A DNA stretch of 64,000 nucleotides from Clavibacter michiganensis. Its GTDB lineage: Bacteria; Actinomycetota; Actinomycetes; Actinomycetales; Microbacteriaceae. The stretch covers positions 3,038,001 to 3,102,000 of the forward strand of contig NZ_JAFBBJ010000001.1 in NCBI RefSeq assembly GCF_016907085.1, given 5' to 3'. The position numbers were made by a program, and so were the translations under genes. Positions 1 through 64,000 of the stretch are shown piece by piece; the first letter of the stretch is position 1; every line of letters begins with the position of its first letter. The notes under the pieces are model-generated. The model was not told where the DNA came from. It searched no databases and was given only the letters and a program-made list of their open reading frames with translations.

Positions 1-495
1 CTGATCCCGCACGCGGGCACGGACGAGTCGGCCGTCGCGATGGCCGAGGAGATCGTCGCGGCCACGGGCAAGGAGACCGCGCGCGTCACCGACTCCACGG
101 GCTTCGTGCTCAACCGCCTGCAGTACGCGCTCTTCCACGAGGCGACGCAGATCGTGGAGGAGGGAATCGCGACCCCCGAGGACATCGACACGATCGTCCG
201 CACGACCTTCGGCTTCCGCCTGCCGGTCTTCGGCCCGTTCGCGATCGCCGACATGGCCGGCCTCGACGTGTACGCGTTCTGCTACGCGTCGCTCCAGACC
301 CGCTGGCCCGAGCGGTTCGCGACGCCGGCCTCGCTCCAGGCGCACGTGGACGCGGGCGAGTACGGCACGAAGACCGGATCCGGCTACCTCGACGTGCCCG
401 CCGAGCGCACCGCGGCGCTCGTCGCGTACCGCAACAAGGCCTACGTCGCGATCAAGCAGCTGATGGACGAGCTGGGGCCGGCACCGATCGGCTAG
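1..495 (+). CDS. 3-hydroxyacyl-CoA dehydrogenase, C-terminal part (truncated by window edge)
   Basis: The reading frame is open from base 1 and ends at TAG 493-495, so only the last 164 residues are present. The segment matches the C-terminal helical domain of the 3-hydroxyacyl/3-hydroxybutyryl-CoA dehydrogenase family. It shows the typical GFVLNRL start of that domain, an Asp/Glu-rich helix, a GPFAIAD-type dimerisation stretch and a closing KTGSGYLDV. Family members oxidise 3-hydroxyacyl-CoA with NAD in fatty-acid degradation. The NAD-binding Rossmann domain lies upstream of the window, so substrate specificity cannot be judged. Lambda-crystallin or L-gulonate dehydrogenase relatives share this fold and remain possible. 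Confidence 0.8.
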   Translation: MIPHAGTDESAVAMAEEIVAATGKETARVTDSTGFVLNRLQYALFHEATQIVEEGIATPEDIDTIVRTTFGFRLPVFGPFAIADMAGLDVYAFCYASLQTRWPERFATPASLQAHVDAGEYGTKTGSGYLDVPAERTAALVAYRNKAYVAIKQLMDELGPAPIG

Positions 496-530
496 CTGCC
501 GTGCGGTACCGGCCCGCGAGCGCCCCTGCC

Positions 531-1280
531 TCAGTGCGTCCGCTGCGCGAGCAGCGCGAGGACGTCCGCGTGGCGCCCCTCGGCCTCCGCGTCGCGGAGG
601 AACCGCACGCGGTCGACCAGCACCTCCTCCACCTCGGGCTGCCCCTCGAGGATCTGCATCACCTCGTCGAGGAACTCGTCCAGCGGCATCGCCGACTCCT
701 CGTCCTGCTGCCCCATGAGGGTCGTGCGCACCGCGGGCGGCACGAGCTCGATCACCTGCAGGGGCGTGGCTGCACACTGCACGCGCAGGCTCTGCGTGAA
801 CGAGTGCACGGCGGCCTTCGTGGCGGAGTACGTCGGGGTGGCCGGCAGCGGCACGGAGGCCAGCCCCGAGGACACGGTCATGAGCACGCCGTCGGGCTTC
901 GTCGCGAGCCAGGGCCCGAAGGCCGCGGCCGTGCGGATCGTGCCGAGCAGGTTCGTCGTGATGGTCGACTCCGCGACCTCGAGGTGCGCCGGGTCGCGCA
1001 GGTCCTCGGGGAGCATGACTCCGGCCATCGTGACGACGGCGTCGAGGTCGGGGTGCTCGCGGGTCACTCGTTCTGCGGCCGCGGCGATGGATGCGGGATC
1101 CGTGACGTCGAGCTCGACGGCGTGCATCCCGGGGTGCGTGGCGACGATGTCGTCGAGCAGCGCCCGGCGGCGGCCGGCGACGATGACGGTGTCGCCGCGG
1201 GCCTGCAGGCGCTCGGCGAGGCCGAGGCCGATGCCCGACGTCGCTCCGGTGATCAGGACGGTGCTGCCGCTGGTCTTCAT
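531..1280 (-). CDS. SDR-family oxidoreductase (DltE-like short-chain dehydrogenase)
   Basis: A 249-residue classical short-chain dehydrogenase. The N-terminal TGATSGIG nucleotide-binding motif starts around residue 10. A TMAGV segment stands in for the usual NNAG, and the active-site pair is a Ser (TVSSG) followed by YSATK (YxxxK). The start is the ATG at 1280, preceded by AGGAGG; upstream codons in the frame look like non-coding arginine/proline runs. It is divergent from an XRE regulator 133 bp away, a common arrangement in which the regulator controls the dehydrogenase. The substrate is unknown; similar proteins are annotated DltE-like without biochemical support. Confidence 0.88.
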   Translation of the reverse strand: MKTSGSTVLITGATSGIGLGLAERLQARGDTVIVAGRRRALLDDIVATHPGMHAVELDVTDPASIAAAAERVTREHPDLDAVVTMAGVMLPEDLRDPAHLEVAESTITTNLLGTIRTAAAFGPWLATKPDGVLMTVSSGLASVPLPATPTYSATKAAVHSFTQSLRVQCAATPLQVIELVPPAVRTTLMGQQDEESAMPLDEFLDEVMQILEGQPEVEEVLVDRVRFLRDAEAEGRHADVLALLAQRTH

Positions 1281-1413
1281 GGTGCCTCCTCTGCGGGGCC
1301 GTGCGCCCCGTCGTCGTCCAGCCTGCGTCGGACGCGGCCGGCCGGGAAGGGAGCGCGCATCGGGGGAGCGGCGGTCCCTGGATGCGCGGCGCACCAGGGG
1401 CGAGGATGGGGCC

Positions 1414-2256
1414 ATGGACCGTCCCGCGCTCGCCGAGTTCCTCCGCGCCAGGCGCGAGGCGCTGCGGCCCTCCGACGTGGGCCTGCCCCCGGGCGCCCGT
1501 CGCCGCACCGCGGGCCTCCGCCGCGAGGAGATCGCGGCCGTGGTCGGCATGTCGGCCGACTACTGGGCGCGGCTCGAGCAGCGCCGTGGTCCGCAGCCCT
1601 CCAACCAGATGCTCACGGCCATCGCCCGCGGGCTCCGCCTCGGCCTCGACGAGCGCGACCACCTGTTCCGCCTCGCCGGCCATGTGACGCCGCGGCGGGC
1701 CCGGCTGTCGCCGCACGTCAGCCCCGGCCTGATGCGCGTGCTCGACCGCCTCGACGACACGCCCGCCCTGGTCATCACCGAGCTCGGCGAGACGCTCGCG
1801 CAGAACCGCCTCGCCTCCGCCCTCTTCGGCGACGACACGACGTGGACGGGCCTCGACCGCAGCGGCGTGCACCGCTGGTTCGCCCACCCCGAGGAGCGCG
1901 GGCACTACCCGGCTCGCGACCACGAGCGGCAGGGGCGGCTCCAGGTCGCCCAGCTGCGGGTGGCGGCGTCGCAGGCGGACCCGGATCCGCTCGCCGCCGA
2001 GGTGCTCGCGAGCCTGCTCGCCACGAGCGCGGAGTTCCGCCGCTACTGGGACCTGCAGGAGGTCGGCAACCGGTTCGACGAGCGGAAGACCCTGGTGCAT
2101 CCCGAGGTGGGCGAGATCGAGGTGCACTGCCAGGCGCTCTTCACGGAGGACCAGTCGCAGGTGCTGCTCGTGCTGACCCCGCTGCCGGGATCAGGGGCGG
2201 CGGAGGCGCTGGGGTTGCTCGGCGTCGTGGGGGAGCAGCGGTTCGAGCGGTCCTGA
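1414..2256 (+). CDS. XRE-family transcriptional regulator with MmyB-like ligand domain
   Basis: A 280-residue protein. The N-terminal helix-turn-helix spans about residues 5-75, with LRREEIAAVVGMSADYWARLEQ-like recognition-helix sequence. The remainder matches the MmyB-like ligand-binding domain (PAS-like fold, thought to bind fatty acids or similar ligands), including a conserved VITELGETLAQN-type segment near residue 115. The ATG at 1414 is the first in-frame start that retains the HTH; no strong Shine-Dalgarno is seen. It is transcribed away from the short-chain dehydrogenase, so the shared 1281-1413 interval is the probable control region for both genes. Ligand and targets are inferred only from family and position. 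Confidence 0.88.
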   Translation: MDRPALAEFLRARREALRPSDVGLPPGARRRTAGLRREEIAAVVGMSADYWARLEQRRGPQPSNQMLTAIARGLRLGLDERDHLFRLAGHVTPRRARLSPHVSPGLMRVLDRLDDTPALVITELGETLAQNRLASALFGDDTTWTGLDRSGVHRWFAHPEERGHYPARDHERQGRLQVAQLRVAASQADPDPLAAEVLASLLATSAEFRRYWDLQEVGNRFDERKTLVHPEVGEIEVHCQALFTEDQSQVLLVLTPLPGSGAAEALGLLGVVGEQRFERS

Positions 2257-2265
2257 GGGCTGCGG

Positions 2266-2994
2266 CTAGTCGGTCGTCGCGTCGTCCGCGTCCGCGTCCC
2301 GCCTGGACCGCTCCCGCACCCGCTCGATGTGCGCCCGCATCGCCGCAGCGGCGGCCTCCGGACCCTCCGCGACCGCGGCGATGATCGCGCGGTGCTCGTG
2401 CACGGCGTCGTCCGCGTCGTGGACGCCCGTGCGCATGGTCTGGCGCATGCGGTGGACGCGCGTGGAGATCGCCTCGGACATGTCGAGGAGGAACGGGTTG
2501 CCGGTCGCCTCGAAGATGCGGTGGTGGAAGTCCCAGTCCACGACGAAGTACTCGCGGATGAGGCCGACCGGCATCTCGCCGTCGCCCGTCGCCGCGCGCA
2601 CCCGGCGGGTCGTCTCCTCATGCGCGGCGAGGGCGTCCTCGAGAGCGGGCACGAGGCGCGCCGGATCCGCGGCGGCCAGCGCCGTCGCCCCGCCCTCGAG
2701 CACGATCCGCGCGTCGAACAGCGCCTCGAGCTGCTCGCCCGCGATGGGCGGCGCCACGCGGTAGCCCTTGTGCGCCTCGCGGGCGACGAGCCCGGTGCGC
2801 TCCAGCTGCACGAGCGCCTCGCGCACCGGCGTGGGCGAGACGTGCAGGTCGCGCGCGATCTGGTCGATGGCGAGGCGGGAGCCGGGCTCCATCGCGGATC
2901 CCATGAGCATGTCGAGCACGAGGTCGTAGACGCGGTCGCGCAGGCCCTGCCGGGCGGGCATCGCGGTCGCGTCGAGCGGGAGGCCGGTGGTCAC
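2266..2994 (-). CDS. GntR-family regulator, FadR/FCD subfamily, of the kinase-isomerase operon
   Basis: A 242-residue protein with an N-terminal winged HTH (about residues 15-80, including VSPTPVREAL and GLV) and a C-terminal all-helical FCD ligand-binding domain. The FCD signature is visible as D-x-x-FHHRIF, GNPFL and paired His residues in HEHR and AHIERV. FCD domains usually bind small carboxylates or sugar phosphates through a metal. The start is GTG at 2994, 15 bp after the isomerase stop; an in-frame ATG at 2961 is an alternative that removes 11 residues. It is the last gene of the operon kinase, RpiB-like, TIM-like, regulator. The palindrome at 6092-6103 is its most likely operator. 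Confidence 0.9.
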   Translation of the reverse strand: MTTGLPLDATAMPARQGLRDRVYDLVLDMLMGSAMEPGSRLAIDQIARDLHVSPTPVREALVQLERTGLVAREAHKGYRVAPPIAGEQLEALFDARIVLEGGATALAAADPARLVPALEDALAAHEETTRRVRAATGDGEMPVGLIREYFVVDWDFHHRIFEATGNPFLLDMSEAISTRVHRMRQTMRTGVHDADDAVHEHRAIIAAVAEGPEAAAAAMRAHIERVRERSRRDADADDATTD

Positions 2995-3009
2995 CAGGAC
3001 AGTCTGCCG

Positions 3010-3807
3010 TCAGCGGGAGGCGTCGGACGCCGGCCGGGCCGCGGCGCGCGCGTGCACCTCGTCGAGGATCGCCGCGACGGCCCGCGGGTCGTGCGCGAAC
3101 CGGCCGAGGAAGAGGCCGTCCACGTCGTCGCCGATGCGGGTGAGGAGGCCGGGTCCCGCGCTGCCGCCGTAGACGACCGCGGATCCCGGGTGCGCGTCGA
3201 GCGACCGCACGCGGGCGCGCAGCTCCCGGCACACCGCACGGATGTGCGCGTCCGAGGCCGGCTCGGCCGCGCCGATCGCCCACTGCGGCTCGTACGCGAC
3301 CACGATCCGCCCGCCGTGCCCGCGCTCGGCGGCCAGGGCGAGCGCGTCGTCGAGCTGGCGGATGCACTCCCGGGCCGCGTCGGCGGGATCGCGCCCGTCC
3401 TCCTCGCCGACGCAGAGGAGGGGCACCAGGGCGGACGCCAGGGCCCGGTCGGCCTTCCGCCGCACCACCTCGTCCGTCTCGCCGAAGAGCCGCCGCCGCT
3501 CGGCGTGCCCGACCTCGACGAACGTCGCGCCGAGCTCCCGGATCTGCCCGCCCGAGACCTCGCCGGTGAACGCGCCGGCGTCATCGGCCGCGAGATCCTG
3601 CGCGCCCACGGCGGCGAGCCCGTCGAGGATCCCGACGGCGGCCGGCACCGACAGGTACGACGGCAGCACCACGAGCTCGGCCTCGCCGCGCGTCGTCGCC
3701 GGGTGCGCACGCGCGACGGCCGCGACGGCCTCGCACCACGCGAGCGTCTCGGCGTGCCCGAGGTACATCTTCAGGCTCACGCCGATCACCGCCGGCTGCG
3801 CGGGCAC
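3010..3807 (-). CDS. triosephosphate-isomerase-family enzyme, probably an erythrulose-phosphate isomerase
   Basis: A 265-residue TIM-barrel isomerase with the family motifs: the N-terminal Lys in SLKMY, catalytic His in VGHAERR, and catalytic Glu in AYEPQWAIG followed by the loop-6 region and a GGSAGP phosphate-binding motif. It is unlikely to be the glycolytic enzyme. It sits in an operon with an RpiB-like isomerase and a dihydroxyacetone-kinase-type kinase, a combination known from erythritol and threitol catabolism, where a TIM relative (EryH/LerI) interconverts L-erythrulose 1-phosphate and D-erythrulose 4-phosphate. The GTG start is 4 bp after the RpiB-like stop codon, implying coupled translation. 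Substrate assignment is inferred from context. Confidence 0.85.
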   Translation of the reverse strand: MPAQPAVIGVSLKMYLGHAETLAWCEAVAAVARAHPATTRGEAELVVLPSYLSVPAAVGILDGLAAVGAQDLAADDAGAFTGEVSGGQIRELGATFVEVGHAERRRLFGETDEVVRRKADRALASALVPLLCVGEEDGRDPADAARECIRQLDDALALAAERGHGGRIVVAYEPQWAIGAAEPASDAHIRAVCRELRARVRSLDAHPGSAVVYGGSAGPGLLTRIGDDVDGLFLGRFAHDPRAVAAILDEVHARAAARPASDASR

Positions 3808-3811
3808 GGCC

Positions 3812-4273
3812 CTACTTCGCCTCGTACGCGCGGATCTCGTCGACCTTGTCGTTCGACGGGCTCGAGGTGTCGAACTCGTACGTCAGCCACTCGCGCACGT
3901 TCCGCCGCGCGAGCTCCAGCCCGACGACCCGCTGCCCCATGCAGAGCACCTGCGCGTCGTTCGACAGCACGCTGCGCTCCACCGAGAAGCCGTCGTGCGC
4001 GGTGACGGCGCGGACGCCGGCCACCTTGTTCGCCGCGATGGCCATGCCGAGGCCCGTGCCGCAGATCAGCACGGCCCGGTCGGCCTCGCCGCGCGCGACC
4101 ATCTCGGCCGCGGTGGTCGCGACGGTCGGGTAGGCGGTGTGGCCGTCGGCGTCGACGCCCACGTCCACCACCGACGCGACGAGGCCGCTCGCCTCGAGGT
4201 CGGCCTTGATGGCCTCCTTGTGCTCGTATCCCGCGTCGTCCGCGCCGACGACGATGCGCCAGGTCCTGGTCAT
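3812..4273 (-). CDS. RpiB/LacAB-family sugar-phosphate isomerase, probably D-erythrulose 4-phosphate isomerase
   Basis: A 153-residue RpiB/LacAB-type isomerase. It has the N-terminal [10 protein letters not shown] motif, the active-site [13 protein letters not shown] motif with the catalytic Cys, and a [12 protein letters not shown] basic C-terminal helix. RpiB interconverts ribose 5-phosphate and ribulose 5-phosphate, but paralogs named EryI or DerI convert D-erythrulose 4-phosphate to D-erythrose 4-phosphate. The neighbours on both sides favour the tetrose role here. It starts with ATG 49 bp after the kinase stop and almost touches the next gene. A GGTCCTCCT-complement upstream gives an AGGAGGACC ribosome site. 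Confidence 0.88.
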
Positions 4274-4322
4274 CCGGTCCTCCTCATGGTGGTGCTGAAC
4301 GTGCTGATGGTGTCGCCGGGTC

Positions 4323-6059
4323 TCACCGGTCGGCGATGGCGCGGCCGACGGCCGCGGCGATGAGCGCGAGCGAGATCGCGCCCGGGTCGGCGGTGCCCAC
4401 GGAGCGCTCGCCGTGGGAGCGGGCGCGCCCGATGCCGGGCTTCATGGCGGCGGTCGCGTCGGCGGCCCCGTGGGCGGCGTCGCTCGCGGCGGCCCAGGCG
4501 TCGGCGAGCGTGGCGCCGGATCCGACCCGCTCGGCGAGCGCGTCGGCGAACGGCACGAGCGCGTCGACCATCGTCTTGTCGCCGAGCGCGGCCTTCCCGT
4601 GGCCCATGACCGCATCGCGCGCGGCGCCCACGCCGCGGGCCACCCGGTCGGCGGTCACGGGATCCGCGCCCTCGTCGTCGAGCGCGTCGCCGACCGCCTG
4701 CAGGATGAGCCCCCACAGCGCGCCCGAGGTACCGCCGCCCTTGTCCGACCACGCGTCGCCCGCGAGCCGGAGCGCGGTGCGCGCGCCAGCGCCCTGCGCG
4801 ATCGCAGCGGCCGCCCGCTCGGACGCGGCACGGGATCCGCGGAGCATGCCGATGCCGTGGTCGCCGTCGCCCGCGACCGCGTCGAGGCGGCCGAGCTCGT
4901 CCGCGTGCTCCGCGACGACCGCGTGCACGGCGTCGAGCGCCGCGGCGATCCGCCCGGCGGCCTCCCGCGACGCGTCGCTCGCGTCGGGGATCGCGGCGTC
5001 GACCTCGTCGTCCTCGCGCGCGTCGACCGGCTGGAGCGCGGATCCGTCGAAGGCACCGCTGCGGAACGCCGGGGTGTCGGCGGGCGCCGTCCACAGCCGC
5101 TCCAGCTCCTCGTCGAGCCAGAAGAGCGTGAGGGAGGCGCCCGCCATGTCGAAGCTGGTGCAGAACTCGCCGACCTGCGGATCCACGAGCGTGATCCCGG
5201 CCTCCTCGAGCAGGTCCGCCACGCGCGTGAACACGACGAACAGCTCCTCGGTCTTCACCGATCCGAGGCCGTTGAGCACGGGCACGACGCGGGCTCCGCG
5301 GACCTCGACGCCCTCCGGGATCTCCGCTTCGGCGAGCAGCTGCGTCACGAACAGCTCGGCCAGGCCGTCGGCCGACGGGATGTCGGTCTCGTCGATGCCG
5401 GGCTCGCCGTGGATCCCGAGCCCGATCGCCATGCGCCCCTCCGGCACCGAGAACAGCGGCTCGTCCGCGCCCGGAAGGGTGCAGCCCGTGAAGGCGACGC
5501 CCATCGAGCGGGTGCGCGCGTTCGCGAGCCGGGCGACGCGCTCCGTGTCGTCGAGGTCGTAGCCCGCGACGGATGCGGCGCCCGCCGCCTTGAACACGGT
5601 GAGGTCGCCCGCGATGCCCCGGCGCTTCGCCTGCTCGTCGGGGGATGCGCTGAAGATGTCGTCCGTCACGACGACCGTGCGGCAGTCGATCCCGTCGCCG
5701 CGCACGCGCTCCTGCGCGTCGTCGAAGTGCAGCACGTCGCCCGCGTAGTTGCCGTAGAGGAGGAGAGCGCCGCGGCCCTGCTCGCTCGAGCGGATCACCG
5801 ACTCGACCTGGTGCGCGGAGGGAGATGCGAAGAGGTTGCCCATCGCGGCGCCGTGCGCGAGGCCCGGCCCGACGAGCCCGCCGAACGCGGGGTAGTGGCC
5901 GGATCCGCCGCCGATGACGACCGCCACCTCGGCCTCCGCCGAGCGGGTCGAGCGGGAGACGCCGCCGTGCACGCGCCGGACCCATCGCCCGTTGGCGCGG
6001 ACGAAGCCCGCCGTCATGTCGTCGGCGAAGTCGGCGGGGTCGTTCCAGAGCCGGGTCAT
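4323..6059 (-). CDS. dihydroxyacetone-kinase-family kinase, DhaK-DhaL fusion (candidate erythrulose kinase)
   Basis: A 578-residue ATP-dependent kinase. The DhaK half (about residues 1-330) has the IGGGSGHYP motif and GLGIHGEPG, whose His217 forms the covalent hemiaminal with the ketose substrate. The DhaL half (about 370-575) binds ATP-Mg through GDGDHGIGM and a DKGGGTSG motif. Family members phosphorylate dihydroxyacetone; close relatives with RpiB and TIM partners phosphorylate erythrulose. The chosen ATG at 6059 has GAGGAGGA eight bases upstream; the longer frame would place that ribosome site inside the coding region. It is first in the four-gene operon and is preceded by a promoter-overlapping palindrome. 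Confidence 0.88.
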
Positions 6060-6091
6060 CCGTGTGTCCTCCTCATCGAGCACGTGAGGAG

Positions 6092-6103
6092 ATCCTATAG
6101 GAT
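6092..6103. promoter_or_regulatory. candidate operator ATCCTATAGGAT in front of the kinase-isomerase operon
   Basis: A perfect 12-bp palindrome 33 bp upstream of the kinase start. The FadR/FCD branch of GntR regulators typically binds palindromes of this size with a TATA-like centre. On the minus strand the same bases supply -10-like sequences (TATCCT and TATAGG), so binding would block initiation. The likely binder is the FCD regulator encoded at the end of this operon. This is a sequence observation plus family knowledge; binding is untested. Confidence 0.6.
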
Positions 6104-6384
6104 ATTGGATCCGGCGACCATGGGCGGACGCGACGCGGACGGGGCGCGGGCGCTGGGGAACCCGGGACGACGCGGGGGTGGCGTCATCCCGGGCTCCTCC
6201 CGCGGCGTCATCCGGGTTCGCCGCGGGTGGGTAGCCGTGCCTCGACCGACGGGGATGGGCCGAGGACGGGTTCCTCCGGGTACGTGCGGGTACACGATCC
6301 TTCGGATGACGCTAATGAGGATCGCGGGATCGCATCGGATCCGACCTGACCCCTTGACCTCTCCGTGTCCGACCGGCTACGCGC
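6104..6384. other. intergenic region between the HutC-type regulator gene and the kinase operon
   Basis: About 280 bp without a credible gene. It must contain the upstream part of the kinase-operon promoter on the minus strand and any terminator of the regulator gene ending at 6385. A TTGACC near 6353 resembles a -35 box on the plus strand, but no plus-strand gene follows. A loose ATCCT...AGGAT pair around 6298-6322 is too weak to call a hairpin. I see nothing else definite. Confidence 0.5.
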
Positions 6385-7146
6385 CTACCGGTCGACGAGC
6401 GTGATCTCGAACGAGTACAGGTCGGGTCGGTAGCAGTGCTGCCCGTACTCGACGGCGCGGCCCGAGCTGTCGAACGCCGTGCGCGACATCGTGAGCACGG
6501 CGCCGCCGCGCGGCAGGTCGAGCAGGCGCGCCTCGGACGCCGTGGCCGCCCGCGCGCCGATGCGCTGCTTCGCGACCCGCATGATCACGCCGCGGCCGCG
6601 CAGCAGCTGGTAGAGCCCGTGGGTGGCGAGGTCGTCCGGATCCAGGTCGACGAACGGCTCCGGGAGCACGTTGTCGAGGACCGCGAGCGGCACGCCGTCC
6701 GCGGTGCGCAGCCGGGTGAGGTGCAGCACCGGGCTGCCGACCTCGACGCCCAGCGCCTCGGCGACCTTCTCGTCGGCCTCGCCCCGCGACGACGACAGCA
6801 TCTCCGTGCGCGGCGTCTGGCCCTGCCGCTCGAGGTCCTCGTAGAGGCTCGTGAGCTCGACGTTGCGGGTGACCCGGCCGTGCACGACCTGCGTGCCGAT
6901 GCCGCGGCGGCGCACGAGCAGGCCCTTGTCGACGAGGTCCTGGATCGCCCGGCGGATGGTCGGGCGCGAGAGCCCGAGCCGGGCGCCGAGCGCGATCTCG
7001 TTCTCGAGCCGGGCGCCGGCCGGCAGCGTGCCGTCGTGGATCGCCGTCTCCAGCAGGTTGGCCACCTGGTAGTAGAGGGGCACCGGGCCCGAGCGGTCGA
7101 GCGCGAGGAACAGGTCGGGGGGCAGGATCTGCTCCGGTTGCGTCAC
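6385..7146 (-). CDS. GntR-family regulator, HutC subfamily (UTRA domain)
   Basis: A 253-residue regulator. The winged HTH occupies about residues 20-90 (PLYYQVANLLE, then LSRPTIRRAIQDLVDKGLL and a RRRGIGT wing). A UTRA effector-binding domain follows from about residue 105, with the typical LTRLRTADG, YQLLRGRG, and ALEYG-like RAVEYGQHCYRPD segments. The start is GTG at 7146. It lies 53 bp downstream of the ABC ATPase gene and is probably co-transcribed with the importer. Inositol regulators called IolR in related actinobacteria are GntR-type proteins of about this size, and IolR-like sequence matches occur upstream of the importer and of the IolE-like gene. That assignment is inference. Confidence 0.88.
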   Translation of the reverse strand: MTQPEQILPPDLFLALDRSGPVPLYYQVANLLETAIHDGTLPAGARLENEIALGARLGLSRPTIRRAIQDLVDKGLLVRRRGIGTQVVHGRVTRNVELTSLYEDLERQGQTPRTEMLSSSRGEADEKVAEALGVEVGSPVLHLTRLRTADGVPLAVLDNVLPEPFVDLDPDDLATHGLYQLLRGRGVIMRVAKQRIGARAATASEARLLDLPRGGAVLTMSRTAFDSSGRAVEYGQHCYRPDLYSFEITLVDR

Positions 7147-7199
7147 GTCGATCGCTCCCTCGTAGGTCAGGTCAACGCCTCATCCTGGCATGCGGCTCG

Positions 7200-8114
7200 T
7201 CAGCGGCCCGCCGGTGCGGCTCCCTCCGGGCCCGGGTCGCGCGCGAGCTCGTGCGCCAGCGAGTCGAGCTCGGCGCCGCCGGCCATGAGGCTCGTGAGCT
7301 CACCCAGCGTGATCTCGTCCTTCTCGAACGTGCCGAGGCTGGATCCGCGGTTGAGCAGCAGGAACCGGTCGCCCACCGGGAACGCGTGGTGCGGGTTGTG
7401 CGTGATGAACACCACGCCGAGGCCCCGGTCGCGCGACCGCGCGATGTACCGCAGCACCACGCCCGACTGCTTCACGCCGAGGGCCGCGGTCGGCTCGTCG
7501 AGGATCAGCACGCGGGCGCCGAAGTGCACGGCCCGGGCGATGGCGACGCACTGGCGCTCGCCGCCGGAGAGCGTGCCGATGGGCTGGTCGACGTCGCGCA
7601 GGTCGATGCCCATCTGCGCGAGCTGCTCGTGCGTGATCGCCTTCATGGCCTTCACGTCGAGCCGGCGGAACGGCCCCTTCCCCGTCGTGATCTCGGAGCC
7701 GAGGAAGAAGTTCCGCCACACGGGCATGAGCGGCACGACCGCGAGGTCCTGGTAGACGGTCGCGATGCCGGCCTGGAGCGCGGCGCGCGGGGATCCGAGC
7801 GTCACGGGCTCGCCGTCGAGGAGCATCGTGCCCTCGCTCGGCGCGTGGACGCCCGCGAGCATCTTGATGAAGGTCGACTTGCCGGCGCCGTTGTCGCCGA
7901 GCACGCACGTGACCTGGCCCGCCGCGACCACGGTCGAGACGCCCGTGAGCGCGTTGACGGCGCCGTACGACTTGCCGATGTCGCGGACCTCGAGGATGGT
8001 CGTGCCGGCGGGCGGCAGCGGGGGAGTGGGGCGCCCGCCGGCCTCCTCGGCCGCGCCGGGGATCGCGCCGGCCAGGGGCTCGGACGCCGCGCTCGCGCTC
8101 GTCTCGGTGGTCAT
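7200..8114 (-). CDS. sugar ABC transporter ATP-binding protein
   Basis: A 304-residue single-domain ATPase of the carbohydrate uptake type 2 group (RbsA/FrcA-like, one nucleotide-binding domain instead of two). Walker A is GDNGAGKST near residue 70, the Q-loop is in TVYQDLAVV, the signature is LSGGERQ and Walker B is ILDEPTAAL, followed by the switch His in ITHNPHH. An N-terminal extension of about 40 residues rich in Ala and Pro precedes the domain. The ATG at 8114 overlaps the permease stop by four bases (ATGA), so the two are translationally coupled. It energises the importer formed with the next two genes. Confidence 0.93.
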
Positions 8115-9154
8115 CGTCCGCCTCCCGCCCGCGTGCGCACCAGGTTGTTCAGCAGCACCGCCGCGAGGAGCATCACGCCGAGGATCGTGCGGAGCCAGTT
8201 CGTGTCCCACTGGGCGAACGTGATGCCCTGGAAGACCATGCCGTAGATGAGCGCGCCGAGCGCCGCGCCGATGGCCGAGCCGAAGCCGCCCGTGAGCAGG
8301 CACCCGCCGACGACCGCGCAGATGATGTAGATGAACTCCTGCCCGACGCCCGTGTTCGCCTGCACCGTGGAGGTGCGGAACAGGGAGATCATGCCGACGA
8401 GCCACGCGGCGCCCGCGGTGCCCATGAAGAGGCCGACCTTGGTCTTGAACACCGGCACGCCCACCTGGCGGGCGGACTCCTTGGCGCCGCCGACCGCGAA
8501 GATCCAGTTGCCGGCGCGCGTGCGCAGGAGGATCCACGTGGCGACGGCCGCGACCAGGAACCACCACAGCACCGAGACGTAGAAGTTGCCGCCGCCGATC
8601 TCGAGCGACGAGCCGAAGATCGGCTGGATCTGGTCGTACGACGGCACCTTCGTCATGCCCTGGATCGCGACCTGGCCCGTGATGAGCTTCGTGACCGCGA
8701 GGTCGACGCCCGCGAGCGCGAAGAACGTGCCGAGCGTGACGATGAAGCTCGGCAGGCCCGTCTTCATCACGAGGAAGCCGTTCAGCGCGCCGACCGCGAG
8801 CGCCGCCGCGAGCGAGACCAGCACGGCGACCCAGATGCTGAGCCCGTAGTGCGACGTGAGGATGCCGACCACGAGGGCCGAGAAGCCCGTCATCACGCCC
8901 GCGGAGAGGTCGAACTCGCCGCCGATCATGAGCATCGCCACGGCGACCGCCATGATCCCGAAGGTCGATGCCGACTCGAGCCACACGCCCGCGCCGGCGA
9001 GGGTGAGGAACTGCGGCGTGTAGAGGGAGAAGAACACCAGCACGGCGAGGGCGGCCACGAGGGCGCCGATCTCCGGGCGGGCGAGGATCTTGCGGATCGG
9101 CCTGTTCTCGAGGCGCGGCCTCGTGGCGATCGTCACGATGTCCGTCGTGGTCAA
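8111..9154 (-). CDS. sugar ABC transporter permease (RbsC/FrcC type)
   Basis: A 347-residue integral membrane protein with about eight to ten hydrophobic helices and the family motif [10 protein letters not shown] in the second quarter, then GTFFALAG and a terminal LLNNLVRTR. It belongs to the BPD_transp_2 permease family that imports ribose, fructose, inositol or tetritols. I choose the TTG start at 9154 because AAGGAG lies eight bases upstream; an ATG 25 codons earlier lacks a ribosome site and adds a proline-rich, unlikely N-terminus. It lies 96 bp after the binding-protein gene and overlaps the ATPase gene. Confidence 0.92.
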
Positions 9155-9250
9155 CGCGGGGCTCCTTCGGTGAGCGTCGGGCGGTGCGGTGCGGTGGGGT
9201 GCGGAGGGAGAGGGGCGGGCCGGGCGCATCGGTGCGCCCGGCCCGACCGC

Positions 9251-10231
9251 CTACCGGGTGCCGTTCTTCGCGAACTCGGCGACCTGCGCCGCGTTGTCCT
9301 TCGTCACGAACGCGGGGCCGGAGTAGACGGGCTGGCCGCCGCCGATGACGTTGCCGTTCGTGGCGTAGAGGTCGAGCGCGGTGATCCCGAGGAACCCCTG
9401 CACGTACGGCTGCTGGTCGACCGCGAACAGGATCGTGCCGGCCTCGACCGCGCTCACGACGTCCTCCGAGAGGTCGAACGTGCCGATCTGCGCCTTGCTG
9501 CCCGACTCCTCGACCGCGCCGACCGCGTCGATCGCGTACTGGCCGCCGAGCGTGAGCACGCCGTCGATGGAGGGATCCGCCTGCAGCTTCGACTTGATGG
9601 TCGCCTTCACGTCGGCGTCGTTCGTGCCGTCGACCTGGAGGTTCGCCATCTGGCCGGAGAAGGCGCTCGCCGCGGAGGAGCAGCGCTCCTCGAGGCCGAC
9701 GTTGCCGGCCTCCTGGATCACGCAGAGCGCGTTCTTGAGGCCCGCGTCGCCGAGGCGCTTGCCGACGGCCTCGCCCGCGACCGTCTCGCTCTGGCCGATG
9801 TGGGTGAGGGCCCCGAACTCGGCGGAGCGCTCGATGCCGGAGTTGATGGTGACCACGGGGATGCCCGCGGCGACGGCCTTCTCGACGCTGTCCTTCACGC
9901 CGTCGGGGTTCGCCATCGAGACGACGATCCCGTTCACCTTCTGCGCGACCGCGTTGTCGATGAGCTGGGACTGCTTGGCGGGATCCGGGTCGGCGTTGTA
10001 CGTGACGGTGGCGCCGTACTGGCCGCCTGCGGTCTCGGCGCCGGACTTCACGCGGTCCCAGAAGGCGTCGCCCGGGCCCGAGTGCGTGACGACCGCGAAG
10101 GTGAGGTCGCCGCCGCCGCCGTTCGCGCCGCCCGCGGTGGGCGGGGCATCCTGGCCGGTGCCCGCGCACGAGGTGAGGAGGAGGCCGGCCGCGACCGCGA
10201 GGCCGAGGGGGGCGAGGAATCTGTTCTTCAT
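9251..10231 (-). CDS. sugar ABC transporter substrate-binding lipoprotein
   Basis: A 326-residue periplasmic-binding-protein-like lipoprotein. The signal peptide ends in a clear lipobox, LLLTSCAG, with the lipidated Cys near residue 22. The mature part matches the Peripla_BP_4 family (ribose, galactose, inositol and tetritol binders), with [25 protein letters not shown] and TFDLSEDV segments. The ATG at 10231 is preceded by AAGGAG. It is first in the importer operon, which gives the usual excess of binding protein. The neighbours suggest a polyol or its ketose (inositol, erythritol, threitol, erythrulose); sequence alone cannot decide. Confidence 0.92.
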
Positions 10232-10314
10232 CGAATGCTCCTTGTCGGGCGGACGCCCGCGGGCGGGGTCCTGGACGTCGTCGTCGGGGTGATCCTCGTC
10301 CCGCCCGACGTGCT

Positions 10315-10334
10315 TTGTCAACACATGCTGACAA
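10315..10334. promoter_or_regulatory. inverted repeat TTGTCA-N8-TGACAA upstream of the sugar importer
   Basis: The six-base arms are perfect, with further matching bases inside the spacer (overall TTGTCAnCAnnTGnTGACAA). The site lies 84 bp upstream of the binding-protein start. On the minus strand it contains TTGACA, a consensus -35 box, so a bound protein would hinder RNA polymerase. The minus-strand decamer TGTGTTGACA agrees at nine of ten positions with the consensus I recall for the corynebacterial inositol regulator IolR (KGWCHTRACA). The HutC-type GntR regulator at 6385-7146 is the natural candidate binder. Confidence 0.6.
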
Positions 10335-10486
10335 GACGGATCCCTGTCGTGACCCGTCGTCGTCCGGCGGTCTCCCCGACGGATCCGACCCTCCAGTGTG
10401 CCGCCTGCTCGGGCCCTCCCGCGCGCGCGACGGCGCCCGACAGCGGCGCGCGCGGTCGGGCGGCCCTTCGTCGGGCCCCTCCGGGA

Positions 10487-11494
10487 TCAGAGCGAGACGG
10501 GCACCGCCACGCGCTCCTCGGCCGAGCGCTGCGCCGCGTCGGCGAGCACGAGCGCCGCGCGGCCGTCGGCGAACGTCGGGCTGTCGGAGGCCTCGCCGCG
10601 CGCGAGGCGGATGAAGGCGCGCAGCTCCGCGACGTAGGCGGCGGCGTAGCGCTCCAGGAAGAAGTCCTGGTAGGGCGGCTTGCCCTCGACGCTCGTCGCG
10701 GTCGAGACGCTCACGAGGCTCGTGAGCGCGTTCGCGACGTGCAGGGATCCGCGCGACCCGAACGCCTCGATGCGCTGGTCGTAGCCCACGGCGCTGTGGC
10801 GCGAGTTGGTGATCACGACGAGCGCGCCGCTGGACGCGCGGAGCGTCACGACAGCGGTGTCGAAGTCGCCGTGCTCGCGGGCGCCGGGGTCGAACGTGGT
10901 GGATCCGGTCGCCTGCACCTCGACGATGTCCGGCAGGAAGTACCTGGCCATGTCGAGGTCGTGGATGGTCATGTCGCGGAAGATCCCGCCGGAGACCCCC
11001 ACGTACGCGGCGGGCGGCGCGGCCGGGTCGCGGCTCGTGATCGACAGCTGCTCGAGCGCGCCGATCTCGCCCGCGGCCACGCGGGCGCGCGCCTCCGCGA
11101 AGGCCGGGTCGAACCGGCGGTTGAAGCCGAGCGCCACGGGCACGCCGGAGGAGAGCACGCGGGGGAGGAGCGCGTCGACCCGCGCGATGTCGAGGTCGAT
11201 GGGCTTCTCGCAGAGCACGGGCAGGCCGTGGTCGATCGCGGCGGCGATGAGGTCGACGTGCGTGGGCGTGGGCGAGGCGATGAGGACCGCGTCGACGCCG
11301 CCGGACGCCATCATCTCCGCGGCGTCCTCCGTGACCGTGCCGCCGAGGCGCGCGGAGAGGGCGCGGGCGCCGTCGACGAACGGGTCGCAGATCCAGGCCA
11401 GCTCGGCGTCGGGATCCGCGGCGATGTTCGCGGCGTGGACCTGGCCGATGCGGCCGGTGCCGATCAGGCCGAAGCGCAGGGGGGTCGTGGTCAT
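10487..11494 (-). CDS. iolG: Gfo/Idh/MocA-family dehydrogenase, inositol 2-dehydrogenase-like
   Basis: A 335-residue NAD(P)-dependent oxidoreductase. The Rossmann motif GLIGTGRIG lies at residues 9-17 and the catalytic-region CEKP motif is near residue 95. The signature [15 protein letters not shown], with the Asp and His used by myo-inositol dehydrogenases, lies about residues 170-185. The family oxidises polyols at C2 (myo-inositol to scyllo-inosose) or related sugars. It starts with ATG after GAGGATCC and follows the IolE-like gene by 58 bp. The combination of IolG-like and IolE-like enzymes suggests inositol breakdown, but the rest of an iol operon (iolB, iolC, iolD, iolA) is not in this window. 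Gene symbol is by similarity. Confidence 0.85.
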
Positions 11495-11552
11495 GTCGGG
11501 ATCCTCGTGTGTCGTGGTGGTGGTGCCGGTGCGCTCGGGGTCGCGTGCCGGA

Positions 11553-12470
11553 TCAGGCCCAGGTGCGCAGCGCTTCGCGGTTGACGCGCTGGTCCTCCGT
11601 GCGCTCGGCTCGGAAGCGGCGGATGTCGGCGTCGGGGGCGTTCAGCACGTCCTGCTCCACGACCACCCAGCCGTCGTAGCCCTGCGCCTCGATCGCGGTC
11701 ATCACGCTCGCGAGGTCGACGTCGCCCCGGCCGAACGCCACGAACGCGCCGGAGGACCACACCTCGCGCATGCCGCCGCCCGCGGCGAGCACGCGGCGGA
11801 GCTCGGCGCCGTCGACGTCCTTGAGGTGCAGGTGGGTGATCCGCGCGCCCCAGCGGGCGATCGCCGCGAGCGGGTCGCCGCCCGCTATGACGAGGTGGCC
11901 GGTGTCGAGCGTGAGGCCCACGTCGACCTGGTCGAGGAAGCGGTCGATCTCCGCGGGCGACTCGACGAAGGTGCCCGCGTGGTGGTGGAAGGTCGGCTCG
12001 AAGCCCGCGGCGCGCGTGATCTCCGCGGCCCGCGCGGTGTTGTGGACGAGGCGCGACCACGCGTCGTCGTCGAGCGGGTCGGCCTCGGCGCCGCGGCCGG
12101 GGGCGGCGGCCCGGGTCGCGGATCCGGCGTCGGCGAGCGTCGGCAGCGGCAGCCGCGCGGGCCCCGCCTCGGCCGCCTCCTGGAAGACGCGCAGCGACGT
12201 GGCCAGCTCGGGCAGGGACGCCTGGAACGCGTCGTCGTCGGAGAGGGGGAGCTGGATCCAGCCGCCCGCGAGCTCCAGCCCCGCGCCGGCGAGCCGGTCG
12301 CGCAGCTCGCGGCCGCGCCCGAGGAAGCCGACGGGTCCGAGGTCGATCCCCGCGTAGCCCGTCTCGGCCAGCGCCTCCACCATGTTGTCGGGCGTGACGA
12401 CCTCGGCGCCCTCGGGCGTCAGCTCGAACACGCCGAAGCTCACGGGCGCGCCGGCGACGGTCGCCCTCAC
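11553..12470 (-). CDS. sugar isomerase/epimerase TIM barrel, IolE-like inosose dehydratase candidate
   Basis: A 305-residue protein of the xylose-isomerase-like TIM-barrel family (AP_endonuc_2). The N-terminal GAPVSFGVFEL resembles the GxAPxSWGVW motif of inosose dehydratases. Metal-ligand candidates are the His cluster in TFHHHAGTF, Asp/His in LTLDTGHL, His in THLHLKD and Glu near the C-terminus in VVVEQD, followed by the RxNREAL tail typical of the family. The start is taken as GTG at 12470; no ATG lies in frame nearby. Its start codon overlaps the stop of a 23-codon upstream frame. An alternative role is a tetrulose-phosphate epimerase like EryC, given the neighbouring tetrose enzymes. Confidence 0.78.
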   Translation of the reverse strand: MRATVAGAPVSFGVFELTPEGAEVVTPDNMVEALAETGYAGIDLGPVGFLGRGRELRDRLAGAGLELAGGWIQLPLSDDDAFQASLPELATSLRVFQEAAEAGPARLPLPTLADAGSATRAAAPGRGAEADPLDDDAWSRLVHNTARAAEITRAAGFEPTFHHHAGTFVESPAEIDRFLDQVDVGLTLDTGHLVIAGGDPLAAIARWGARITHLHLKDVDGAELRRVLAAGGGMREVWSSGAFVAFGRGDVDLASVMTAIEAQGYDGWVVVEQDVLNAPDADIRRFRAERTEDQRVNREALRTWA

Positions 12471-12538
12471 GCGGCGGATCCCGTCGGGCGGGCCGGCGCA
12501 GCGGCGCGGGATGCGGGGGTGGTGCGGGTCTGGACCAT
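12467..12538 (-). CDS. possible 23-residue upstream ORF coupled to the IolE-like gene
   Basis: A short frame starting with ATG at 12538 whose TGA overlaps the GTG start of the IolE-like gene (GTGA). The product would be an Ala/Pro/Thr-rich peptide with no recognisable domain. A GAGGAG stretch lies about 14 bases upstream of the ATG, further than ideal. Because the main gene lacks a clear ribosome site of its own, translational coupling through this frame is plausible. It may equally be fortuitous in GC-rich DNA. Confidence 0.3.
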   Translation of the reverse strand: MVQTRTTPASRAAAPARPTGSAA

Positions 12539-12577
12539 GCGTCGTCGCACTGCTCCTCGGCGATCGGGCGGGATGTT

Positions 12578-12593
12578 TGTCCTGACGATAGTA
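12578..12593 (-). promoter_or_regulatory. candidate -10 box TACTAT and IolR-like site for the iolE-iolG genes
   Basis: Reading the minus strand, TACTAT at 12593-12588 is a good -10 hexamer. The plus-strand decamer TGTCCTGACG at 12578-12587 matches nine of ten positions of the IolR consensus I recall (KGWCHTRACA) and would cover the transcription start. No clear -35 box is visible. The site is about 110 bases upstream of the IolE-like start codon. Regulator assignment is inference. Confidence 0.45.
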
Positions 12594-12765
12594 CGTGGGC
12601 GAGGTCCTCCGCCATCGTTCGGCGCCCCGATCCGTCGTGCCGCGTCGATCGCGTGACGAGCCGGTGACGATCCGGTTGCGACCCGCCGCCCGGGCCGCTG
12701 CCCGGCCTACGCTCGACGGGAGATCCCCCATGCGGGGAACCCGCGACGCCGAGGGGGACGACGCC

Positions 12766-14901
12766 ATGACCGACACCGACACCGCACCCGGGACCGGGGG
12801 CCGCCGACCGGGATCGGCCCGCCGCGTCGCCCGCCCGCTCGCCGTCGCGACCGCCCTGGCCCTGGGCCTCTCCGCGCTCATCGCGTCGCCCGCCGAGGCC
12901 GCGACGGTCGCGATCGCCGACGTGCAGGGCACCGGCAGCGCGACCCCGTTCGCCGGCCGCGTCGTCACGGTCGAGGGCGTCGTCACGGCCGACTACCGCG
13001 GGGCGAGCGGCTACGCCGGGATCGTGATCCAGACCCGCGGCTCGGGCGGCGCGACCGACCAGACGCCCGGCGCCTCCGACGGCATCTTCGTGTACCTCGC
13101 GAGCGCGGACCCGGCCGTCGCGATCGGCGACCTCGTCCGCGTCACCGGCACCGCGTCCGAGCGCCAGGGCCAGACCCAGCTCGCCGCGACCGCGACCGAC
13201 CTCGTCGAGGCGGGCGTCGGCGTCCCCTCCGCGACCCCGCTGCCCGACAGCCTCCGCGGCGCCGACCGCGAGTCGCTCGAGAGCATGCTCGTCACGCCGA
13301 CGGGCGACTACCGCGTCGGATCCGCGCACCAGCTCGACACCTACGGCACGCTCTGGCTGAGCGCCGGCGCCGACCTGCCCGTCAAGGCCACCGACGTCGT
13401 GCGCCCGGGCGCCGAGGCCGACCGGATCGCCGCCGACAACCGCGCGCGCCGGCTCCTCCTCGACGACGGCTACAACATCCAGCTCACCAACGCCGCGTAC
13501 CCCGCGGGCGCCACGCAGCCCTACTACTCGGCCGAGCGCGTCGTGCGGAACGGCGACGTGCCCGTCTTCCCCGCCACCCCCTACGTGCTCGCCTACGGCT
13601 TCGACGACTGGCGCCTCCAGCCCACGACGCCCCTCACCTCGCTCGACGCGGCCGGCCGCGTGCCGACCTTCACGAGCGGGAACCCGCGCCCCGCGTCCTC
13701 GCCCGAGGTCGGCGGCGACGTCCGCATCGCCGGGTTCAACGTCCTCAACTACTTCACGACGCTCGGCGAGCGCGGCGCCGCCACCGCGGAGGAGTTCCGG
13801 AAGCAGCGCGCGAAGATCGTCACGGCGATCACGGGCCTGGACGCGCAGGTCGTGACGCTCATGGAGATCGAGAACAGCACCCGCTTCGGCGAGCCGGCCG
13901 ACACCGCGACGGCCGACCTCGTGCGGGGCCTCAACGACGCCGCCGGGAAGTCCGTGTGGGACTACGTCCGCACCCCCGCCGCGCTGCAGTCGACGCCGAC
14001 CGACGAGATCCAGAACGCGATCATCTACCGCACGGACGCGGTGACGCCCGTCGGGGCCGCCGCCACGCAGATCGACGAGACCGTCTGGGGCAACGCCCGC
14101 GAGCCGATCGCGCAGTCCTTCCGCGGCGGCGACCGGAGCTTCACGGTCGTCGCGAACCACCTCAAGTCGAAGTCCGGGTCCGGCACGCAGCCCGCGGACG
14201 GCCAGGGCTTCTTCAACGCCGACCGGGTCGCGCAGGCGAAGGCCGTCGCGCGCTTCGCGTCCGAGCTGCAGGCGTCGAGCGGATCCGACCTCCTCTACCT
14301 GCTCGGCGACTTCAACGCCTACTCCGAGGAGGACCCGATCCAGGCCCTCCGCGACGCCGGCTTCGTCGACCTCGTGGCCGCGAAGGCGCCCGGCGAGCGC
14401 ACGTACTCCTTCGACGGCGAGGTCGGATCCCTCGACCACGTGCTCGCGACCCGCGCGGGCGCCGCTGCGGTCACGGGCGTCGGCGTGTGGGACATCAACG
14501 CGCCCGAGTGGGCGGCGCGCGAGTACGGCGGCGCCGCGACCGACGGATCCAGCGCCTTCCGCTCGAGCGACCACGACCCCGTGAAGGTCGGCCTCGACAC
14601 CGTCCGCGACGCGTCGACGCTCGTCGGGTACGCCGACCGCCTGCTCGTCCGGAGCGGCCAGCCGGTCACCTACTCCGTGAAGCTGGCCGCCGGCGCGACC
14701 GCTCCGACGGGTCGCGTGCAGATCCTCGACCGGGGCCGCGCCATCGCGTCCGTCGACGTGACGGCGGCCGACGCCGGCCGCGCGACGGTCACGCTGCCGC
14801 GGCTCTCCCGCGGGATCCACCTGATCACCGCGAGCTACGCGGGCGACGACCAGGCGAAGGGGTCGAGCACCGTCTGGCCGTCGATCGTCCTCGTCTGGTA
14901 G
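12766..14901 (+). CDS. secreted endonuclease/exonuclease/phosphatase-family nuclease (ExeM/NucH-like)
   Basis: A 711-residue exported protein. A signal peptide with an Arg-rich n-region and a hydrophobic core ends in SPAEA-AT near residue 45. Next is an OB-fold-like domain (about 45-170) as found in YhcR/ExeM-type nucleases. The catalytic endonuclease/exonuclease/phosphatase domain spans about 325-620, with the metal-binding Glu in TLMEIEN, a VVANHLKSK motif, LLGDFNAY and a final SSDHDPV. The C-terminal 85 residues form a bacterial Ig-like domain. It probably degrades extracellular DNA. ATG 12766 follows GAGGGGGA; ATG 12730 is an alternative start that adds 12 residues. Confidence 0.9.
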   Translation: MTDTDTAPGTGGRRPGSARRVARPLAVATALALGLSALIASPAEAATVAIADVQGTGSATPFAGRVVTVEGVVTADYRGASGYAGIVIQTRGSGGATDQTPGASDGIFVYLASADPAVAIGDLVRVTGTASERQGQTQLAATATDLVEAGVGVPSATPLPDSLRGADRESLESMLVTPTGDYRVGSAHQLDTYGTLWLSAGADLPVKATDVVRPGAEADRIAADNRARRLLLDDGYNIQLTNAAYPAGATQPYYSAERVVRNGDVPVFPATPYVLAYGFDDWRLQPTTPLTSLDAAGRVPTFTSGNPRPASSPEVGGDVRIAGFNVLNYFTTLGERGAATAEEFRKQRAKIVTAITGLDAQVVTLMEIENSTRFGEPADTATADLVRGLNDAAGKSVWDYVRTPAALQSTPTDEIQNAIIYRTDAVTPVGAAATQIDETVWGNAREPIAQSFRGGDRSFTVVANHLKSKSGSGTQPADGQGFFNADRVAQAKAVARFASELQASSGSDLLYLLGDFNAYSEEDPIQALRDAGFVDLVAAKAPGERTYSFDGEVGSLDHVLATRAGAAAVTGVGVWDINAPEWAAREYGGAATDGSSAFRSSDHDPVKVGLDTVRDASTLVGYADRLLVRSGQPVTYSVKLAAGATAPTGRVQILDRGRAIASVDVTAADAGRATVTLPRLSRGIHLITASYAGDDQAKGSSTVWPSIVLVW

Positions 14902-14986
14902 CCGCCCGCCGCACGCGGAATGCGCGGGCCGCGCGCCCGGTTGCACCCCGAGACCGCACGAACCGAGCACGAGAAGAGGACGCACC

Positions 14987-15388
14987 ATGGCCACCACCGA
15001 GCTGACCGCCGAGAACTTCGAGAGCATCGTCGACTCCAACGGCATCGTCGTCGTCGACTTCTGGGCCGACTGGTGCGGCCCCTGCAAGCAGTTCGCGCCC
15101 GTCTTCGACAAGTCGAGCGAGAAGCACGCTGACATCGTCCACGGCAAGGTCGACACCGAGGCGCAGCAGTTCCTCGCGCAGCAGGCGAACATCTCCGCCA
15201 TCCCGACGCTGATGATCTTCAAGGACCAGACGCTCATCTTCAGCCAGGCGGGCGCGCTGCCCGCCCCGGCGCTCGAGTCGCTCATCGAGGAGGTGCGCGC
15301 CGTCGACGTGGCCGCCCTCAAGGAGCAGGCCGCCGCCGAGGCCGCGCAGGCCACGCCCGGCGCGAGCGCCGACCCCACCGCGATCTGA
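14987..15388 (+). CDS. thioredoxin family protein
   Basis: A 133-residue cytoplasmic thioredoxin with the active-site motif WCGPC (Trp29, Cys30, Cys33) and the cis-proline in AIPTLMIF. It reduces disulfides in client proteins using thioredoxin reductase. The thioredoxin fold ends near residue 107. The remaining 25 residues are an Ala-rich, probably disordered tail that ordinary thioredoxins of about 105-110 residues lack. The ATG follows a GAGG-containing ribosome site. A GC-rich hairpin downstream at 15411-15437 closes the transcript. Confidence 0.93.
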
Positions 15389-15410
15389 CCCGCGCCTGAT
15401 CCGCGCCGTG

Positions 15411-15437
15411 CGGCCCCTCCCCATCCGGGAGGGGCCG
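15411..15437 (+). terminator. GC-rich hairpin downstream of thioredoxin
   Basis: A perfect 11-bp stem (arms 15411-15421 and 15427-15437, CGGCCCCTCCC and its complement) with a five-base CATCC loop, beginning 23 bp after the thioredoxin stop. No U-tract follows, as is common for actinobacterial terminators. Confidence 0.75.
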
Positions 15438-15487
15438 TCCGCGTCCCCACGCTCCTCCGCCCCGCCGTCCGCCGACCGGCCCCCGGA

Positions 15488-15493
15488 TACGAT
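15488..15493 (+). promoter_or_regulatory. -10 box TACGAT of a leaderless recQ transcript
   Basis: TACGAT lies exactly seven bases before the recQ ATG, and there is no ribosome site between them. This spacing puts the transcription start at or beside the A of the ATG, the standard leaderless arrangement in actinobacteria. It also supports 15501 as the true start over the longer open frame. Confidence 0.65.
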
Positions 15494-15500
15494 TGCCCCG

Positions 15501-17387
15501 ATGACCTCCACCCCTCCCGCTCCCGCCGGATCCGCCGCGTCCGGCACCGCCCTGGCCCCCGCCCTCGAGCGCCTCGGCACGGTGTTCGGGTACGACGCCT
15601 TCCGCGGCGACCAGCAGGAGATCGTCGAGCACGTCATCGGCGGCGGCGACGCGCTGGTGCTCATGCCCACGGGCGGCGGCAAGTCGCTCTGCTACCAGAT
15701 CCCGAGCCTCGTGCGCGAGGGCACGGGCGTCGTCATCTCGCCGCTCATCGCTCTCATGCAGGACCAGGTCGACGCGCTGCGCGCCGTCGGCGTCCGGGCC
15801 GCGTTCCTCAACTCCACGCAGGACCTCGAGACCAGCCGCGAGGTCGAGCGCGCCCTGCTCGACGGCGACCTCGACCTGCTCTACCTCGCGCCCGAGCGCC
15901 TCATCCTCGACCGGATGGGCCGCCTCCTCGACGAGGCCCGCATCGCCCTCTTCGCCATCGACGAGGCGCACTGCGTCTCGCAGTGGGGCCACGACTTCCG
16001 CAAGGACTACCTGGCGCTGTCGATGCTGCAGGAACGCTGGCCGGAGGTGCCGCGCATCGCGCTCACCGCCACGGCCAACGAGGCCACGCACGCCGACATC
16101 ACCGCGCGCCTCGGCCTCCAGGACGCGCGCCACTTCGTCTCCTCGTTCGACCGCCCGAACATCCGCTACCGCATCGTGCCCAAGGCCGAGCCGCGCAAGC
16201 AGCTGGTGGACTTGATCCGGAACGAGCACGCGGGCGACGCCGGCATCGTCTACTGCCTGTCTCGGAAGACCGTCGAGCAGACGGCGGAGGCGCTGAACAA
16301 GCAGGGCATCACCGCGCTGCCGTACCACGCGGGCCTCGACGCGGCCGTCCGTCAGCGCAACCAGGCGCGCTTCCTCCGCGAGGACGGCATCGTCATGTGC
16401 GCCACCATCGCGTTCGGCATGGGCATCGACAAGCCCGACGTGCGCTTCGTCGCCCACATCGACCTGCCCAAGTCCATCGAGGGCTACTACCAGGAGACCG
16501 GGCGCGCCGGGCGCGACGGCCTGCCGTCCACCGCCTGGCTCGCCTACGGCCTGCAGGACGTCGTGCAGCAGCGCCGCATGATCGACCAGTCCGAGGGCGA
16601 CGCGCAGCACCGCCGCCGGCTCTCGCAGCACCTCGACGCGATGCTCGCCCTCTGCGAGACGGTCGGCTGCCGCCGCGTGCAGCTCCTCCGCTACTTCGGC
16701 GAGGAGACGGGTCCCTGCGGCAACTGCGACACGTGCCTCGAGCCCGTCGAGACGTGGGACGCCACGGTGCCGTCGCAGAAGCTGCTGTCCACCATCGTGC
16801 GGCTGCAGCGCGAGCGGAACCAGCGCTTCGGGGCGGCGCACCTCATCGACATCCTGCTCGGCAATGAGACCGACCGCGTCCGGCAGCAGGGGCACGACCA
16901 GCTCGCCACCTTCGGCATCGGCGGCGAGCTCACCGACGTGCAGTGGCGCGGCGTCGTCCGCCAGCTCCTCGCGCAGGGCCTCCTCGGCGTGAGCGACGAC
17001 GGCTACGGCACCCTCGTCATCACCGCGGGCAGCGGCGACGTGCTCAGCGGATCCCGCCAGGTGCCCATGCGGCAGGAGCCCGAGCGCATCGTGCGCGGCC
17101 GCGGCACCCGCACCACGCGCGCGAAGGGCGGCCAGGTGGTCGACCTGCCCGAGGAGGCGCAGGGGCTCTTCGAGGCGCTCCGCGCGTGGCGCTCGGAGCA
17201 GGCGAAGGAGCAGGGCGTGCCCGCGTACGTCGTGTTCGCCGACGTCACCCTGCGCGAGGTCGCGACGGTGCGCCCGCAGGACCTCGGACAGCTCGCCGGC
17301 ATCACGGGCGTCGGCCAGAAGAAGCTCGACACGTACGGCCAGGGGCTGCTCGCGGTCGTCGCCGCCGGATCCGTCGCAGCCGACTAG
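15501..17387 (+). CDS. recQ: ATP-dependent DNA helicase RecQ
   Basis: A 628-residue superfamily 2 helicase that unwinds DNA 3'-5' in recombination and fork repair. The Walker A Lys is in PTGGGKS (Lys61) and DEAH is at 154-157. The aromatic-rich loop follows as [11 protein letters not shown], and motif VI is [10 protein letters not shown]. The zinc-binding RQC region is marked by the Cys residues in [14 protein letters not shown], then a winged-helix domain. A C-terminal HRDC domain (about 540-620) includes [12 protein letters not shown]. The frame is open further upstream, but the leaderless -10 box fixes the ATG at 15501. Full length for the family, with nothing missing. Confidence 0.95.
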
Positions 17388-17736
17388 GGCGCCCGCCGAC
17401 CAGGGCTCGCGCCGACGCGGGCTCGCGCCGACGAGGGCAGCGGCGGACGACGAGTGCGTCGGAGTGGCGGGGGAGAGACCCGGTCCCGAGCCTCGAGGGC
17501 TGCGGGACCGAGCCGCGCACACGGCCGACTTTTACCCGAAGACCGGCCCGGCGCTGGCGGGACAGCTCACCCGAAGAGCTGTCGCCGTTGCCCACGATCG
17601 TACTGGTCCGGCCGCGGGCTCCATGCGGGCTGTGGGGAGCGGGCGAGGCGTGGTAGCGCGTCGGCCCTGACGCGAGCGGTCGTCCGCCCCTCGTGTAAAC
17701 AGCGTGTAACGGGAGGCCGCAGACGCTTCATCGGGA
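17388..17736. other. intergenic region between recQ and the GH127 operon promoter
   Basis: About 350 bp without a convincing gene. It starts with a short tandem repeat (17403-17433) and contains several small open frames on both strands that have no ribosome site, no family resemblance and arginine/proline-rich shadow-like composition. No clear recQ terminator was found. The last 60 bp become noticeably less GC-rich as the promoter of the GH127 operon is approached. Confidence 0.5.
17403..17433. repeat. two tandem copies of GGGCTCGCGCCGACG
   Basis: Identical 15-mers at 17403-17417 and 17419-17433, separated by one C, immediately downstream of recQ. A degenerate third unit may follow. No function is apparent. 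Confidence 0.7.
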
Positions 17737-17772
17737 TTGCCAACACCGTATGGCGTATTTGTAATATGTCAC
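17737..17772 (+). promoter_or_regulatory. promoter and overlapping operator of the GH127/oligopeptide-uptake operon
   Basis: A -35-like TTGCCA (17737-17742) and a -10-like TGTAAT (17760-17765) are separated by the ideal 17 bp. Overlapping the -10 box is GTAATATGTCAC (17761-17772), the exact reverse complement of GTGACATATTAC found at 28919-28930 in front of the hydroxyproline catabolic operon. The 12-mer is an imperfect dyad of the form GTnAnAT-nTnAC, typical of FadR-type GntR operators. The likely binder is the GntR regulator encoded at 28165-28878, acting as a repressor by blocking the -10 region. Confidence 0.72.
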
Positions 17773-17809
17773 CTACCACCGGCTACCCGAGGCCGGACGA
17801 GGGAGCGCC

Positions 17810-19816
17810 ATGGCAGTGACAGGAGCGGATGCGGACGCTATCCGCACGTGCGCGCGTCGCGCCGCCGTCCTCCCCAGCACCGGATCCCGACGCCCGCTGG
17901 GCGCCGACGCCGTCGCCCTCGAGGGCGGCCTGCTCGGGGCGTGGCAGGAGCGCAACCGGGCCCGCACCATCCCCCACGCCATCGCGTCCATGGCCGCAGC
18001 AGGCAACCTCGACGACCTCCGCGCGGCCGTCGACGGGCCGGGCGAGCGGCCCGTGCCGCGCTACCCGTTCCTCGACACCGACGTCTACAAGACCCTCGAG
18101 GGCGTGGCCTACGAGGTCGGCCGGGGCACCGCCAGCGCGGAGATGCGCGCCTTCCTCGCCGAGGCGACGGACGTGCTCGAGCGCGTCCAGGCGGAGGACG
18201 GCTACATCGGCTCGTACGTGCAGCGGCCCGGATCCGACCGCGAGCGCTGGTCCGACCTCGCGTGGGGCCACGAGCTCTACAACCTCGGGCACCTGATCCA
18301 GGCCGCCGTCGCCGACTCCCGTCAGGGCGGCGACGGCCGGCTCCTCGCCGTGGCCCGCCGCTTCGCCGACGCCGCGGTCCGCGAGTTCGGCCCGGGCGGA
18401 CGCGTCGAGGTCTGTGGCCACCCCGAGGTCGAGATGGCGCTCATCGAGCTGCACCGCGAGACGGGGGAGCGGGCGTACCTCGACCTCGCCGCCGCGTTCG
18501 TCGACCGCCGCGGGCACGGCACGGTGGCGACGCGGATCTTCCCGGCCGAGTACTTCCAGGACGCGCACCCCTTCCGCGAGATGCCGGCCGTCACGGGCCA
18601 TGCCGTCCGCATGGCGTACCTCGCCGCAGGCGCGACCGACGTGGCGACGGAGACGGGCGACGCCGAGCTGCTCGCCGCCTCCGTCCGCCTCTTCGACGAC
18701 GCCGTCCGCACCCGCCTCTACGTGACCGGCGGGCTCGGCAGCCGCCACTCGGACGAGGCGATCGGCGACGCGTACGAGCTGCCGAGCGAGCGCTCCTACA
18801 GCGAGACGTGCGCCGCCATCGCGCTGATGCAGTGGGCCTGGCGGCTCTTCCTCGCGACCGGCGAGCCGCGCTTCCTCGACACGTTCGAGACCGTGCTGCT
18901 GAACGCCTACGCGGTGGGCCTCTCCGCCGACGGCACGGGCTTCTTCTACGACAACCCGCTCCAGCGCCGCCCCGACCACCACGCGCAGTCGGGCGCCGAG
19001 ACCGAGGGCGAGCTGATGCGCCGCCCGTGGTTCACGTGCCCGTGCTGCCCGCCCAACATCGTGCGCTGGATGAGCGAGCTGCAGGACCACGTCGCGGTCC
19101 AGGACGGGGACGACCTCGTGATCGCGCACCCGGCTGCGTGCGTGATCCGCACCGATGCGATCGACGTGCGCGTGACGACCGCGTACCCGTGGGACGGCGC
19201 CGTGCGCGTCGAGGTGCTGCGCGCGTCCGGCGCGGAGAGCGGCATCGTGCTCCGCCGTCCGGGCTGGTGCCGCTCCGCGACCGCGGTCGTGCGGGGCGCC
19301 GACGGATCCGCCGCCGAGGTCGACGCCGCGGCCGACGACCGGTGGATCCGCGCCACCCGCGCCTGGGCCGCCGGCGACGCGCTCATGGTCGAGCTGGACA
19401 TGCCCGTGCGCGCCCTCGGATCCCACCCGCACCTCGACGCCACCCGGGGGACCCTCGCGGTGGCGCGCGGACCGGTCGTGTACGCGGTCGAGCAGGAGGA
19501 CGCCGGCGCCCCCGTCGACGACCTGCTCCTCGACCCGCGCGACCTGGCGGCAGCGCGACCCGTGCCGCTCCCGCTCGCCGGGCCGTGGGGTCCGGCGTCG
19601 GACGCCGCCGATCCCGCGTCGGGCCTCGCCCTCGCCGTGCGCCTCCGCCGCGCGCTCCCTGCGCCGGACGAGCTCTACCCCGAGGTCGTCCCCGGCCCCA
19701 TCGCCCCCGCCGCGTCGGCCGACCCCGTCGACGCCGTGCTCGTGCCGTACGCCCTCTGGGGCAACCGGTCGCCGGGCGCGATGCGGGTCTGGATCCGCGC
19801 CGCCGACACCGGCTGA
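17810..19816 (+). CDS. GH127 beta-L-arabinofuranosidase, cytoplasmic
   Basis: A 668-residue (alpha/alpha)6-barrel glycosidase of family GH127. The zinc/nucleophile signature of the Bifidobacterium enzyme HypBA1 is complete: Glu332 and Cys334 in SETCAAIAL, then Cys412 and Cys413 in CPCCPPNIVRW, where the first Cys of the pair is the nucleophile. The C-terminal third forms beta-sandwich domains. HypBA1 removes beta-L-arabinofuranose from the arabino-oligosaccharides attached to hydroxyproline in extensins. No signal peptide is present, so it acts on imported material. ATG follows GAGGGAG. It heads an operon of peptide uptake, proline-directed peptidases and a regulator. GH127 also contains other activities, so the exact sugar is inferred. 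Confidence 0.9.
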   Translation: MAVTGADADAIRTCARRAAVLPSTGSRRPLGADAVALEGGLLGAWQERNRARTIPHAIASMAAAGNLDDLRAAVDGPGERPVPRYPFLDTDVYKTLEGVAYEVGRGTASAEMRAFLAEATDVLERVQAEDGYIGSYVQRPGSDRERWSDLAWGHELYNLGHLIQAAVADSRQGGDGRLLAVARRFADAAVREFGPGGRVEVCGHPEVEMALIELHRETGERAYLDLAAAFVDRRGHGTVATRIFPAEYFQDAHPFREMPAVTGHAVRMAYLAAGATDVATETGDAELLAASVRLFDDAVRTRLYVTGGLGSRHSDEAIGDAYELPSERSYSETCAAIALMQWAWRLFLATGEPRFLDTFETVLLNAYAVGLSADGTGFFYDNPLQRRPDHHAQSGAETEGELMRRPWFTCPCCPPNIVRWMSELQDHVAVQDGDDLVIAHPAACVIRTDAIDVRVTTAYPWDGAVRVEVLRASGAESGIVLRRPGWCRSATAVVRGADGSAAEVDAAADDRWIRATRAWAAGDALMVELDMPVRALGSHPHLDATRGTLAVARGPVVYAVEQEDAGAPVDDLLLDPRDLAAARPVPLPLAGPWGPASDAADPASGLALAVRLRRALPAPDELYPEVVPGPIAPAASADPVDAVLVPYALWGNRSPGAMRVWIRAADTG

Positions 19817-19960
19817 GCCGTCCCCGCGCGCACGCCACCCGGATCCACCCGTTGCGGGGCGGTCGAGCGCACCTCCGCTTCCCATCCCTTCCATCGCACG
19901 ACCCCGTCCGTCACTCCCCACCCGGTGCGCCTCGGCCGCCATCCACGAAACGAGAGTCCG

Positions 19961-21640
19961 ATGAACCGACGAATCACCGCAGTAGGGCTGGCCGTCGCCG
20001 CCAGCCTCGCCCTCACGTCCTGCGCCGGCGCAGGATCGAAGTCCACCTCCGACGTCACCGGCCCCGCCGACACGGGCGGCGTCGTCCAGGTCCTGCAGGT
20101 CGCGGACTTCGCGCACCTCGACCCCGAGATGGGCTACGACACGGGCAGCGCGAACCTGTACCGGCTCATCTACCGCACGCTCACGACGCCCACGGGCAAG
20201 GACGGCGCCACCATGGCGCCCGACCTGGCCACCGACACCGGGACCCCGAACGCCGACGCGACCGAGTGGACGTTCACGCTCAAGGACGGCCTCAAGTTCG
20301 AGGACGGCTCTCCCATCACGAGCGAGTCCGTGAAGTTCGGCGTCGAGCGCTCCTTCGACCCGGCGCTCGCCATCGGCACGCCCTACACGCGCCTCTACCT
20401 CGCGGGCGGCGACTCCTACAAGGGCCCGTACGAGTCGGGCGACCTGTCCTCCATCGAGACGCCGGACGAGAAGACCATCGTCTTCCACCTCAACCGCTCC
20501 GTCCCCGAGTTCTCGAGCGTCGCGGCGCAGAGCACGTTCACGCCGTTCCCCGCCGACAAGGACAGGGTGACGGTCACGAGCATCGACCAGCAGCCCATCG
20601 CCTCCGGCCCGTACCGCGTGACCGAGCGCACCGTCGGATCCTCCCTCACCCTCGAGCGCAACCCCGAGTGGGACGCCTCCACCGACGAGGTGCGCACCGC
20701 GAAGCCCGACGGCTGGCACTTCACGAGCGGCCTCGACCAGGCCACCATCGACGAGCGCATGATCGCCGGCCAGGGCGACGACGCGAACGCCATCTCGGCG
20801 GGCATCACGGCGGCGTCGGTCGCGCGGATCCAGACCCCCCAGATCAAGGCGCGCACCGTGACCGGCGACAACGGCTGCACGACCTACCTGTCGCTCAACA
20901 TGACCAAGCCGCACCTCAGCGACCTCCGCGTGCGCCAGGCCATCGAGTATGCCGTGGACAAGAAGTCGCTCGCCGACGTCGCCGGCGGCCCCTCGATCGC
21001 CGAGCCCGCGTCGACGATGCTCACCCGCAGCGTCCCCGGCCACAAGGACTTCGACGTCTACCCGACCACCGACAGCGCCGGCGACGTCGACAAGGCGAAG
21101 GCCCTGCTCGCGGAGGCGGGCCTGCAGGACGGCTTCTCCGTCACCCTCGACGTGGCCGACACGACGAGCGCGAAGAAGGCGGCCGAGGCGCTGCAGCAGT
21201 CGCTCGGCAAGGTCGGGATCGACGTGCAGCTCAACATCCTCGACGCGTCCGCGTACAACGAGACGCTCGCGACGCCGTCGCAGCAGCACGACATGGCGGA
21301 GACGGGCTGGTGCCCGGACTGGAACTCGGCGAGCACGGTGCTGCCGGTGCTCTTCGACGGACGCCAGATCACCGAGAAGGGCAACAACAACAAGGCGCAG
21401 CTGAACGACGCGACCATCAACGCCCGCATCGACGAGATCTCCGCGATGACCGACCTCTCCGCGGCGAACACCGCGTGGGGCGACCTCGACGAGCAGATCC
21501 AGCAGCTCGCGCCCGTCGTGCCGCTCCTCTACGGCCAGGCCGTGCTGGTCCTCGGCCAGAACGTCCGGAACGCGTACGCGTCCCCGGTCTACAACGGATC
21601 CCCGGACTTCGCCACCCTCGGCCTCCACACGGGGAAGTAG
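19961..21640 (+). CDS. oligopeptide ABC transporter substrate-binding lipoprotein
   Basis: A 559-residue lipoprotein of the SBP_bac_5 (OppA/DppA) family. The signal peptide ends with the lipobox LALTSCAG (lipidated Cys about residue 20). The mature part has the family's LDPEMGYDTG region, a WTFTLKDGLKFEDGSPIT motif near residue 100-120 and RVRQAIEYAVDK near residue 325. It captures peptides at the outer membrane face of the cytoplasmic membrane. ATG 19961 follows a CGAGAG ribosome site; a longer frame upstream lacks one. It lies 144 bp after the GH127 gene. The context suggests hydroxyproline-containing (glyco)peptides as ligands. Confidence 0.93.
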   Translation: MNRRITAVGLAVAASLALTSCAGAGSKSTSDVTGPADTGGVVQVLQVADFAHLDPEMGYDTGSANLYRLIYRTLTTPTGKDGATMAPDLATDTGTPNADATEWTFTLKDGLKFEDGSPITSESVKFGVERSFDPALAIGTPYTRLYLAGGDSYKGPYESGDLSSIETPDEKTIVFHLNRSVPEFSSVAAQSTFTPFPADKDRVTVTSIDQQPIASGPYRVTERTVGSSLTLERNPEWDASTDEVRTAKPDGWHFTSGLDQATIDERMIAGQGDDANAISAGITAASVARIQTPQIKARTVTGDNGCTTYLSLNMTKPHLSDLRVRQAIEYAVDKKSLADVAGGPSIAEPASTMLTRSVPGHKDFDVYPTTDSAGDVDKAKALLAEAGLQDGFSVTLDVADTTSAKKAAEALQQSLGKVGIDVQLNILDASAYNETLATPSQQHDMAETGWCPDWNSASTVLPVLFDGRQITEKGNNNKAQLNDATINARIDEISAMTDLSAANTAWGDLDEQIQQLAPVVPLLYGQAVLVLGQNVRNAYASPVYNGSPDFATLGLHTGK

Positions 21641-21643
21641 CCG

Positions 21644-22606
21644 GTGACCGCCACCCTCCAGGGCGCCTCGGCGCCCGACTCGGCCTCCCCGTACCCGACG
21701 GGACGACCGCCCGCCGTCACGCCGACGAAGCGCGTGGTCGCGGCCCTCCGGTCGAAGCCGTCCGTGATCCTCAGCACCGGGTTCGTGGTGCTCGTGATGA
21801 TCCTCGCGGTCTTCGCGCCCCTCCTGTCCGGGATCACCGGCTGGGGTCCCACGACCTTCGACGCGACGGCCGTGGACCCCGTGCTCGGCGGCCTCCCCAT
21901 CGGCCCGTTCGGCGGCGTCAGCGCCTCGCACTGGTTCGGCGTCGAGCCGCAGAACGGCCGCGACATCTTCGCGCGCATCGCGTACGGGGCCCGGGTGTCC
22001 ATGCTCATCGCGGTCTCGGCGACGGTCGTCACGACGACGGTCGGCGTGATCGCGGGCATGGTCGCGGGCTACTTCGGCGGGATCGTCGACCAGGTCGTGT
22101 CGCGGGTCATGGACTTCCTCATGGCCTTCCCGTCCCTGATCTTCATGATCGCGATCCTCTCGGCCCTGCCGGCGGGCAACCGCCCGGCGCTGCTCGTCCT
22201 GGTGCTCAGCATCTTCGGCTGGCCGTACACGGCGCGCATCGTCCGGGGCCAGACCATGACGATCCGCACGCGCGACTTCGTGGAGGCCGCGCGCGCATCC
22301 GGCGCCTCGTCGATGCGGGTGGTCTTCCGGGAGGTGCTGCCGAACCTGCGCGGCACCATCATCGTGCTGGCCACGCTGTCGGTGCCGAGCTACATCGGCA
22401 CGGAGGCGGGCCTGTCCTTCCTCGGCGTGGGCGTGCTGCCGCCGACGCCGTCGTGGGGCCAGATGATCGCCGACTCGGTGGCGTGGTACACGGTCGACCC
22501 CGCGTACTTCATCGTGCCGGGCTCGTTCCTCTTCCTCACGGTGCTGTCGTTCACGGTCTTCGGCGACCACCTCCGCACCGCGCTCGAGCAGGGGGAGGCG
22601 GCATGA
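21644..22606 (+). CDS. oligopeptide ABC transporter permease, OppC/DppC type
   Basis: A 320-residue permease with about six membrane helices. The extended N-terminus and first helix are OppC-like, followed by the large external loop with HWFGVEPQNGRDIFARI, the classic DppC/OppC motif. The coupling-helix EAA region is EAARASGASSMRVVFREVLPN. GTG start at 21644, three bases after the binding-protein stop. The C-type permease precedes the B-type here, the reverse of the commonest dpp/opp order. Stop and next start overlap (ATGA). Confidence 0.93.
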   Translation: MTATLQGASAPDSASPYPTGRPPAVTPTKRVVAALRSKPSVILSTGFVVLVMILAVFAPLLSGITGWGPTTFDATAVDPVLGGLPIGPFGGVSASHWFGVEPQNGRDIFARIAYGARVSMLIAVSATVVTTTVGVIAGMVAGYFGGIVDQVVSRVMDFLMAFPSLIFMIAILSALPAGNRPALLVLVLSIFGWPYTARIVRGQTMTIRTRDFVEAARASGASSMRVVFREVLPNLRGTIIVLATLSVPSYIGTEAGLSFLGVGVLPPTPSWGQMIADSVAWYTVDPAYFIVPGSFLFLTVLSFTVFGDHLRTALEQGEAA

Positions 22607-23595
22607 TCGGCTACCTCGTCCGCCGCGCCGGCGCGGCCCTCGTGGTGCTCGCGCTCATCAGCCTGTTCACCTACATGATCTTCTTCCTGCTCCAGCCGGA
22701 CCCCGCCGTCACCATCTGCGGCAAGACCTGCACGCCGGACAAGATCGACTCCATCCGTCAGCTCCTCGGGCTCGATCGCCCGTTCTGGGCGCAGTACGGC
22801 GACTTCGTCGCGGGCATCTTCACGGGCCGCACGTACGGCGACGGTCCGACGGCGATCCAGTGCGCCGCGCCGTGCCTGGGCTTCAGCTTCCAGACGCAGC
22901 AGTCCGTGCTCGACATGATGGTGACCCGCCTGCCCGTCAGCGCCACGCTCGCGATCGGCGCCGGCGTCCTCTGGGTCGTGTTCGGCGTCGCCGGTGGCCT
23001 CGTCAGCGCGATCAAGCAGGGCACCGGGTGGGATCGGGCCGCCATGGCCGCGGCGCTCACGGGGATCAGCGTGCCGACCTACTTCGCGGCGCTGCTCCTG
23101 CAGTACGTGCTCGTCGTGCAGCTGCAGATCCTGCCGTTCCCGCAGTCCGTGGACTTCGGCGACGACCCCGTCGTGTGGCTGGAGTCGTACATCATGCCGT
23201 GGATGGTGCTCGCGCTCGGCTACGCGGCCGTCTACGCGCGCATCGTGCGGGCCAACGTGATCGACACGCTGCAGGAGGACTACCTGCGCACCGCGCGGGC
23301 CAAGGGCCTGTCGGCGGCGCTCGTGATCCGCCGCCACGCGCTCCGGCCGTCGCTCACGCCGGTCGTGACGCTGTTCGGCATGGACTTCGCCGGGCTGCTC
23401 GGCGGGGCGCTGATCACCGAGACCGTGTTCGGCCTCAACGGCGTCGGCAAGCTCGCCGCCGACTCCATCGCCAAGAACGACCAGCCCGTCATCATGGGCG
23501 TCACGCTCCTCGCCGCGGCCTTCGTGGTCGTCGGGAACGTGGTCGTCGACGTGCTGTACACCGTGCTCGACCCCCGAGTGAGGATCACCGCGTGA
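22603..23595 (+). CDS. oligopeptide ABC transporter permease, OppB/DppB type
   Basis: A 330-residue permease with the OppB N-terminal helix (GYLVRRAGAALVVL), six predicted membrane helices, and the coupling loop YLRTARAKGLSAALVIRRHALR. The external loop after the first helix carries two Cys-x3-Cys pairs (CGKTC and CAAPC), a feature of many actinobacterial DppB proteins that may form disulfides outside the cell. The ATG overlaps the previous stop by four bases, and its own stop overlaps the next GTG, giving tight translational coupling. Confidence 0.93.
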   Translation: MIGYLVRRAGAALVVLALISLFTYMIFFLLQPDPAVTICGKTCTPDKIDSIRQLLGLDRPFWAQYGDFVAGIFTGRTYGDGPTAIQCAAPCLGFSFQTQQSVLDMMVTRLPVSATLAIGAGVLWVVFGVAGGLVSAIKQGTGWDRAAMAAALTGISVPTYFAALLLQYVLVVQLQILPFPQSVDFGDDPVVWLESYIMPWMVLALGYAAVYARIVRANVIDTLQEDYLRTARAKGLSAALVIRRHALRPSLTPVVTLFGMDFAGLLGGALITETVFGLNGVGKLAADSIAKNDQPVIMGVTLLAAAFVVVGNVVVDVLYTVLDPRVRITA

Positions 23596-24458
23596 CCGCC
23601 ACAGAGACGCACCGCCCGCCCGCCCGGGCCGTCCCGGGGACGCCGCTCCTCGAGGTCGACCACCTCACCATCGCGTTCCCCACCTCCCGGGGACCGGTCG
23701 AGGTGGTGAAGGACCTCTCCTTCCGCGTGGAGCCGGACAGCACCCTCGGCATCGTGGGGGAGTCGGGGTCGGGCAAGTCGATGACCTCGCTCGCCGTCAT
23801 GGGGCTCGTGCCCCGCGGCGGGAAGGTCACCGGATCCATCAAGCTGGCCGGCGAGGAGCTCGTCGGCCGGAGCGACAAGGAGCTGCGCGCGATGCGTGGC
23901 GACCGCATGGCGATGGTGTTCCAGGACCCGCTCTCCTCGCTCAACCCCTACTACACGGTGGGGCTGCAGATCGAGGAGGCCTACCGGTCCCATCGCTCCG
24001 GCTCCCGGAAGGCCGTGCGGTCGACCGTGGTGGCGGCGCTCGAGCGGGTGGGGATCAAGGAGGCGGGCACGCGCGTCGACCACTACCCGCACCAGTTCTC
24101 GGGCGGCATGCGCCAGCGCATCATGATCGCGATGGCGCTGTGCCTCGAGCCCGAGCTGCTCATCGCCGACGAGCCGACCACCGCGCTCGACGTGACGGTG
24201 CAGGCGCAGATCCTCGACCTCATGCGCTCCATCCGCGCGGAGACGGGGATGGGCATGCTCGTCATCACCCACGACCTCGCCGTCGTGTCCTCCCTCGCCG
24301 ACGAGGTGCTCGTCATGCAGGGCGGGCACCGCGTCGAGAGCGGCACCACCGAGCGCGTGTTCACCGCGCCGGAGGATCCGTACACGCACGCCCTGCTCGA
24401 GGCGATCCCCCGCATCGACGCCGCCTACGACCGACCGACGACGGGATCCGCCTCATGA
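23592..24458 (+). CDS. oligopeptide ABC transporter ATPase, OppD/DppD type
   Basis: A 288-residue ATPase with Walker A GESGSGKS near residue 57, Q-loop [12 protein letters not shown], signature FSGGMRQR and Walker [14 protein letters not shown]. The C-terminal [11 protein letters not shown] motif marks the oligopeptide/nickel subfamily. It starts with GTG at 23592 inside the permease stop (GTGA overlap); the longer open frame upstream is the shadow of the permease gene. It pairs with the next ATPase. Confidence 0.94.
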
Positions 24459-25384
24459 GCCCCCACGACGCCTCCGCGCCCTCGACCGCGCCCGCCGCGG
24501 CGACGCCGGAGCCCTTCCTCTCCGCGCGCGACCTCACGAAGGAGTACGTGACGCGCGGCGGCCGCGGGCTCCGGCCGCCCGTGCGGCGCTTCCTCGCGGT
24601 CGACGGCGTGAGCCTCGACGTGCCGACCGGGCAGACGCTCTCGATCGTGGGCGAGTCCGGATCCGGCAAGTCGACGACCGCGCGCATCATCGCGCACCTG
24701 CTCGACCCCACCTCCGGCACGTTCGCGCTGAAGGGCGAGGACATGACGCACGCGAAGGGCGCCGCCCTCCGCGAGTTCCGGCGGCAGGTGCAGGTGGTGT
24801 TCCAGGATCCGGCGTCGTCGCTCAATCCGCGGCACACGGTGGAGCAGATCATCAGCGCGCCGCTGCGGTACCAGGGCATCACGACGCCGGGCGGGCACGG
24901 GCAACTCGTGCGCGACCTGCTCGACCGCGTGGGCCTCGACCCCGACCACGCGCAGCGCTACCCGGCGCAGTTCTCGGGCGGGCAGTGCCAGCGCATCGGC
25001 ATCGCGCGGGCGCTCGCCGTGAGCCCGGGCCTGATCGTCTGCGACGAGGCGGTCTCCGCGCTCGACGTGACGGTCCAGGCGCGCGTCATCGCGCTGCTCC
25101 GCGACCTCCAGCGCGAGCGCGGCCTCAGCTACGTCTTCATCGCGCACGACCTCGCCGTCGTGCGGCAGCTCTCCGACCGCGTCGCCGTGATGAGCTCGGG
25201 CAAGGTCGTGGAGGAGGGCACGCGCGACGACGTGTTCGAGCGCCCGCAGCACCCGTACACGCGGTCGCTGCTCGACGCCGTGCCGCGCATCGACCCCGAG
25301 TGGGACCGCAAGCGCCGGATGGCGCGCGCCGCGGCCGGGCTCGACACCACCGCCATCGAGACGGCGGGCGGGTCGGCCGCTTGA
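24455..25384 (+). CDS. oligopeptide ABC transporter ATPase, OppF/DppF type
   Basis: A 309-residue ATPase with Walker [10 protein letters not shown] near residue 68, Q-loop VVFQDPASSLNP, signature FSGGQCQRIGIARAL and Walker B IVCDEAVSALDV. The usual Pro of DEPVSALD is replaced by Ala, a frequent OppF variant. The C-terminal QHPYTRSLLDAVP is the oligopeptide-binding region. The ATG overlaps the previous stop (ATGA) and the stop overlaps the TTG of the peptidase gene (TTGA). It completes a five-gene importer. Confidence 0.94.
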   Translation: MSPHDASAPSTAPAAATPEPFLSARDLTKEYVTRGGRGLRPPVRRFLAVDGVSLDVPTGQTLSIVGESGSGKSTTARIIAHLLDPTSGTFALKGEDMTHAKGAALREFRRQVQVVFQDPASSLNPRHTVEQIISAPLRYQGITTPGGHGQLVRDLLDRVGLDPDHAQRYPAQFSGGQCQRIGIARALAVSPGLIVCDEAVSALDVTVQARVIALLRDLQRERGLSYVFIAHDLAVVRQLSDRVAVMSSGKVVEEGTRDDVFERPQHPYTRSLLDAVPRIDPEWDRKRRMARAAAGLDTTAIETAGGSAA

Positions 25385-26688
25385 TCGTCGGATCCGCGAC
25401 CGTCCCCGGCGTCCACGTCACCGACCACGAGATCGAGGTCCCGCTCGACTGGGCGGCGGCGCGCGACGGCGAGCCCACCGCCACGATCACGGTGTTCGCC
25501 CGCGAGCTCGTCGCGCCCGACCGCCGCGGCGACGACCTGCCCGCGCTCCTCTACCTGCAGGGCGGCCCGGGCGGGAAGTCGCCGCGCGTGCTGGACGACG
25601 GCGGCTGGATCGGCCACGCCCTCCGGACGCACCGCGTCGTGCTCCTCGACCAGCGCGGCACCGGCAGGAGCACGCCCGTCACGGCGCGCACGATGATCCG
25701 GTTCGGCGACGACCACGCGTCCGCCGCCCGGTACCTCGCGCTCTTCCGCGCCGACGCGATCGTGCAGGACGCCGAGGCGCTCCGGCAGCACCTCGAGGGT
25801 GGGCGCCGCTGGTCGACGCTCGGCCAGAGCTACGGCGGGTTCCTCACGCTCACCTACCTGTCGCTCGCGCCCGAGGCCCTGTCGGCCTGCTACGTGACGG
25901 GAGGCCTCGCGTCGCTCGATCCCGACGCCGAGGAGGTCTACCGCCGGACCTACCCGCGCACGGTCCGGAAGAACGCCGGTTACCACGCGCGCTACCCGGG
26001 CGACGTGGGGATCCTGTCCCGCCTCGCGGACCGTCTCCAGGTCGGCGACGTCACGCTGCCCGACGGCGACGTGCTCACCGTGAAGCGCCTGCAGACCATC
26101 GGGATCGACCTCGGCATGGCGCCCGGGCGCGAGCGGATCCACGCCCTCCTCGACGAGGCGCTCGACGAGCGCGGCGAGCCCACCGACGTGCTGCTCGCCG
26201 AGGCGCTGCGCCTCACCTCGTACGCGGCGAACCCGCTGTTCGCGGCGATGCAGGAGAGCATCTACGCGTCCGGCACCCGGCCCGCGACCGCATGGGCCGC
26301 CGAGCGGGAGCGCGGTCGGCACCCGGCGTTCGCGCCGACCGCCCGGCCGCTGCTGCTCACCGGCGAGATGATGTACCCCTGGATGTTCGAGGAGATCCGG
26401 CTGCTGCGCCCGTTCCGCGGCGCGGTCGAGGAGATGGCCCGCCGCGACGACTGGCCGGAGCTCTACGACCCGGCCCGCCTCGCGGCCAACGAGGTGCCGC
26501 TGGCCGCCGCGATCTACCACGACGACATGTACGTGGACGCGGGCCTGCAGCAGGACACGGTCGCGCGCGTGGGGAACGCCCGCGCGTGGATCACGAACGA
26601 GCACGAGCACGACGGCCTCGGAGCGCCTGGCGTGCTCGGGCGGCTGATGGACACGATCGCCCGCGACGGAGGAGCCCTGCCCCGATGA
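25381..26688 (+). CDS. alpha/beta-hydrolase, prolyl aminopeptidase (S33) type
   Basis: A 435-residue member of the S33 proline-iminopeptidase group. The oxyanion motif is LQGGPGGKSP, the strand-4 motif is DQRGTGRS and the nucleophile Ser150 is in GQSYGG. A large cap domain follows, and the closing Asp (YHDDMYVD) and His (NEHEHDGLG) complete the triad. Such enzymes remove N-terminal proline or hydroxyproline from peptides. The TTG start at 25381 overlaps the preceding stop (TTGA), and no better start exists in frame. Coupling to a peptide importer and an Xaa-Pro aminopeptidase fits digestion of imported Pro/Hyp-rich peptides. No signal peptide, so cytoplasmic. Confidence 0.88.
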   Translation: MIVGSATVPGVHVTDHEIEVPLDWAAARDGEPTATITVFARELVAPDRRGDDLPALLYLQGGPGGKSPRVLDDGGWIGHALRTHRVVLLDQRGTGRSTPVTARTMIRFGDDHASAARYLALFRADAIVQDAEALRQHLEGGRRWSTLGQSYGGFLTLTYLSLAPEALSACYVTGGLASLDPDAEEVYRRTYPRTVRKNAGYHARYPGDVGILSRLADRLQVGDVTLPDGDVLTVKRLQTIGIDLGMAPGRERIHALLDEALDERGEPTDVLLAEALRLTSYAANPLFAAMQESIYASGTRPATAWAAERERGRHPAFAPTARPLLLTGEMMYPWMFEEIRLLRPFRGAVEEMARRDDWPELYDPARLAANEVPLAAAIYHDDMYVDAGLQQDTVARVGNARAWITNEHEHDGLGAPGVLGRLMDTIARDGGALPR

Positions 26689-28145
26689 CCGACACGACCC
26701 ACGACACGACGCCGCCCACGACCCCCGCGTCCGTCACCCCGGACGAGCGCCGGCCGCCGCGCCTCGCGGAGGTGCCCGCGTTCCAGGACCTCATGGCGCG
26801 CGGCTGGATCACGCCCGACCGCACGCCGACGACCGTGCCCGGCGCGGTCGAGGCCGCGGCCGCGCACCGGGCCCGGCTGAGCGCCGCGATGCCCGGCGTC
26901 ACGATGGCCGTCGTGAGCGGCTACGCGCCGACCCGCAACGACGACTGCCGCTACGCGTTCCGCGCCGACAGCGACTTCGTGTGGCTGACGGGCGTGCAGA
27001 TCGAGGGCGCCGTGCTCGTGATGCACGCGGTGCCGGGCGGCCACGACGCCGTCCTGCACGTGCCCGCGCCCGCCCACCCGGGGGATCCGCGCTTCTTCTC
27101 CGACGCCGACCACGGCGAGCTCTGGGTCGGCCCCGCGCCCGCGCACGCCGACTGGCAGGCCGCGCTCGGCATACCCGTGCGCGACCCAGGCCGCTTGGCG
27201 CGCGACCTCGCCGGCGTCCGCGACGTGCGCCGGGCGGGGGCCGTCACGGGCGTGCCCTCGGCGCTCGCCGACGTGCCGCGGGATCCCGCGCTGGTGGCGG
27301 CGCTCGGCGAGCTGCGCGTGATCAAGAACGCGTGGGAGATCGCGGAGCTGCGTCGTGCGGTCGACGACACCGTCGAGGGCTTCGCGGAGGTCGTGCGGGA
27401 GATCCCGCGGGCGCGCGCGGACGGCGGCGAGCGCTGGCTGCAGGGCACCTTCGACCGTCACGCGCGCACGGTCGGCAACGGCCCGGGCTACGCCACCATC
27501 GTGGGCGGCGGCGGGCACGCGACGACGCTGCACTGGGTGCGCTGCGACGGCCCGCTCCGCGACGGCGAGCTCGTGCTGCTCGACATGGGCGTGGAGGCCA
27601 GGAGCCTGTACACGGCCGACGTCACCCGCACGATCCCCGTCGACGGCGCCTTCACCCCCGAGCAGCGGCTCGTGCACGACGTCGTGGAGCGCGCACACCG
27701 CGCGGGCCTCGACGCCGTCGCGCCCGGACGCCCGCTCGTCGACTTCCACCACGCGTCCATGGAGGTGGTGGCGCAGGGCCTGCACGACATGGGGATCCTG
27801 CCGGTGTCGGTCGACGAGGCGCTCTCGCCCGCCGGGCAGCACCACCGGCGCTGGCTCGTCTGCGGGATCGGCCACCACCTCGGGCTCGACGTGCACGACT
27901 GCTCGGGAGCCGGGGTCGCCGGCTACGACCGCGCGGTCGAGGCGGGCATGGTGCTGACGGTCGAGCCCGGTCTGTACTTCCCGCCCGACGACGGCATGGT
28001 GCCGCCCGAGCTCCGCGGCATCGGCGTGCGGATCGAAGACGATATCGTGGTGACGCAGACGGGGTCCGACGTGCTGTCGGACGCGCTGCCGATCGACGCC
28101 CGGGGCCTGGAGTCCTGGATGCATGAGCAGCGGTCCCCGTCCTGA
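26685..28145 (+). CDS. pepP: Xaa-Pro aminopeptidase, M24B family
   Basis: A 486-residue dimetal aminopeptidase that removes an N-terminal residue preceding proline. The N-terminal creatinase-like domain (about 50-230) contains RYAFRADSDFVWLTG, typical of aminopeptidase P. The catalytic pita-bread domain supplies the metal ligands: two Asp in LLDMGVEARSLYTADVT, His in GIGHHLGLDVHD, Glu in TVEPGLYF and Glu in RIEDDIV. The ATG overlaps the stop of the previous gene. With the iminopeptidase it would completely dismantle Xaa-Hyp/Pro peptides delivered by the importer. Confidence 0.93.
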   Translation: MTDTTHDTTPPTTPASVTPDERRPPRLAEVPAFQDLMARGWITPDRTPTTVPGAVEAAAAHRARLSAAMPGVTMAVVSGYAPTRNDDCRYAFRADSDFVWLTGVQIEGAVLVMHAVPGGHDAVLHVPAPAHPGDPRFFSDADHGELWVGPAPAHADWQAALGIPVRDPGRLARDLAGVRDVRRAGAVTGVPSALADVPRDPALVAALGELRVIKNAWEIAELRRAVDDTVEGFAEVVREIPRARADGGERWLQGTFDRHARTVGNGPGYATIVGGGGHATTLHWVRCDGPLRDGELVLLDMGVEARSLYTADVTRTIPVDGAFTPEQRLVHDVVERAHRAGLDAVAPGRPLVDFHHASMEVVAQGLHDMGILPVSVDEALSPAGQHHRRWLVCGIGHHLGLDVHDCSGAGVAGYDRAVEAGMVLTVEPGLYFPPDDGMVPPELRGIGVRIEDDIVVTQTGSDVLSDALPIDARGLESWMHEQRSPS

Positions 28146-28164
28146 CCCGAGGAGGAGGATCCGC

Positions 28165-28878
28165 ATGAGCCTCTCCGCACTGCGACCCGCACCCCCGCGC
28201 GAGAGCCTGCGCGAGCACGTGCACCAGGCCCTGTCCGCGGCCATCGTGTCCGGCGAGCTGGAACCGGGCACGCTCATCACCGTGCCCACGCTCGCCGTGC
28301 GCTTCGACGTCTCGGCCACGCCCGTCCGCGAGGCGGTGCTCGAGCTGGAGAAGCGCGGGTTCGTGGAGACGGTCCGCAACAAGGGATTCCGCGTCACCGC
28401 CGTGAGCGACGAGGAGCTCGGTCACCTGGTGCAGGTGCGCCAGCTCCTCGAGGCGCCGGCCATGGAGCGGCTCGCCGGGCGGCTGCCCGACGGCGCGCTC
28501 CCGGGCCTCGAGGCGCTCGCCGACCGCATCGAACAGGGCGCGCGCGACGGGGACCTCCGCGCGTACCTCGAGGCCGACCAGGAGTTCCACCTCTCCCTGA
28601 CGCGCATGCTCGGCAACCCCGTGCTCACGGACGCCATCGCCGACCTCCGCTCGCGCACGCGCCTCGTCGGACTCGCGTCGATGAAGGAGAGCGCGATGCT
28701 CGACGCGTCCGCGGCCGAGCACCACGAGCTGCTGCGGGCGCTCGTCGCCGGTGACGGCCCGGGGTCCCACCAGCTGATGGTGCGGCACATCCGCCACGCC
28801 ACCGGGTGGTGGGCGGGACGCGGCGAGGACGAGGCCACGGGCGTCGCGGAACCCGTGCACGCGGATCCCGTCGCCTGA
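28165..28878 (+). CDS. GntR-family regulator, FadR/FCD subfamily, of the hydroxyproline/glycopeptide operons
   Basis: A 237-residue regulator with an N-terminal winged HTH (about 10-80: VSATPVREAVLELEKRGFVE) and an FCD domain whose metal-ligand pattern is visible (DQEFHLSL, GNPVL, EHHELL, VRHIRHA). I choose ATG 28165, which has GAGGAGGA a few bases upstream and lies 19 bp after the peptidase stop. The longer frame starting at 28123 overlaps the peptidase and has no ribosome site. It is the last gene of the uptake operon and faces the promoter of the catabolic operon. The 12-mer GTGACATATTAC in front of both operons is its probable operator, giving coordinated control and autoregulation. The inducer may be hydroxyproline or a pathway intermediate (inference). 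Confidence 0.9.
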   Translation: MSLSALRPAPPRESLREHVHQALSAAIVSGELEPGTLITVPTLAVRFDVSATPVREAVLELEKRGFVETVRNKGFRVTAVSDEELGHLVQVRQLLEAPAMERLAGRLPDGALPGLEALADRIEQGARDGDLRAYLEADQEFHLSLTRMLGNPVLTDAIADLRSRTRLVGLASMKESAMLDASAAEHHELLRALVAGDGPGSHQLMVRHIRHATGWWAGRGEDEATGVAEPVHADPVA

Positions 28879-28918
28879 TCCGCCCAACGCGGGCCGGGCT
28901 TCCCCTCCCGCACGATGT

Positions 28919-28936
28919 GTGACATATTACTGTCAC
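28919..28936. promoter_or_regulatory. operator GTGACATATTACTGTCAC upstream of the hydroxyproline catabolic operon
   Basis: An 18-bp element with perfect six-base arms (GTGACA and TGTCAC) around TATTAC. Its first 12 bases are the exact reverse complement of the site at 17761-17772. TATTAC or CATATT within it are -10-like hexamers, so the operator probably overlaps the core promoter, as at the other site. It sits 56 bp before the first catabolic gene and 40 bp after the regulator gene. Confidence 0.7.
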
Positions 28937-28991
28937 CGCCGACCGCCACTCCGCCTCCCGAGGCGCATCCACCCGTGAGAGCAGGGACACC

Positions 28992-30206
28992 ATGACGCGT
29001 CACGTGGTCGTCGTCGGCGGGGGCATCGTGGGCGCGGCGTGCGCCCGCTCGCTCGCCCGGGCGGGGATCCGCGTCACGGTCGTCGAGCGCGCCGCGGTCG
29101 CCTCCGGCACGAGCGCGCAGGGCGAGGGCAACATCCTCGTCTCCGACAAGGGCCCGGGCGCGGAGCTCGAGCTCGCGCAGCTGGCCGCCCGCCGCTGGCC
29201 CGAGGTCGCCGCGGAGCTCGCGGACGAGCTGGGCGACGCGCTGCCCTCCATCGAGTACGAGCCCAAGGGCGGGCTCGTCGTGACGACCACGGACGAGGGC
29301 GCGGATCCGCTCCTCGCCTTCGCCGCCAACCAGCGCTCCGCGGGCGTCGACGCGATCCCCGTCGACGTGCGCCGGGCGCTCGAGCTCGAGCCGTGGCTGA
29401 ACCCGGCGATCACCGCGGCCGTGCACTACCCCGAGGACGCGCAGGTGCAGCCCGCCATCGCGACCGAGGCCCTCGCCGCGTCGGCCCGGCGGGCAGGCGC
29501 GGTCGTGCGGACGGGCGTCGAGGTGACCGGCCCGATCCTCGACGCGCACGGCGCTCTCCGCGGCGTGCGCACGAGCGCGGGCGACATCGCGGCGGACGAC
29601 GTGCTGATCGCCGCCGGCCCGTGGTCGGGCGAGGTGGCGCGCGCCCTCGGCGTCGAGCTGCCGGTGCTGCCGCGGCGCGGCGTCGTGCTCGTCACGACGC
29701 GCATGCCGCACCGCATCCGGCACAAGGTCTACGACGGCGACTACGTGGGCGCGGTCGGATCCGGCGACGGCGCGCTGCAGACCTCGGGCGTCGTGGAGTC
29801 GACGCCGTCGGGGACCGTGCTCATCGGATCCAGCCGCGAGCGCGTGGGCTTCGACGCCTCGCTGCGCGTGGCCGTGCTCGAGGAGCTCGCCGCGAAGGCC
29901 GTGCGGCTCTTCCCCTTCCTCGTGGAGGCGAACGCGATGCGCTCGTACGGCGGCTTCCGCCCGTACCTGCCCGACCACCTGCCCGTCGTCGGACCGGATC
30001 CGCGGCTGCCCGGCCTCTGGCACGCGAGCGGGCACGAGGGTGCCGGCATCGGGCTGTCGATCGCGACGGCCGACCTCATCGCCGCGCAGATGACGGGCGA
30101 GGCGACCCCGCTCGACGTGCGGCCCTTCTCCGTGGCGCGCGCCTCGCTCGGGCTGCGCATGCCCGACGCCGCGATGCCGACCGACGCCGCCGGGGTGCGC
30201 GCGTGA
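28992..30206 (+). CDS. FAD-dependent D-hydroxyproline dehydrogenase, DAO-type catalytic subunit
   Basis: A 404-residue flavoprotein of the DAO (D-amino-acid oxidase/sarcosine oxidase) superfamily. The ADP-binding motif VVVGGGIVGAACA is at the N-terminus, and the C-terminal FAD-binding segment is RPYLPDHLPVVG then HASGHEGAGIGLS. In hydroxyproline degraders this subunit oxidises cis-4-hydroxy-D-proline to 1-pyrroline-4-hydroxy-2-carboxylate. The start is ATG 28992 after AGGGA. The stop overlaps the GTG of the [2Fe-2S] subunit. The three consecutive genes resemble the LhpB/E/F or HcnABC-like heterotrimer. Substrate is inferred from the complete pathway around it. Confidence 0.9.
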   Translation: MTRHVVVVGGGIVGAACARSLARAGIRVTVVERAAVASGTSAQGEGNILVSDKGPGAELELAQLAARRWPEVAAELADELGDALPSIEYEPKGGLVVTTTDEGADPLLAFAANQRSAGVDAIPVDVRRALELEPWLNPAITAAVHYPEDAQVQPAIATEALAASARRAGAVVRTGVEVTGPILDAHGALRGVRTSAGDIAADDVLIAAGPWSGEVARALGVELPVLPRRGVVLVTTRMPHRIRHKVYDGDYVGAVGSGDGALQTSGVVESTPSGTVLIGSSRERVGFDASLRVAVLEELAAKAVRLFPFLVEANAMRSYGGFRPYLPDHLPVVGPDPRLPGLWHASGHEGAGIGLSIATADLIAAQMTGEATPLDVRPFSVARASLGLRMPDAAMPTDAAGVRA

Positions 30207-30553
30207 CGCCGCGGCGCGTGGATCCGGCGCGGGACCCGATCCGCCCGGAGCCGGCCGCGGCCGTGCGCTTCACCGTGGACGGGGATCCCGTCGAGGGCGT
30301 CCGCGGCCAGACCATCGCGGGCGCCCTGCTCGCCTCCGGCACGCTCGCCTGGCGCACGACCGCGAGCGCGGGCCGTCCGCGGGGCGTCTTCTGCGGGATC
30401 GGCGTGTGCTTCGACTGCACCGTCACCGTGAACGGTCTGCCCGACGTGCGCGCCTGCCAGCGCCGCGCCGTCGAGGGCGACGTGGTGGAGACCGGGCCGG
30501 GTGCGACCGTGCCCGACGCCGGATCGGCCGAGCGCGCGGGGGAGGCGTCGTGA
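30203..30553 (+). CDS. [2Fe-2S] ferredoxin-like subunit of the D-hydroxyproline dehydrogenase
   Basis: A 116-residue protein of the HcnA/SoxA-N-terminal-like ferredoxin family. Cluster ligands are visible as Cys64, Cys69, Cys72 and Cys85 (CGIGVCFDC then ACQR), the plant-type spacing. It carries electrons between the two flavin subunits. GTG start in the stop of the previous gene, and its own TGA overlaps the GTG of the next, so the three subunits are made stoichiometrically. Confidence 0.9.
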   Translation: MTPRRVDPARDPIRPEPAAAVRFTVDGDPVEGVRGQTIAGALLASGTLAWRTTASAGRPRGVFCGIGVCFDCTVTVNGLPDVRACQRRAVEGDVVETGPGATVPDAGSAERAGEAS

Positions 30554-32154
30554 GCGCCGCGGACGACCGGCGCCACGTCGTCGTCGTCGGCGCGGGCCCG
30601 GCCGGGCTCGCCGCCGCGGTCGCCGCGCGCGGACGCGGGGCGCGGGTCACGCTGCTCGACGCGACCGACGAGCTGGGCGGCCAGTACTGGCGGCACCTGC
30701 CGGAGTCGCGGCCGGCGGCGCGCGAGCGCATCCTGCACCACGGCTGGGACGCGTTCACCGCGCTCCGTTCCCGGCTCGCCGCCGACGACGGCTGCGCGAT
30801 CGTGACGGGCGCGCAGGTGTGGGCGATCGAGCGGCCGGCGCCGGACGCGAGCGCCGCCGCGGACACCGCCGATGCCGCCGCCGCGCCGCCCGCCGCCGTC
30901 GTCCACGTGCTCGTCGGCCAGGTCGACGGATCCCGCCGCGAGCCCCTGACTCTCCGCCCGGACGCGCTCGTGCTCGCGACCGGCGCGCAGGACCGCACGC
31001 TGCCCTTCCCCGGCTGGGACCTGCCGGGCGTCTTCACCGCGGGCGCCGCGCAGGCCCTCGCGAAGGGCGAGCGCGTGCGCGTCGGCGACCGCGTGATCGT
31101 CGCGGGCGCCGGCCCCTTCCTCCTGCCCGTCGCGGTGTCGCTCGTGCAGGCGGGGGCGCGCGTGGTCGGGATCCACGAGGCCGCGCGCGTGCCGGGGCTC
31201 GCCCGCGGCTGGCTGCGGCGTCCGGCGGGCCTCGCCCGTGCGCCGCACAAGGCCGCCGAGCTCGCCGGGTACGTCTCCGTGCTGGCGCGCGAGCGCATCG
31301 GCTACACGACCGGCAGCGCGGTCGTCGCCGCGCACGGCACCGACCGCGTCGAGGCCGTGACCGTGCAGCGCCTCGACGCGTCGTGGGCGCCGATCCCGGG
31401 CACCGAGCGGCGGATCGCCGTGGACGCCGTGTGCGTCGGCCACGGCTTCACTCCCCGGCTCGAGCTGCCGATCGCCGCGGGCTGCCGCATCGGCGCCGAC
31501 CGCTTCGTCGAGGTCGACGCGGACCAGGGCGCCGGACCCGCTGGCGTCTTCGCCGCGGGCGAGATCACCGGCATCGGGGGAGTGGACCAGGCGCTCGCGG
31601 AGGGCGAGGTCGCCGGGCACTGCGCGGCGGGCGGATCCCCGACCGACGCCACGATCGCCCCCGCCGTCCGCCGCCGGGCCGTCGCGCACGACGTGGCCGG
31701 GCGCATCGAGGCCGCGCACGGGATCCGCCCCGGCTGGACCGGCTGGCTCCGCGACGACACGCTCGCCTGCCGCTGCGAGGAGGTGCCCGTCGGGCGTCTG
31801 CGCGCGACCGCCCGCGCCGCCGCATCCACCGACCTCCGCTCCATGAAGCTCGCGACGCGCGCCGGCCTCGGCATCTGCCAGGGTCGCGTCTGCGGGCGGA
31901 CCGTCGAGCAGCTGCTCGCGGCGGAGGCGCCGGCGTGCGGAGCCGCACCCGCCGCACCGGCCGGCCCCGGATCCGACCGCCGTCCCATCGCCTCGCCCGT
32001 GCGCCTCGGCGAGCTCGCCGCCGCCTACGAGCGCCGGGACGCCGGACCCCCGTCCCTCGCCGCGGCCGCGCCCGGCGCCGACGACCCGCGCGAGCACGCG
32101 CCCCCGACCACCCCCGCACCCCTGAGCACCACCGACCGGAAGGACCTGCCATGA
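30550..32154 (+). CDS. NAD(P)/FAD-dependent oxidoreductase subunit with C-terminal [2Fe-2S] domain
   Basis: A 534-residue flavoprotein of the HcnB/opine-oxidase A type. The FAD-binding motif VVVGAGPAGLAAA is near residue 10, the second dinucleotide motif VIVAGAGPFLLPVA is near residue 185, and the FAEGEITG-like motif is VFAAGEITGIGG. A BFD-like [2Fe-2S] region follows, with CRCEEV near residue 410 and GICQGRVCG near 440. The last 80 residues are Ala/Pro-rich and probably disordered. A low-complexity Ala insertion lies around residues 98-115. It is the third subunit of the amino-acid dehydrogenase, passing electrons toward the respiratory chain. Confidence 0.88.
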   Translation: MSAADDRRHVVVVGAGPAGLAAAVAARGRGARVTLLDATDELGGQYWRHLPESRPAARERILHHGWDAFTALRSRLAADDGCAIVTGAQVWAIERPAPDASAAADTADAAAAPPAAVVHVLVGQVDGSRREPLTLRPDALVLATGAQDRTLPFPGWDLPGVFTAGAAQALAKGERVRVGDRVIVAGAGPFLLPVAVSLVQAGARVVGIHEAARVPGLARGWLRRPAGLARAPHKAAELAGYVSVLARERIGYTTGSAVVAAHGTDRVEAVTVQRLDASWAPIPGTERRIAVDAVCVGHGFTPRLELPIAAGCRIGADRFVEVDADQGAGPAGVFAAGEITGIGGVDQALAEGEVAGHCAAGGSPTDATIAPAVRRRAVAHDVAGRIEAAHGIRPGWTGWLRDDTLACRCEEVPVGRLRATARAAASTDLRSMKLATRAGLGICQGRVCGRTVEQLLAAEAPACGAAPAAPAGPGSDRRPIASPVRLGELAAAYERRDAGPPSLAAAAPGADDPREHAPPTTPAPLSTTDRKDLP

Positions 32155-33068
32155 CCGCACCCGCCCTGGACCTCGGAGGCGTCGTCGTCGCCACCACGCT
32201 GCCGTTCCGCGAGGACGCGTCGGCCCCCGCCGGCCTCGCCGTCGACTACGACGCGTACGCCGCCCACTGCGACTGGCTCATGGCGAACGGCTGCCGCGGC
32301 GTCGGCCCGAACGGATCCCTCGGCGAGTACTCCTCGCTCACCGACGAGGAGCGCCGCAAGGTCGTGCAGGTCGCGGTCGAGACCGTGGGCGACCGCGGGA
32401 TCGTCGTCGCCGGGGTGCACGGCGTCGGCTGGCACCAGGCCAAGAAGTGGGCCGAGATCGCGGCCGAGGACGGCGCCGACGGCGTGCTGCTCCTCCCGCC
32501 CACCATCTACCGGGCGAGCGACGACGAGGTCGTCGAGCACTACGCGCGCGTCGACGAGGTGGGCCTGCCGATCATGGCCTACAACAACCCGTTCGACACC
32601 AAGGTCGACCTCACGCCGCAGCTCCTCCAGCGCCTCGACGCGCTCGAGAACGTCGTGGCGATCAAGGAGTTCTCGGGCGACATCCGGCGCGTGACGGAGA
32701 TCCAGGACCTCACGGGCCTCGACGTCATCGCGGGCGCCGACGACCTGCTGCTCGAGTCGCTCATCATGGGCGCCGTCGGCTGGTTCGCCGGCTACCCGAA
32801 CGCGTTCCCCCGCGAGGCCGTCGAGCTGTACGGGCTCGCGACCAGCGGCCGCATCGAGGAGGCGAAGGCGCTGTACCAGCACCTCGTGCCCGTGTTCCGC
32901 TGGGACTCGCGCACCGAGTTCGTGCAGGCCATCAAGCTGTCGATCGACGTGGCCGGCGAGAGCACGGGCGGCCCGACGCGTCCGCCGCGCGCGCCGCTGC
33001 CCGCCGCCGTCGCGGAGCAGGTCACGCGCGACACGCGCCGCGCGCTCGACCACCTCGCCGGGCGATGA
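32151..33068 (+). CDS. 1-pyrroline-4-hydroxy-2-carboxylate deaminase (DHDPS family)
   Basis: A 305-residue class I aldolase-fold enzyme of the dihydrodipicolinate synthase superfamily. The Schiff-base Lys172 is in VVAIKEFSGD and the catalytic Tyr144 is in MAYNNPF. The substrate-carboxylate motif is GPNGSLGEYSSLT, in place of GTTGE. The LhpC/PyrH group converts 1-pyrroline-4-hydroxy-2-carboxylate to 2-oxoglutarate semialdehyde plus ammonia. Assignment as this deaminase rather than a lysine-pathway enzyme rests on the neighbours: a D-amino-acid dehydrogenase upstream, an epimerase and a semialdehyde dehydrogenase downstream. ATG overlaps the preceding stop. Confidence 0.9.
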   Translation: MTAPALDLGGVVVATTLPFREDASAPAGLAVDYDAYAAHCDWLMANGCRGVGPNGSLGEYSSLTDEERRKVVQVAVETVGDRGIVVAGVHGVGWHQAKKWAEIAAEDGADGVLLLPPTIYRASDDEVVEHYARVDEVGLPIMAYNNPFDTKVDLTPQLLQRLDALENVVAIKEFSGDIRRVTEIQDLTGLDVIAGADDLLLESLIMGAVGWFAGYPNAFPREAVELYGLATSGRIEEAKALYQHLVPVFRWDSRTEFVQAIKLSIDVAGESTGGPTRPPRAPLPAAVAEQVTRDTRRALDHLAGR

Positions 33069-33075
33069 TCGACGG

Positions 33076-34077
33076 ATGAGGTCCTCCCGCGTCTTCCACG
33101 CCGTCGACTCGCACACCGAGGGCATGCCGACCCGCGTCGTCACGAGCGGCTTCGGCGTGATCCCCGGCTCCACCATGAACGAGCGCCGCCTGCACCTGAT
33201 CGAGCACCTCGACCACCTGCGGCTCCTGCTCATGACGGAGCCGCGCGGCCACGCGGCGATGAGCGGCGCGATCCTGCAGCCGCCCACGCGCGACGACTGC
33301 GACTGGGGCGTCCTCTACATCGAGGTGTCCGGCTGCCTGCCGATGTGCGGGCACGGCACCATCGGCGTCGCGACCGTGCTCGTGGAGACCGGGCTCGTCG
33401 AGGTGCAGGAGCCGGTCACCACGATCCGGCTCGACACCCCGGCCGGCCTCGTGATCGCGCGCGTCGACGTGGAGGACGGCCGGGCCGCCTCGGTCACGAT
33501 CGAGAACGTCCCCTCCTACGTGGAGCGGCTCGACGCCTCCATCGAGGTCCCCGGCTACGGCACCGTGCCCTACAACCTCGCGTTCGGCGGCAACTTCTAC
33601 GCGGTCGTCGAGCTCGACGCGCTGGGGCTGCCCTTCGACCGGGGACGACAGCAGGAGATCCTCCAGGCCGGGCTCGCGATCATGGGCGCCATCAACGACC
33701 AGGACGCGCCGTCGCACCCGGAGATCTCCGGGGTCGACCACTGCCACCACGTGGAGTTCCTCGCGCCGGGATCCGACGCGCGGCTCTCGCGGCACGCCAT
33801 GGCGATCCACCCCGGCTGGTTCGACCGCTCGCCGTGCGGCACCGGCACGTCCGCGCGCATGGCCGAGCTGTGGGCGCGCGGCGAGCTGGCGGTGGGCGAC
33901 GACTTCGTCAACGAGTCGTTCATCGGCAGCCGCTTCACCGGCCGGATCCTGCGCGAGACCACCGTCGCCGGCCGGCCCGCGATCGTCCCCGCCATCACCG
34001 GGCGCGCGTGGATCACCGGCATGGGACAGTACCTGCTGGATCCCACCGACCCGTTCCCGAGCGGCTTCCGGTTCTGA
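33076..34077 (+). CDS. 4-hydroxyproline 2-epimerase (proline racemase family)
   Basis: A 333-residue proline-racemase-family enzyme. Both catalytic Cys residues are present, Cys91 in PMCGHGTIG and Cys254 in SPCGTGTSA, which marks racemase/epimerase activity rather than the trans-3-hydroxyproline dehydratases that lack the first Cys. In this pathway it turns trans-4-hydroxy-L-proline into cis-4-hydroxy-D-proline. Other motifs are DSHTEGMPTRVV at the N-terminus and a GRAWITGMGQ-like C-terminus. It begins seven bases after the deaminase stop. Proline racemase proper is an alternative, but the pathway context is strong. Confidence 0.92.
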   Translation: MRSSRVFHAVDSHTEGMPTRVVTSGFGVIPGSTMNERRLHLIEHLDHLRLLLMTEPRGHAAMSGAILQPPTRDDCDWGVLYIEVSGCLPMCGHGTIGVATVLVETGLVEVQEPVTTIRLDTPAGLVIARVDVEDGRAASVTIENVPSYVERLDASIEVPGYGTVPYNLAFGGNFYAVVELDALGLPFDRGRQQEILQAGLAIMGAINDQDAPSHPEISGVDHCHHVEFLAPGSDARLSRHAMAIHPGWFDRSPCGTGTSARMAELWARGELAVGDDFVNESFIGSRFTGRILRETTVAGRPAIVPAITGRAWITGMGQYLLDPTDPFPSGFRF

Positions 34078-34103
34078 ACCGCGAGCCCCCACCGAGGAGA
34101 GAC

Positions 34104-35603
34104 ATGACCCCGCACGAGACCGACACGACCACCGACCCGTCCGTGGAGGCGACCGTGGACGCCGTCGCCGCGCGCGCCGCCCGCGCCGCCGCGCCCCTCG
34201 CAGCCCTGGCGCCCGCGGCCCGCGCCCGCGCGCTCGAGGCCGTCGCCGACGCGCTGGAGGCGATCCGTCCCGAGCTGCTGCCCGTCGCCGAGCGGGAGAC
34301 CGCGCTCGCGCCCGGCCGCCTCGCCGGCGAGCTGACGCGCACGACCGTGCAGCTGCGGATCCTCGCGGCCGCCGTGCGCGACGGCCGCTACCTCGACGCG
34401 CGCATCGACCACGCCGATCCCGACGCGGCTCCCGCCCCGCGCCCCGACATCCGCCGGTACCTCGTGCCCGTCGGCCCGGTCCTCAACTTCGCGGCGTCGA
34501 ACTTCCCGTTCGCGTTCTCCGTCGCAGGCGGCGACACCGCGTCGGCGCTCGCGGTCGGCTGCCCGGTGGTCGCGAAGGCGCACCCGGGGCACCCCGAGCT
34601 GTCGCGCCTCGTCGCGGCGGCCGCGTCCGCCGCGCTCGTCGAGGCCGGCCTGCCCGAGGGCACGCTGCAGCTCATCGAGGGCGAGGAGGCGGGGCTCGCC
34701 ATGCTGCGCGACCCGCGCATCCGCGCCGCCACCTTCACGGGATCGCTCCGCGCCGGCCGCTTCCTCGCCGACGTCGCCGCCGCCCGCCCCGACCCGATCC
34801 CGTTCTTCGGCGAGCTCGGCAGCGTCAACCCCGTCGTCATCACCGAGCGCGCCGCCGCCGAGCGCGGGGAGGACATCGCGTCCGCCCTCGTCGCGAGCGC
34901 CGCCGGATCCGCCGGGCAGCTCTGCACCGCGCCCGGCATCGTGCTGATCCCCGCGGGCCACGGCCTCGACGCCGTGCTCGCGGAGGAGGCCGGTGCCGTC
35001 GCCCCGCACGGCATGCTCAACCAGAGGATCGCCGAGGGCTACGCGGGCGGCCGCGCCGCCGCCATCGCGGTCGACGGCGTGCGGCTCGTCGCGGAGGGCC
35101 GCGCGCCCGCCGCCGAGGACGGATCCGTGACCCCCACCATCGCCGCCGTGTCGCTCACGGACTTCGAGGCTGCGGAGGACGTGCTCCGCCACGAGGTGTT
35201 CGGCCCGTTCGCGCTCCTGGTCGAGTACCCCGCGGGCACCGACCTCGCCGCCCTCGCGGCCCGCACCTTCCCGGGCGAGCTGACCGCGAGCGTCCACCTC
35301 GGCGAGGGCGAGGCCGATGCGGCCGCGGCCGAGCTGATCCGCGTGCTCGCCGCCCGCGCCGGCCGCGTGCTCGTCGACGCCTGGCCCACGGGCGTCTCCG
35401 TCACCGACGCGCAGCAGCACGGCGGACCCTGGCCCGCCACCACCCTCGACCGCGGCACGAGCGTCGGCACCGCGTCGCTCGACCGGCTGCTCCGCGGCGT
35501 CGCGTTCCAGGGCGTCCCGGACGCGCTGCTGCCCGAGCCGCTGCGCACCGCGAACCCGTGGGGCGTGCCCCAGCGGGTGAGCGCGCGCGGCGCCCGCGCC
35601 TGA
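34104..35603 (+). CDS. 2-oxoglutarate-semialdehyde dehydrogenase (ALDH superfamily)
   Basis: A 499-residue NAD(P)-dependent aldehyde dehydrogenase of the KGSADH type. Catalytic Glu237 is in FFGELGSVNP and catalytic Cys274 in GQLCTAPG. Cofactor-binding segments are FAASNFPFAFSVAGGD, KAHPGHPE and TFTGS. The C-terminal QQHGGPWPATT is characteristic of the 2-oxoglutarate-semialdehyde group. It converts the semialdehyde to 2-oxoglutarate, delivering hydroxyproline carbon to the TCA cycle. ATG follows GAGGAGAG. Last gene of the operon; a strong hairpin starts 11 bp after the stop. Confidence 0.92.
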   Translation: MTPHETDTTTDPSVEATVDAVAARAARAAAPLAALAPAARARALEAVADALEAIRPELLPVAERETALAPGRLAGELTRTTVQLRILAAAVRDGRYLDARIDHADPDAAPAPRPDIRRYLVPVGPVLNFAASNFPFAFSVAGGDTASALAVGCPVVAKAHPGHPELSRLVAAAASAALVEAGLPEGTLQLIEGEEAGLAMLRDPRIRAATFTGSLRAGRFLADVAAARPDPIPFFGELGSVNPVVITERAAAERGEDIASALVASAAGSAGQLCTAPGIVLIPAGHGLDAVLAEEAGAVAPHGMLNQRIAEGYAGGRAAAIAVDGVRLVAEGRAPAAEDGSVTPTIAAVSLTDFEAAEDVLRHEVFGPFALLVEYPAGTDLAALAARTFPGELTASVHLGEGEADAAAAELIRVLAARAGRVLVDAWPTGVSVTDAQQHGGPWPATTLDRGTSVGTASLDRLLRGVAFQGVPDALLPEPLRTANPWGVPQRVSARGARA

Positions 35604-35613
35604 CGCGCGACAC

Positions 35614-35638
35614 GGCCGCCCGGGTCGCCCGGGCGGCC
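35614..35638 (+). terminator. hairpin terminator of the hydroxyproline operon
   Basis: A perfect 11-bp GC stem (35614-35624 with 35628-35638) and a three-base loop, 11 bp after the stop of the aldehyde dehydrogenase gene. There is no T-tract. Confidence 0.75.
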
Positions 35639-35785
35639 CGCGGCTGAGGGTTCCCACAAGCCGCGACCGCCTGTCGCGGGAGCACGTTGGAGGCCCGCGA
35701 CGTGATTTTCGGCACCCGGGGGATCCGTGCATAGCGTGGCCGATGCCGGCAGGGACGCCGGTCCAGGCGACGGCACGGAGGATCC

Positions 35786-38044
35786 ATGGTCGACACGGCG
35801 GCACGAGGACGCACCACCCGCGGCACGAGGGGACGAGGCCCCGCCGCGGGTCCGCAGAGCGGCGCAGCCGACGAGGGCTCTCTCCACGAGGGCGCGCGCC
35901 GGGACGGCGCAGCCCCCGAGGGCGCGCTCCGCGAGGCGGGCGTCCCGGTCGCCGGCGACGTGGACGCCGAGGTCGCGCGCGATCTCGATCGCACCGACGG
36001 CGACGCGGGGACCGGCACCGGCCCCCGCGTCGACGTCGCGGGCCTGGGCAGCGTGCTCCTCGGCCGCTGGGCCGACGTCCGCCGCTCGTCCCGCGAGCTG
36101 ACCAGCCGCCCCGAGCTGCACCGCGTCGAGGGCCTCGACATGCACCAGCACCGGGCGCGCGTGCGCGAGCAGCTGAAGATCCTCGTCGAGCACGGCGGCG
36201 TGCACCGCGCCTACCCGGTGTCCGTCGGCGGGCTCGAGGACCACGGCGGCAACATCGCGGGCTTCGAGGAGCTCGTGGCCGCGGATCCGTCGCTCCAGAT
36301 CAAGGCCGGCGTGCAGTGGGGCCTGTTCGGCTCCGCGGTGATGCACCTCGGCACCGAGCGCCACCACCGCGAGCTGCTGCCGGGGATCATGACGCTCGCG
36401 ACGCCCGGCGCCTTCGCGATGACCGAGACCGGCCACGGATCCGACGTCGCGAGCATCGGCACGACCGCGACCTACGACCCCGAGACGGGCGAGTTCGACC
36501 TGCACACCCCGTTCCGCGCGGCGTGGAAGGACTACCTCGGGAACGCCGCGGTCGACGGCCGCGCGGCCACGGTGTTCGCGCAGCTCGTCACGCAGGGCGT
36601 GAACCACGGCGTGCACTGCTTCTACGTGCCGCTCCGCGACGAGACCGGCGCGTTCCTGCCCGGCGTCGGCGGCGAGGACGACGGCCTGAAGGGCGGTCTC
36701 AACGGGATCGACAACGGCCGCCTCCACTTCGACCACGTGCGCGTGCCGCGTGCGAACCTCCTCAACCGCTACGGCGACGTGGCCGAGGACGGCACCTACA
36801 CGTCCGAGATCTCGAGCCCCGGCCGCCGCTTCTTCACCATGCTCGGCACGCTCGTGCAGGGCCGCGTCTCGCTCGACGGCGCAGCGACCTCCGCCGCCAA
36901 GATCGCGCTGCAGATCGCGATCACCTACGGCAACCAGCGCCGCCAGTTCGTCGCGGGCGGCACCGACGAGGAGGTGCTGCTCGACTACCAGCGCCACCAG
37001 CGCCGGCTGATCCCGCGCATCGCGACGACCTACGCCGCGTCCTTCGCGCACGAGAAGCTGCTCGGCCAGTTCGACGCGGTGTTCTCCGGCAGGTCGGACA
37101 CCGACGCCGACCGGCAGGACCTCGAGACGCTGGCGGCCGCGTTCAAGCCGCTCAGCACGTGGCACGCGCTCGACACCATCCAGGAGGCGCGCGAGGCGTG
37201 CGGCGGCCAGGGCTTCCTCGCCGAGAACCGGCTCGTCGGGCTCCGCGCCGACCTCGACGTCTACGCGACCTTCGAGGGCGACAACACCGTCCTCCTGCAG
37301 CTCGTCGCCAAGCGCCTGCTCACCGACGTGAACAAGCGCTTCGCGAAGGCCGACTTCGGGGTGCTCGCGCGGTACGCCGTGGAGCAGGCCGCGGATCGCA
37401 CGCTGCGCTCGACCGGCCTGCGGACGCTCGGGCAGGCGCTCGCGGACCGCGGATCCACCGCCCGCTCGGTCGGCCAGCTCCGCGAGCCGGACACGCAGCG
37501 CGCGCTGCTGACGGGTCGCGTCGAGACGATGGTCGGCGAGATCGCGACCGCGCTCCGCGCCACCCGGAAGATGCCGCCCGCCGAGGCCGCGGCGCTCTTC
37601 AACCGGCACCAGCACGCGCTCATCGAGGCGGCCCGCGCGCACGCGCAGCTGCTGCAGTGGGAGGCGTTCACCGAGGCGCTGGATCCCGCGTCGGAGACGG
37701 GCCGGGCGATGGACGACGGCACCCGTCGCATCCTCACCTGGACCCGCGACCTGTTCGGCCTCCGCCTCATCGAGGAGGACCTGGCCTGGTTCCTGATCCA
37801 CGGCCGCCTCAGCGCGCCGCGCGCCCGCGCCGTGACGGCCTACATCGACCGGCTCGTCGCGCGCCTGCGCCCGCACGCGCAGGACCTCGTGGACGCGTTC
37901 GGCTACACGGCGGCGCACGTCCGCGCGCCCGTCGCCTCCGGCGAGGAGCGGGACCGCCAGGACGAGGCGCGCGCGTACCGCGACGCCCGCATCGCCGACG
38001 GCTCCGCCCCGCGCATGGAGAAGAGCGAGAAGAAGAAGGGGTAG
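35786..38044 (+). CDS. acyl-CoA oxidase/dehydrogenase family protein
   Basis: A 752-residue flavoenzyme related to peroxisomal-type acyl-CoA oxidases, which dehydrogenate acyl-CoA and pass electrons to oxygen. Family features: FAMTETGHGSDVASI near residue 212 (FAD and substrate loop), ACGGQGFLAENRL near residue 472 and FEGDNTVLLQLVAKRLL near residue 493. The C-terminal oxidase domain is present. The first 80 residues are a low-complexity Arg/Gly/Ala region that ordinary family members lack; an internal start is possible but none has a good ribosome site, whereas ATG 35786 follows GGAGG. The gene stands alone. It may serve fatty-acid turnover. Confidence 0.9.
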   Translation: MVDTAARGRTTRGTRGRGPAAGPQSGAADEGSLHEGARRDGAAPEGALREAGVPVAGDVDAEVARDLDRTDGDAGTGTGPRVDVAGLGSVLLGRWADVRRSSRELTSRPELHRVEGLDMHQHRARVREQLKILVEHGGVHRAYPVSVGGLEDHGGNIAGFEELVAADPSLQIKAGVQWGLFGSAVMHLGTERHHRELLPGIMTLATPGAFAMTETGHGSDVASIGTTATYDPETGEFDLHTPFRAAWKDYLGNAAVDGRAATVFAQLVTQGVNHGVHCFYVPLRDETGAFLPGVGGEDDGLKGGLNGIDNGRLHFDHVRVPRANLLNRYGDVAEDGTYTSEISSPGRRFFTMLGTLVQGRVSLDGAATSAAKIALQIAITYGNQRRQFVAGGTDEEVLLDYQRHQRRLIPRIATTYAASFAHEKLLGQFDAVFSGRSDTDADRQDLETLAAAFKPLSTWHALDTIQEAREACGGQGFLAENRLVGLRADLDVYATFEGDNTVLLQLVAKRLLTDVNKRFAKADFGVLARYAVEQAADRTLRSTGLRTLGQALADRGSTARSVGQLREPDTQRALLTGRVETMVGEIATALRATRKMPPAEAAALFNRHQHALIEAARAHAQLLQWEAFTEALDPASETGRAMDDGTRRILTWTRDLFGLRLIEEDLAWFLIHGRLSAPRARAVTAYIDRLVARLRPHAQDLVDAFGYTAAHVRAPVASGEERDRQDEARAYRDARIADGSAPRMEKSEKKKG

Positions 38045-38056
38045 GGCCGGGCGCGC

Positions 38057-38668
38057 CTAGCCGTGCAGCGCCTGGTCCGCCGGCCCCGTGCGCCACGACG
38101 CGAAGCGGGCCGTGAAGCCCGCGCGGGTGGGCGCGCAGCAGAAGGGGCCGGCGGTCACGGAGGCGTCGGGGTCCAGCGGCGCCACGCGCACGAGCCGCCA
38201 CGGCTCGTCGTCGACCCGCGCGCGCACCGTGAGGGCGTCGCCGGAGCGGCTCGCGCGGATCGTGACGAGGCGGCCGGACCAGCCCGGCACCGGGGCGAGC
38301 GACCAGTCGGAGACGCCGCGCGTGACGACCGCGCCGAGGCCGTCCTCGCCGTCGCTGCGCTCGACGCCCGCCTTGATCCACGTCTCCGCGTCGACCCGCA
38401 CGAAGACGCCGGCCTGGTCGAACTGCTCGGCCAGGTCGAGCGTGAACGCCACCTCCACGGCCGACCCCTGCGGCAGCGGCGCGACGAGGGCGTGCTCCGT
38501 GTCGTGCACGAAGCCGTAGGAGGTGATCCGCCAGGCGTCGCTGCCCTCGCGGGCGGTCACGTCCATGCCGCCGTCGTGGATCCGGACGGCCGCAGGCGGG
38601 GTGGTCCAGGTGCCCCGGATCCAGGGGACGTCGGCGAGGTCGTGGTCGGATGCGGGGGAGTCGCTCAT
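38057..38668 (-). CDS. DUF1349 family protein
   Basis: A 203-residue protein of the DUF1349 family, which has a concanavalin A-like beta-sandwich fold. Recognisable segments are TEHALVAPL, FDQAGVFVRVDAETWIKAGVE, WRLVRVAPL and AGPFCCAPTRAGF. There is no signal peptide. Family members are sometimes described as regulators of sugar metabolism, but no reaction is established. It converges with the acyl-CoA oxidase gene with a 12-bp gap, leaving no room for a separate terminator. Confidence 0.88.
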   Translation of the reverse strand: MSDSPASDHDLADVPWIRGTWTTPPAAVRIHDGGMDVTAREGSDAWRITSYGFVHDTEHALVAPLPQGSAVEVAFTLDLAEQFDQAGVFVRVDAETWIKAGVERSDGEDGLGAVVTRGVSDWSLAPVPGWSGRLVTIRASRSGDALTVRARVDDEPWRLVRVAPLDPDASVTAGPFCCAPTRAGFTARFASWRTGPADQALHG

Positions 38669-38694
38669 GCGACGAGGCTACGGCCGCGCGCCCG

Positions 38695-39486
38695 TCAGCG
38701 GTCGACGGGCTGCGGGTCGCCCAGGAACGGCACGATCGCCTCGGCCCAGTGCGCGTGCATCACGCGGTAGGAGAAGCGGTCGCGGACGTGCAGGCGCGTG
38801 CCGGAGATGTCGGGGTAGGGCGCGTGGATCACGCCGCGCTCCGGGTCGTCGAGCAGCGTCGTCGCGCGGTTGAGCCGGGACACCTGGGCCTGCAGGAGCT
38901 TCCGGGCGATCATCGGGATCGGCTGGAACTTGTCCATGGGCGGGATGCCCGTGACGACGATGCGGCAGCCGTCGCCCGCCTGCGCGCGGATGGTGGCGAC
39001 GATGCCGGTCAGCCGCTCGGTCCACTCCTCGACCGACGTCGCGACGAGCACGTCGGGGATGCCGAGCGCGACCACCGCGAGGTCGAGGGGCGCCGCGGCG
39101 CGGTCGGCGAGGGCGGCGGCGGCCTTGCGCACGGTCATGTCGTACGCCGCGATGCTCTCCCACTCCATGCCGCGGCCCGTCACCGCCGTGCGACGGGAGG
39201 CGACCTGCGCGGGCATCGCCATCCCGGCGAGGAGCACGCCGTACCCGGCGACGCCGATGTCGCCGATGAACAGGACGCGTTCGGGATCCGGACCCGTGAC
39301 GGCGGAGACGCCGTCGTGCTGCGGGAAGATCCCCGCCTCCATCTCGCGCATGTAGAGGTGCAGGTGCAGGCGCAGCGTGGGCCGCGCCACGGCGGCCACG
39401 GCACCGTGGGCGAGGGGCACCAGCGGCTGCAGCACCGCGCGGGGGACGGTCCCCGGCGACGGTCGCCTCACGGGCAGGGCGGGCAA
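38695..39486 (-). CDS. SGNH/GDSL-hydrolase-like protein lacking the canonical Ser
   Basis: A 263-residue protein with an SGNH-hydrolase layout. Block I reads VLFIGDIGVAGYG, so the GDS nucleophile motif is GDI. Block III (GxND) reads LGIPD, and block V retains Asp and His-like positions in RVMHAHW. The usual Ser and Asn are therefore missing, suggesting loss of hydrolase activity or a changed mechanism. I place the start at TTG 39486 because GAGGA lies just upstream; a GTG at 39471 is an alternative. No signal peptide is evident. The gene lies 26 bp upstream of, and probably in transcript with, the DUF1349 gene. Confidence 0.7.
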   Translation of the reverse strand: MPALPVRRPSPGTVPRAVLQPLVPLAHGAVAAVARPTLRLHLHLYMREMEAGIFPQHDGVSAVTGPDPERVLFIGDIGVAGYGVLLAGMAMPAQVASRRTAVTGRGMEWESIAAYDMTVRKAAAALADRAAAPLDLAVVALGIPDVLVATSVEEWTERLTGIVATIRAQAGDGCRIVVTGIPPMDKFQPIPMIARKLLQAQVSRLNRATTLLDDPERGVIHAPYPDISGTRLHVRDRFSYRVMHAHWAEAIVPFLGDPQPVDR

Positions 39487-39591
39487 TGGGTCCTCGTCTC
39501 CGGGTGGGATGCGTGCGGCTCCCTGGAAGGCTACGCGGCGGAGGCCGGTGCGCCGACCCCCGTCCGGGGGTGCGGCGCCCGCGGGCGCCCG

Positions 39592-39597
39592 TAGGCT
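39592..39597 (+). promoter_or_regulatory. -10 box TAGGCT of a leaderless pip transcript
   Basis: TAGGCT ends six bases before the ATG of the prolyl iminopeptidase and no ribosome site intervenes, the same leaderless spacing seen at recQ. Confidence 0.55.
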
Positions 39598-39603
39598 CGT
39601 CGC

Positions 39604-40572
39604 ATGCAGAGCCTCTTCCCCGAGATCGACCCGCACGACACCGGCATGCTCGACGTGGGGGACGGGCAGCTCCTCTACTGGGAGGTGTCGGGGAACCCGG
39701 ACGGCATCCCCGTCGTGTTCCTGCACGGCGGGCCCGGCGGCGGCACCAGCCCGACGCACCGGCGCCTGTTCGACCCGGCCCGCTACCGCATCGTGCTCGT
39801 CGACCAGCGCGGCTGCGGCCGGAGCACGCCGCACGTCTCCACCCCCGAGGCGGATCTCTCCGTCAACACCACGTGGCACCTCGTGGCCGACCTCGAGCTG
39901 CTGCGCGAGCACCTGGGGCTGGAGCGCTGGCTCGTGTTCGGCGGATCCTGGGGCTCGACCCTCGCGCTCGCCTACGCCGAGACGCACCCGGCCCGCGTCA
40001 CCGGCCTCATCCTCCGCGGCATCTTCACGCTGCGCGCGACGGAGCTCGACTGGTTCTACGAGGGCTCCGCCGGCATGGTCTACCCCGACGGCTGGGAGGC
40101 GTTCACGGCGCCCGTGCCCGGGGTGGAGCGCGGCGGGATCATCGCGGCGTACGCGGCCCTGCTCGCGGATCCCGACCCCGCGGTGCACGGCCCGGCCGCG
40201 GTCGCCTGGTCCACCTGGGAGGCCTCGGGCATCACCCTGCTGCCGAAGCCCAACGTGGTCGCGCGGTTCGCCGAGCCGGCCTACGCGCTCGCCTTCGCCC
40301 GCATCGAGAACCACTACTTCATGCACGGCGGCTGGATGGAGGACGGCCAGCTGATCCGCGACGCGCACCTCATCCGCGACATCCCCACGGAGATCGTGCA
40401 GGGCCGCTACGACATGTGCACGCCGGCCGTCACCGCGTGGGACCTGCATCGGGCGCTGCCCGAGGCGCGCTTCACGATGGTGCCGGACGCCGGGCACGCG
40501 TTCGACGAGCCGGGGATCCTCGACGCGCTGATCCAGGCGACCGAGCGCGCGGCCGACCGCCTGGCGCGCTGA
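39604..40572 (+). CDS. pip: prolyl aminopeptidase (proline iminopeptidase)
   Basis: A 322-residue cytoplasmic S33 peptidase of standard length. Oxyanion motif HGGPGGGTSP is near residue 42 and the strand motif is VDQRGCGRSTPH. The nucleophile Ser115 is in GGSWGS, Asp is in GRYDMCTP and His in DAGHAFDEP. It hydrolyses N-terminal proline from peptides. It is clearly distinct from the operon-encoded S33 enzyme at 25381 and looks like the housekeeping version. It is expressed alone from a leaderless promoter and converges with the cytidylyltransferase gene. Confidence 0.94.
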   Translation: MQSLFPEIDPHDTGMLDVGDGQLLYWEVSGNPDGIPVVFLHGGPGGGTSPTHRRLFDPARYRIVLVDQRGCGRSTPHVSTPEADLSVNTTWHLVADLELLREHLGLERWLVFGGSWGSTLALAYAETHPARVTGLILRGIFTLRATELDWFYEGSAGMVYPDGWEAFTAPVPGVERGGIIAAYAALLADPDPAVHGPAAVAWSTWEASGITLLPKPNVVARFAEPAYALAFARIENHYFMHGGWMEDGQLIRDAHLIRDIPTEIVQGRYDMCTPAVTAWDLHRALPEARFTMVPDAGHAFDEPGILDALIQATERAADRLAR

Positions 40573-40584
40573 CCTCCCGGCGGC

Positions 40585-41082
40585 CTAGCGGCCGACCAGC
40601 GCGGGGGAGCCGTGCGCGGCCGGCTGCGCGAGCGTCGCCGCGGGGGCCGCGGCCGGTGCGCCGACACCGCTGAGGATGTCGAGCGCGCGCCGCAGCCGCG
40701 TGCTGGAGGTGTGCATCGTGTACGGGAAGTACACGACCTCCACGCCGACGGCCGCGAACTCGGCCTCCAGGCGCTCGCCCTTCGGGGTGCCGCGCCAGTC
40801 GTCGCCCTTGAAGAAGACGTCGAAGCCGACCTCGCGCCACGTGTCGACCTTGTCCGGCAGCGTCTCCGCGCGGGCCTGGTCGACGTAGCTGATGTGGCTC
40901 ACGATCTCCAGGCGCTCGGCGAGGGGCACCACGGGCGTGATGCCCTTGTTGAGCTCGAGCATCTCGTCGGAGACGACGCCCGCGATGAGGAAGTCGCACC
41001 GGCTCTTGGCGTGCTTGAGGATGTTGAGGTGTCCGACGTGGAAGAGGTCGAAGGCACCGGCGGCGTAGCCGATTCGGGTCAT
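40585..41082 (-). CDS. cytidylyltransferase, glycerol-3-phosphate/TagD type
   Basis: A 165-residue nucleotidyltransferase of the TagD/CCT family. The nucleotide-binding motif is FDLFHVGHLN (HxGH) and the C-terminal signature is HTSSTRLRRAL (ISSTxxR-like). Such enzymes make CDP-glycerol, CDP-ethanolamine or similar CDP-alcohols from CTP. The last 30 residues are an Ala/Pro-rich tail. The gene is divergent from the exopolysaccharide/surface region, where a CDP-alcohol phosphotransferase (50115-50927) could use its product. Alcohol specificity cannot be read from the sequence. Confidence 0.88.
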   Translation of the reverse strand: MTRIGYAAGAFDLFHVGHLNILKHAKSRCDFLIAGVVSDEMLELNKGITPVVPLAERLEIVSHISYVDQARAETLPDKVDTWREVGFDVFFKGDDWRGTPKGERLEAEFAAVGVEVVYFPYTMHTSSTRLRRALDILSGVGAPAAAPAATLAQPAAHGSPALVGR

Positions 41083-41357
41083 GGCACACGTGTCTCGGGT
41101 CGTCCGCGTCCGGGCGCGGGGACGCGCGGAAGCGGGATCGGGTGCAGCCCGGTGCGGGTACGCCGGGCGAGGTCCTCCTCGTCCGGCGACGCGGGTACGT
41201 CGGCCGCCCTGGGTGGGGGCGGCGGGGCGGGTGGACCTCCGGCGATCTTACGGGCGACCCGGCTCGCCGCGGAAGCGGGATACCCGAACGGGGGGCATCC
41301 CGCTGGATCCGGGGGCGAGCCCCCGTCCCGGCGGCCATGACCTCCTTTCGGGGGGCA

Positions 41358-41370
41358 CAACAGGCTGTTG
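41358..41370. promoter_or_regulatory. perfect dyad CAACAGGCTGTTG
   Basis: A 13-bp perfect inverted repeat (six-base arms around a G), located just upstream of a -10-like TACATT and about 86 bp before the first beta-helix gene. It is a plausible operator; the regulator is unknown. Confidence 0.45.
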
Positions 41371-41390
41371 CTGGGTTACATTCAACGAAC

Positions 41391-41411
41391 CCCACCTGTC
41401 TGGTGGGTTTT
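41391..41411 (+). terminator. hairpin followed by TTTT in the leader of the first beta-helix gene
   Basis: A six-bp stem CCCACC/GGTGGG with a five-base loop, directly followed by four T, 45 bp before the start codon. If transcription starts near 41388, it would sit at the very 5' end and could act as an attenuator or as a stabilising hairpin. Confidence 0.4.
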
Positions 41412-41455
41412 CATCAGCCTGTCTGACGGACCGATCCGAGCGAGGACCCGCCCGC

Positions 41456-44080
41456 ATGCGCCACCGCACCCCATCCACCCGATCGATCCCCACGCGGACC
41501 GCGAAGCACGCCACACCCGCGTCCCGCCCCCGCCCCGCCCGCCACCTCGTCGCGCTCGCCGTCGCCGTCGGCCTCGCGGTCCCCGCCGCGCTCGTCGCCC
41601 CGCAGACCGCGGGCGCCGCGACGGGGCAGGACCTCACCGCGGGAACCCCCGTCTTCTCCGACTCCTTCACCCGCAGCGCGACCGGCGGCTGGGGCGCCGC
41701 CGCCGGCACCGCCGCGTACTCCTACGACGGCGTCTCCGCGTTCCGCGCCAACGGCGGGCAGGGCGTCATCGACCTCTCCCGGGCCGGCACCGCCGCGTCC
41801 GCCGCCGTGCCGGTCGCCGCCCCCGTCGACAGCGAGACCACCGTGCGCGTGCTGATCCCCCGCGTCCCCGCGCAGGGCAACGGCGTGTACGCGGGCGTCC
41901 AGCAGCGCGTGACCGGCTCCTCCTACTACCAGTCGAGCGTGCGGGTCGACAGCGCGGGCGACGCGCGGCTCTCGGTCGTGCGCGTCACCGGGTCCACCGC
42001 GGCGCAGGCCACCGTGGTCGGCGACACCGTCGTGGCCCGGGGCGTCGTGCCCGGCCGCGTGGTGAACATCCAGTCGCGCGTCTCCGGCTCCTCCGCGGTC
42101 GCCATCGACGCGCGCGCGTGGGTCGACGGCCAGGCCGTCCCCGGCTGGCAGGCCGCCGCCGTGGACACGAGCGCCGACCGCCTCGCCTCGGGCACGGGCA
42201 CGCGCCTGTGGTCGTACCTCTCGAAGTCCTCCGGGCCGCAGGCCATCGCGTTCGACGACGTGGCGGTCCGGCCGCTGACGACGCCGGCCGCGGCACCCGC
42301 GCCGACGCCGGCCCCGACGACGCCGGCGCCCGCCCCGGCCCCCGCGCCCGGCACCGGATCGGGCACCGGCTCCTCCGACGCCGAGCAGGGCGTCTCCCTC
42401 GGCGACGCGCGCACGGGCGCGGGCTCCGCGCCCGTCGGATCCACCTCCTACGGCGTCCCCTCCGACGCGGTGTTCGTCGCGCCGACCGGCTCGAACGGCG
42501 GATCCGGCTCGAAGTCGTCCCCGTACGCCACCATCCAGAAGGCCGTCGACGCCGCCCCCGCCGGGCGCACCGTCGTCGTCCGCGCGGGCAGCTACCACGA
42601 GTCGGTGGTGATGCCGCAGGGCAAGGCCCTCACGCTGCAGTCGTACCCGGGCGAGAAGGTCTGGCTCGACGGCAGCCGGCAGGTCTCCTCCTGGACGGCC
42701 TCCGGATCCGCCCGCTACGCCAGCGGCTGGACCGTCGCGTTCGACGCGAGCCCCACCTACACGCGCGGCAAGCCCGACGGCACCGCGACCGGCTGGCAGT
42801 TCGTGAACCCCGCGTACCCGATGGCCGCGCACCCCGACCAGGTCTGGATCGGGCAGCAGGCGCAGAAGCAGGTCGCGTCGCGCGACCGGGTCGTCGCCGG
42901 CACGTTCTTCGTCGACACCGCGGCGGACCGCCTCTACCTCGGATCCGACCCGGGCAGCCAGACCGTGCGCTCGAGCGACCTCGTGCAGGCGCTCAGCGTC
43001 CGCGGCGACGGCAGCACGGTGCGCGGCATCGGGATCCGCCGCTACGCGCCCTCCGTGCCGGACCTCGGCGCGGTCGTCGTGCAGGCCAGGAACGTCACGG
43101 TCGAGAACCTCGTGATCACCGACAACGCCACGACGGGCATCTCCATCACGGCGACCGGCGCCAAGGCGACCGCGCTCACCGTCGCCCGGAACGGCATGCT
43201 CGGGATGCACGCGAACTACGCCGACGGGCTGCGCGCCTCGCGCGTGCTGGTGGCCGACAACAACACGGAGCGCTTCAACCGGGCGCCCGTGTCCGGCGGG
43301 TTCAAGATCACCCGCAGCCGCGACGTGGACGTGAAGGACAGCGCGATCCTCCGCAACGCCGGCAACGGCCTGTGGTTCGACGAGTCGGTCTACGACGCGA
43401 ACGTCTCGGGCAACGACGTGATGGACAACTCCGGATCGGGCGTCGCCTTCGAGCTCTCCGCGACCATCGCGATCGTGGACAACGTGGTGGCCCGCAACGG
43501 CGAGGAGGGCGTCTGGATCGACGACACCGGCCACGTGGACATCTGGAACAACACGTTCGTCGCCAACGACCGCAACATCGACATCTCGCAGGGCACGCGC
43601 CGCGCGTCGAACCTCTCGACGCCCGGCCACGACCCGCGCCAGAAGCTGCCGGACCCCACCGTGACGTGGGTGGTGACCGACATCGACATCGCGAACAACG
43701 TGATGCAGGGATCCACCGGCAACGCGCTGCTAGCCGTCGAGGACCACTCGCACCAGCGCTCGGCCGGCCAGATGGGCATCACGACCTCCGGCAACGTGTA
43801 CCAGCGGGACGCCGCGAACCGCCCCGGCTGGGCCGTGATCTGGTCCCGCGGCGCCGGGGACCCGGCCGTGTACGGATCCGTGCAGGCGTTCAGCGCCGCG
43901 ACCGGCAACGACCGCACCTCGCTCGCGATCGACGGGCGCCCCGTCGTGGGCTCGGGCTTCCGGCTGACCGACGAGGTGCGCCGCGTCGAGACCCAGGTGG
44001 CCGTGCCGCTCATCGGCGCGGTCGCGGGTCTCATCGGCTGGCTGACCGGAGCGCGCGAGCTCGGGGCCGACGTGGGCTGA
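41456..44080 (+). CDS. secreted right-handed beta-helix protein (copy 1)
   Basis: An 874-residue exported protein. The signal peptide ends at TAGA-AT near residue 54. Residues about 66-280 form a beta-sandwich-like module (DSFTRS, GWG, YYQSSVRV, DDVAVRPL) shared with two other proteins of the window. A Pro/Ala/Thr linker follows (about 281-310). The rest (about 335-820) is a parallel beta-helix with DUF1565-like entry motif SPYATIQKAVDAA and repeated Asn-rich PbH1 turns (VENLVITDNATTGIS, VAGNxV-type). The C-terminus is hydrophobic. Similar proteins include polysaccharide lyases, depolymerases and C5-epimerases; the position beside exopolysaccharide genes suggests a polymer-acting role, but no catalytic residues can be assigned. 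A tandem paralogue follows. Confidence 0.85.
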   Translation: MRHRTPSTRSIPTRTAKHATPASRPRPARHLVALAVAVGLAVPAALVAPQTAGAATGQDLTAGTPVFSDSFTRSATGGWGAAAGTAAYSYDGVSAFRANGGQGVIDLSRAGTAASAAVPVAAPVDSETTVRVLIPRVPAQGNGVYAGVQQRVTGSSYYQSSVRVDSAGDARLSVVRVTGSTAAQATVVGDTVVARGVVPGRVVNIQSRVSGSSAVAIDARAWVDGQAVPGWQAAAVDTSADRLASGTGTRLWSYLSKSSGPQAIAFDDVAVRPLTTPAAAPAPTPAPTTPAPAPAPAPGTGSGTGSSDAEQGVSLGDARTGAGSAPVGSTSYGVPSDAVFVAPTGSNGGSGSKSSPYATIQKAVDAAPAGRTVVVRAGSYHESVVMPQGKALTLQSYPGEKVWLDGSRQVSSWTASGSARYASGWTVAFDASPTYTRGKPDGTATGWQFVNPAYPMAAHPDQVWIGQQAQKQVASRDRVVAGTFFVDTAADRLYLGSDPGSQTVRSSDLVQALSVRGDGSTVRGIGIRRYAPSVPDLGAVVVQARNVTVENLVITDNATTGISITATGAKATALTVARNGMLGMHANYADGLRASRVLVADNNTERFNRAPVSGGFKITRSRDVDVKDSAILRNAGNGLWFDESVYDANVSGNDVMDNSGSGVAFELSATIAIVDNVVARNGEEGVWIDDTGHVDIWNNTFVANDRNIDISQGTRRASNLSTPGHDPRQKLPDPTVTWVVTDIDIANNVMQGSTGNALLAVEDHSHQRSAGQMGITTSGNVYQRDAANRPGWAVIWSRGAGDPAVYGSVQAFSAATGNDRTSLAIDGRPVVGSGFRLTDEVRRVETQVAVPLIGAVAGLIGWLTGARELGADVG

Positions 44081-44092
44081 TCCCGCGCGCGT

Positions 44093-44134
44093 GACAGGAC
44101 GGGCCGATCCCCTCGGGTGTCGGCCCGTCCTGTC
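44093..44134 (+). terminator. strong hairpin terminator after beta-helix copy 1
   Basis: A perfect 15-bp stem (44093-44107 with 44120-44134) and a 12-base loop, 12 bp after the stop codon. It separates the two paralogues into different transcripts. Confidence 0.82.
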
Positions 44135-44401
44135 GTGCGCGGCCCGGTCGTCCCCGTGCCCGGGTGGTCGCCCCCGCGCCCCCGCAGTGGTCGTCCCCGC
44201 GCCCCCGGGCGCGGGCGCCGGTGGTCGGGGCGCGGGCGCCAGGGCGGGAACCAGTGCGCCGGGCGGGCGGATGAGTACGACTACTGGCCGCCGCGAGCTG
44301 ACCGGCGGGCGGCCGGGACGGAGCCTGGGATGGCACCACGAGCCCGTCCCCGGACGGGCATCCACCGCCATCCGCCGTCGCGCTCACGCAAGGACCGTCC
44401 C
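44135..44401. other. intergenic region before beta-helix copy 2
   Basis: About 270 bp without a gene. The first half consists of repetitive GC-rich words (variants of GGTCGCCCCCGCGCCCCCG), and the second half holds the presumed promoter, which I cannot locate with confidence. An AAGGA ribosome site precedes the ATG at 44402. Confidence 0.45.
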
Positions 44402-46993
<2,592 letters not shown>

Positions 46994-47010
46994 GCGCGGA
47001 CGGACGGGGG

Positions 47011-47030
47011 CGGGGGACATCCGTCCCCCG
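47011..47030 (+). terminator. hairpin after beta-helix copy 2
   Basis: An eight-bp stem CGGGGGAC/GTCCCCCG with an ATCC loop, 18 bp after the stop codon. No T-tract follows. Confidence 0.6.
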
Positions 47031-47063
47031 AAGGGGGAGGGGCGACGGGGCACAGGGTGCGTT

Positions 47064-47069
47064 TAGCAT
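47064..47069 (+). promoter_or_regulatory. -10 box TAGCAT upstream of the exopolysaccharide operon
   Basis: TAGCAT stands out in GC-rich sequence between the hairpin at 47011-47030 and the first exopolysaccharide gene. No clear -35 box is seen. A start near 47076 would give an approximately 160-base leader before the short coupled frame at 47236. Confidence 0.4.
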
Positions 47070-47235
47070 TGCCACCGTCACCACCCGCTGTTCACCCGTC
47101 GTACCCGCGATGGACGCTCCCGGACGAGGCCCACCCAGCCTGTCCATCCCGGAGCCGTGGACCGGACGAGGTCTTCCCGGACCGCGTCGCACCCCGCATC
47201 ACCCACCTGTAACCCGAAACGCAGGAACACACCCG

Positions 47236-47343
47236 ATGAACCCGTCATCGGCGCTGGACCGTACCCGCCGTCCGCGCCCGAACGCGCCCACCCGCCCCTC
47301 CGACACCCCGCGACCGCTCGACGCGCTGCCCGGCACGCGATGA
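47236..47343 (+). CDS. 35-residue upstream ORF coupled to the sugar-phosphate transferase gene
   Basis: A short frame with an AGGAA ribosome site before its ATG. Its TGA overlaps the ATG of the next gene (ATGA). The peptide is Arg/Pro-rich with no known domain. The downstream gene has no ribosome site of its own, so translation probably depends on this frame. It may be a leader peptide or simply a coupling device; I do not recognise the product. Confidence 0.45.
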   Translation: MNPSSALDRTRRPRPNAPTRPSDTPRPLDALPGTR

Positions 47344-48884
47344 GCACCACGAGGAACCGTCCCGCGACCCGGGGCGAGCGCACCCGCCTGCGCACCGAGC
47401 GCCGCTCGGCGCACCGCCCGATCATCGGATCCGGCGTCGCGCCCGCCGTCCCCGTCGTCCCCTCGGGCCGCCGCTGGGCCCGCGACTACCGCACCCGCCT
47501 GATCGCGAGCGACTGGGCGATCATCGTCGCCACCGTCCTCGTCGCCCAGCTCACGCGCTTCGGCACGGGGGACGCGGCCGTCGACGCCGGCTCGATGCAG
47601 CTCGACTACGGCATCGTCTCGGTGGTCGTGGTGGCCGCCTGGATCGCCGTGCTCGGCGCCTTCCGCACCCGCGACGCCCGCATCGTCGGCGTCGGCGTCT
47701 CCGAGTACAAGCGCGTCGTCAACGCGTCGGCCATCACGTTCGGCGCGCTCGCGATCGGCTTCCTGCTCCTCAAGGTCGACATCGCCCGCGGCTACGTCGT
47801 GCTCGCCTTCCCGCTCGGCGTCGTCGTGCTGCTCGTGAGCCGGTGGACCTGGCGCCAGTGGCTCATCCGCCGCCGCCTCCAGGGCGCGCACCTGTCGCGG
47901 GTGGTGGTCGTGGGATCCCGGGCCGACGTCGAGGACGTGGCCGCGCAGATCCTGCTGCGTCCCGCATCGGGCTACGCGGTCGTGGGCGTCGCGATCGACG
48001 ACCACATCGCGGGCCTCGAGGTCGCCGGGCGCACGATCCCCGTCGTCTCCGACCTCGGATCCGTCGCGGCGGCCGCCGCCCGCACCGCCGCCGACGCCGT
48101 CATCGTCGCCAGCCAGCCGCGCGCCGGCAGCAACGCCGTCCGCACGCTCGGCTGGGAGCTCGAGGGCTCGTCGATCGAGCTGGTGCTCGCGTCGCGGCTC
48201 ACGGACGTCGCCGGCCCGCGGATCCACTTCCGCCCGGTCGAGGGCCTGCCCCTCATCCACGTGGAGATCCCGCAGTTCGAGGGCGGGAAGCACGTGATGA
48301 AGCGGGCCCTCGACATCGCGGTGGCCGGCCTCGCGCTGGTGGTGCTCGCGCCCGTGATGCTCGTCATCGCGTGCATCGTCCGCATCGACAGCCCCGGCGG
48401 CGCCATCTTCCGCCAGGAGCGCGTGGGGAAGTCCGGCCAGGAGTTCCACATGCTCAAGTTCCGGTCGATGCGGGTCACCGCCGAGGCCGAGCTCGCGGCG
48501 CTGGCGGAGGCGAACGAGGGATCCGGCCCGCTGTTCAAGATGCGGAGCGACCCGCGCGTGACCCGCGTGGGCACCGTGCTCCGCCGCTACTCGCTCGACG
48601 AGCTGCCGCAGCTGTGGAACATCCTCGTCGGCGACATGAGCCTGGTGGGCCCGCGCCCGCCGCTGCGCCGCGAGGTGCAGGGCTACGAGAGCCACGTGCA
48701 CCGCCGTCTGTTCATCAAGCCCGGCCTCACGGGCATGTGGCAGGTGAACGGCCGGAGCGACCTGAGCTGGGACGAGAGCGTCCGGCTCGACCTGTACTAC
48801 GTCGAGAACTGGTCTCTGACCGGCGACGTGATGATCATGTGGCGCACCTTCCGTGTGCTCACCCGACCCGTAGGGGCTTACTGA
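47340..48884 (+). CDS. undecaprenyl-phosphate sugar phosphotransferase (exopolysaccharide initiation)
   Basis: A 514-residue polyprenyl glycosylphosphotransferase. The N-terminal half has four or five membrane helices (about 60-180) and a Rossmann-like domain (about 185-300, VVVVGSRADVE). The C-terminal bacterial sugar transferase domain starts near residue 320 with MKRALDIAVAG. It continues with FRQERVGKSG, KFRSMR, SLDELPQLWNIL, GDMSLVGPRPP and KPGLTGMWQVNGRSD. It transfers the first sugar-1-phosphate to the lipid carrier at the membrane. The ATG overlaps the stop of a 35-codon frame. It starts a run of exopolysaccharide genes to 52165. Catalytic residues are all present. Confidence 0.93.
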   Translation: MSTTRNRPATRGERTRLRTERRSAHRPIIGSGVAPAVPVVPSGRRWARDYRTRLIASDWAIIVATVLVAQLTRFGTGDAAVDAGSMQLDYGIVSVVVVAAWIAVLGAFRTRDARIVGVGVSEYKRVVNASAITFGALAIGFLLLKVDIARGYVVLAFPLGVVVLLVSRWTWRQWLIRRRLQGAHLSRVVVVGSRADVEDVAAQILLRPASGYAVVGVAIDDHIAGLEVAGRTIPVVSDLGSVAAAAARTAADAVIVASQPRAGSNAVRTLGWELEGSSIELVLASRLTDVAGPRIHFRPVEGLPLIHVEIPQFEGGKHVMKRALDIAVAGLALVVLAPVMLVIACIVRIDSPGGAIFRQERVGKSGQEFHMLKFRSMRVTAEAELAALAEANEGSGPLFKMRSDPRVTRVGTVLRRYSLDELPQLWNILVGDMSLVGPRPPLRREVQGYESHVHRRLFIKPGLTGMWQVNGRSDLSWDESVRLDLYYVENWSLTGDVMIMWRTFRVLTRPVGAY

Positions 48885-48885
48885 A

Positions 48886-50118
48886 ATGTCTGTGATCGAA
48901 CCGCGTCGACTCCGCATCGCCATGGTCGGGACCCGGGGGGTCCCCGCCGCGTACGGCGGATTCGAGACCGCCATCGAGGAGATCGGGCAGCGCCTCGCCG
49001 CCCGCGGCCACGACGTCACCGTCTACTGCCGCTCGGCGAACCGCGCCCGCCCCCGCACCCACCTCGGCATGACGCTCGTGCACCTGCCCGCGCTCAAGAC
49101 CAAGTCGATCGAGACGCTCAGCCACACCGCGCTGTCCGCGATCCACCTGGCCCTCGGCAAGCGCCAGGACGCGGCCTTCGTGTTCAACGCCGCCAACGCG
49201 CCGTTCGTCCCCCTCATCCGCTCGCGCGGCACGGCCACGGCCGTGCACGTGGACGGCCTCGAGTGGAAGCGCGGCAAGTGGGGCCGCATGGGGAAGAAGT
49301 ACTACCGGATCGCCGAGCAGATGGCCGTGAAGAACGCCGACGCGCTCATCTCGGACGCCCAGGGCATCGCCGACTACTACGACCACGAGTTCGGGATCCC
49401 CACGGAGCTGCTCACCTACGGCGCCAACATCCTGCGCGACCCCGCGAGCGACCGCCTCGCCGAGCTCGGCCTCGAGCCCGGCCAGTACCACCTCGTCGTC
49501 GCGCGCTTCGAGCCGGAGAACCACGTCGACGTCATCGTCGACGGGTACACCGCGTCGGACGCGACCCTGCCGCTCGTCGTCGTCGGATCCGCGCCGTACT
49601 CCGCCGCGTACACCGACCGCATCGAGCAGGTCGCCACCGCCGACCCGCGCATCCAGCGCCTCGGCGGCGTGTGGGACCAGGAGCAGCTCGACCAGCTCTA
49701 CGCCCACGCGCTCACCTACATCCACGGCCACTCGGTCGGCGGCACGAACCCGTCGCTGCTGCGCGCCATGGGCGCCGCGACCGCGACGCTCGCCAACGAC
49801 AACGTCTTCAACCGCGACGTGCTCGGCGAGGACGGCCGCTTCTGGTCGGACGCCGCCGGCGTCGCCGCGCTCGTCGAGGGCGCGGAGGCCGCGGCCGACG
49901 AGGCCACGGCGATCGGCCGCCGCCTGCAGGAGCGCGCCGAGGAGACCTACGACTGGGACGCCATCGCCGACGGCTACGAGGAGCTCGCCGCCCGCATGAC
50001 GCGCGGCTACTCCACGCACGGCATGAGCCGCGGGATCCGCTCGGCCACCCGCTGGGAGCCCGAGCTGCGCGCGAGCGACGCCGGCCGCACCTCCTTCCTG
50101 CTCGAGGAGAGCCGATGA
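48886..50118 (+). CDS. glycosyltransferase, GT4-like with DUF1972 N-terminal domain
   Basis: A 410-residue GT-B-fold glycosyltransferase. The N-terminal DUF1972-type motif is GTRGVPAAYGGFET, followed by VHVDGLEWKRGKW, typical of rhamnosyltransferase-like enzymes of capsule and O-antigen clusters. The C-terminal donor-binding region includes FEPENHVD and HGHSVGGTNPSLLRAMG with the conserved Glu replaced by a NPS-type motif common to this group. It begins one base after the previous stop and its own stop overlaps the next ATG. It likely adds a sugar (possibly a deoxyhexose) to the lipid-linked unit. Confidence 0.9.
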   Translation: MSVIEPRRLRIAMVGTRGVPAAYGGFETAIEEIGQRLAARGHDVTVYCRSANRARPRTHLGMTLVHLPALKTKSIETLSHTALSAIHLALGKRQDAAFVFNAANAPFVPLIRSRGTATAVHVDGLEWKRGKWGRMGKKYYRIAEQMAVKNADALISDAQGIADYYDHEFGIPTELLTYGANILRDPASDRLAELGLEPGQYHLVVARFEPENHVDVIVDGYTASDATLPLVVVGSAPYSAAYTDRIEQVATADPRIQRLGGVWDQEQLDQLYAHALTYIHGHSVGGTNPSLLRAMGAATATLANDNVFNRDVLGEDGRFWSDAAGVAALVEGAEAAADEATAIGRRLQERAEETYDWDAIADGYEELAARMTRGYSTHGMSRGIRSATRWEPELRASDAGRTSFLLEESR

Positions 50119-50927
50119 CCGCGACCGCCGACACCACGGCGCCGGCGCGCGACGAGTCGTACGCCGGCGTCGTCCGCCGCCTGGCCTCCGCGCAGAAGAA
50201 GGCCGCCCGTGGCGCGCCCGCGTACTCGATCCGCGTCAACCGTCCGGCCGGCCGCCTGCTCGCCGCGTGGGCCTACCGCGCGGGGCTCACCCCGAACCAG
50301 GTGACCGCCATCAGCGCCGCCTTCACGTTCACCGGCATCGCCCTGATCGCGCTCGTCGAGCCCGCCGCCTGGCTCGGCATCGCCGTGTGGCTGCTGCTCG
50401 CCGTGGGCTACGCTTTCGACTCGGCCGACGGCCAGGTCGCGCGCCTGCGCGGCGGCGGCTCGCTCTCGGGGGAGTGGCTCGACCACGTCGTCGACTGCAT
50501 CAAGATCTCGTCGCTGCACCTCGCGGTGCTCGTGTCGATGTTCCGCTGGCCCGCCACGGACTCCGACGCGTGGCTGCTCGTGCCGATCGTGTACGCGGTC
50601 GTCGCGGCCGCGAGCTTCTTCGCGATGATCCTCAACGACCAGCTCAAGCGCGTGCACCAGATCTCGGGCGCCCCCGCGCCCGAGGCCGGCCGCTCGACCC
50701 TGCTCCGCTCGCTGCTCGTGATCCCCACCGACTACGGCTTCCTCTGCATCGTGTTCTCGCTGCTCGGCGCCCCCGTCGTGTTCCTCGCGGTCTACGCGCT
50801 GATGATGCTGGCCAACGCGGGGCACCTCGCCCTCGCGTCGGTCAAGTGGTTCCGCGACATGGGCGCGCTCGACGCGCGTCGCGCCGAGGCCGCGGCGTCG
50901 TCCGCCTCCGCCCGGGTGCCTGCGTGA
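50115..50927 (+). CDS. CDP-alcohol phosphatidyltransferase family membrane enzyme
   Basis: A 270-residue integral membrane protein with the CDP-alcohol phosphotransferase motif D-G-x2-A-R-x8-G-x3-D-x3-D visible as DGQVARLRGG...GEWLDHVVD near residues 105-125. About five to six hydrophobic helices follow. The enzyme moves a phospho-alcohol or diacylglycerol-phosphate between a CDP donor and an alcohol acceptor. Its place between two glycosyltransferases suggests decoration of a polysaccharide or of its lipid carrier rather than bulk phospholipid synthesis. ATGA and GTGA overlaps join it to both neighbours. A TagD-like cytidylyltransferase lies 9 kb upstream. Confidence 0.9.
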   Translation: MTATADTTAPARDESYAGVVRRLASAQKKAARGAPAYSIRVNRPAGRLLAAWAYRAGLTPNQVTAISAAFTFTGIALIALVEPAAWLGIAVWLLLAVGYAFDSADGQVARLRGGGSLSGEWLDHVVDCIKISSLHLAVLVSMFRWPATDSDAWLLVPIVYAVVAAASFFAMILNDQLKRVHQISGAPAPEAGRSTLLRSLLVIPTDYGFLCIVFSLLGAPVVFLAVYALMMLANAGHLALASVKWFRDMGALDARRAEAAASSASARVPA

Positions 50928-52165
50928 CCGCGTTCGCCGGCACGGAGCAGGCGATCGCCCGGGCCGACGACGAGGGCGCCGACCTCCGCGGCCGCACGAT
51001 CCTCGTCGCCCACCCGAGCGCCGAGCTCTACGGATCCGACCGCGTGCTGCTCGAGAGCGTCGCGGGCCTCGTCGCCGCGGGCGCCCGCACGGTCGTGACC
51101 CTGCCGTCCGACGGCCCGCTCGTCGCCGCGCTCACGGGCGTCGGCGCGACCGTGCAGCACGCGCCCACGCCCGTGCTCCGGAAGTCGATGCTGCGCCCGC
51201 GCGGCTTCGCGGCCCTCGTCGGCCAGTCCGTCCGCGGCCTGTCGGCGGGCCTCGGCCTCGTGCGCCGCACGCGCCCGGACGCCGTGTACGTCAACACCGT
51301 CACGATCCCGCTCTGGATCCTCGTCGGCCGCCTCGCCGGCCGCCCGGTCCTCGCCCACGTGCACGAGGCGGAGGGATCCGCGTCGCGCACCGTCGGCACC
51401 GCGCTCGCCCTGCCGCTCGCGCTCGCCACGAGCGTGGTCGCGAACAGCCGCTACAGCGTCGACGTGCTCGCGCGCGCCCTCCCGAGGGTCGCGCGCCGCG
51501 CCGAGGTCGTCTACAACGGCGTGCCCGGCCCCGCCGACGTCGTGCCCGCGCGCGAGGCGCTCGACGGGGGCCTCCGGGTCCTCTACGTCGGCCGGCTCTC
51601 CGACCGCAAGGGCGTGGACGTCGCCGTCGACGCGATCGTCGAGCTCCGCGACCGCGGCGTGCCGGCGACCCTCGACATCGTGGGCGCCGTCTTCCCCGGC
51701 TACGAGTCCTACGAGGAGCAGCTGCGCACGACGATCCGCGTGCTCGACCTCGAGGAGCGGGTGACGCTGCACGGCTTCCACGCCGACGTGACCCCGTTCG
51801 TGTCCGCCGCCGACGCGTGCGTCGTGCCCTCCCGGGTGGACGAGCCGTTCGGCAACACCGCCGTCGAGGCGCTGCTGGCCGCGCGGCCCGTCGTGGTCAG
51901 CGACACCTCCGGCCTCCGCGAGGCCGCGGGCGGGTACGAGTCGGCGCAGCTGGTGCCGCCCGCGGATCCCGCCGCCCTCGCGGACGCCCTCCAGTCCATC
52001 GCGACGGACTGGGACGCGTACCGCGCCCGGGCCGCCCGCGACCGCTTCCGCGCCGAGCACCGGCACGGACCCGAGCTCTACCGGCAGCGCATCGCGCGGT
52101 CGGTGGGCACGATGCTCACGCCCACGAGGCGCGTCGGCAGCCCCCGACCGGCCAGCGACCGCTGA
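50924..52165 (+). CDS. glycosyltransferase, GT4 family
   Basis: A 413-residue GT-B-fold enzyme. The acceptor domain starts with ILVAHPSAELYGSDRVL and contains VYVNTVTIPLW and HVHEAEGS. The donor domain has VLYVGRLSDRKGVDVA (about residue 220) and VPSRVDEPFGNTAVEALLA (about 305), with the conserved E-x7-E-like pattern of retaining GT4 enzymes. GTG start overlapping the previous stop. Acts on the cytoplasmic side in building the repeat unit. The sugar is unknown. The large secreted protein follows after 46 bp. Confidence 0.92.
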   Translation: MTAFAGTEQAIARADDEGADLRGRTILVAHPSAELYGSDRVLLESVAGLVAAGARTVVTLPSDGPLVAALTGVGATVQHAPTPVLRKSMLRPRGFAALVGQSVRGLSAGLGLVRRTRPDAVYVNTVTIPLWILVGRLAGRPVLAHVHEAEGSASRTVGTALALPLALATSVVANSRYSVDVLARALPRVARRAEVVYNGVPGPADVVPAREALDGGLRVLYVGRLSDRKGVDVAVDAIVELRDRGVPATLDIVGAVFPGYESYEEQLRTTIRVLDLEERVTLHGFHADVTPFVSAADACVVPSRVDEPFGNTAVEALLAARPVVVSDTSGLREAAGGYESAQLVPPADPAALADALQSIATDWDAYRARAARDRFRAEHRHGPELYRQRIARSVGTMLTPTRRVGSPRPASDR

Positions 52166-52211
52166 CCACCGGCACCCCTCACCCGCTCCACCCACCCGAA
52201 GCAAGGACACC

Positions 52212-55200
52212 ATGAGCATCATCTCCACCGCGGGACGCCGGCTGGCCGCGATGACCGCGGCCGCCGCGGTCATCCTGTCCGCGGTCGTGATCGCGCAGCC
52301 CGCGATGGCGGACTCCGCGCCGGTCGACCCGACCGACCCGAAGACCCCCGTGACGGTCACCGCCGACCCGCTGCCCACGACCCAGATCGACGGCGTCGCC
52401 TGGTCGCAGGTCGTCGTCGGCAACACGGTCTACGTCGCCGGCAAGTTCCAGAACGCGCGCCCCGCGGGCGCCGCCGCCGGCACGAACCTCACGCCCCGCA
52501 GCAACCTGCTCGCGTACGACATCCGCACGGGCGCGCTCATCACGTCCTTCGCGCCGAAGCTCAACGCCCAGGCGCTGTCGGTCACCGCGTCGCCCGACGG
52601 ATCCCGGATCTACGTGGTCGGCGACTTCACGGACATCGACGGCCAGGGCTACTACCGCGCCGCGGCGTTCAGCACCGCGACCGGCAAGATCATCCCGACC
52701 TTCCGCCCCATCATGGGCAGCCAGACCCGCACGGTGAGCGCCTCGAACGACACCGTGTACCTCGGCGGCACCTTCCAGAGCGTCAACGGCGCCGCTCGGA
52801 AGTACCTCGCCGCGGTGTCCGCGACGAACGGCCAGAACACGGCCTTCGTCGCGGATGCGGACACCGTCGTGGACGCGCTCACCCTCACGAAGGACGCGTC
52901 CAAGCTCATCGTCGGCGGCCGCTTCACGCAGCTCAGCGGCACGCCGACCTACGGGCTCGGCGCGGTGGATCCCGCCTCGGGCGCCTCCCTCCCGTGGGCC
53001 GCCAACCAGCAGGTCAAGAACGCCGGCGCCGAGTCGTCGATCACGAGCCTGTACGCGACCGACGACCGGGTCTACGGATCCGGCTACACGTTCGGCGCCG
53101 GCGGCAACCTCGAGGGCGCCTTCTCGGCCGACCCGAACACGGGCGTCGTGAACTGGGTCGAGGACTGCCACGGCGACACCTACTCGGTCTTCGCGACCAG
53201 CAAGGTCGCGTACGTCGCGGGCCACCCGCACTACTGCGGCAACATCGGCGGCTTCCCGCAGACCGACCCCTGGACCTTCCAGCACAGCCTCGCGTTCTCC
53301 AAGACCGCGACCGGCACCGCCACGGCCGACCCGTACGGCTACGCCAACTGGGCCGGCACGCCGTCCCCGTCGCTGCTCAACTGGTTCCCGAAGTACGTCA
53401 CGGGATCCTTCACGGGCCAGGGCCAGGCGGCCTGGAGCGTCAACGGCAACGAGGACTACATCGTCGTCGGCGGCGAGTTCCCGTTCGTGAACACCACCGC
53501 GCAGCAGGGCCTCGTCCGCTACGCCATGGCGAAGGACGCCCCGAACAAGGTCGGCCCGAACGGCAACGACCAGCTCGTCCCGAAGTCGATCTCCTACACG
53601 AAGGGCGAGGCCCGCGTCTCCTGGCAGGCCACCTTCGACCGCGACAACGCGCGCCTCACCTACAAGGTGATCCGCGACGGCAAGACCGCGACGCCCGTCT
53701 ACCAGGTCACGCAGGACTCGACCTTCTGGAACCGGCCGTCGATGGGCTTCATCGACAAGGGCCTCGTGCCCGGCAGCTCTCACACCTACAAGGTCGTGGT
53801 GACCGACTCCTCGGGCAACTCCACCGACCGCAACGGCGCCGCGCCCGTCACCATCACCGACCAGTCGGGCAGCGACGCGTACGCCACGAGCGTGAAGGAC
53901 GACGGCGCGACCGCGTACTACCCGCTCGACGAGAAGGACGGCACCGCCGGCCTCGACCACGTCGCGTTCGAGGACCTCCGCGTCGACGCCGCCACGCGCG
54001 GCGCCGCGGGCCCGATCGACGGATCCACCGCCACCACCTTCTCCGGCCAGGACGGGTCCTTCGCGGTCACGCCCCAGGCCGTGAAGGCGCCGGACACGTT
54101 CAGCGTCGAATCGTGGGTCAAGACGACCTCGACGAACGGCGGCAAGGTCGTCGGCTTCGGCGGCAGCAGCACGGGCACGTCGAACAACTACGACCGCATG
54201 GTCTACCTCGACAACGACGGCCGGATCCTCTTCGGCGTCTACACCGGGGCCACCCAGACCCTGAGCTCGGCCCCCGGCTTCAACGACGGGAAGTGGCACC
54301 AGATCGTCGCCACCATGGGCGCGGAGGGCATGAAGCTGTTCGTCGACGGCAAGCTCGCCGGCCAGCGCGCGGACACCACGCGCGGCCAGGACTACACGGG
54401 CTACTGGCGCGTCGGCGGCGACAACCTCGGCGGCTGGCCCAACCAACCCCGGAGCTACTACCTCGCCGGCGACATCGCCCAGGTCGCGGTCTACCCGACC
54501 GCCCTCACGCGCGCCGACGTCGTCGACCACCTGGTCGCGTCCGGCCGCACCTCGCCCATCCCGCCGGCGCCCGCGGACGCCTACGGCAAGGCGGTCTACG
54601 CGGCCGACCCGTCCTCCTACTGGCGCCTCGACGACGCCGACGGCTCGTCGACGCTCAAGGACGCCGGCCAGAACGACGTCGGCGCCAACGTCGGACGCAA
54701 CGTGCGGTTCGGCCAGGCGGGCGCCCTCTCGGGGCCGGTCGGCCAGGCGGCGGCGTTCTCCGACAGCATCGCGGTGAGCCAGCAGCGGGTCGCGAACCCG
54801 ACCGCCTACTCGCTCGAGATGTGGTTCCAGACGACGACCACGCGCGGCGGCAAGCTGATCGGGTTCGGCGACAACGCGGATCCGTTTGCCTTCTCCGGCA
54901 GCTACGACCGCCACGTCTACATGCAGGACGATGGACGCCTGCAGTTCGGCACGTGGACCGGCCAGACCAACCTCGCGACCTCGCCCCGCGCCTACAACGA
55001 CGGCCAGTGGCACCACATGGTCGCGTCGCAGGGATCCGACGGCTTGAAGCTCTACGTGGACGGCGACCTCGTCGGCCAGAACGGCCAGACGCAGGCGCAG
55101 GCCTACGACGGCTACTGGCGCATCGGCGGCGACAACACGTGGGGCTCCTCCAGCGGCACCTTCGAGGGCCGCATGGACGAGGTCGCGGTCTACCCGACCG

Positions 55201-58106
55201 TGCTCGCGCCCAGCACCATCGCGACGCACTTCTCGCTCGGGACGACCGGCCGCGTGCCGAACCAGGCCCCCAAGGCCGCGTTCACGCCGACCGCCGACTT
55301 CCTGACCGCCTCGTTCGACGCGACCGGATCCACGGATGCCGACGGCACGGTCACGGGCTACGCCTGGGACTTCGGCGACGGCGTCCAGGCGTCCGGCGCG
55401 ACCCAGTCGCACACGTACGCCGCGGCCGGCACCTACCCGGTGACGCTCACGGTGACGGACGACCGCGGCACGACGAACCGCACGCAGCAGGACGTCACGG
55501 TGAAGGCGGCTCCCGTCAACATCGCGCCCACCGCCGTGGTCACCGCGACCGCGACCGACCTCACCGCGAAGCTCGACGGATCCGCCTCCACGGACCCCGA
55601 CGGCACCGTCGCCTCCTCCGCGTGGGACTTCGGCGACGGCAGCACGGGCACCGGCCCGACGCCCACGCACGTCTACGCCGCGGGCGGCACCTACACGGTG
55701 ACGCTGACGGTCACGGACGACAAGGGCCTCACGGGCAGCGCGTCCACGCAGGTGACGGTCGTCGCGCCCCCGGTCAACCGGGAGCCCGCCGCGGTCATCG
55801 CGTCCACCACGACCGACCTCGTCGCGAACCTCGACGGCCGCGCCTCGAGCGACCCGGACGGCACCATCGCGTCGTGGGCGTGGGAGTTCGGCGACGGCAC
55901 GACCGGCACCGGGGCCTCCATCGCCCACCCGTACGCGACGGCCGGCACCTACACGGTCGCGCTGACGGTGACGGACGACAAGGGCGCGACCGGTCGCACG
56001 ACCGCGAGCGTCACCGTCACCGCCCCGCCCGTGAACCAGGCGCCCGTCGCCGCGTTCACGAGCACCCAGGCGAACCTCGTCGCCTCGCTCGACGCCTCCA
56101 CGTCGAGCGACCCCGACGGCACCGTGGCGTCCTACGCCTGGGCCTTCGGGGACGGGACCACCGGCACGGGCCGCACCACGACCCACGCCTACGCCGCGGC
56201 CGGCACCTTCGCGGTGTCGCTCACGGTCACGGACGACAAGGGCCTCGCCACGACGAGCACCTCGCAGGTGACCGTCCAGGCGCCCGCGTCGAACGTGCTC
56301 GCGCAGGACTCGTTCGGCCGCACGGTCGCGACGGGGTGGGGCACGGCCGACCTCGGCGGCGCCTGGCGCGTCACCGGCGGCACCAACATCGTCAAGGTGC
56401 AGGACGGCACGGGCCAGGTCGTCTCGCCGAAGGGCGAGACCCGCACGATGACCCTCGACGCGGTCTCCACCACCTCGTCGGACGTCAGCGCGACCTTCTC
56501 GCTCGACGCCGTCCCCACGGGCGGCGGCTCCTACACCCGGGTCAACTCCCGCCAGGTCGGTTCGGCCTTCTACCAGACGCAGGTCTGGATCAAGGCGACC
56601 GGGCAGATCCAGCTGGTGCAGTCGGAGGGGGCGACGACCCTCGGGTCGTACATCCTCCCCGGCACGACCTACCAGGCCGGCCAGCAGCTCCGCGTCCGCG
56701 TCCTGACGACCGGCACCTCGCCGACCACCGTCAAGGCGAAGGTGTGGGTCGCCGGCCAGGCCGAGCCCGCCGCCTGGCAGACGAGCGTCACCAGCTCGAC
56801 CGCCGCGCTGCAGACCGCCGGCTCCGTCGGGATCCAGACCTACCTCTCGGGGTCGGCGACGGCACCCGTGACCACGCGGATCGACGACCTGGTCGTCGCC
56901 CGCGACGGCCAGGCGCCCGCACCCGCGCCCGCCAACCAGGCCCCGACGGCGGCGTTCACGTCGACCGCGAAGGACCTGACGGCGTCGTTCGACGGATCCA
57001 CGTCGACGGACGCCGACGGCACGGTCGCGTCCTACGCCTGGGCGTTCGGCGACGGGACGACGGGCACCGGCAGGACCGCGACCCACGCCTACGCCGCGGC
57101 CGGCACGTACACGGTGTCGCTCACGGTGACGGACGACAAGGGCCTCGTCTCGGCGAAGAAGGACGGGACGGTCACGGTGACCGCGCCGGTCGTCGCGCCG
57201 GCCAACCAGGCCCCGGCCGCCGCGTTCACGTCGACGGCCAAGGACCTGACGGCCTCGTTCGACGGATCCACGTCGACCGATGCGGACGGCACGGTCGCCT
57301 CGTACGCCTGGGCGTTCGGGGACGGGACGACCGGCACCGGTCGCACCGTGGATCACGCCTACGCCACGGCCGGCACCTACGCGGTGTCGCTCACGGTGAC
57401 GGACGACAAGGGCCTGGTCTCGGCGAAGAAGGACGGCACGGTCACGGTGACCGCGCCGGTCGTCACGCCGCCCGCCGCCGGGATCCTCGCGCAGGATACC
57501 TTCACCCGCACCGCCGCGAACGGCTGGGGCACGGCGGAGACCGGGGGCGCCTGGCGCATCACCGGCAACGCGTCGATCCTCAAGGTGCAGGACGGGAAGG
57601 CGCAGGTCACGAGCCCCGCCGGCGAGACCCGCACCGCGAGCCTCGACGCCGTGAGCACCACCACCTCGGACGCGCAGGTCTCCTTCGCGCTCGACAAGGT
57701 GCCCACGGGCGGCGGCGCGTACGTGCGGATCAACTCGCGCCAGGTCGGCACGTCGACCTACCAGACGCAGGTCTGGGTGCGGTCGACCGGCCAGGTCATG
57801 ATCGTGCAGTCGGAGAACGGCACCAACCTCAAGTCGGTCGTCGTCCCGAACCTCACGTACACGGCCGGGCAGCAGCTGCGGGTCCGCGTGCAGGTCACGG
57901 GCACGTCGCCCACCACGATGAACGCGAAGGTCTGGCCCGTCGCCCAGGCCGAGCCGACGGCGTGGCAGTCGACGACGACCGGGACCCTGGCCGCCCTGCA
58001 GACCGCGGGCACCTTCGGGATCCAGACGTACCTGTCGAGCTCGGCCGCCGGACCCGTCGCGTTCACGCTCGACGACCTGCTGGTGACGGACGGCACCGCC
58101 CGATGA
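52212..58106 (+). CDS. giant secreted multidomain protein: beta-propeller, two LamG, six PKD, two repeat modules
   Basis: A 1964-residue exported protein. The signal peptide ends at PAMA-DS near residue 34. Domains in order: beta-propeller-like region (about 55-440, repeated VGG/YVAG-type blades); fibronectin III-like segment (about 450-550); LamG domains (about 555-775 and 789-1010); PKD domains 1-4 (about 1017-1357, each with a WDFGDG or WAFGDG core); a module of about 210 residues (1358-1572, DSFGRT...DDLVVARD); PKD 5-6 (about 1575-1755); and a second copy of the module (1759-1964). There is no LPxTG or other anchor. AAGGA precedes the ATG. It is 46 bp behind glycosyltransferase genes, so it is probably co-expressed with exopolysaccharide synthesis. 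Adhesion or matrix binding is likely (inference). Confidence 0.88.
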   Translation: MSIISTAGRRLAAMTAAAAVILSAVVIAQPAMADSAPVDPTDPKTPVTVTADPLPTTQIDGVAWSQVVVGNTVYVAGKFQNARPAGAAAGTNLTPRSNLLAYDIRTGALITSFAPKLNAQALSVTASPDGSRIYVVGDFTDIDGQGYYRAAAFSTATGKIIPTFRPIMGSQTRTVSASNDTVYLGGTFQSVNGAARKYLAAVSATNGQNTAFVADADTVVDALTLTKDASKLIVGGRFTQLSGTPTYGLGAVDPASGASLPWAANQQVKNAGAESSITSLYATDDRVYGSGYTFGAGGNLEGAFSADPNTGVVNWVEDCHGDTYSVFATSKVAYVAGHPHYCGNIGGFPQTDPWTFQHSLAFSKTATGTATADPYGYANWAGTPSPSLLNWFPKYVTGSFTGQGQAAWSVNGNEDYIVVGGEFPFVNTTAQQGLVRYAMAKDAPNKVGPNGNDQLVPKSISYTKGEARVSWQATFDRDNARLTYKVIRDGKTATPVYQVTQDSTFWNRPSMGFIDKGLVPGSSHTYKVVVTDSSGNSTDRNGAAPVTITDQSGSDAYATSVKDDGATAYYPLDEKDGTAGLDHVAFEDLRVDAATRGAAGPIDGSTATTFSGQDGSFAVTPQAVKAPDTFSVESWVKTTSTNGGKVVGFGGSSTGTSNNYDRMVYLDNDGRILFGVYTGATQTLSSAPGFNDGKWHQIVATMGAEGMKLFVDGKLAGQRADTTRGQDYTGYWRVGGDNLGGWPNQPRSYYLAGDIAQVAVYPTALTRADVVDHLVASGRTSPIPPAPADAYGKAVYAADPSSYWRLDDADGSSTLKDAGQNDVGANVGRNVRFGQAGALSGPVGQAAAFSDSIAVSQQRVANPTAYSLEMWFQTTTTRGGKLIGFGDNADPFAFSGSYDRHVYMQDDGRLQFGTWTGQTNLATSPRAYNDGQWHHMVASQGSDGLKLYVDGDLVGQNGQTQAQAYDGYWRIGGDNTWGSSSGTFEGRMDEVAVYPTVLAPSTIATHFSLGTTGRVPNQAPKAAFTPTADFLTASFDATGSTDADGTVTGYAWDFGDGVQASGATQSHTYAAAGTYPVTLTVTDDRGTTNRTQQDVTVKAAPVNIAPTAVVTATATDLTAKLDGSASTDPDGTVASSAWDFGDGSTGTGPTPTHVYAAGGTYTVTLTVTDDKGLTGSASTQVTVVAPPVNREPAAVIASTTTDLVANLDGRASSDPDGTIASWAWEFGDGTTGTGASIAHPYATAGTYTVALTVTDDKGATGRTTASVTVTAPPVNQAPVAAFTSTQANLVASLDASTSSDPDGTVASYAWAFGDGTTGTGRTTTHAYAAAGTFAVSLTVTDDKGLATTSTSQVTVQAPASNVLAQDSFGRTVATGWGTADLGGAWRVTGGTNIVKVQDGTGQVVSPKGETRTMTLDAVSTTSSDVSATFSLDAVPTGGGSYTRVNSRQVGSAFYQTQVWIKATGQIQLVQSEGATTLGSYILPGTTYQAGQQLRVRVLTTGTSPTTVKAKVWVAGQAEPAAWQTSVTSSTAALQTAGSVGIQTYLSGSATAPVTTRIDDLVVARDGQAPAPAPANQAPTAAFTSTAKDLTASFDGSTSTDADGTVASYAWAFGDGTTGTGRTATHAYAAAGTYTVSLTVTDDKGLVSAKKDGTVTVTAPVVAPANQAPAAAFTSTAKDLTASFDGSTSTDADGTVASYAWAFGDGTTGTGRTVDHAYATAGTYAVSLTVTDDKGLVSAKKDGTVTVTAPVVTPPAAGILAQDTFTRTAANGWGTAETGGAWRITGNASILKVQDGKAQVTSPAGETRTASLDAVSTTTSDAQVSFALDKVPTGGGAYVRINSRQVGTSTYQTQVWVRSTGQVMIVQSENGTNLKSVVVPNLTYTAGQQLRVRVQVTGTSPTTMNAKVWPVAQAEPTAWQSTTTGTLAALQTAGTFGIQTYLSSSAAGPVAFTLDDLLVTDGTAR
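56931..57470. repeat. 270-bp tandem duplication encoding PKD domains 5 and 6
   Basis: Units 56931-57200 and 57201-57470 begin with the same GCCAACCAGGCCCC and are nearly identical at DNA level, far more alike than PKD 1-4 are to each other. This points to a recent in-frame duplication, or ongoing gene conversion, in the giant surface protein. Confidence 0.85.
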
Positions 58107-58120
58107 GCTAGCAGCCGGAT

Positions 58121-58173
58121 GACGACGCCCCGGCGGGCGGGTCCCACGCGGACCCGCCCGCCGGGGCGTCGTC
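58121..58173 (+). terminator. very strong hairpin terminator after the giant surface protein gene
   Basis: A perfect 24-bp GC-rich stem (58121-58144 with 58150-58173) and a five-base CACGC loop, 14 bp after the stop codon. It is the longest uninterrupted inverted repeat I saw in the window and has no T-tract. Confidence 0.88.
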
Positions 58174-58225
58174 CTGACATGATCGACAGGGCCGTTCCGC
58201 GGCCGGGGGAATGAGAGGGGGAGAC

Positions 58226-58273
58226 ATGGCGGCACCACGCCTGCGCGCGCTCCCGGGGAAGGGGACGCGATGA
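58226..58273 (+). CDS. 15-residue leader ORF coupled to the polymerase gene
   Basis: A 15-codon frame with a strong AGAGGGGGAG ribosome site before its ATG. Its TGA overlaps the ATG of the Wzy-like gene (ATGA). The peptide is basic and has no recognisable function. The downstream gene also has AAGGGGA within this frame, so coupling would boost rather than be essential for its translation. Confidence 0.4.
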   Translation: MAAPRLRALPGKGTR

Positions 58274-59643
58274 GCGCCCTGCTCGCCGGATCCGGCCTCC
58301 AGACCCTGCTCCTCCTCGGAATCGCGCTCGCGGGCGGCGCCCTCCTGCTGCTCGTCCTGCGGCGCCTGCCGCGCACGGCCGTGGCCCTCTGGCTCGTCGT
58401 GCTCTCCTTCGTGCCCGTCTGGTCGGGCGTGCCGCTCGGCGGCTACTACCTCCCGCCGTCCACGGTGGCGGCCGTCCTCGTGATCCTCGCGATCGTGCCC
58501 GTGCCGGGCTTCCGGGTCTCGCCGCTCGACGTGCTCGTCGTTCTGATGACCGCGGCCGGGTTCGCCGGCGTGGTCGTGGGCGGCGGCGCGGGCATCGGCA
58601 TGTCCACGCTCGTGACGTTCCTCACCTACGCGCTGCCGGGGTACCTGCTCGGGCGCATGGCGGCGCACCGGATCGGCATGGCGTCGTTGCACGCGATCGT
58701 CGCCGTCGTCTTCACGGTCGTCGCCGCGCTCGCGATCGTGGAGTTCGTCACCGGCTGGAACCCGTTCGTGCTCCTGCCCGGGAACGCGGGCCTGCGTGAG
58801 ACGTGGGCGACGCTGCAGGGGCGCGGCGGCATCGTCCGGGCGGAGGGCGCGTACGGTCACTCGATCGCGCTCGGCTCGGCGCTCGCCATCGCGATCCCGC
58901 TCACGCTCGCGTCCCGCTTCGGCCTCCCGGTGCGCCTCGGCATGACGGCCGTGATGATGCTCGCGGCGGTCCTCACCTTCAGCCGCGTCGGCATGCTCGG
59001 GGCCGTCCTCGGCCTCGTCCTGTCCATCGTGTTCCTCCGCGACGCCATCTCGCTCCGCGTGCGCGCCACCGTCACGGCGGGCGTCGTCGTGGTCGCGGCC
59101 GCGGTCGCCCCCTTCGTGCAGTCCGTGTTCGACGACGCCGGCACGGAAGCGAGCGCCAGCTCCGACTACCGCGGCGACCTCTACAGCCTCGTGCCCGGCA
59201 TGGGGATCCTCGGCACGACGCCCGAGGCGCACCGCGGCAGCGACGGCCGCGTCTTCTACGGGCCGTTCCGCTCCATCGACAGCCAGCTCGTGCTCACGGG
59301 GCTCACGTTCGGCCTGCTCGTCGCGGGCGCCGTGCTCGTCGCCCTCGCGATCGGCGTCTGGCTCGTGCTGCGGGGGCACGCGACCGCGGCCACCATCGCG
59401 CTCGTCGCGCAGATCCCCGCGCTCGCCTCGGTGGCGCTGATCACCCAGTACGCGACGCTCGTGTGGTTCCTCGCGGGGGTCGCGGCGACCAGCCAGATCC
59501 TCCGCCGCGACGCCATGCCCCTGCCCGCGCCGCCGCCCGACCCCGTCGCGGCCGACCCCGTCGAGGCCCGCGCCGCCGACCACCCCGATCCCGCCCGCAT
59601 CACCGCCCCGCCGCTCCTACCCGGAAGAACCCCCTCACGATGA
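58270..59643 (+). CDS. O-antigen ligase/Wzy-like polysaccharide polymerase
   Basis: A 457-residue protein with about ten to twelve hydrophobic helices. A large external loop (about residues 285-350) contains the conserved Arg and the DYRGDLYSL and SIDSQLVLTGLTFG segments typical of O-antigen ligase/Wzy polymerases. It polymerises lipid-linked repeat units outside the membrane, or ligates sugars to an acceptor. The last 45 residues are cytoplasmic and Pro/Ala-rich. The ATG overlaps a 15-codon leader frame, and its stop overlaps the tyrosine-kinase start (ATGA). Confidence 0.85.
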   Translation: MSALLAGSGLQTLLLLGIALAGGALLLLVLRRLPRTAVALWLVVLSFVPVWSGVPLGGYYLPPSTVAAVLVILAIVPVPGFRVSPLDVLVVLMTAAGFAGVVVGGGAGIGMSTLVTFLTYALPGYLLGRMAAHRIGMASLHAIVAVVFTVVAALAIVEFVTGWNPFVLLPGNAGLRETWATLQGRGGIVRAEGAYGHSIALGSALAIAIPLTLASRFGLPVRLGMTAVMMLAAVLTFSRVGMLGAVLGLVLSIVFLRDAISLRVRATVTAGVVVVAAAVAPFVQSVFDDAGTEASASSDYRGDLYSLVPGMGILGTTPEAHRGSDGRVFYGPFRSIDSQLVLTGLTFGLLVAGAVLVALAIGVWLVLRGHATAATIALVAQIPALASVALITQYATLVWFLAGVAATSQILRRDAMPLPAPPPDPVAADPVEARAADHPDPARITAPPLLPGRTPSR

Positions 59644-61028
59644 CGCTCCACGAGTTCACCGCCCTGCTCCGCCGACTCTGGTACGTCGTGGTCGCCGCCA
59701 CGCTCGCGGGCGGCGCGGTCGCGTTCGGCCTGTCCCAGCTCGCGACGCCCGTGTACACCGCGCAGTCCCGGCTCTACTTCTCGCTGAGCAGCGGATCCAG
59801 CGCGAGCGACCTCAACCAGGGCGCCACCTACACGCAGAGCCAGATGCTGTCGTTCGGCGAGCTCGCGGAGTCGCCCGCGGTGCTGGAGCCCGTGATCACG
59901 CGCCTCGGCCTCGACGTCACGCCGCAGGAGCTCGCGCGCGCCGTCACCGTCACGACGCCGCAGAACACCGTGATCATGGAGATCAGCGTCACCGAGCCGT
60001 CGCCGTCCGACGCGGCGGAGATCGCCAACGCGGTCGCGACCAGCCTCCGCGACACGGCCGAGGCGTACGCGCCGGCGGGCGCCGAGGGCTCGCCCACCGT
60101 CTCCGTGCGCGTGATCCAGGAGGCCCCCGAGCCTGAGAACCAGTCCGCCCCGAACGGCCGCACCAACACGCTCGCCGGCCTGCTGCTCGGCCTCCTCGCG
60201 GGCCTGCTCGGCCTCGCGCTCGTGCGCCTGCTCGACACGCGCGTCCGCTCCGCCGAGGCCGTCGCGCACCTGACGACCGCGCCGCTGCTCGGGGCGCTCG
60301 AGCGCGAGCGCGGCGTGACCGGCCTCGCGATGGCGGTCCGGCCGCTGTCGACCGCGGCCGAGGGCTTCCGCCAGCTCAAGGCGAACCTGCGCTTCGTTCT
60401 CCTCGGCGACCGGTCGTCGAGCATCGTCGTCACGTCCTCGATCCCCGGCGAGGGCAAGTCCACGGTCGCCGCGAACCTCGCGATGTCGCTCAGCGAGGGC
60501 GGGCGCCGCGTGCTGCTCGTCGACGCCGACCTCCGCCGGCCCGTCGTCGCGCAGTACCTCGGGCTCGAGGGCGACGCGGGCCTCACCACCGTGCTCGTCG
60601 GCCAGGCGCTCCTCGAGGACGTCGTGCAGCCCTGGGGCGACGGCACGCTCCACGTGCTGACCAGCGGCGAGATCCCGCCGAACCCGAGCGAGCTGCTCGC
60701 GTCATCCCGCATGGAGGACCTGGTCGGCCTGGCCAAGGCGACCTACGACGTCATCGTGATCGACACCGCCCCGCTCATCGCGGTCGCCGACGCCGCGTTC
60801 GTCGCGCGCATGACCGACGGCGCGATCGTCGTCGCCGACCAGACGCGCGTGCACCGCGCCCAGCTCTCCGAGGCGCTCGACGCGGTCGAGAAGTCCGGCG
60901 GATCCGTGCTGGGCGTCGTGCTCAACAAGGTGCGCCCCACGAAGGACAAGCGCGCGTACTACCGCGCGGAGACCGAGCAGGCGGGGCGCGCGGGGCGGGC
61001 GGCGGGGAAGGCGCACGTCGCGGGGTGA
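59640..61028 (+). CDS. Wzz-type chain-length regulator fused to BY-kinase (capsular tyrosine kinase)
   Basis: A 462-residue bacterial tyrosine kinase in one chain. A Wzz domain lies between two membrane helices (about 15-35 and 178-200). The cytoplasmic kinase domain carries Walker A SSIPGEGKST near residue 265, Walker A' VLLVDADLRRP near 292 and Walker B VIVIDTAP near 370. The C-terminal tyrosine cluster is reduced to one adjacent pair (RAYYRAE near residue 442), unlike the four to seven tyrosines of many homologues. It controls polymer length through autophosphorylation and works with the adjacent polymerase. No phosphatase gene is visible nearby. Confidence 0.92.
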   Translation: MTLHEFTALLRRLWYVVVAATLAGGAVAFGLSQLATPVYTAQSRLYFSLSSGSSASDLNQGATYTQSQMLSFGELAESPAVLEPVITRLGLDVTPQELARAVTVTTPQNTVIMEISVTEPSPSDAAEIANAVATSLRDTAEAYAPAGAEGSPTVSVRVIQEAPEPENQSAPNGRTNTLAGLLLGLLAGLLGLALVRLLDTRVRSAEAVAHLTTAPLLGALERERGVTGLAMAVRPLSTAAEGFRQLKANLRFVLLGDRSSSIVVTSSIPGEGKSTVAANLAMSLSEGGRRVLLVDADLRRPVVAQYLGLEGDAGLTTVLVGQALLEDVVQPWGDGTLHVLTSGEIPPNPSELLASSRMEDLVGLAKATYDVIVIDTAPLIAVADAAFVARMTDGAIVVADQTRVHRAQLSEALDAVEKSGGSVLGVVLNKVRPTKDKRAYYRAETEQAGRAGRAAGKAHVAG

Positions 61029-61043
61029 GGGGCGGGTACGACA

Positions 61044-61080
61044 AGAGGGGCGCGACCGGATCATCCGGCCGCGCCCCTCT
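61044..61080. terminator. bidirectional hairpin between convergent genes
   Basis: An 11-bp perfect outer stem (61044-61054 with 61070-61080), one A-C mismatch, then a further CCGG/CCGG inner stem. It lies between the tyrosine-kinase stop and the convergent gene ending at 61108 and can serve both. Confidence 0.75.
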
Positions 61081-61107
61081 CGTCGGCAGCGGGTGGTGCG
61101 TCGCCCC

Positions 61108-61755
61108 CTACTGGAACACGACCACCGGCGACCCGGCGTCGCGCGCCACGACCACGCTGATCGCGTCGGCCGACGCCGCCGGCACGCTGAACACGTAGTC
61201 GCCGGTCGCGGAGGCGCTGGGCTCGAGGGAGCCGCGGATCACGGTGTCGGAGTCGGCGGGCGTCGCGGGCGTGCGGTCGGCGCCGTAGAAGACGTTGACG
61301 GCCACGGAGTCGACCGGGACGGCCTCTCCTGTGACGTTCACGAGCTCGAGCCGCACGTCGACCGCGTCGCCGCTCAGCTCGCCCACGCGTCCGCCGTCGG
61401 TGCTGGTCGGCGTGACGGAGACGATGCGGGCCTGGATCGAGCCGGGGAACGTCGCGGTCTCGTCGAGGCCGACCGTGGTCGCCACCTCCTGGCCGAGCGC
61501 CCGGGTGTCGCCGTCGGGGAGCGGGGCCGGGGCCTCGGTGGCGCCCGCGGTGGGGGCGACCTCCGACCAGTCCTTCGTGTCGGCGGCCGCCGCGGGGGCG
61601 TCGGATCCGGATCCGTTCACCACGACCGTGCCGACCACGGCGGCGACGGCGAGGACGGAGGCGGCGCCGATCACGGCGACGGTGGTGCGGCGGCTGCGGG
61701 CGCGACGCTCGCGGCGCGGACGCAGGTCGGACGGGGTGCTCTCGGGTGCGGGCAT
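61108..61755 (-). CDS. membrane-anchored hypothetical protein, DUF4352/telokin-like
   Basis: A 215-residue protein. An Arg-rich cytoplasmic N-terminus (about 1-25) is followed by one membrane helix (about 26-48, TTVAVIGAASVLAVAAVVGTVV), then an extracellular Ser/Ala-rich spacer. A beta-rich domain (about 90-215) has the pattern of DUF4352 Ig-like domains: VDVRLELVNVTGEAVPVDS, VFYGADRTPA and a C-terminal VVVFQ. The start at ATG 61755 has GAAGAAGG upstream. Function unknown; family members are often surface-exposed accessory proteins. Lies between polysaccharide genes, so an envelope role is plausible. Confidence 0.75.
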   Translation of the reverse strand: MPAPESTPSDLRPRRERRARSRRTTVAVIGAASVLAVAAVVGTVVVNGSGSDAPAAAADTKDWSEVAPTAGATEAPAPLPDGDTRALGQEVATTVGLDETATFPGSIQARIVSVTPTSTDGGRVGELSGDAVDVRLELVNVTGEAVPVDSVAVNVFYGADRTPATPADSDTVIRGSLEPSASATGDYVFSVPAASADAISVVVARDAGSPVVVFQ

Positions 61756-61877
61756 GGCCTTCTTCGCTCGTCGGGTACGGCGGAAGACGGGCCCGACGAC
61801 CAGGGCGGGTCGGCGGCGCGGGGCGGGCGGGCGATGGGTGGTCGACCGACGCAGGATTCCGGGTCTTCTGCCCTCGC

Positions 61878-61883
61878 ATAGTA
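61878..61883 (-). promoter_or_regulatory. -10 box TACTAT upstream of the DUF4352-like gene
   Basis: TACTAT on the minus strand, about 120 bases before the start codon, in a less GC-rich patch. The same GTACTAT word occurs at the iolE-iolG promoter. No -35 box is evident. Confidence 0.4.
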
Positions 61884-61954
61884 CGTCCGGCACCGCGCGC
61901 CGACGAGTCCCCCGTCCAGGGGAGGCCGCCGCCGGACGGGCCGCGCGGATCCGC

Positions 61955-63889
61955 TCAGTCGCGCCGCGCGTACTCCTGGTACGACCAGCCGAACGCGCCC
62001 GCCACCATGCCGGCGCCGCGCGCGAGCGTGCGGGTGCCCTTGGCGCGGTGCGCGACGCTGCCCGTGACGGCGCCCACCGCGATCCGCCCGGTGCCGCCGA
62101 GCGCGCGCACGAGCCCGCGCGCGGTCGCCTCGGCGCGGATCCGGATGCGCGCGGCCGGGGAGGCCGGCGCGAGCGCGACCGACGTGAGGCTCCACGAGTT
62201 CCCGCTGCTGAAGGCGCGGAGCACGACCCAGCGGCGCGTGGTGCGGGCGCGCGGCACGACGTCGACGACGCCCGCCTCGGCGCACCAGGTGAGCAGCCCG
62301 CCGGACGCGACGAGCTGCCGGGTGAAGAGCGTGTCCTCGCCGCCCTGCGTGCCGAGGTCGACGTCGAAGCGCAGGTCCGCCGCGCGCACGGCGCGGAGGT
62401 CGAGCAGGAGGTTGTTGGTCGCGGCGACCTCGAGGCGCGTGCCCGTGGCGGGGCGGCGGCGCACGAAGAAGCCGCCGGCGCGCACCCAGGCGTCGGGCTC
62501 GACCTCGTATTCGCTGCGCACCGGGCCGGCGACGCCCGCGCTACCCGTGGACTGCCGGGCGCGGACCAGGGCGGCGAGCCAGCCCGGATCCGGCCGCTCG
62601 TCGTCGTCGAGGAACACGAGGAGGTCGGCGTCGGCCGCGGCGTCGAGCGCGCGGTTGCGGGCGGCGGAGATCCCGGGCGTCGGCTCGTGCACGTAGGCGA
62701 TCGGCACGGGTGAGTCCGCAGCGGCGTCTTCCACGGCCGCGCCCGCGCCGCCGTCCGGGTCGTTGTCGACCACGACGATCCGCACGGCGCGGGGGAGCGC
62801 GGGGTCGGCCTCCGCGGCCTCGCGCAGGTCGGCGGCCTGCGCGGCGACGAGCGGCAGCACGGCGCGGATGTCGTCGGGCCGCCGGTAGGTGAGGATCGCG
62901 ACGACGAGCGAGGCCGCGGGCGCGACCGGCCGGGCGGGCGCCGCGGTCGTCGGCGCGGGGGACGGCACCGCGCGCCAGCCGCCGGAGAGCCGGTACCCGT
63001 CGCGGATCCCGCGCACTGCCGCCGAGAGGGGCGCCACCGGGTGCGCGAACTGCCGCCGCCCGCCCTGCAGCAGCACCTCGTAGGCGATCACGGGCGTGAG
63101 CAGCCGCCAGCGGCGGAGCGCGCGGGCGTCGAGGTGGCGCGCCCCGTAGAGGAGCCGGTTCCGGATGTTGTGGTAGTAGTACGTGCCCGACTTCGCCTGG
63201 CCCGCGCTCGCGTGGCCGGCGCTCTGCGTGCCGCCCTCCGCGTGCACGGCCACGGCCTCCTCCACGACCGCCAGGGATCCGCCGGCCTCCACGACCTTCC
63301 GCGACAGGTCCACGTCCTCCCAGTACAGGAAGTAGTCGTCCGAGAAGCCGCCGACCCGGGTCCACAGCTCGTCGGTCACGAGCAGGCACGCGCCCGTGAG
63401 CCACGGCTCGGTCGCCTGGCCGGGGTGCTGCGCGCGGCGCGCGGCCGAGCGGATCCGGCCGTCGGCGAGGTAGAGGTCGGAGCCGCGGAACCACGTGCTG
63501 CCGTCCGGCCGGAGGATGGTCGGCGCCGCGAGCGTGAGCGGATCGGCCGCCACGACGTCCCGCAGCACCGCGAGCTGGTCGGGCTCCATGGTCGCGTCCG
63601 GGTTGAGCAGCAGGAACTCGCGCGCGCCCAGCCCGCGCGCCGCGTCCACGCCGATGTTCATGCCGGTGCCGAAGCCCGTGTTCGCGTCCGGGTAGACGCC
63701 GTGCACGCGCGTCGACGGGTGCGCCGCGAGCTCGCGCACGCGCTCGCGCTCCGCGTCGGTGGTGCGGTTGTCGACGACCACGAGCAGCGCGTCGTCGAGG
63801 CGCTCGACGAGCGGCAGCACGTTCTCGCGCACGAGGTCGGCGGATCCGTAGTTGACGACCACGACGGCGAGGAGGGCGGGGCGGGGCAT
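61955..63889 (-). CDS. two-domain GT2 glycosyltransferase
   Basis: A 644-residue protein made of two GT-A/GT2 catalytic domains. The first (about 1-280) is rhamnosyltransferase-like: VVVVNYGSADLV, LLLNPDATMEPD (DxD-like), GACLLVTDELW and YFLYWEDVDL. The second (about 325-600) has VAILTYRRPDD, PGISAARNRALD, FLDDDERPDP and NNLLLDL with GGEDTLFTR. Each domain has its own nucleotide-sugar-binding Asp motif and looks intact, so it could add two sugars successively, probably in cell-wall or exopolysaccharide synthesis. ATG at 63889 fits the alignment start. It is the last gene of the window. Confidence 0.9.
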   Translation of the reverse strand: MPRPALLAVVVVNYGSADLVRENVLPLVERLDDALLVVVDNRTTDAERERVRELAAHPSTRVHGVYPDANTGFGTGMNIGVDAARGLGAREFLLLNPDATMEPDQLAVLRDVVAADPLTLAAPTILRPDGSTWFRGSDLYLADGRIRSAARRAQHPGQATEPWLTGACLLVTDELWTRVGGFSDDYFLYWEDVDLSRKVVEAGGSLAVVEEAVAVHAEGGTQSAGHASAGQAKSGTYYYHNIRNRLLYGARHLDARALRRWRLLTPVIAYEVLLQGGRRQFAHPVAPLSAAVRGIRDGYRLSGGWRAVPSPAPTTAAPARPVAPAASLVVAILTYRRPDDIRAVLPLVAAQAADLREAAEADPALPRAVRIVVVDNDPDGGAGAAVEDAAADSPVPIAYVHEPTPGISAARNRALDAAADADLLVFLDDDERPDPGWLAALVRARQSTGSAGVAGPVRSEYEVEPDAWVRAGGFFVRRRPATGTRLEVAATNNLLLDLRAVRAADLRFDVDLGTQGGEDTLFTRQLVASGGLLTWCAEAGVVDVVPRARTTRRWVVLRAFSSGNSWSLTSVALAPASPAARIRIRAEATARGLVRALGGTGRIAVGAVTGSVAHRAKGTRTLARGAGMVAGAFGWSYQEYARRD

Positions 63890-63969
63890 GCGGGTCCCAT
63901 CGGTCGGGCGCGCGGCGGGCGCAGCGTCGCCGGCGGAGGCCGCCCTCGGGTGCGGGCGGGTGGTGGCAT

Positions 63970-63975
63970 AGTCTA
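63970..63975 (-). promoter_or_regulatory. -10 box TAGACT upstream of the GT2 gene
   Basis: TAGACT on the minus strand about 80 bases before the GT2 start, in the only AT-richer patch of the region. The -35 area is close to the window edge and not recognisable. Confidence 0.4.
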
Positions 63976-64000
63976 TTTCCTCGACCGATGACCCCGTGGT

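What the first reader, a model, noticed from the sequence alone, without database searches (positions are those of the whole stretch)
17737..35638. Candidate hydroxyproline-rich glycoprotein (extensin) utilisation system
Two adjacent plus-strand operons combine functions that form one route. GH127 removes hydroxyproline-linked beta-L-arabinofuranose. A five-gene oligopeptide importer, a prolyl-iminopeptidase-like enzyme and an Xaa-Pro aminopeptidase follow. Then comes every step from trans-4-hydroxy-L-proline to 2-oxoglutarate (epimerase, three-subunit dehydrogenase, deaminase, semialdehyde dehydrogenase). GH127 and both peptidases lack signal peptides, so the model is import of arabinosylated Hyp-peptides, deglycosylation and peptide breakdown inside, then Hyp catabolism. 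Each enzyme family is known separately; I am not aware of a description of the whole as a single glycopeptide-scavenging locus. It would let a plant-associated bacterium feed on extensins or arabinosylated signalling peptides.
Basis: partly seen in the sequence, partly recalled or inferred. Interest (0 to 1): 0.85.

Follow-up and report, generated by a model that had tools for sequence, protein, structure and literature searches.

The report
Import system for sugar-coated plant peptides
This Clavibacter chromosome holds two neighbouring gene sets that share a 12-base sequence (a likely switch site) found nowhere else in its genome and that recur together across actinomycetes; together they are predicted to import hydroxyproline peptides with arabinose still attached, likely strip the sugar and cut the peptide inside the cell, and would then break hydroxyproline down for food.

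Summary
GH127, a five-gene oligopeptide importer, a prolyl-aminopeptidase-like enzyme, PepP and a GntR regulator (17810-28878), then the 4-hydroxyproline route (28992-35603), lie on one strand. The order recurs in 14 of 17 congeners and in other genera. A distinct GH127 clade (100/100 support) is followed by all five importer genes in 69 of 70 loci with enough flank. New here: the regulator matches HypR, the hydroxyproline repressor of Streptomyces coelicolor, and one 12-base likely operator stands before GH127 and before hypO, nowhere else in the 3.32-Mb genome. In 20 chosen family genomes all 39 matches lie before genes of this system, even where the operons are 1.16 Mb apart. The binding protein is closest to an oligopeptide binder solved with bradykinin. 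Not shown: what GH127 cleaves, whether peptides enter glycosylated, growth. Known separately: HypR with the Hyp operon, and GH127 in bifidobacteria. I did not find the combination (peptide import and internal deglycosylation under HypR) in ten paper searches. New variant of a known kind.

The parts
17761..17772 (+). Likely HypR-type operator GTAATATGTCAC, 37 bp before the GH127 start
   Evidence: Found de novo as a word shared by the two promoter regions; one of only two matches (<=1 mismatch) in the whole genome; position checked
17810..19816 (+). GH127 beta-L-arabinofuranosidase-like enzyme, 668 aa, no signal peptide apparent
   Evidence: Pfam PF07944 280 bits plus PF20736 and PF20737; catalytic and zinc-site residues aligned to HypBA1 and invariant in ten clade members
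19961..21640 (+). Oligopeptide-type substrate-binding lipoprotein (SBP_bac_5)
   Evidence: PF00496 258 bits; nearest solved relative OppA2 2wok; AlphaFold2 model pLDDT 88, top fold matches 2wop and 2wok
21644..22606 (+). Importer permease, OppC/DppC type
   Evidence: NCBIfam Opp4C 241 bits, below cut-off 350
22603..23595 (+). Importer permease, OppB/DppB type
   Evidence: NCBIfam Opp2B 240 bits, below cut-off 350
23592..24458 (+). Importer ATPase, OppD/DppD type
   Evidence: NCBIfam OppD 299 bits, below cut-off 575
24455..25384 (+). Importer ATPase, OppF/DppF type
   Evidence: NCBIfam dipeptide ATPase 305 bits, below cut-off 408
25381..26688 (+). Prolyl aminopeptidase-like alpha/beta hydrolase (S33 type), TTG start overlapping the previous stop
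   Evidence: PF00561 53 bits; best solved match 8jgn AT3G61540 330 bits, then proline iminopeptidases at 33 bits and less; NCBIfam prolyl aminopeptidase only 38 bits
26685..28145 (+). Xaa-Pro aminopeptidase (PepP-like, M24 + AMP_N)
   Evidence: PF00557 152 bits, PF05195 53 bits
28165..28878 (+). GntR/FadR-subfamily regulator, predicted HypR orthologue (upstream ATG at 28123 also possible)
   Evidence: PF00392 and PF07729; DNA- and zinc-site residues at the same numbers as S. coelicolor HypR (against PMC6608401 section 21)
28919..28930 (-). Second likely HypR-type operator (GTAATATGTCAC on the minus strand), 61 bp before hypO
28992..30206 (+). D-hydroxyproline dehydrogenase FAD subunit (hypO, SCO6289-like)
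   Evidence: PF01266 222 bits
30203..30553 (+). D-hydroxyproline dehydrogenase 2Fe-2S subunit (SCO6290-like)
   Evidence: PF13510 85 bits
30550..32154 (+). D-hydroxyproline dehydrogenase large subunit (SCO6291-like)
   Evidence: PF07992 84 bits; soxA-type match 98 bits
32151..33068 (+). Pyrroline-4-hydroxy-2-carboxylate deaminase (DapA family, SCO6292-like)
   Evidence: PF00701 151 bits
33076..34077 (+). 4-hydroxyproline 2-epimerase
   Evidence: PF05544 428 bits; best NCBIfam 4-hydroxyproline epimerase 348.8 bits, cut-off 376; Cys91/Cys254 and HypE-type Ser63 and His225
34104..35603 (+). Aldehyde dehydrogenase, predicted 2-oxoglutarate semialdehyde dehydrogenase
   Evidence: PF00171 127 bits; nearest solved 3v4c and 1eyy

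Best explanation
Two neighbouring operons that share a 12-base sequence (a likely operator) found only before them in this genome, and that recur together across actinomycetes, form one predicted scavenging route: hydroxyproline peptides likely enter through the Opp-type importer with arabinose still attached, GH127 would remove the arabinose inside the cell, the two proline-directed peptidases would cut the peptide, and the Hyp operon would turn hydroxyproline into 2-oxoglutarate. The GntR protein encoded between them is predicted to be the HypR repressor that holds both operons shut until hydroxyproline (or a product of it) appears. Shown here by sequence: the genes, their conserved order, the shared 12-base site and its genome-wide exclusivity, HypR-specific residues, the predicted peptide-binder fold of the binding protein. 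Inferred from families: each enzyme step, and Hyp catabolism by analogy with the matching S. coelicolor operon, where an epimerase knock-out abolishes growth on Hyp (PMC6608401). Untested: GH127 activity on arabinosyl-Hyp, entry of glycosylated peptides, and the plant source (extensins, arabinogalactan proteins or arabinosylated signalling peptides).
For: (1) Conserved order: 14 of 14 congener loci fetched, of 17 congeners; 8 of 40 hypD-bearing loci outside the genus have the whole order and a ninth has it in divergent form. (2) GTDB scan: 74 clade loci after dropping 6 at <=41% identity; of 70 with >=9 kb downstream, 69 have all five importer genes, 62 PIP, 55 PepP, 45 a Hyp gene in the flank. 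(3) For the 25 loci without a Hyp gene nearby plus L047, 25 of 26 genomes carry the epimerase (>=69% identity) elsewhere. (4) Family sample: the GH127 clade is in 15 of 199 genomes, all 15 with hypD (G020 at 55% identity only) and with PIP; base rates 43 and 39 of 199; Fisher p 1e-11 and 2e-12. Class sample: 11 of 296 match, 6 of them at >=57% identity (the clade); these 6 all have the epimerase, base rate 74 of 296, p 2e-4; the other 5 (47-50%) have no epimerase match. Genomes are related, so p values are rough. (5) Operator: two matches in the genome at <=1 mismatch, both here, control 0; 39 of 39 genome-wide matches to GTAATRTGTCAC in 20 chosen genomes lie before genes of the system (19 hypO, 15 GH127, 2 an alternative binding protein, 2 a Na:alanine symporter, 1 PepP), control 1; Plantibacter has the same changed base at both sites. 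(6) Outside Microbacteriaceae 29 of 57 GH127 upstreams carry the published HypR site within one mismatch, 0.55 expected. (7) GH127 clade is one group, 100/100. (8) Binding protein: nearest solved relative OppA2, top fold matches OppA2 with arginine and with bradykinin. (9) One AraA over cut-off in the genome, so released arabinose could be used.
Against: GH127 is far from characterised members (217-301 bits to solved ones), and its only NCBIfam hit is aceric acid hydrolase at 314 bits against a cut-off of 950, so its bond is not fixed by sequence. PIP is only weakly like curated prolyl aminopeptidases. Some clade loci lack PIP (8 of 70) or PepP (15 of 70). One congener (G013, L206) has lost GH127 through most of PepP yet keeps the Hyp operon and operator, and G014 has neither, so the module is dispensable. 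The importer could take bare Hyp/Pro peptides while GH127 serves another substrate. Within one mismatch, neither operator form was found in 26 of 57 GH127 upstreams outside Microbacteriaceae, 3 of 30 inside, and 7 of 47 (inside) and 4 of 9 (outside) hypO upstreams. In S. coelicolor L-Hyp induced the genes but did not change HypR binding in vitro. Tetra-arabinosides may be too bulky for an Opp importer; no outer trimming enzyme was seen among the genes of the locus.
Confidence: 0.72

Rival explanations
1. The importer and peptidases take up bare proline/hydroxyproline peptides (collagen or non-glycosylated wall protein), and GH127 sits in the same regulon only because free beta-arabino-oligosaccharides accompany them and are split by it after entry by another route.
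For: In S. coelicolor the HypR regulon includes a secreted M9 collagenase and was read as collagen use (PMC6608401). Some Hyp-operon genomes (G102, G219) have PIP, PepP and a different Opp set under the same operator without GH127 in the stretch fetched. XeHypBA1 (GH146) and HypBA1 also cut free arabinobiose (PMC10850190, passages).
Against: GH127 stands at the head of the importer genes in 69 of 70 clade loci, and collagen Hyp carries no arabinose (recalled). No sugar-type importer is among the genes of the locus. The binding-protein subfamily that goes with GH127 is only 30% identical to the one in G102 and G219.
Confidence: 0.2
2. GH127 acts on a pectin side chain (rhamnogalacturonan II, aceric-acid-type linkage) and its link to Hyp genes only reflects a common plant-tissue signal.
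For: Only NCBIfam hit is aceric acid hydrolase, though far below its cut-off.
Against: The clade goes with Opp, PIP, PepP and Hyp genes and with the HypR operator; solved 6ex6 (301 bits), 4qjy (293) and 3wkw (261) score higher than 5mqo (217) (that 5mqo is the aceric acid enzyme is recalled).
Confidence: 0.05
3. The cluster is two independent systems that happen to be adjacent in this genus.
For: 31 of 40 hypD loci outside the genus show no GH127 module in the stretch fetched, though some are contig ends or hold hypD and hypE only, and the module can lie elsewhere (G118, G020).
Against: Shared private operator, also when the two are 1.16 Mb apart in G118; 15 of 15 and 6 of 6 co-occurrence.
Confidence: 0.03

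Closest known systems
HypR regulon and L-hydroxyproline operon SCO6289-SCO6293 of Streptomyces coelicolor (PMC6608401; abstract, passages and sections 20, 21, 25 seen)
   Same: Same gene order for the three-subunit dehydrogenase, deaminase and epimerase; same FadR-type regulator by residue; operator of the same core (ATGTCAC), the published form TGCAATGTCAC standing before GH127 in several Streptomyces, Kribbella and other actinomycete loci, exactly or with one change.
   Different: There the regulon also holds a collagenase and a 2-oxoglutarate dehydrogenase; the table lists no GH127, peptide importer, PIP or PepP ('arabino' 0). Here the aldehyde dehydrogenase follows in the operon.
HypAA/HypBA2/HypBA1 and beta-Ara2 importer of Bifidobacterium longum (PMC7263609 and PMC10850190, passages)
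   Same: GH127 enzyme inside the cell, next to an ABC importer, for arabinose on hydroxyproline-rich glycoproteins; same catalytic residues.
   Different: B. longum strips the disaccharide outside and imports sugar. Here the importer is of the peptide type, and peptidases and Hyp catabolism follow; no GH121 among the genes of the locus.
OppA2 of Streptomyces clavuligerus (2wok, 2wop)
   Same: Nearest solved binding protein by profile (377 bits, next 190) and by fold; solved with bradykinin and with arginine.
   Different: 33% identity; named for a clavulanic acid cluster (organism recalled).
4HypE genome neighbourhoods (PMC4113996, passages)
   Same: Same Hyp enzyme families and transport systems near epimerases.
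   Different: Passages seen mention ABC/TRAP transporters and peptidases near another cluster of the superfamily, no GH127 ('arabino' 0).

Membership tests
GH127 beta-L-arabinofuranosidase | Catalytic, middle and C-terminal domains | tested here: met
   PF07944, PF20736, PF20737 all over cut-off
GH127 beta-L-arabinofuranosidase | Zinc site and nucleophile of HypBA1 (E338, C340, C417, C418; acid/base E322; numbering partly recalled) and substrate H142, Y145, H194, R273 | tested here: met
   Aligned E316, E332, C334, C410, C412, C413, H154, Y157, H204, R267, all invariant in A1
GH127 beta-L-arabinofuranosidase | Hydrolysis of beta-L-Araf linked to Hyp | not testable with these tools
   Needs assay
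Aceric acid hydrolase (NF049879) | Curated score cut-off 950 bits | tested here: not met
   314 bits
HypR (FadR-subfamily GntR) | wHTH residues S50, T52, R55, R71, N72; metal site H142, H186, H208 with E96, D138, E185 | tested here: met
   All 11 at identical numbers when the start is 28165; R92 and F141 too, L209 is Ile
HypR (FadR-subfamily GntR) | Operator with the core ATGTCAC before its targets | tested here: met
   the first half differs (GTAAT here, TGCA or TACA in S. coelicolor); binding itself not tested
HypR (FadR-subfamily GntR) | Repression, with induction by L-Hyp | not testable with these tools
   Shown in S. coelicolor only
4-hydroxyproline 2-epimerase | Cys-Cys pair; HypE-type residues at site 1 (Ser/Val, not Phe) and site 4 (His) | tested here: met
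   Cys91/Cys254, Ser63, His225; site 5, placed by eye on the alignment, is Ile, neither type
4-hydroxyproline 2-epimerase | NCBIfam NF010578 cut-off 376 | tested here: inconclusive
   348.8 bits, best family but below cut-off
Opp/Dpp oligopeptide importer | Binding lipoprotein, two permeases, two ATPases in one operon | tested here: met
Opp/Dpp oligopeptide importer | Peptide rather than sugar binding | tested here: inconclusive
   Nearest solved and top fold matches are peptide binders; no ligand data
B. longum HypBA1/HypBA2 system | Extracellular GH121 and a sugar-type importer beside GH127 | tested here: not met
   None among the genes of the locus; importer is peptide type. GH121 elsewhere in the genome not searched
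Prolyl aminopeptidase S33 | NCBIfam cut-offs of prolyl aminopeptidase models | tested here: not met
   38 bits against 260; the works-like claim rests on fold family and context

The most novel reading that the evidence does not exclude
A widespread actinomycete glycopeptide route: arabinosylated hydroxyproline peptides are imported whole and deglycosylated in the cytoplasm, the reverse of the bifidobacterial outside-stripping strategy, and in plant-dwelling members the same route also swallows arabinosylated plant signalling peptides and so could dampen host signalling.
Probability: 0.25. Interest if true: 0.9.

Novelty: new variant of a known kind. Interest (0 to 1): 0.74.

Why it matters
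The one bacterial route for arabinose on hydroxyproline-rich glycoproteins that I found described in the papers opened is sugar stripping outside the cell by bifidobacteria, with the outer enzyme also noted in Xanthomonas (PMC7263609). A conserved, likely HypR-controlled module in plant and soil actinomycetes would be a second strategy that also uses the protein part, with an operator that defines its regulon and one gene (GH127) whose loss should leave arabinosylated peptides inside the cell. It would give a function to a whole GH127 clade and an importer subfamily that are now named only by family.

Tried and rejected
Chance adjacency: rejected. Aceric acid hydrolase for GH127: cut-off not met. 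'Any GH127 goes with this module': rejected; five loci with GH127 at 41-45% identity have none of the genes beyond weak ATPase matches in two of them (L048-L052); the six dropped GTDB loci likewise, with weak ATPase matches in L198 (L197 and L199 are short contigs); genomes with 47-50% GH127 lack the epimerase. Two exceptions: non-clade GH127 genes lie near Hyp operons in G140 (L110, 39-42% identity) and G216 (40%, about 4.4 kb from hypD); I did not follow them.

Outer protease: relatives carry a secreted zinc-peptidase-like protein beside the module, but it matches no solved chain, only sub-threshold Pfam families, and its AlphaFold2 model is poor (pLDDT 47), so no fold search was made.

The GH127 upstream scan placed starts by alignment and missed at least one site (L115: none, an exact one), so its 35 of 87 is a lower bound; its 200-base limit also matters. 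In one search the permease query labelled MHS was read in a wrong frame, so its matches are void; the protein was later typed as MFS by Pfam.

Paper searches: (open-licence PMC only; one search lists 12 of 258). No title or abstract start listed describes the whole locus; searches returned none. Only six papers were opened, and only in parts, so a description elsewhere is possible.

Full report
What is there. The window lies in a 3,319,545-base genome. The genus is Clavibacter: five handles of the same genus have contigs of the same length as named Clavibacter records (for example G001, 1,528,875 bases, and NZ_JADKRS010000001.1). From 17810 to 28878 the + strand reads GH127, binding lipoprotein, permease C, permease B, two ATPases, PIP, PepP, GntR. 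From 28992 to 35603 it reads the three subunits of a D-hydroxyproline dehydrogenase, a DapA-family deaminase, 4-hydroxyproline epimerase and an aldehyde dehydrogenase. With the starts chosen, four-base overlaps join permease C to PepP and hypO to the deaminase. An acyl-CoA oxidase (35786-38044) follows and RecQ precedes.

Conservation in the genus. Of 17 congeners, 14 were fetched and all 14 show the complete order. G002 is a fragmented draft with GH127 in two pieces and the epimerase. G013 has RecQ next to the last 41 residues of PepP: GH127, importer, PIP and most of PepP are missing there, while GntR, operator and Hyp operon remain. G014 has neither the GH127 orthologue nor an epimerase match.

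Conservation in the family. In 199 family genomes hypD is in 43, PIP in 39 and this GH127 clade (at least 648 bits; the next match has 488) in 15. All 15 have both hypD and PIP, G020 with a hypD of 55% identity only (p values). Of 40 hypD loci outside the genus, eight have the whole order in one direction, one (L115) has it divergently without PIP beside it, and 31 show no clade GH127 in the stretch fetched, some being contig ends or holding hypD and hypE only. Hyp operons without the module are thus common, as free Hyp use would predict. Two non-clade GH127 genes also lie near Hyp operons, in G140 and G216.

Conservation beyond. A scan of one genome per species gave 80 loci (84 relatives found, the best 80 kept); I dropped 6 at 41% identity or less. 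Of the 74 left, 4 have too little downstream sequence; of the other 70, 69 have all five importer genes, 62 PIP, 55 PepP and 45 a Hyp gene in the flank. The exception (L139, Streptomyces) keeps GH127, PIP, PepP, deaminase and epimerase with an 84-residue remnant of the binding protein. For the 25 without a nearby Hyp gene plus L047, 25 of 26 genomes have the epimerase elsewhere; the miss is L168. In 296 class genomes 11 match GH127, 6 of them at 57% or more (the clade), and 74 have the epimerase; all 6 have it (p 2e-4), and none of the 5 with GH127 at 47-50% does. In a 59-row tree the clade is one group, 100/100; the label was set by identity (48% or more), and 40 of 75 clade rows were used with all 19 others.

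The shared site. Comparing the promoter regions of GH127 and hypO gave, among several short matches, one long AT-rich word, GTAATATGTCA(C). In the whole genome, with up to one mismatch, it occurs twice: 37 bases before GH127 and, on the other strand, 61 bases before hypO; the reversed control has none. Within two mismatches of GTAATATGTCA it stands before hypO in 49 of 56 distinct upstreams (0.5 expected) and before GH127 in 35 of 87 (1.6 expected). In 20 family genomes, chosen because they carry the Hyp operon, the word (A or G at one base, otherwise exact) occurs 39 times in 19 genomes, against 1 control match. All 39 lie before genes of this system: 19 hypO, 15 GH127 (in G092 the site also faces the divergent GntR), 2 the binding protein of another importer (G102, G219), 1 PepP (G180), 2 a sodium:alanine symporter (G124, G186). 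G099 has none. In G118 the two operons are 1.16 Mb apart and both carry it. In Plantibacter (G158, G212) both sites have the G form. Within one mismatch, inside Microbacteriaceae 27 of 30 GH127 and 40 of 47 hypO upstreams have one of the two operator forms; outside, 31 of 57 and 5 of 9.

The regulator. S. coelicolor HypR binds TACAATGTCAC and TGCAATGTCAC and represses the SCO6289-6293 operon; L-Hyp induces these genes in the wild type, though it did not change HypR binding in vitro; an epimerase deletion stops growth on Hyp (PMC6608401). With the start at 28165, the window's GntR has all 11 DNA- and metal-site residues at the same numbers. Outside Microbacteriaceae, 29 of 57 GH127 upstreams hold the published site within one mismatch (0.55 expected). 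The site found here de novo is thus probably the local form of one proven elsewhere. That the window's GntR binds it is inferred.

Substrate clues. GH127 keeps the zinc and catalytic residues of HypBA1, but its specificity cannot be read from sequence. GH146 enzymes, its kin, act on Araf-beta-Hyp (PMC10850190), which makes that bond plausible. The binding protein is nearest to OppA2, solved with bradykinin, and the 50 fold matches shown are mostly peptide binders, with sialic acid, opine and other small-molecule binders also among them. PIP is nearest to a plant enzyme (8jgn) and then to proline iminopeptidases; a review's reference list cites high activity of a bacterial prolyl aminopeptidase on acetylated hydroxyproline (PMC9147577), so such enzymes can accept a decorated ring. 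The epimerase has the residues reported as HypE-type at two of three sites. An arabinose isomerase is in the genome.

How it most likely works, and what is not known. Glycopeptides released outside (by an unknown enzyme) would be bound, imported, stripped by GH127, cut by PIP and PepP, and the Hyp oxidised. Every enzyme step here is inferred from family and context. Whether the sugar is on at entry is the open point; the strongest hint is that GH127 heads the importer genes in 69 of 70 clade loci, while two genomes with a different importer under the same operator show no GH127 there. Collagen peptides remain a rival because of the S. coelicolor regulon.

Noticed in passing
L184:7243-9864 (-); L172, L175, L179 after PepP: In Microbacterium, Krasilnikoviella and Isoptericola a secreted-looking HEFGH-type zinc-peptidase-like protein (LPRTG-like end in L184) sits beside the module, divergent from GH127 or after PepP: a candidate outer protease for the system.
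   Followed up: partly
L184:5583-7100 (-) and 4240-6786 (-): A sodium:alanine symporter with an exact operator 38 bases upstream, followed by an MFS permease: possibly free hydroxyproline uptake in the same regulon.
   Followed up: partly
L206 (G013): Natural loss of GH127 through most of PepP as one unit in a congener, with the Hyp operon and its operator kept.
   Followed up: yes
L095, L096 (G102, G219): Another Opp-type importer with PIP and PepP under the same operator, without GH127 in the stretch: perhaps a route for bare Hyp peptides.
   Followed up: partly
L110 (G140) and G216:C11:436415-438316: GH127 genes outside the clade (39-42% identity) near Hyp operons: maybe an independent GH127-Hyp pairing.
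   Followed up: no
L213 and L088 (G180): PepP-GntR under one operator, then about 10 kb of other sequence before the Hyp operon under the other.
   Followed up: no
G000:C1:2597570-2598715: A second, distant GH127-family gene in the same genome (368.6 bits, 803-residue frame).
   Followed up: no
window 41081-46993: Two tandem large proteins with right-handed beta-helix/NosD domains.
   Followed up: no
window 52212-58106: 1964-residue protein with several PKD and laminin-G domains, near a bacterial sugar transferase (47157-48884), a glycosyltransferase (48886-50118) and a sub-threshold Wzy_C match (58270-59643): maybe a surface protein in an exopolysaccharide region.
   Followed up: no
window 12595-14901: Protein with an endonuclease/exonuclease/phosphatase domain and a bacterial Ig-like domain, before thioredoxin and RecQ.
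   Followed up: no
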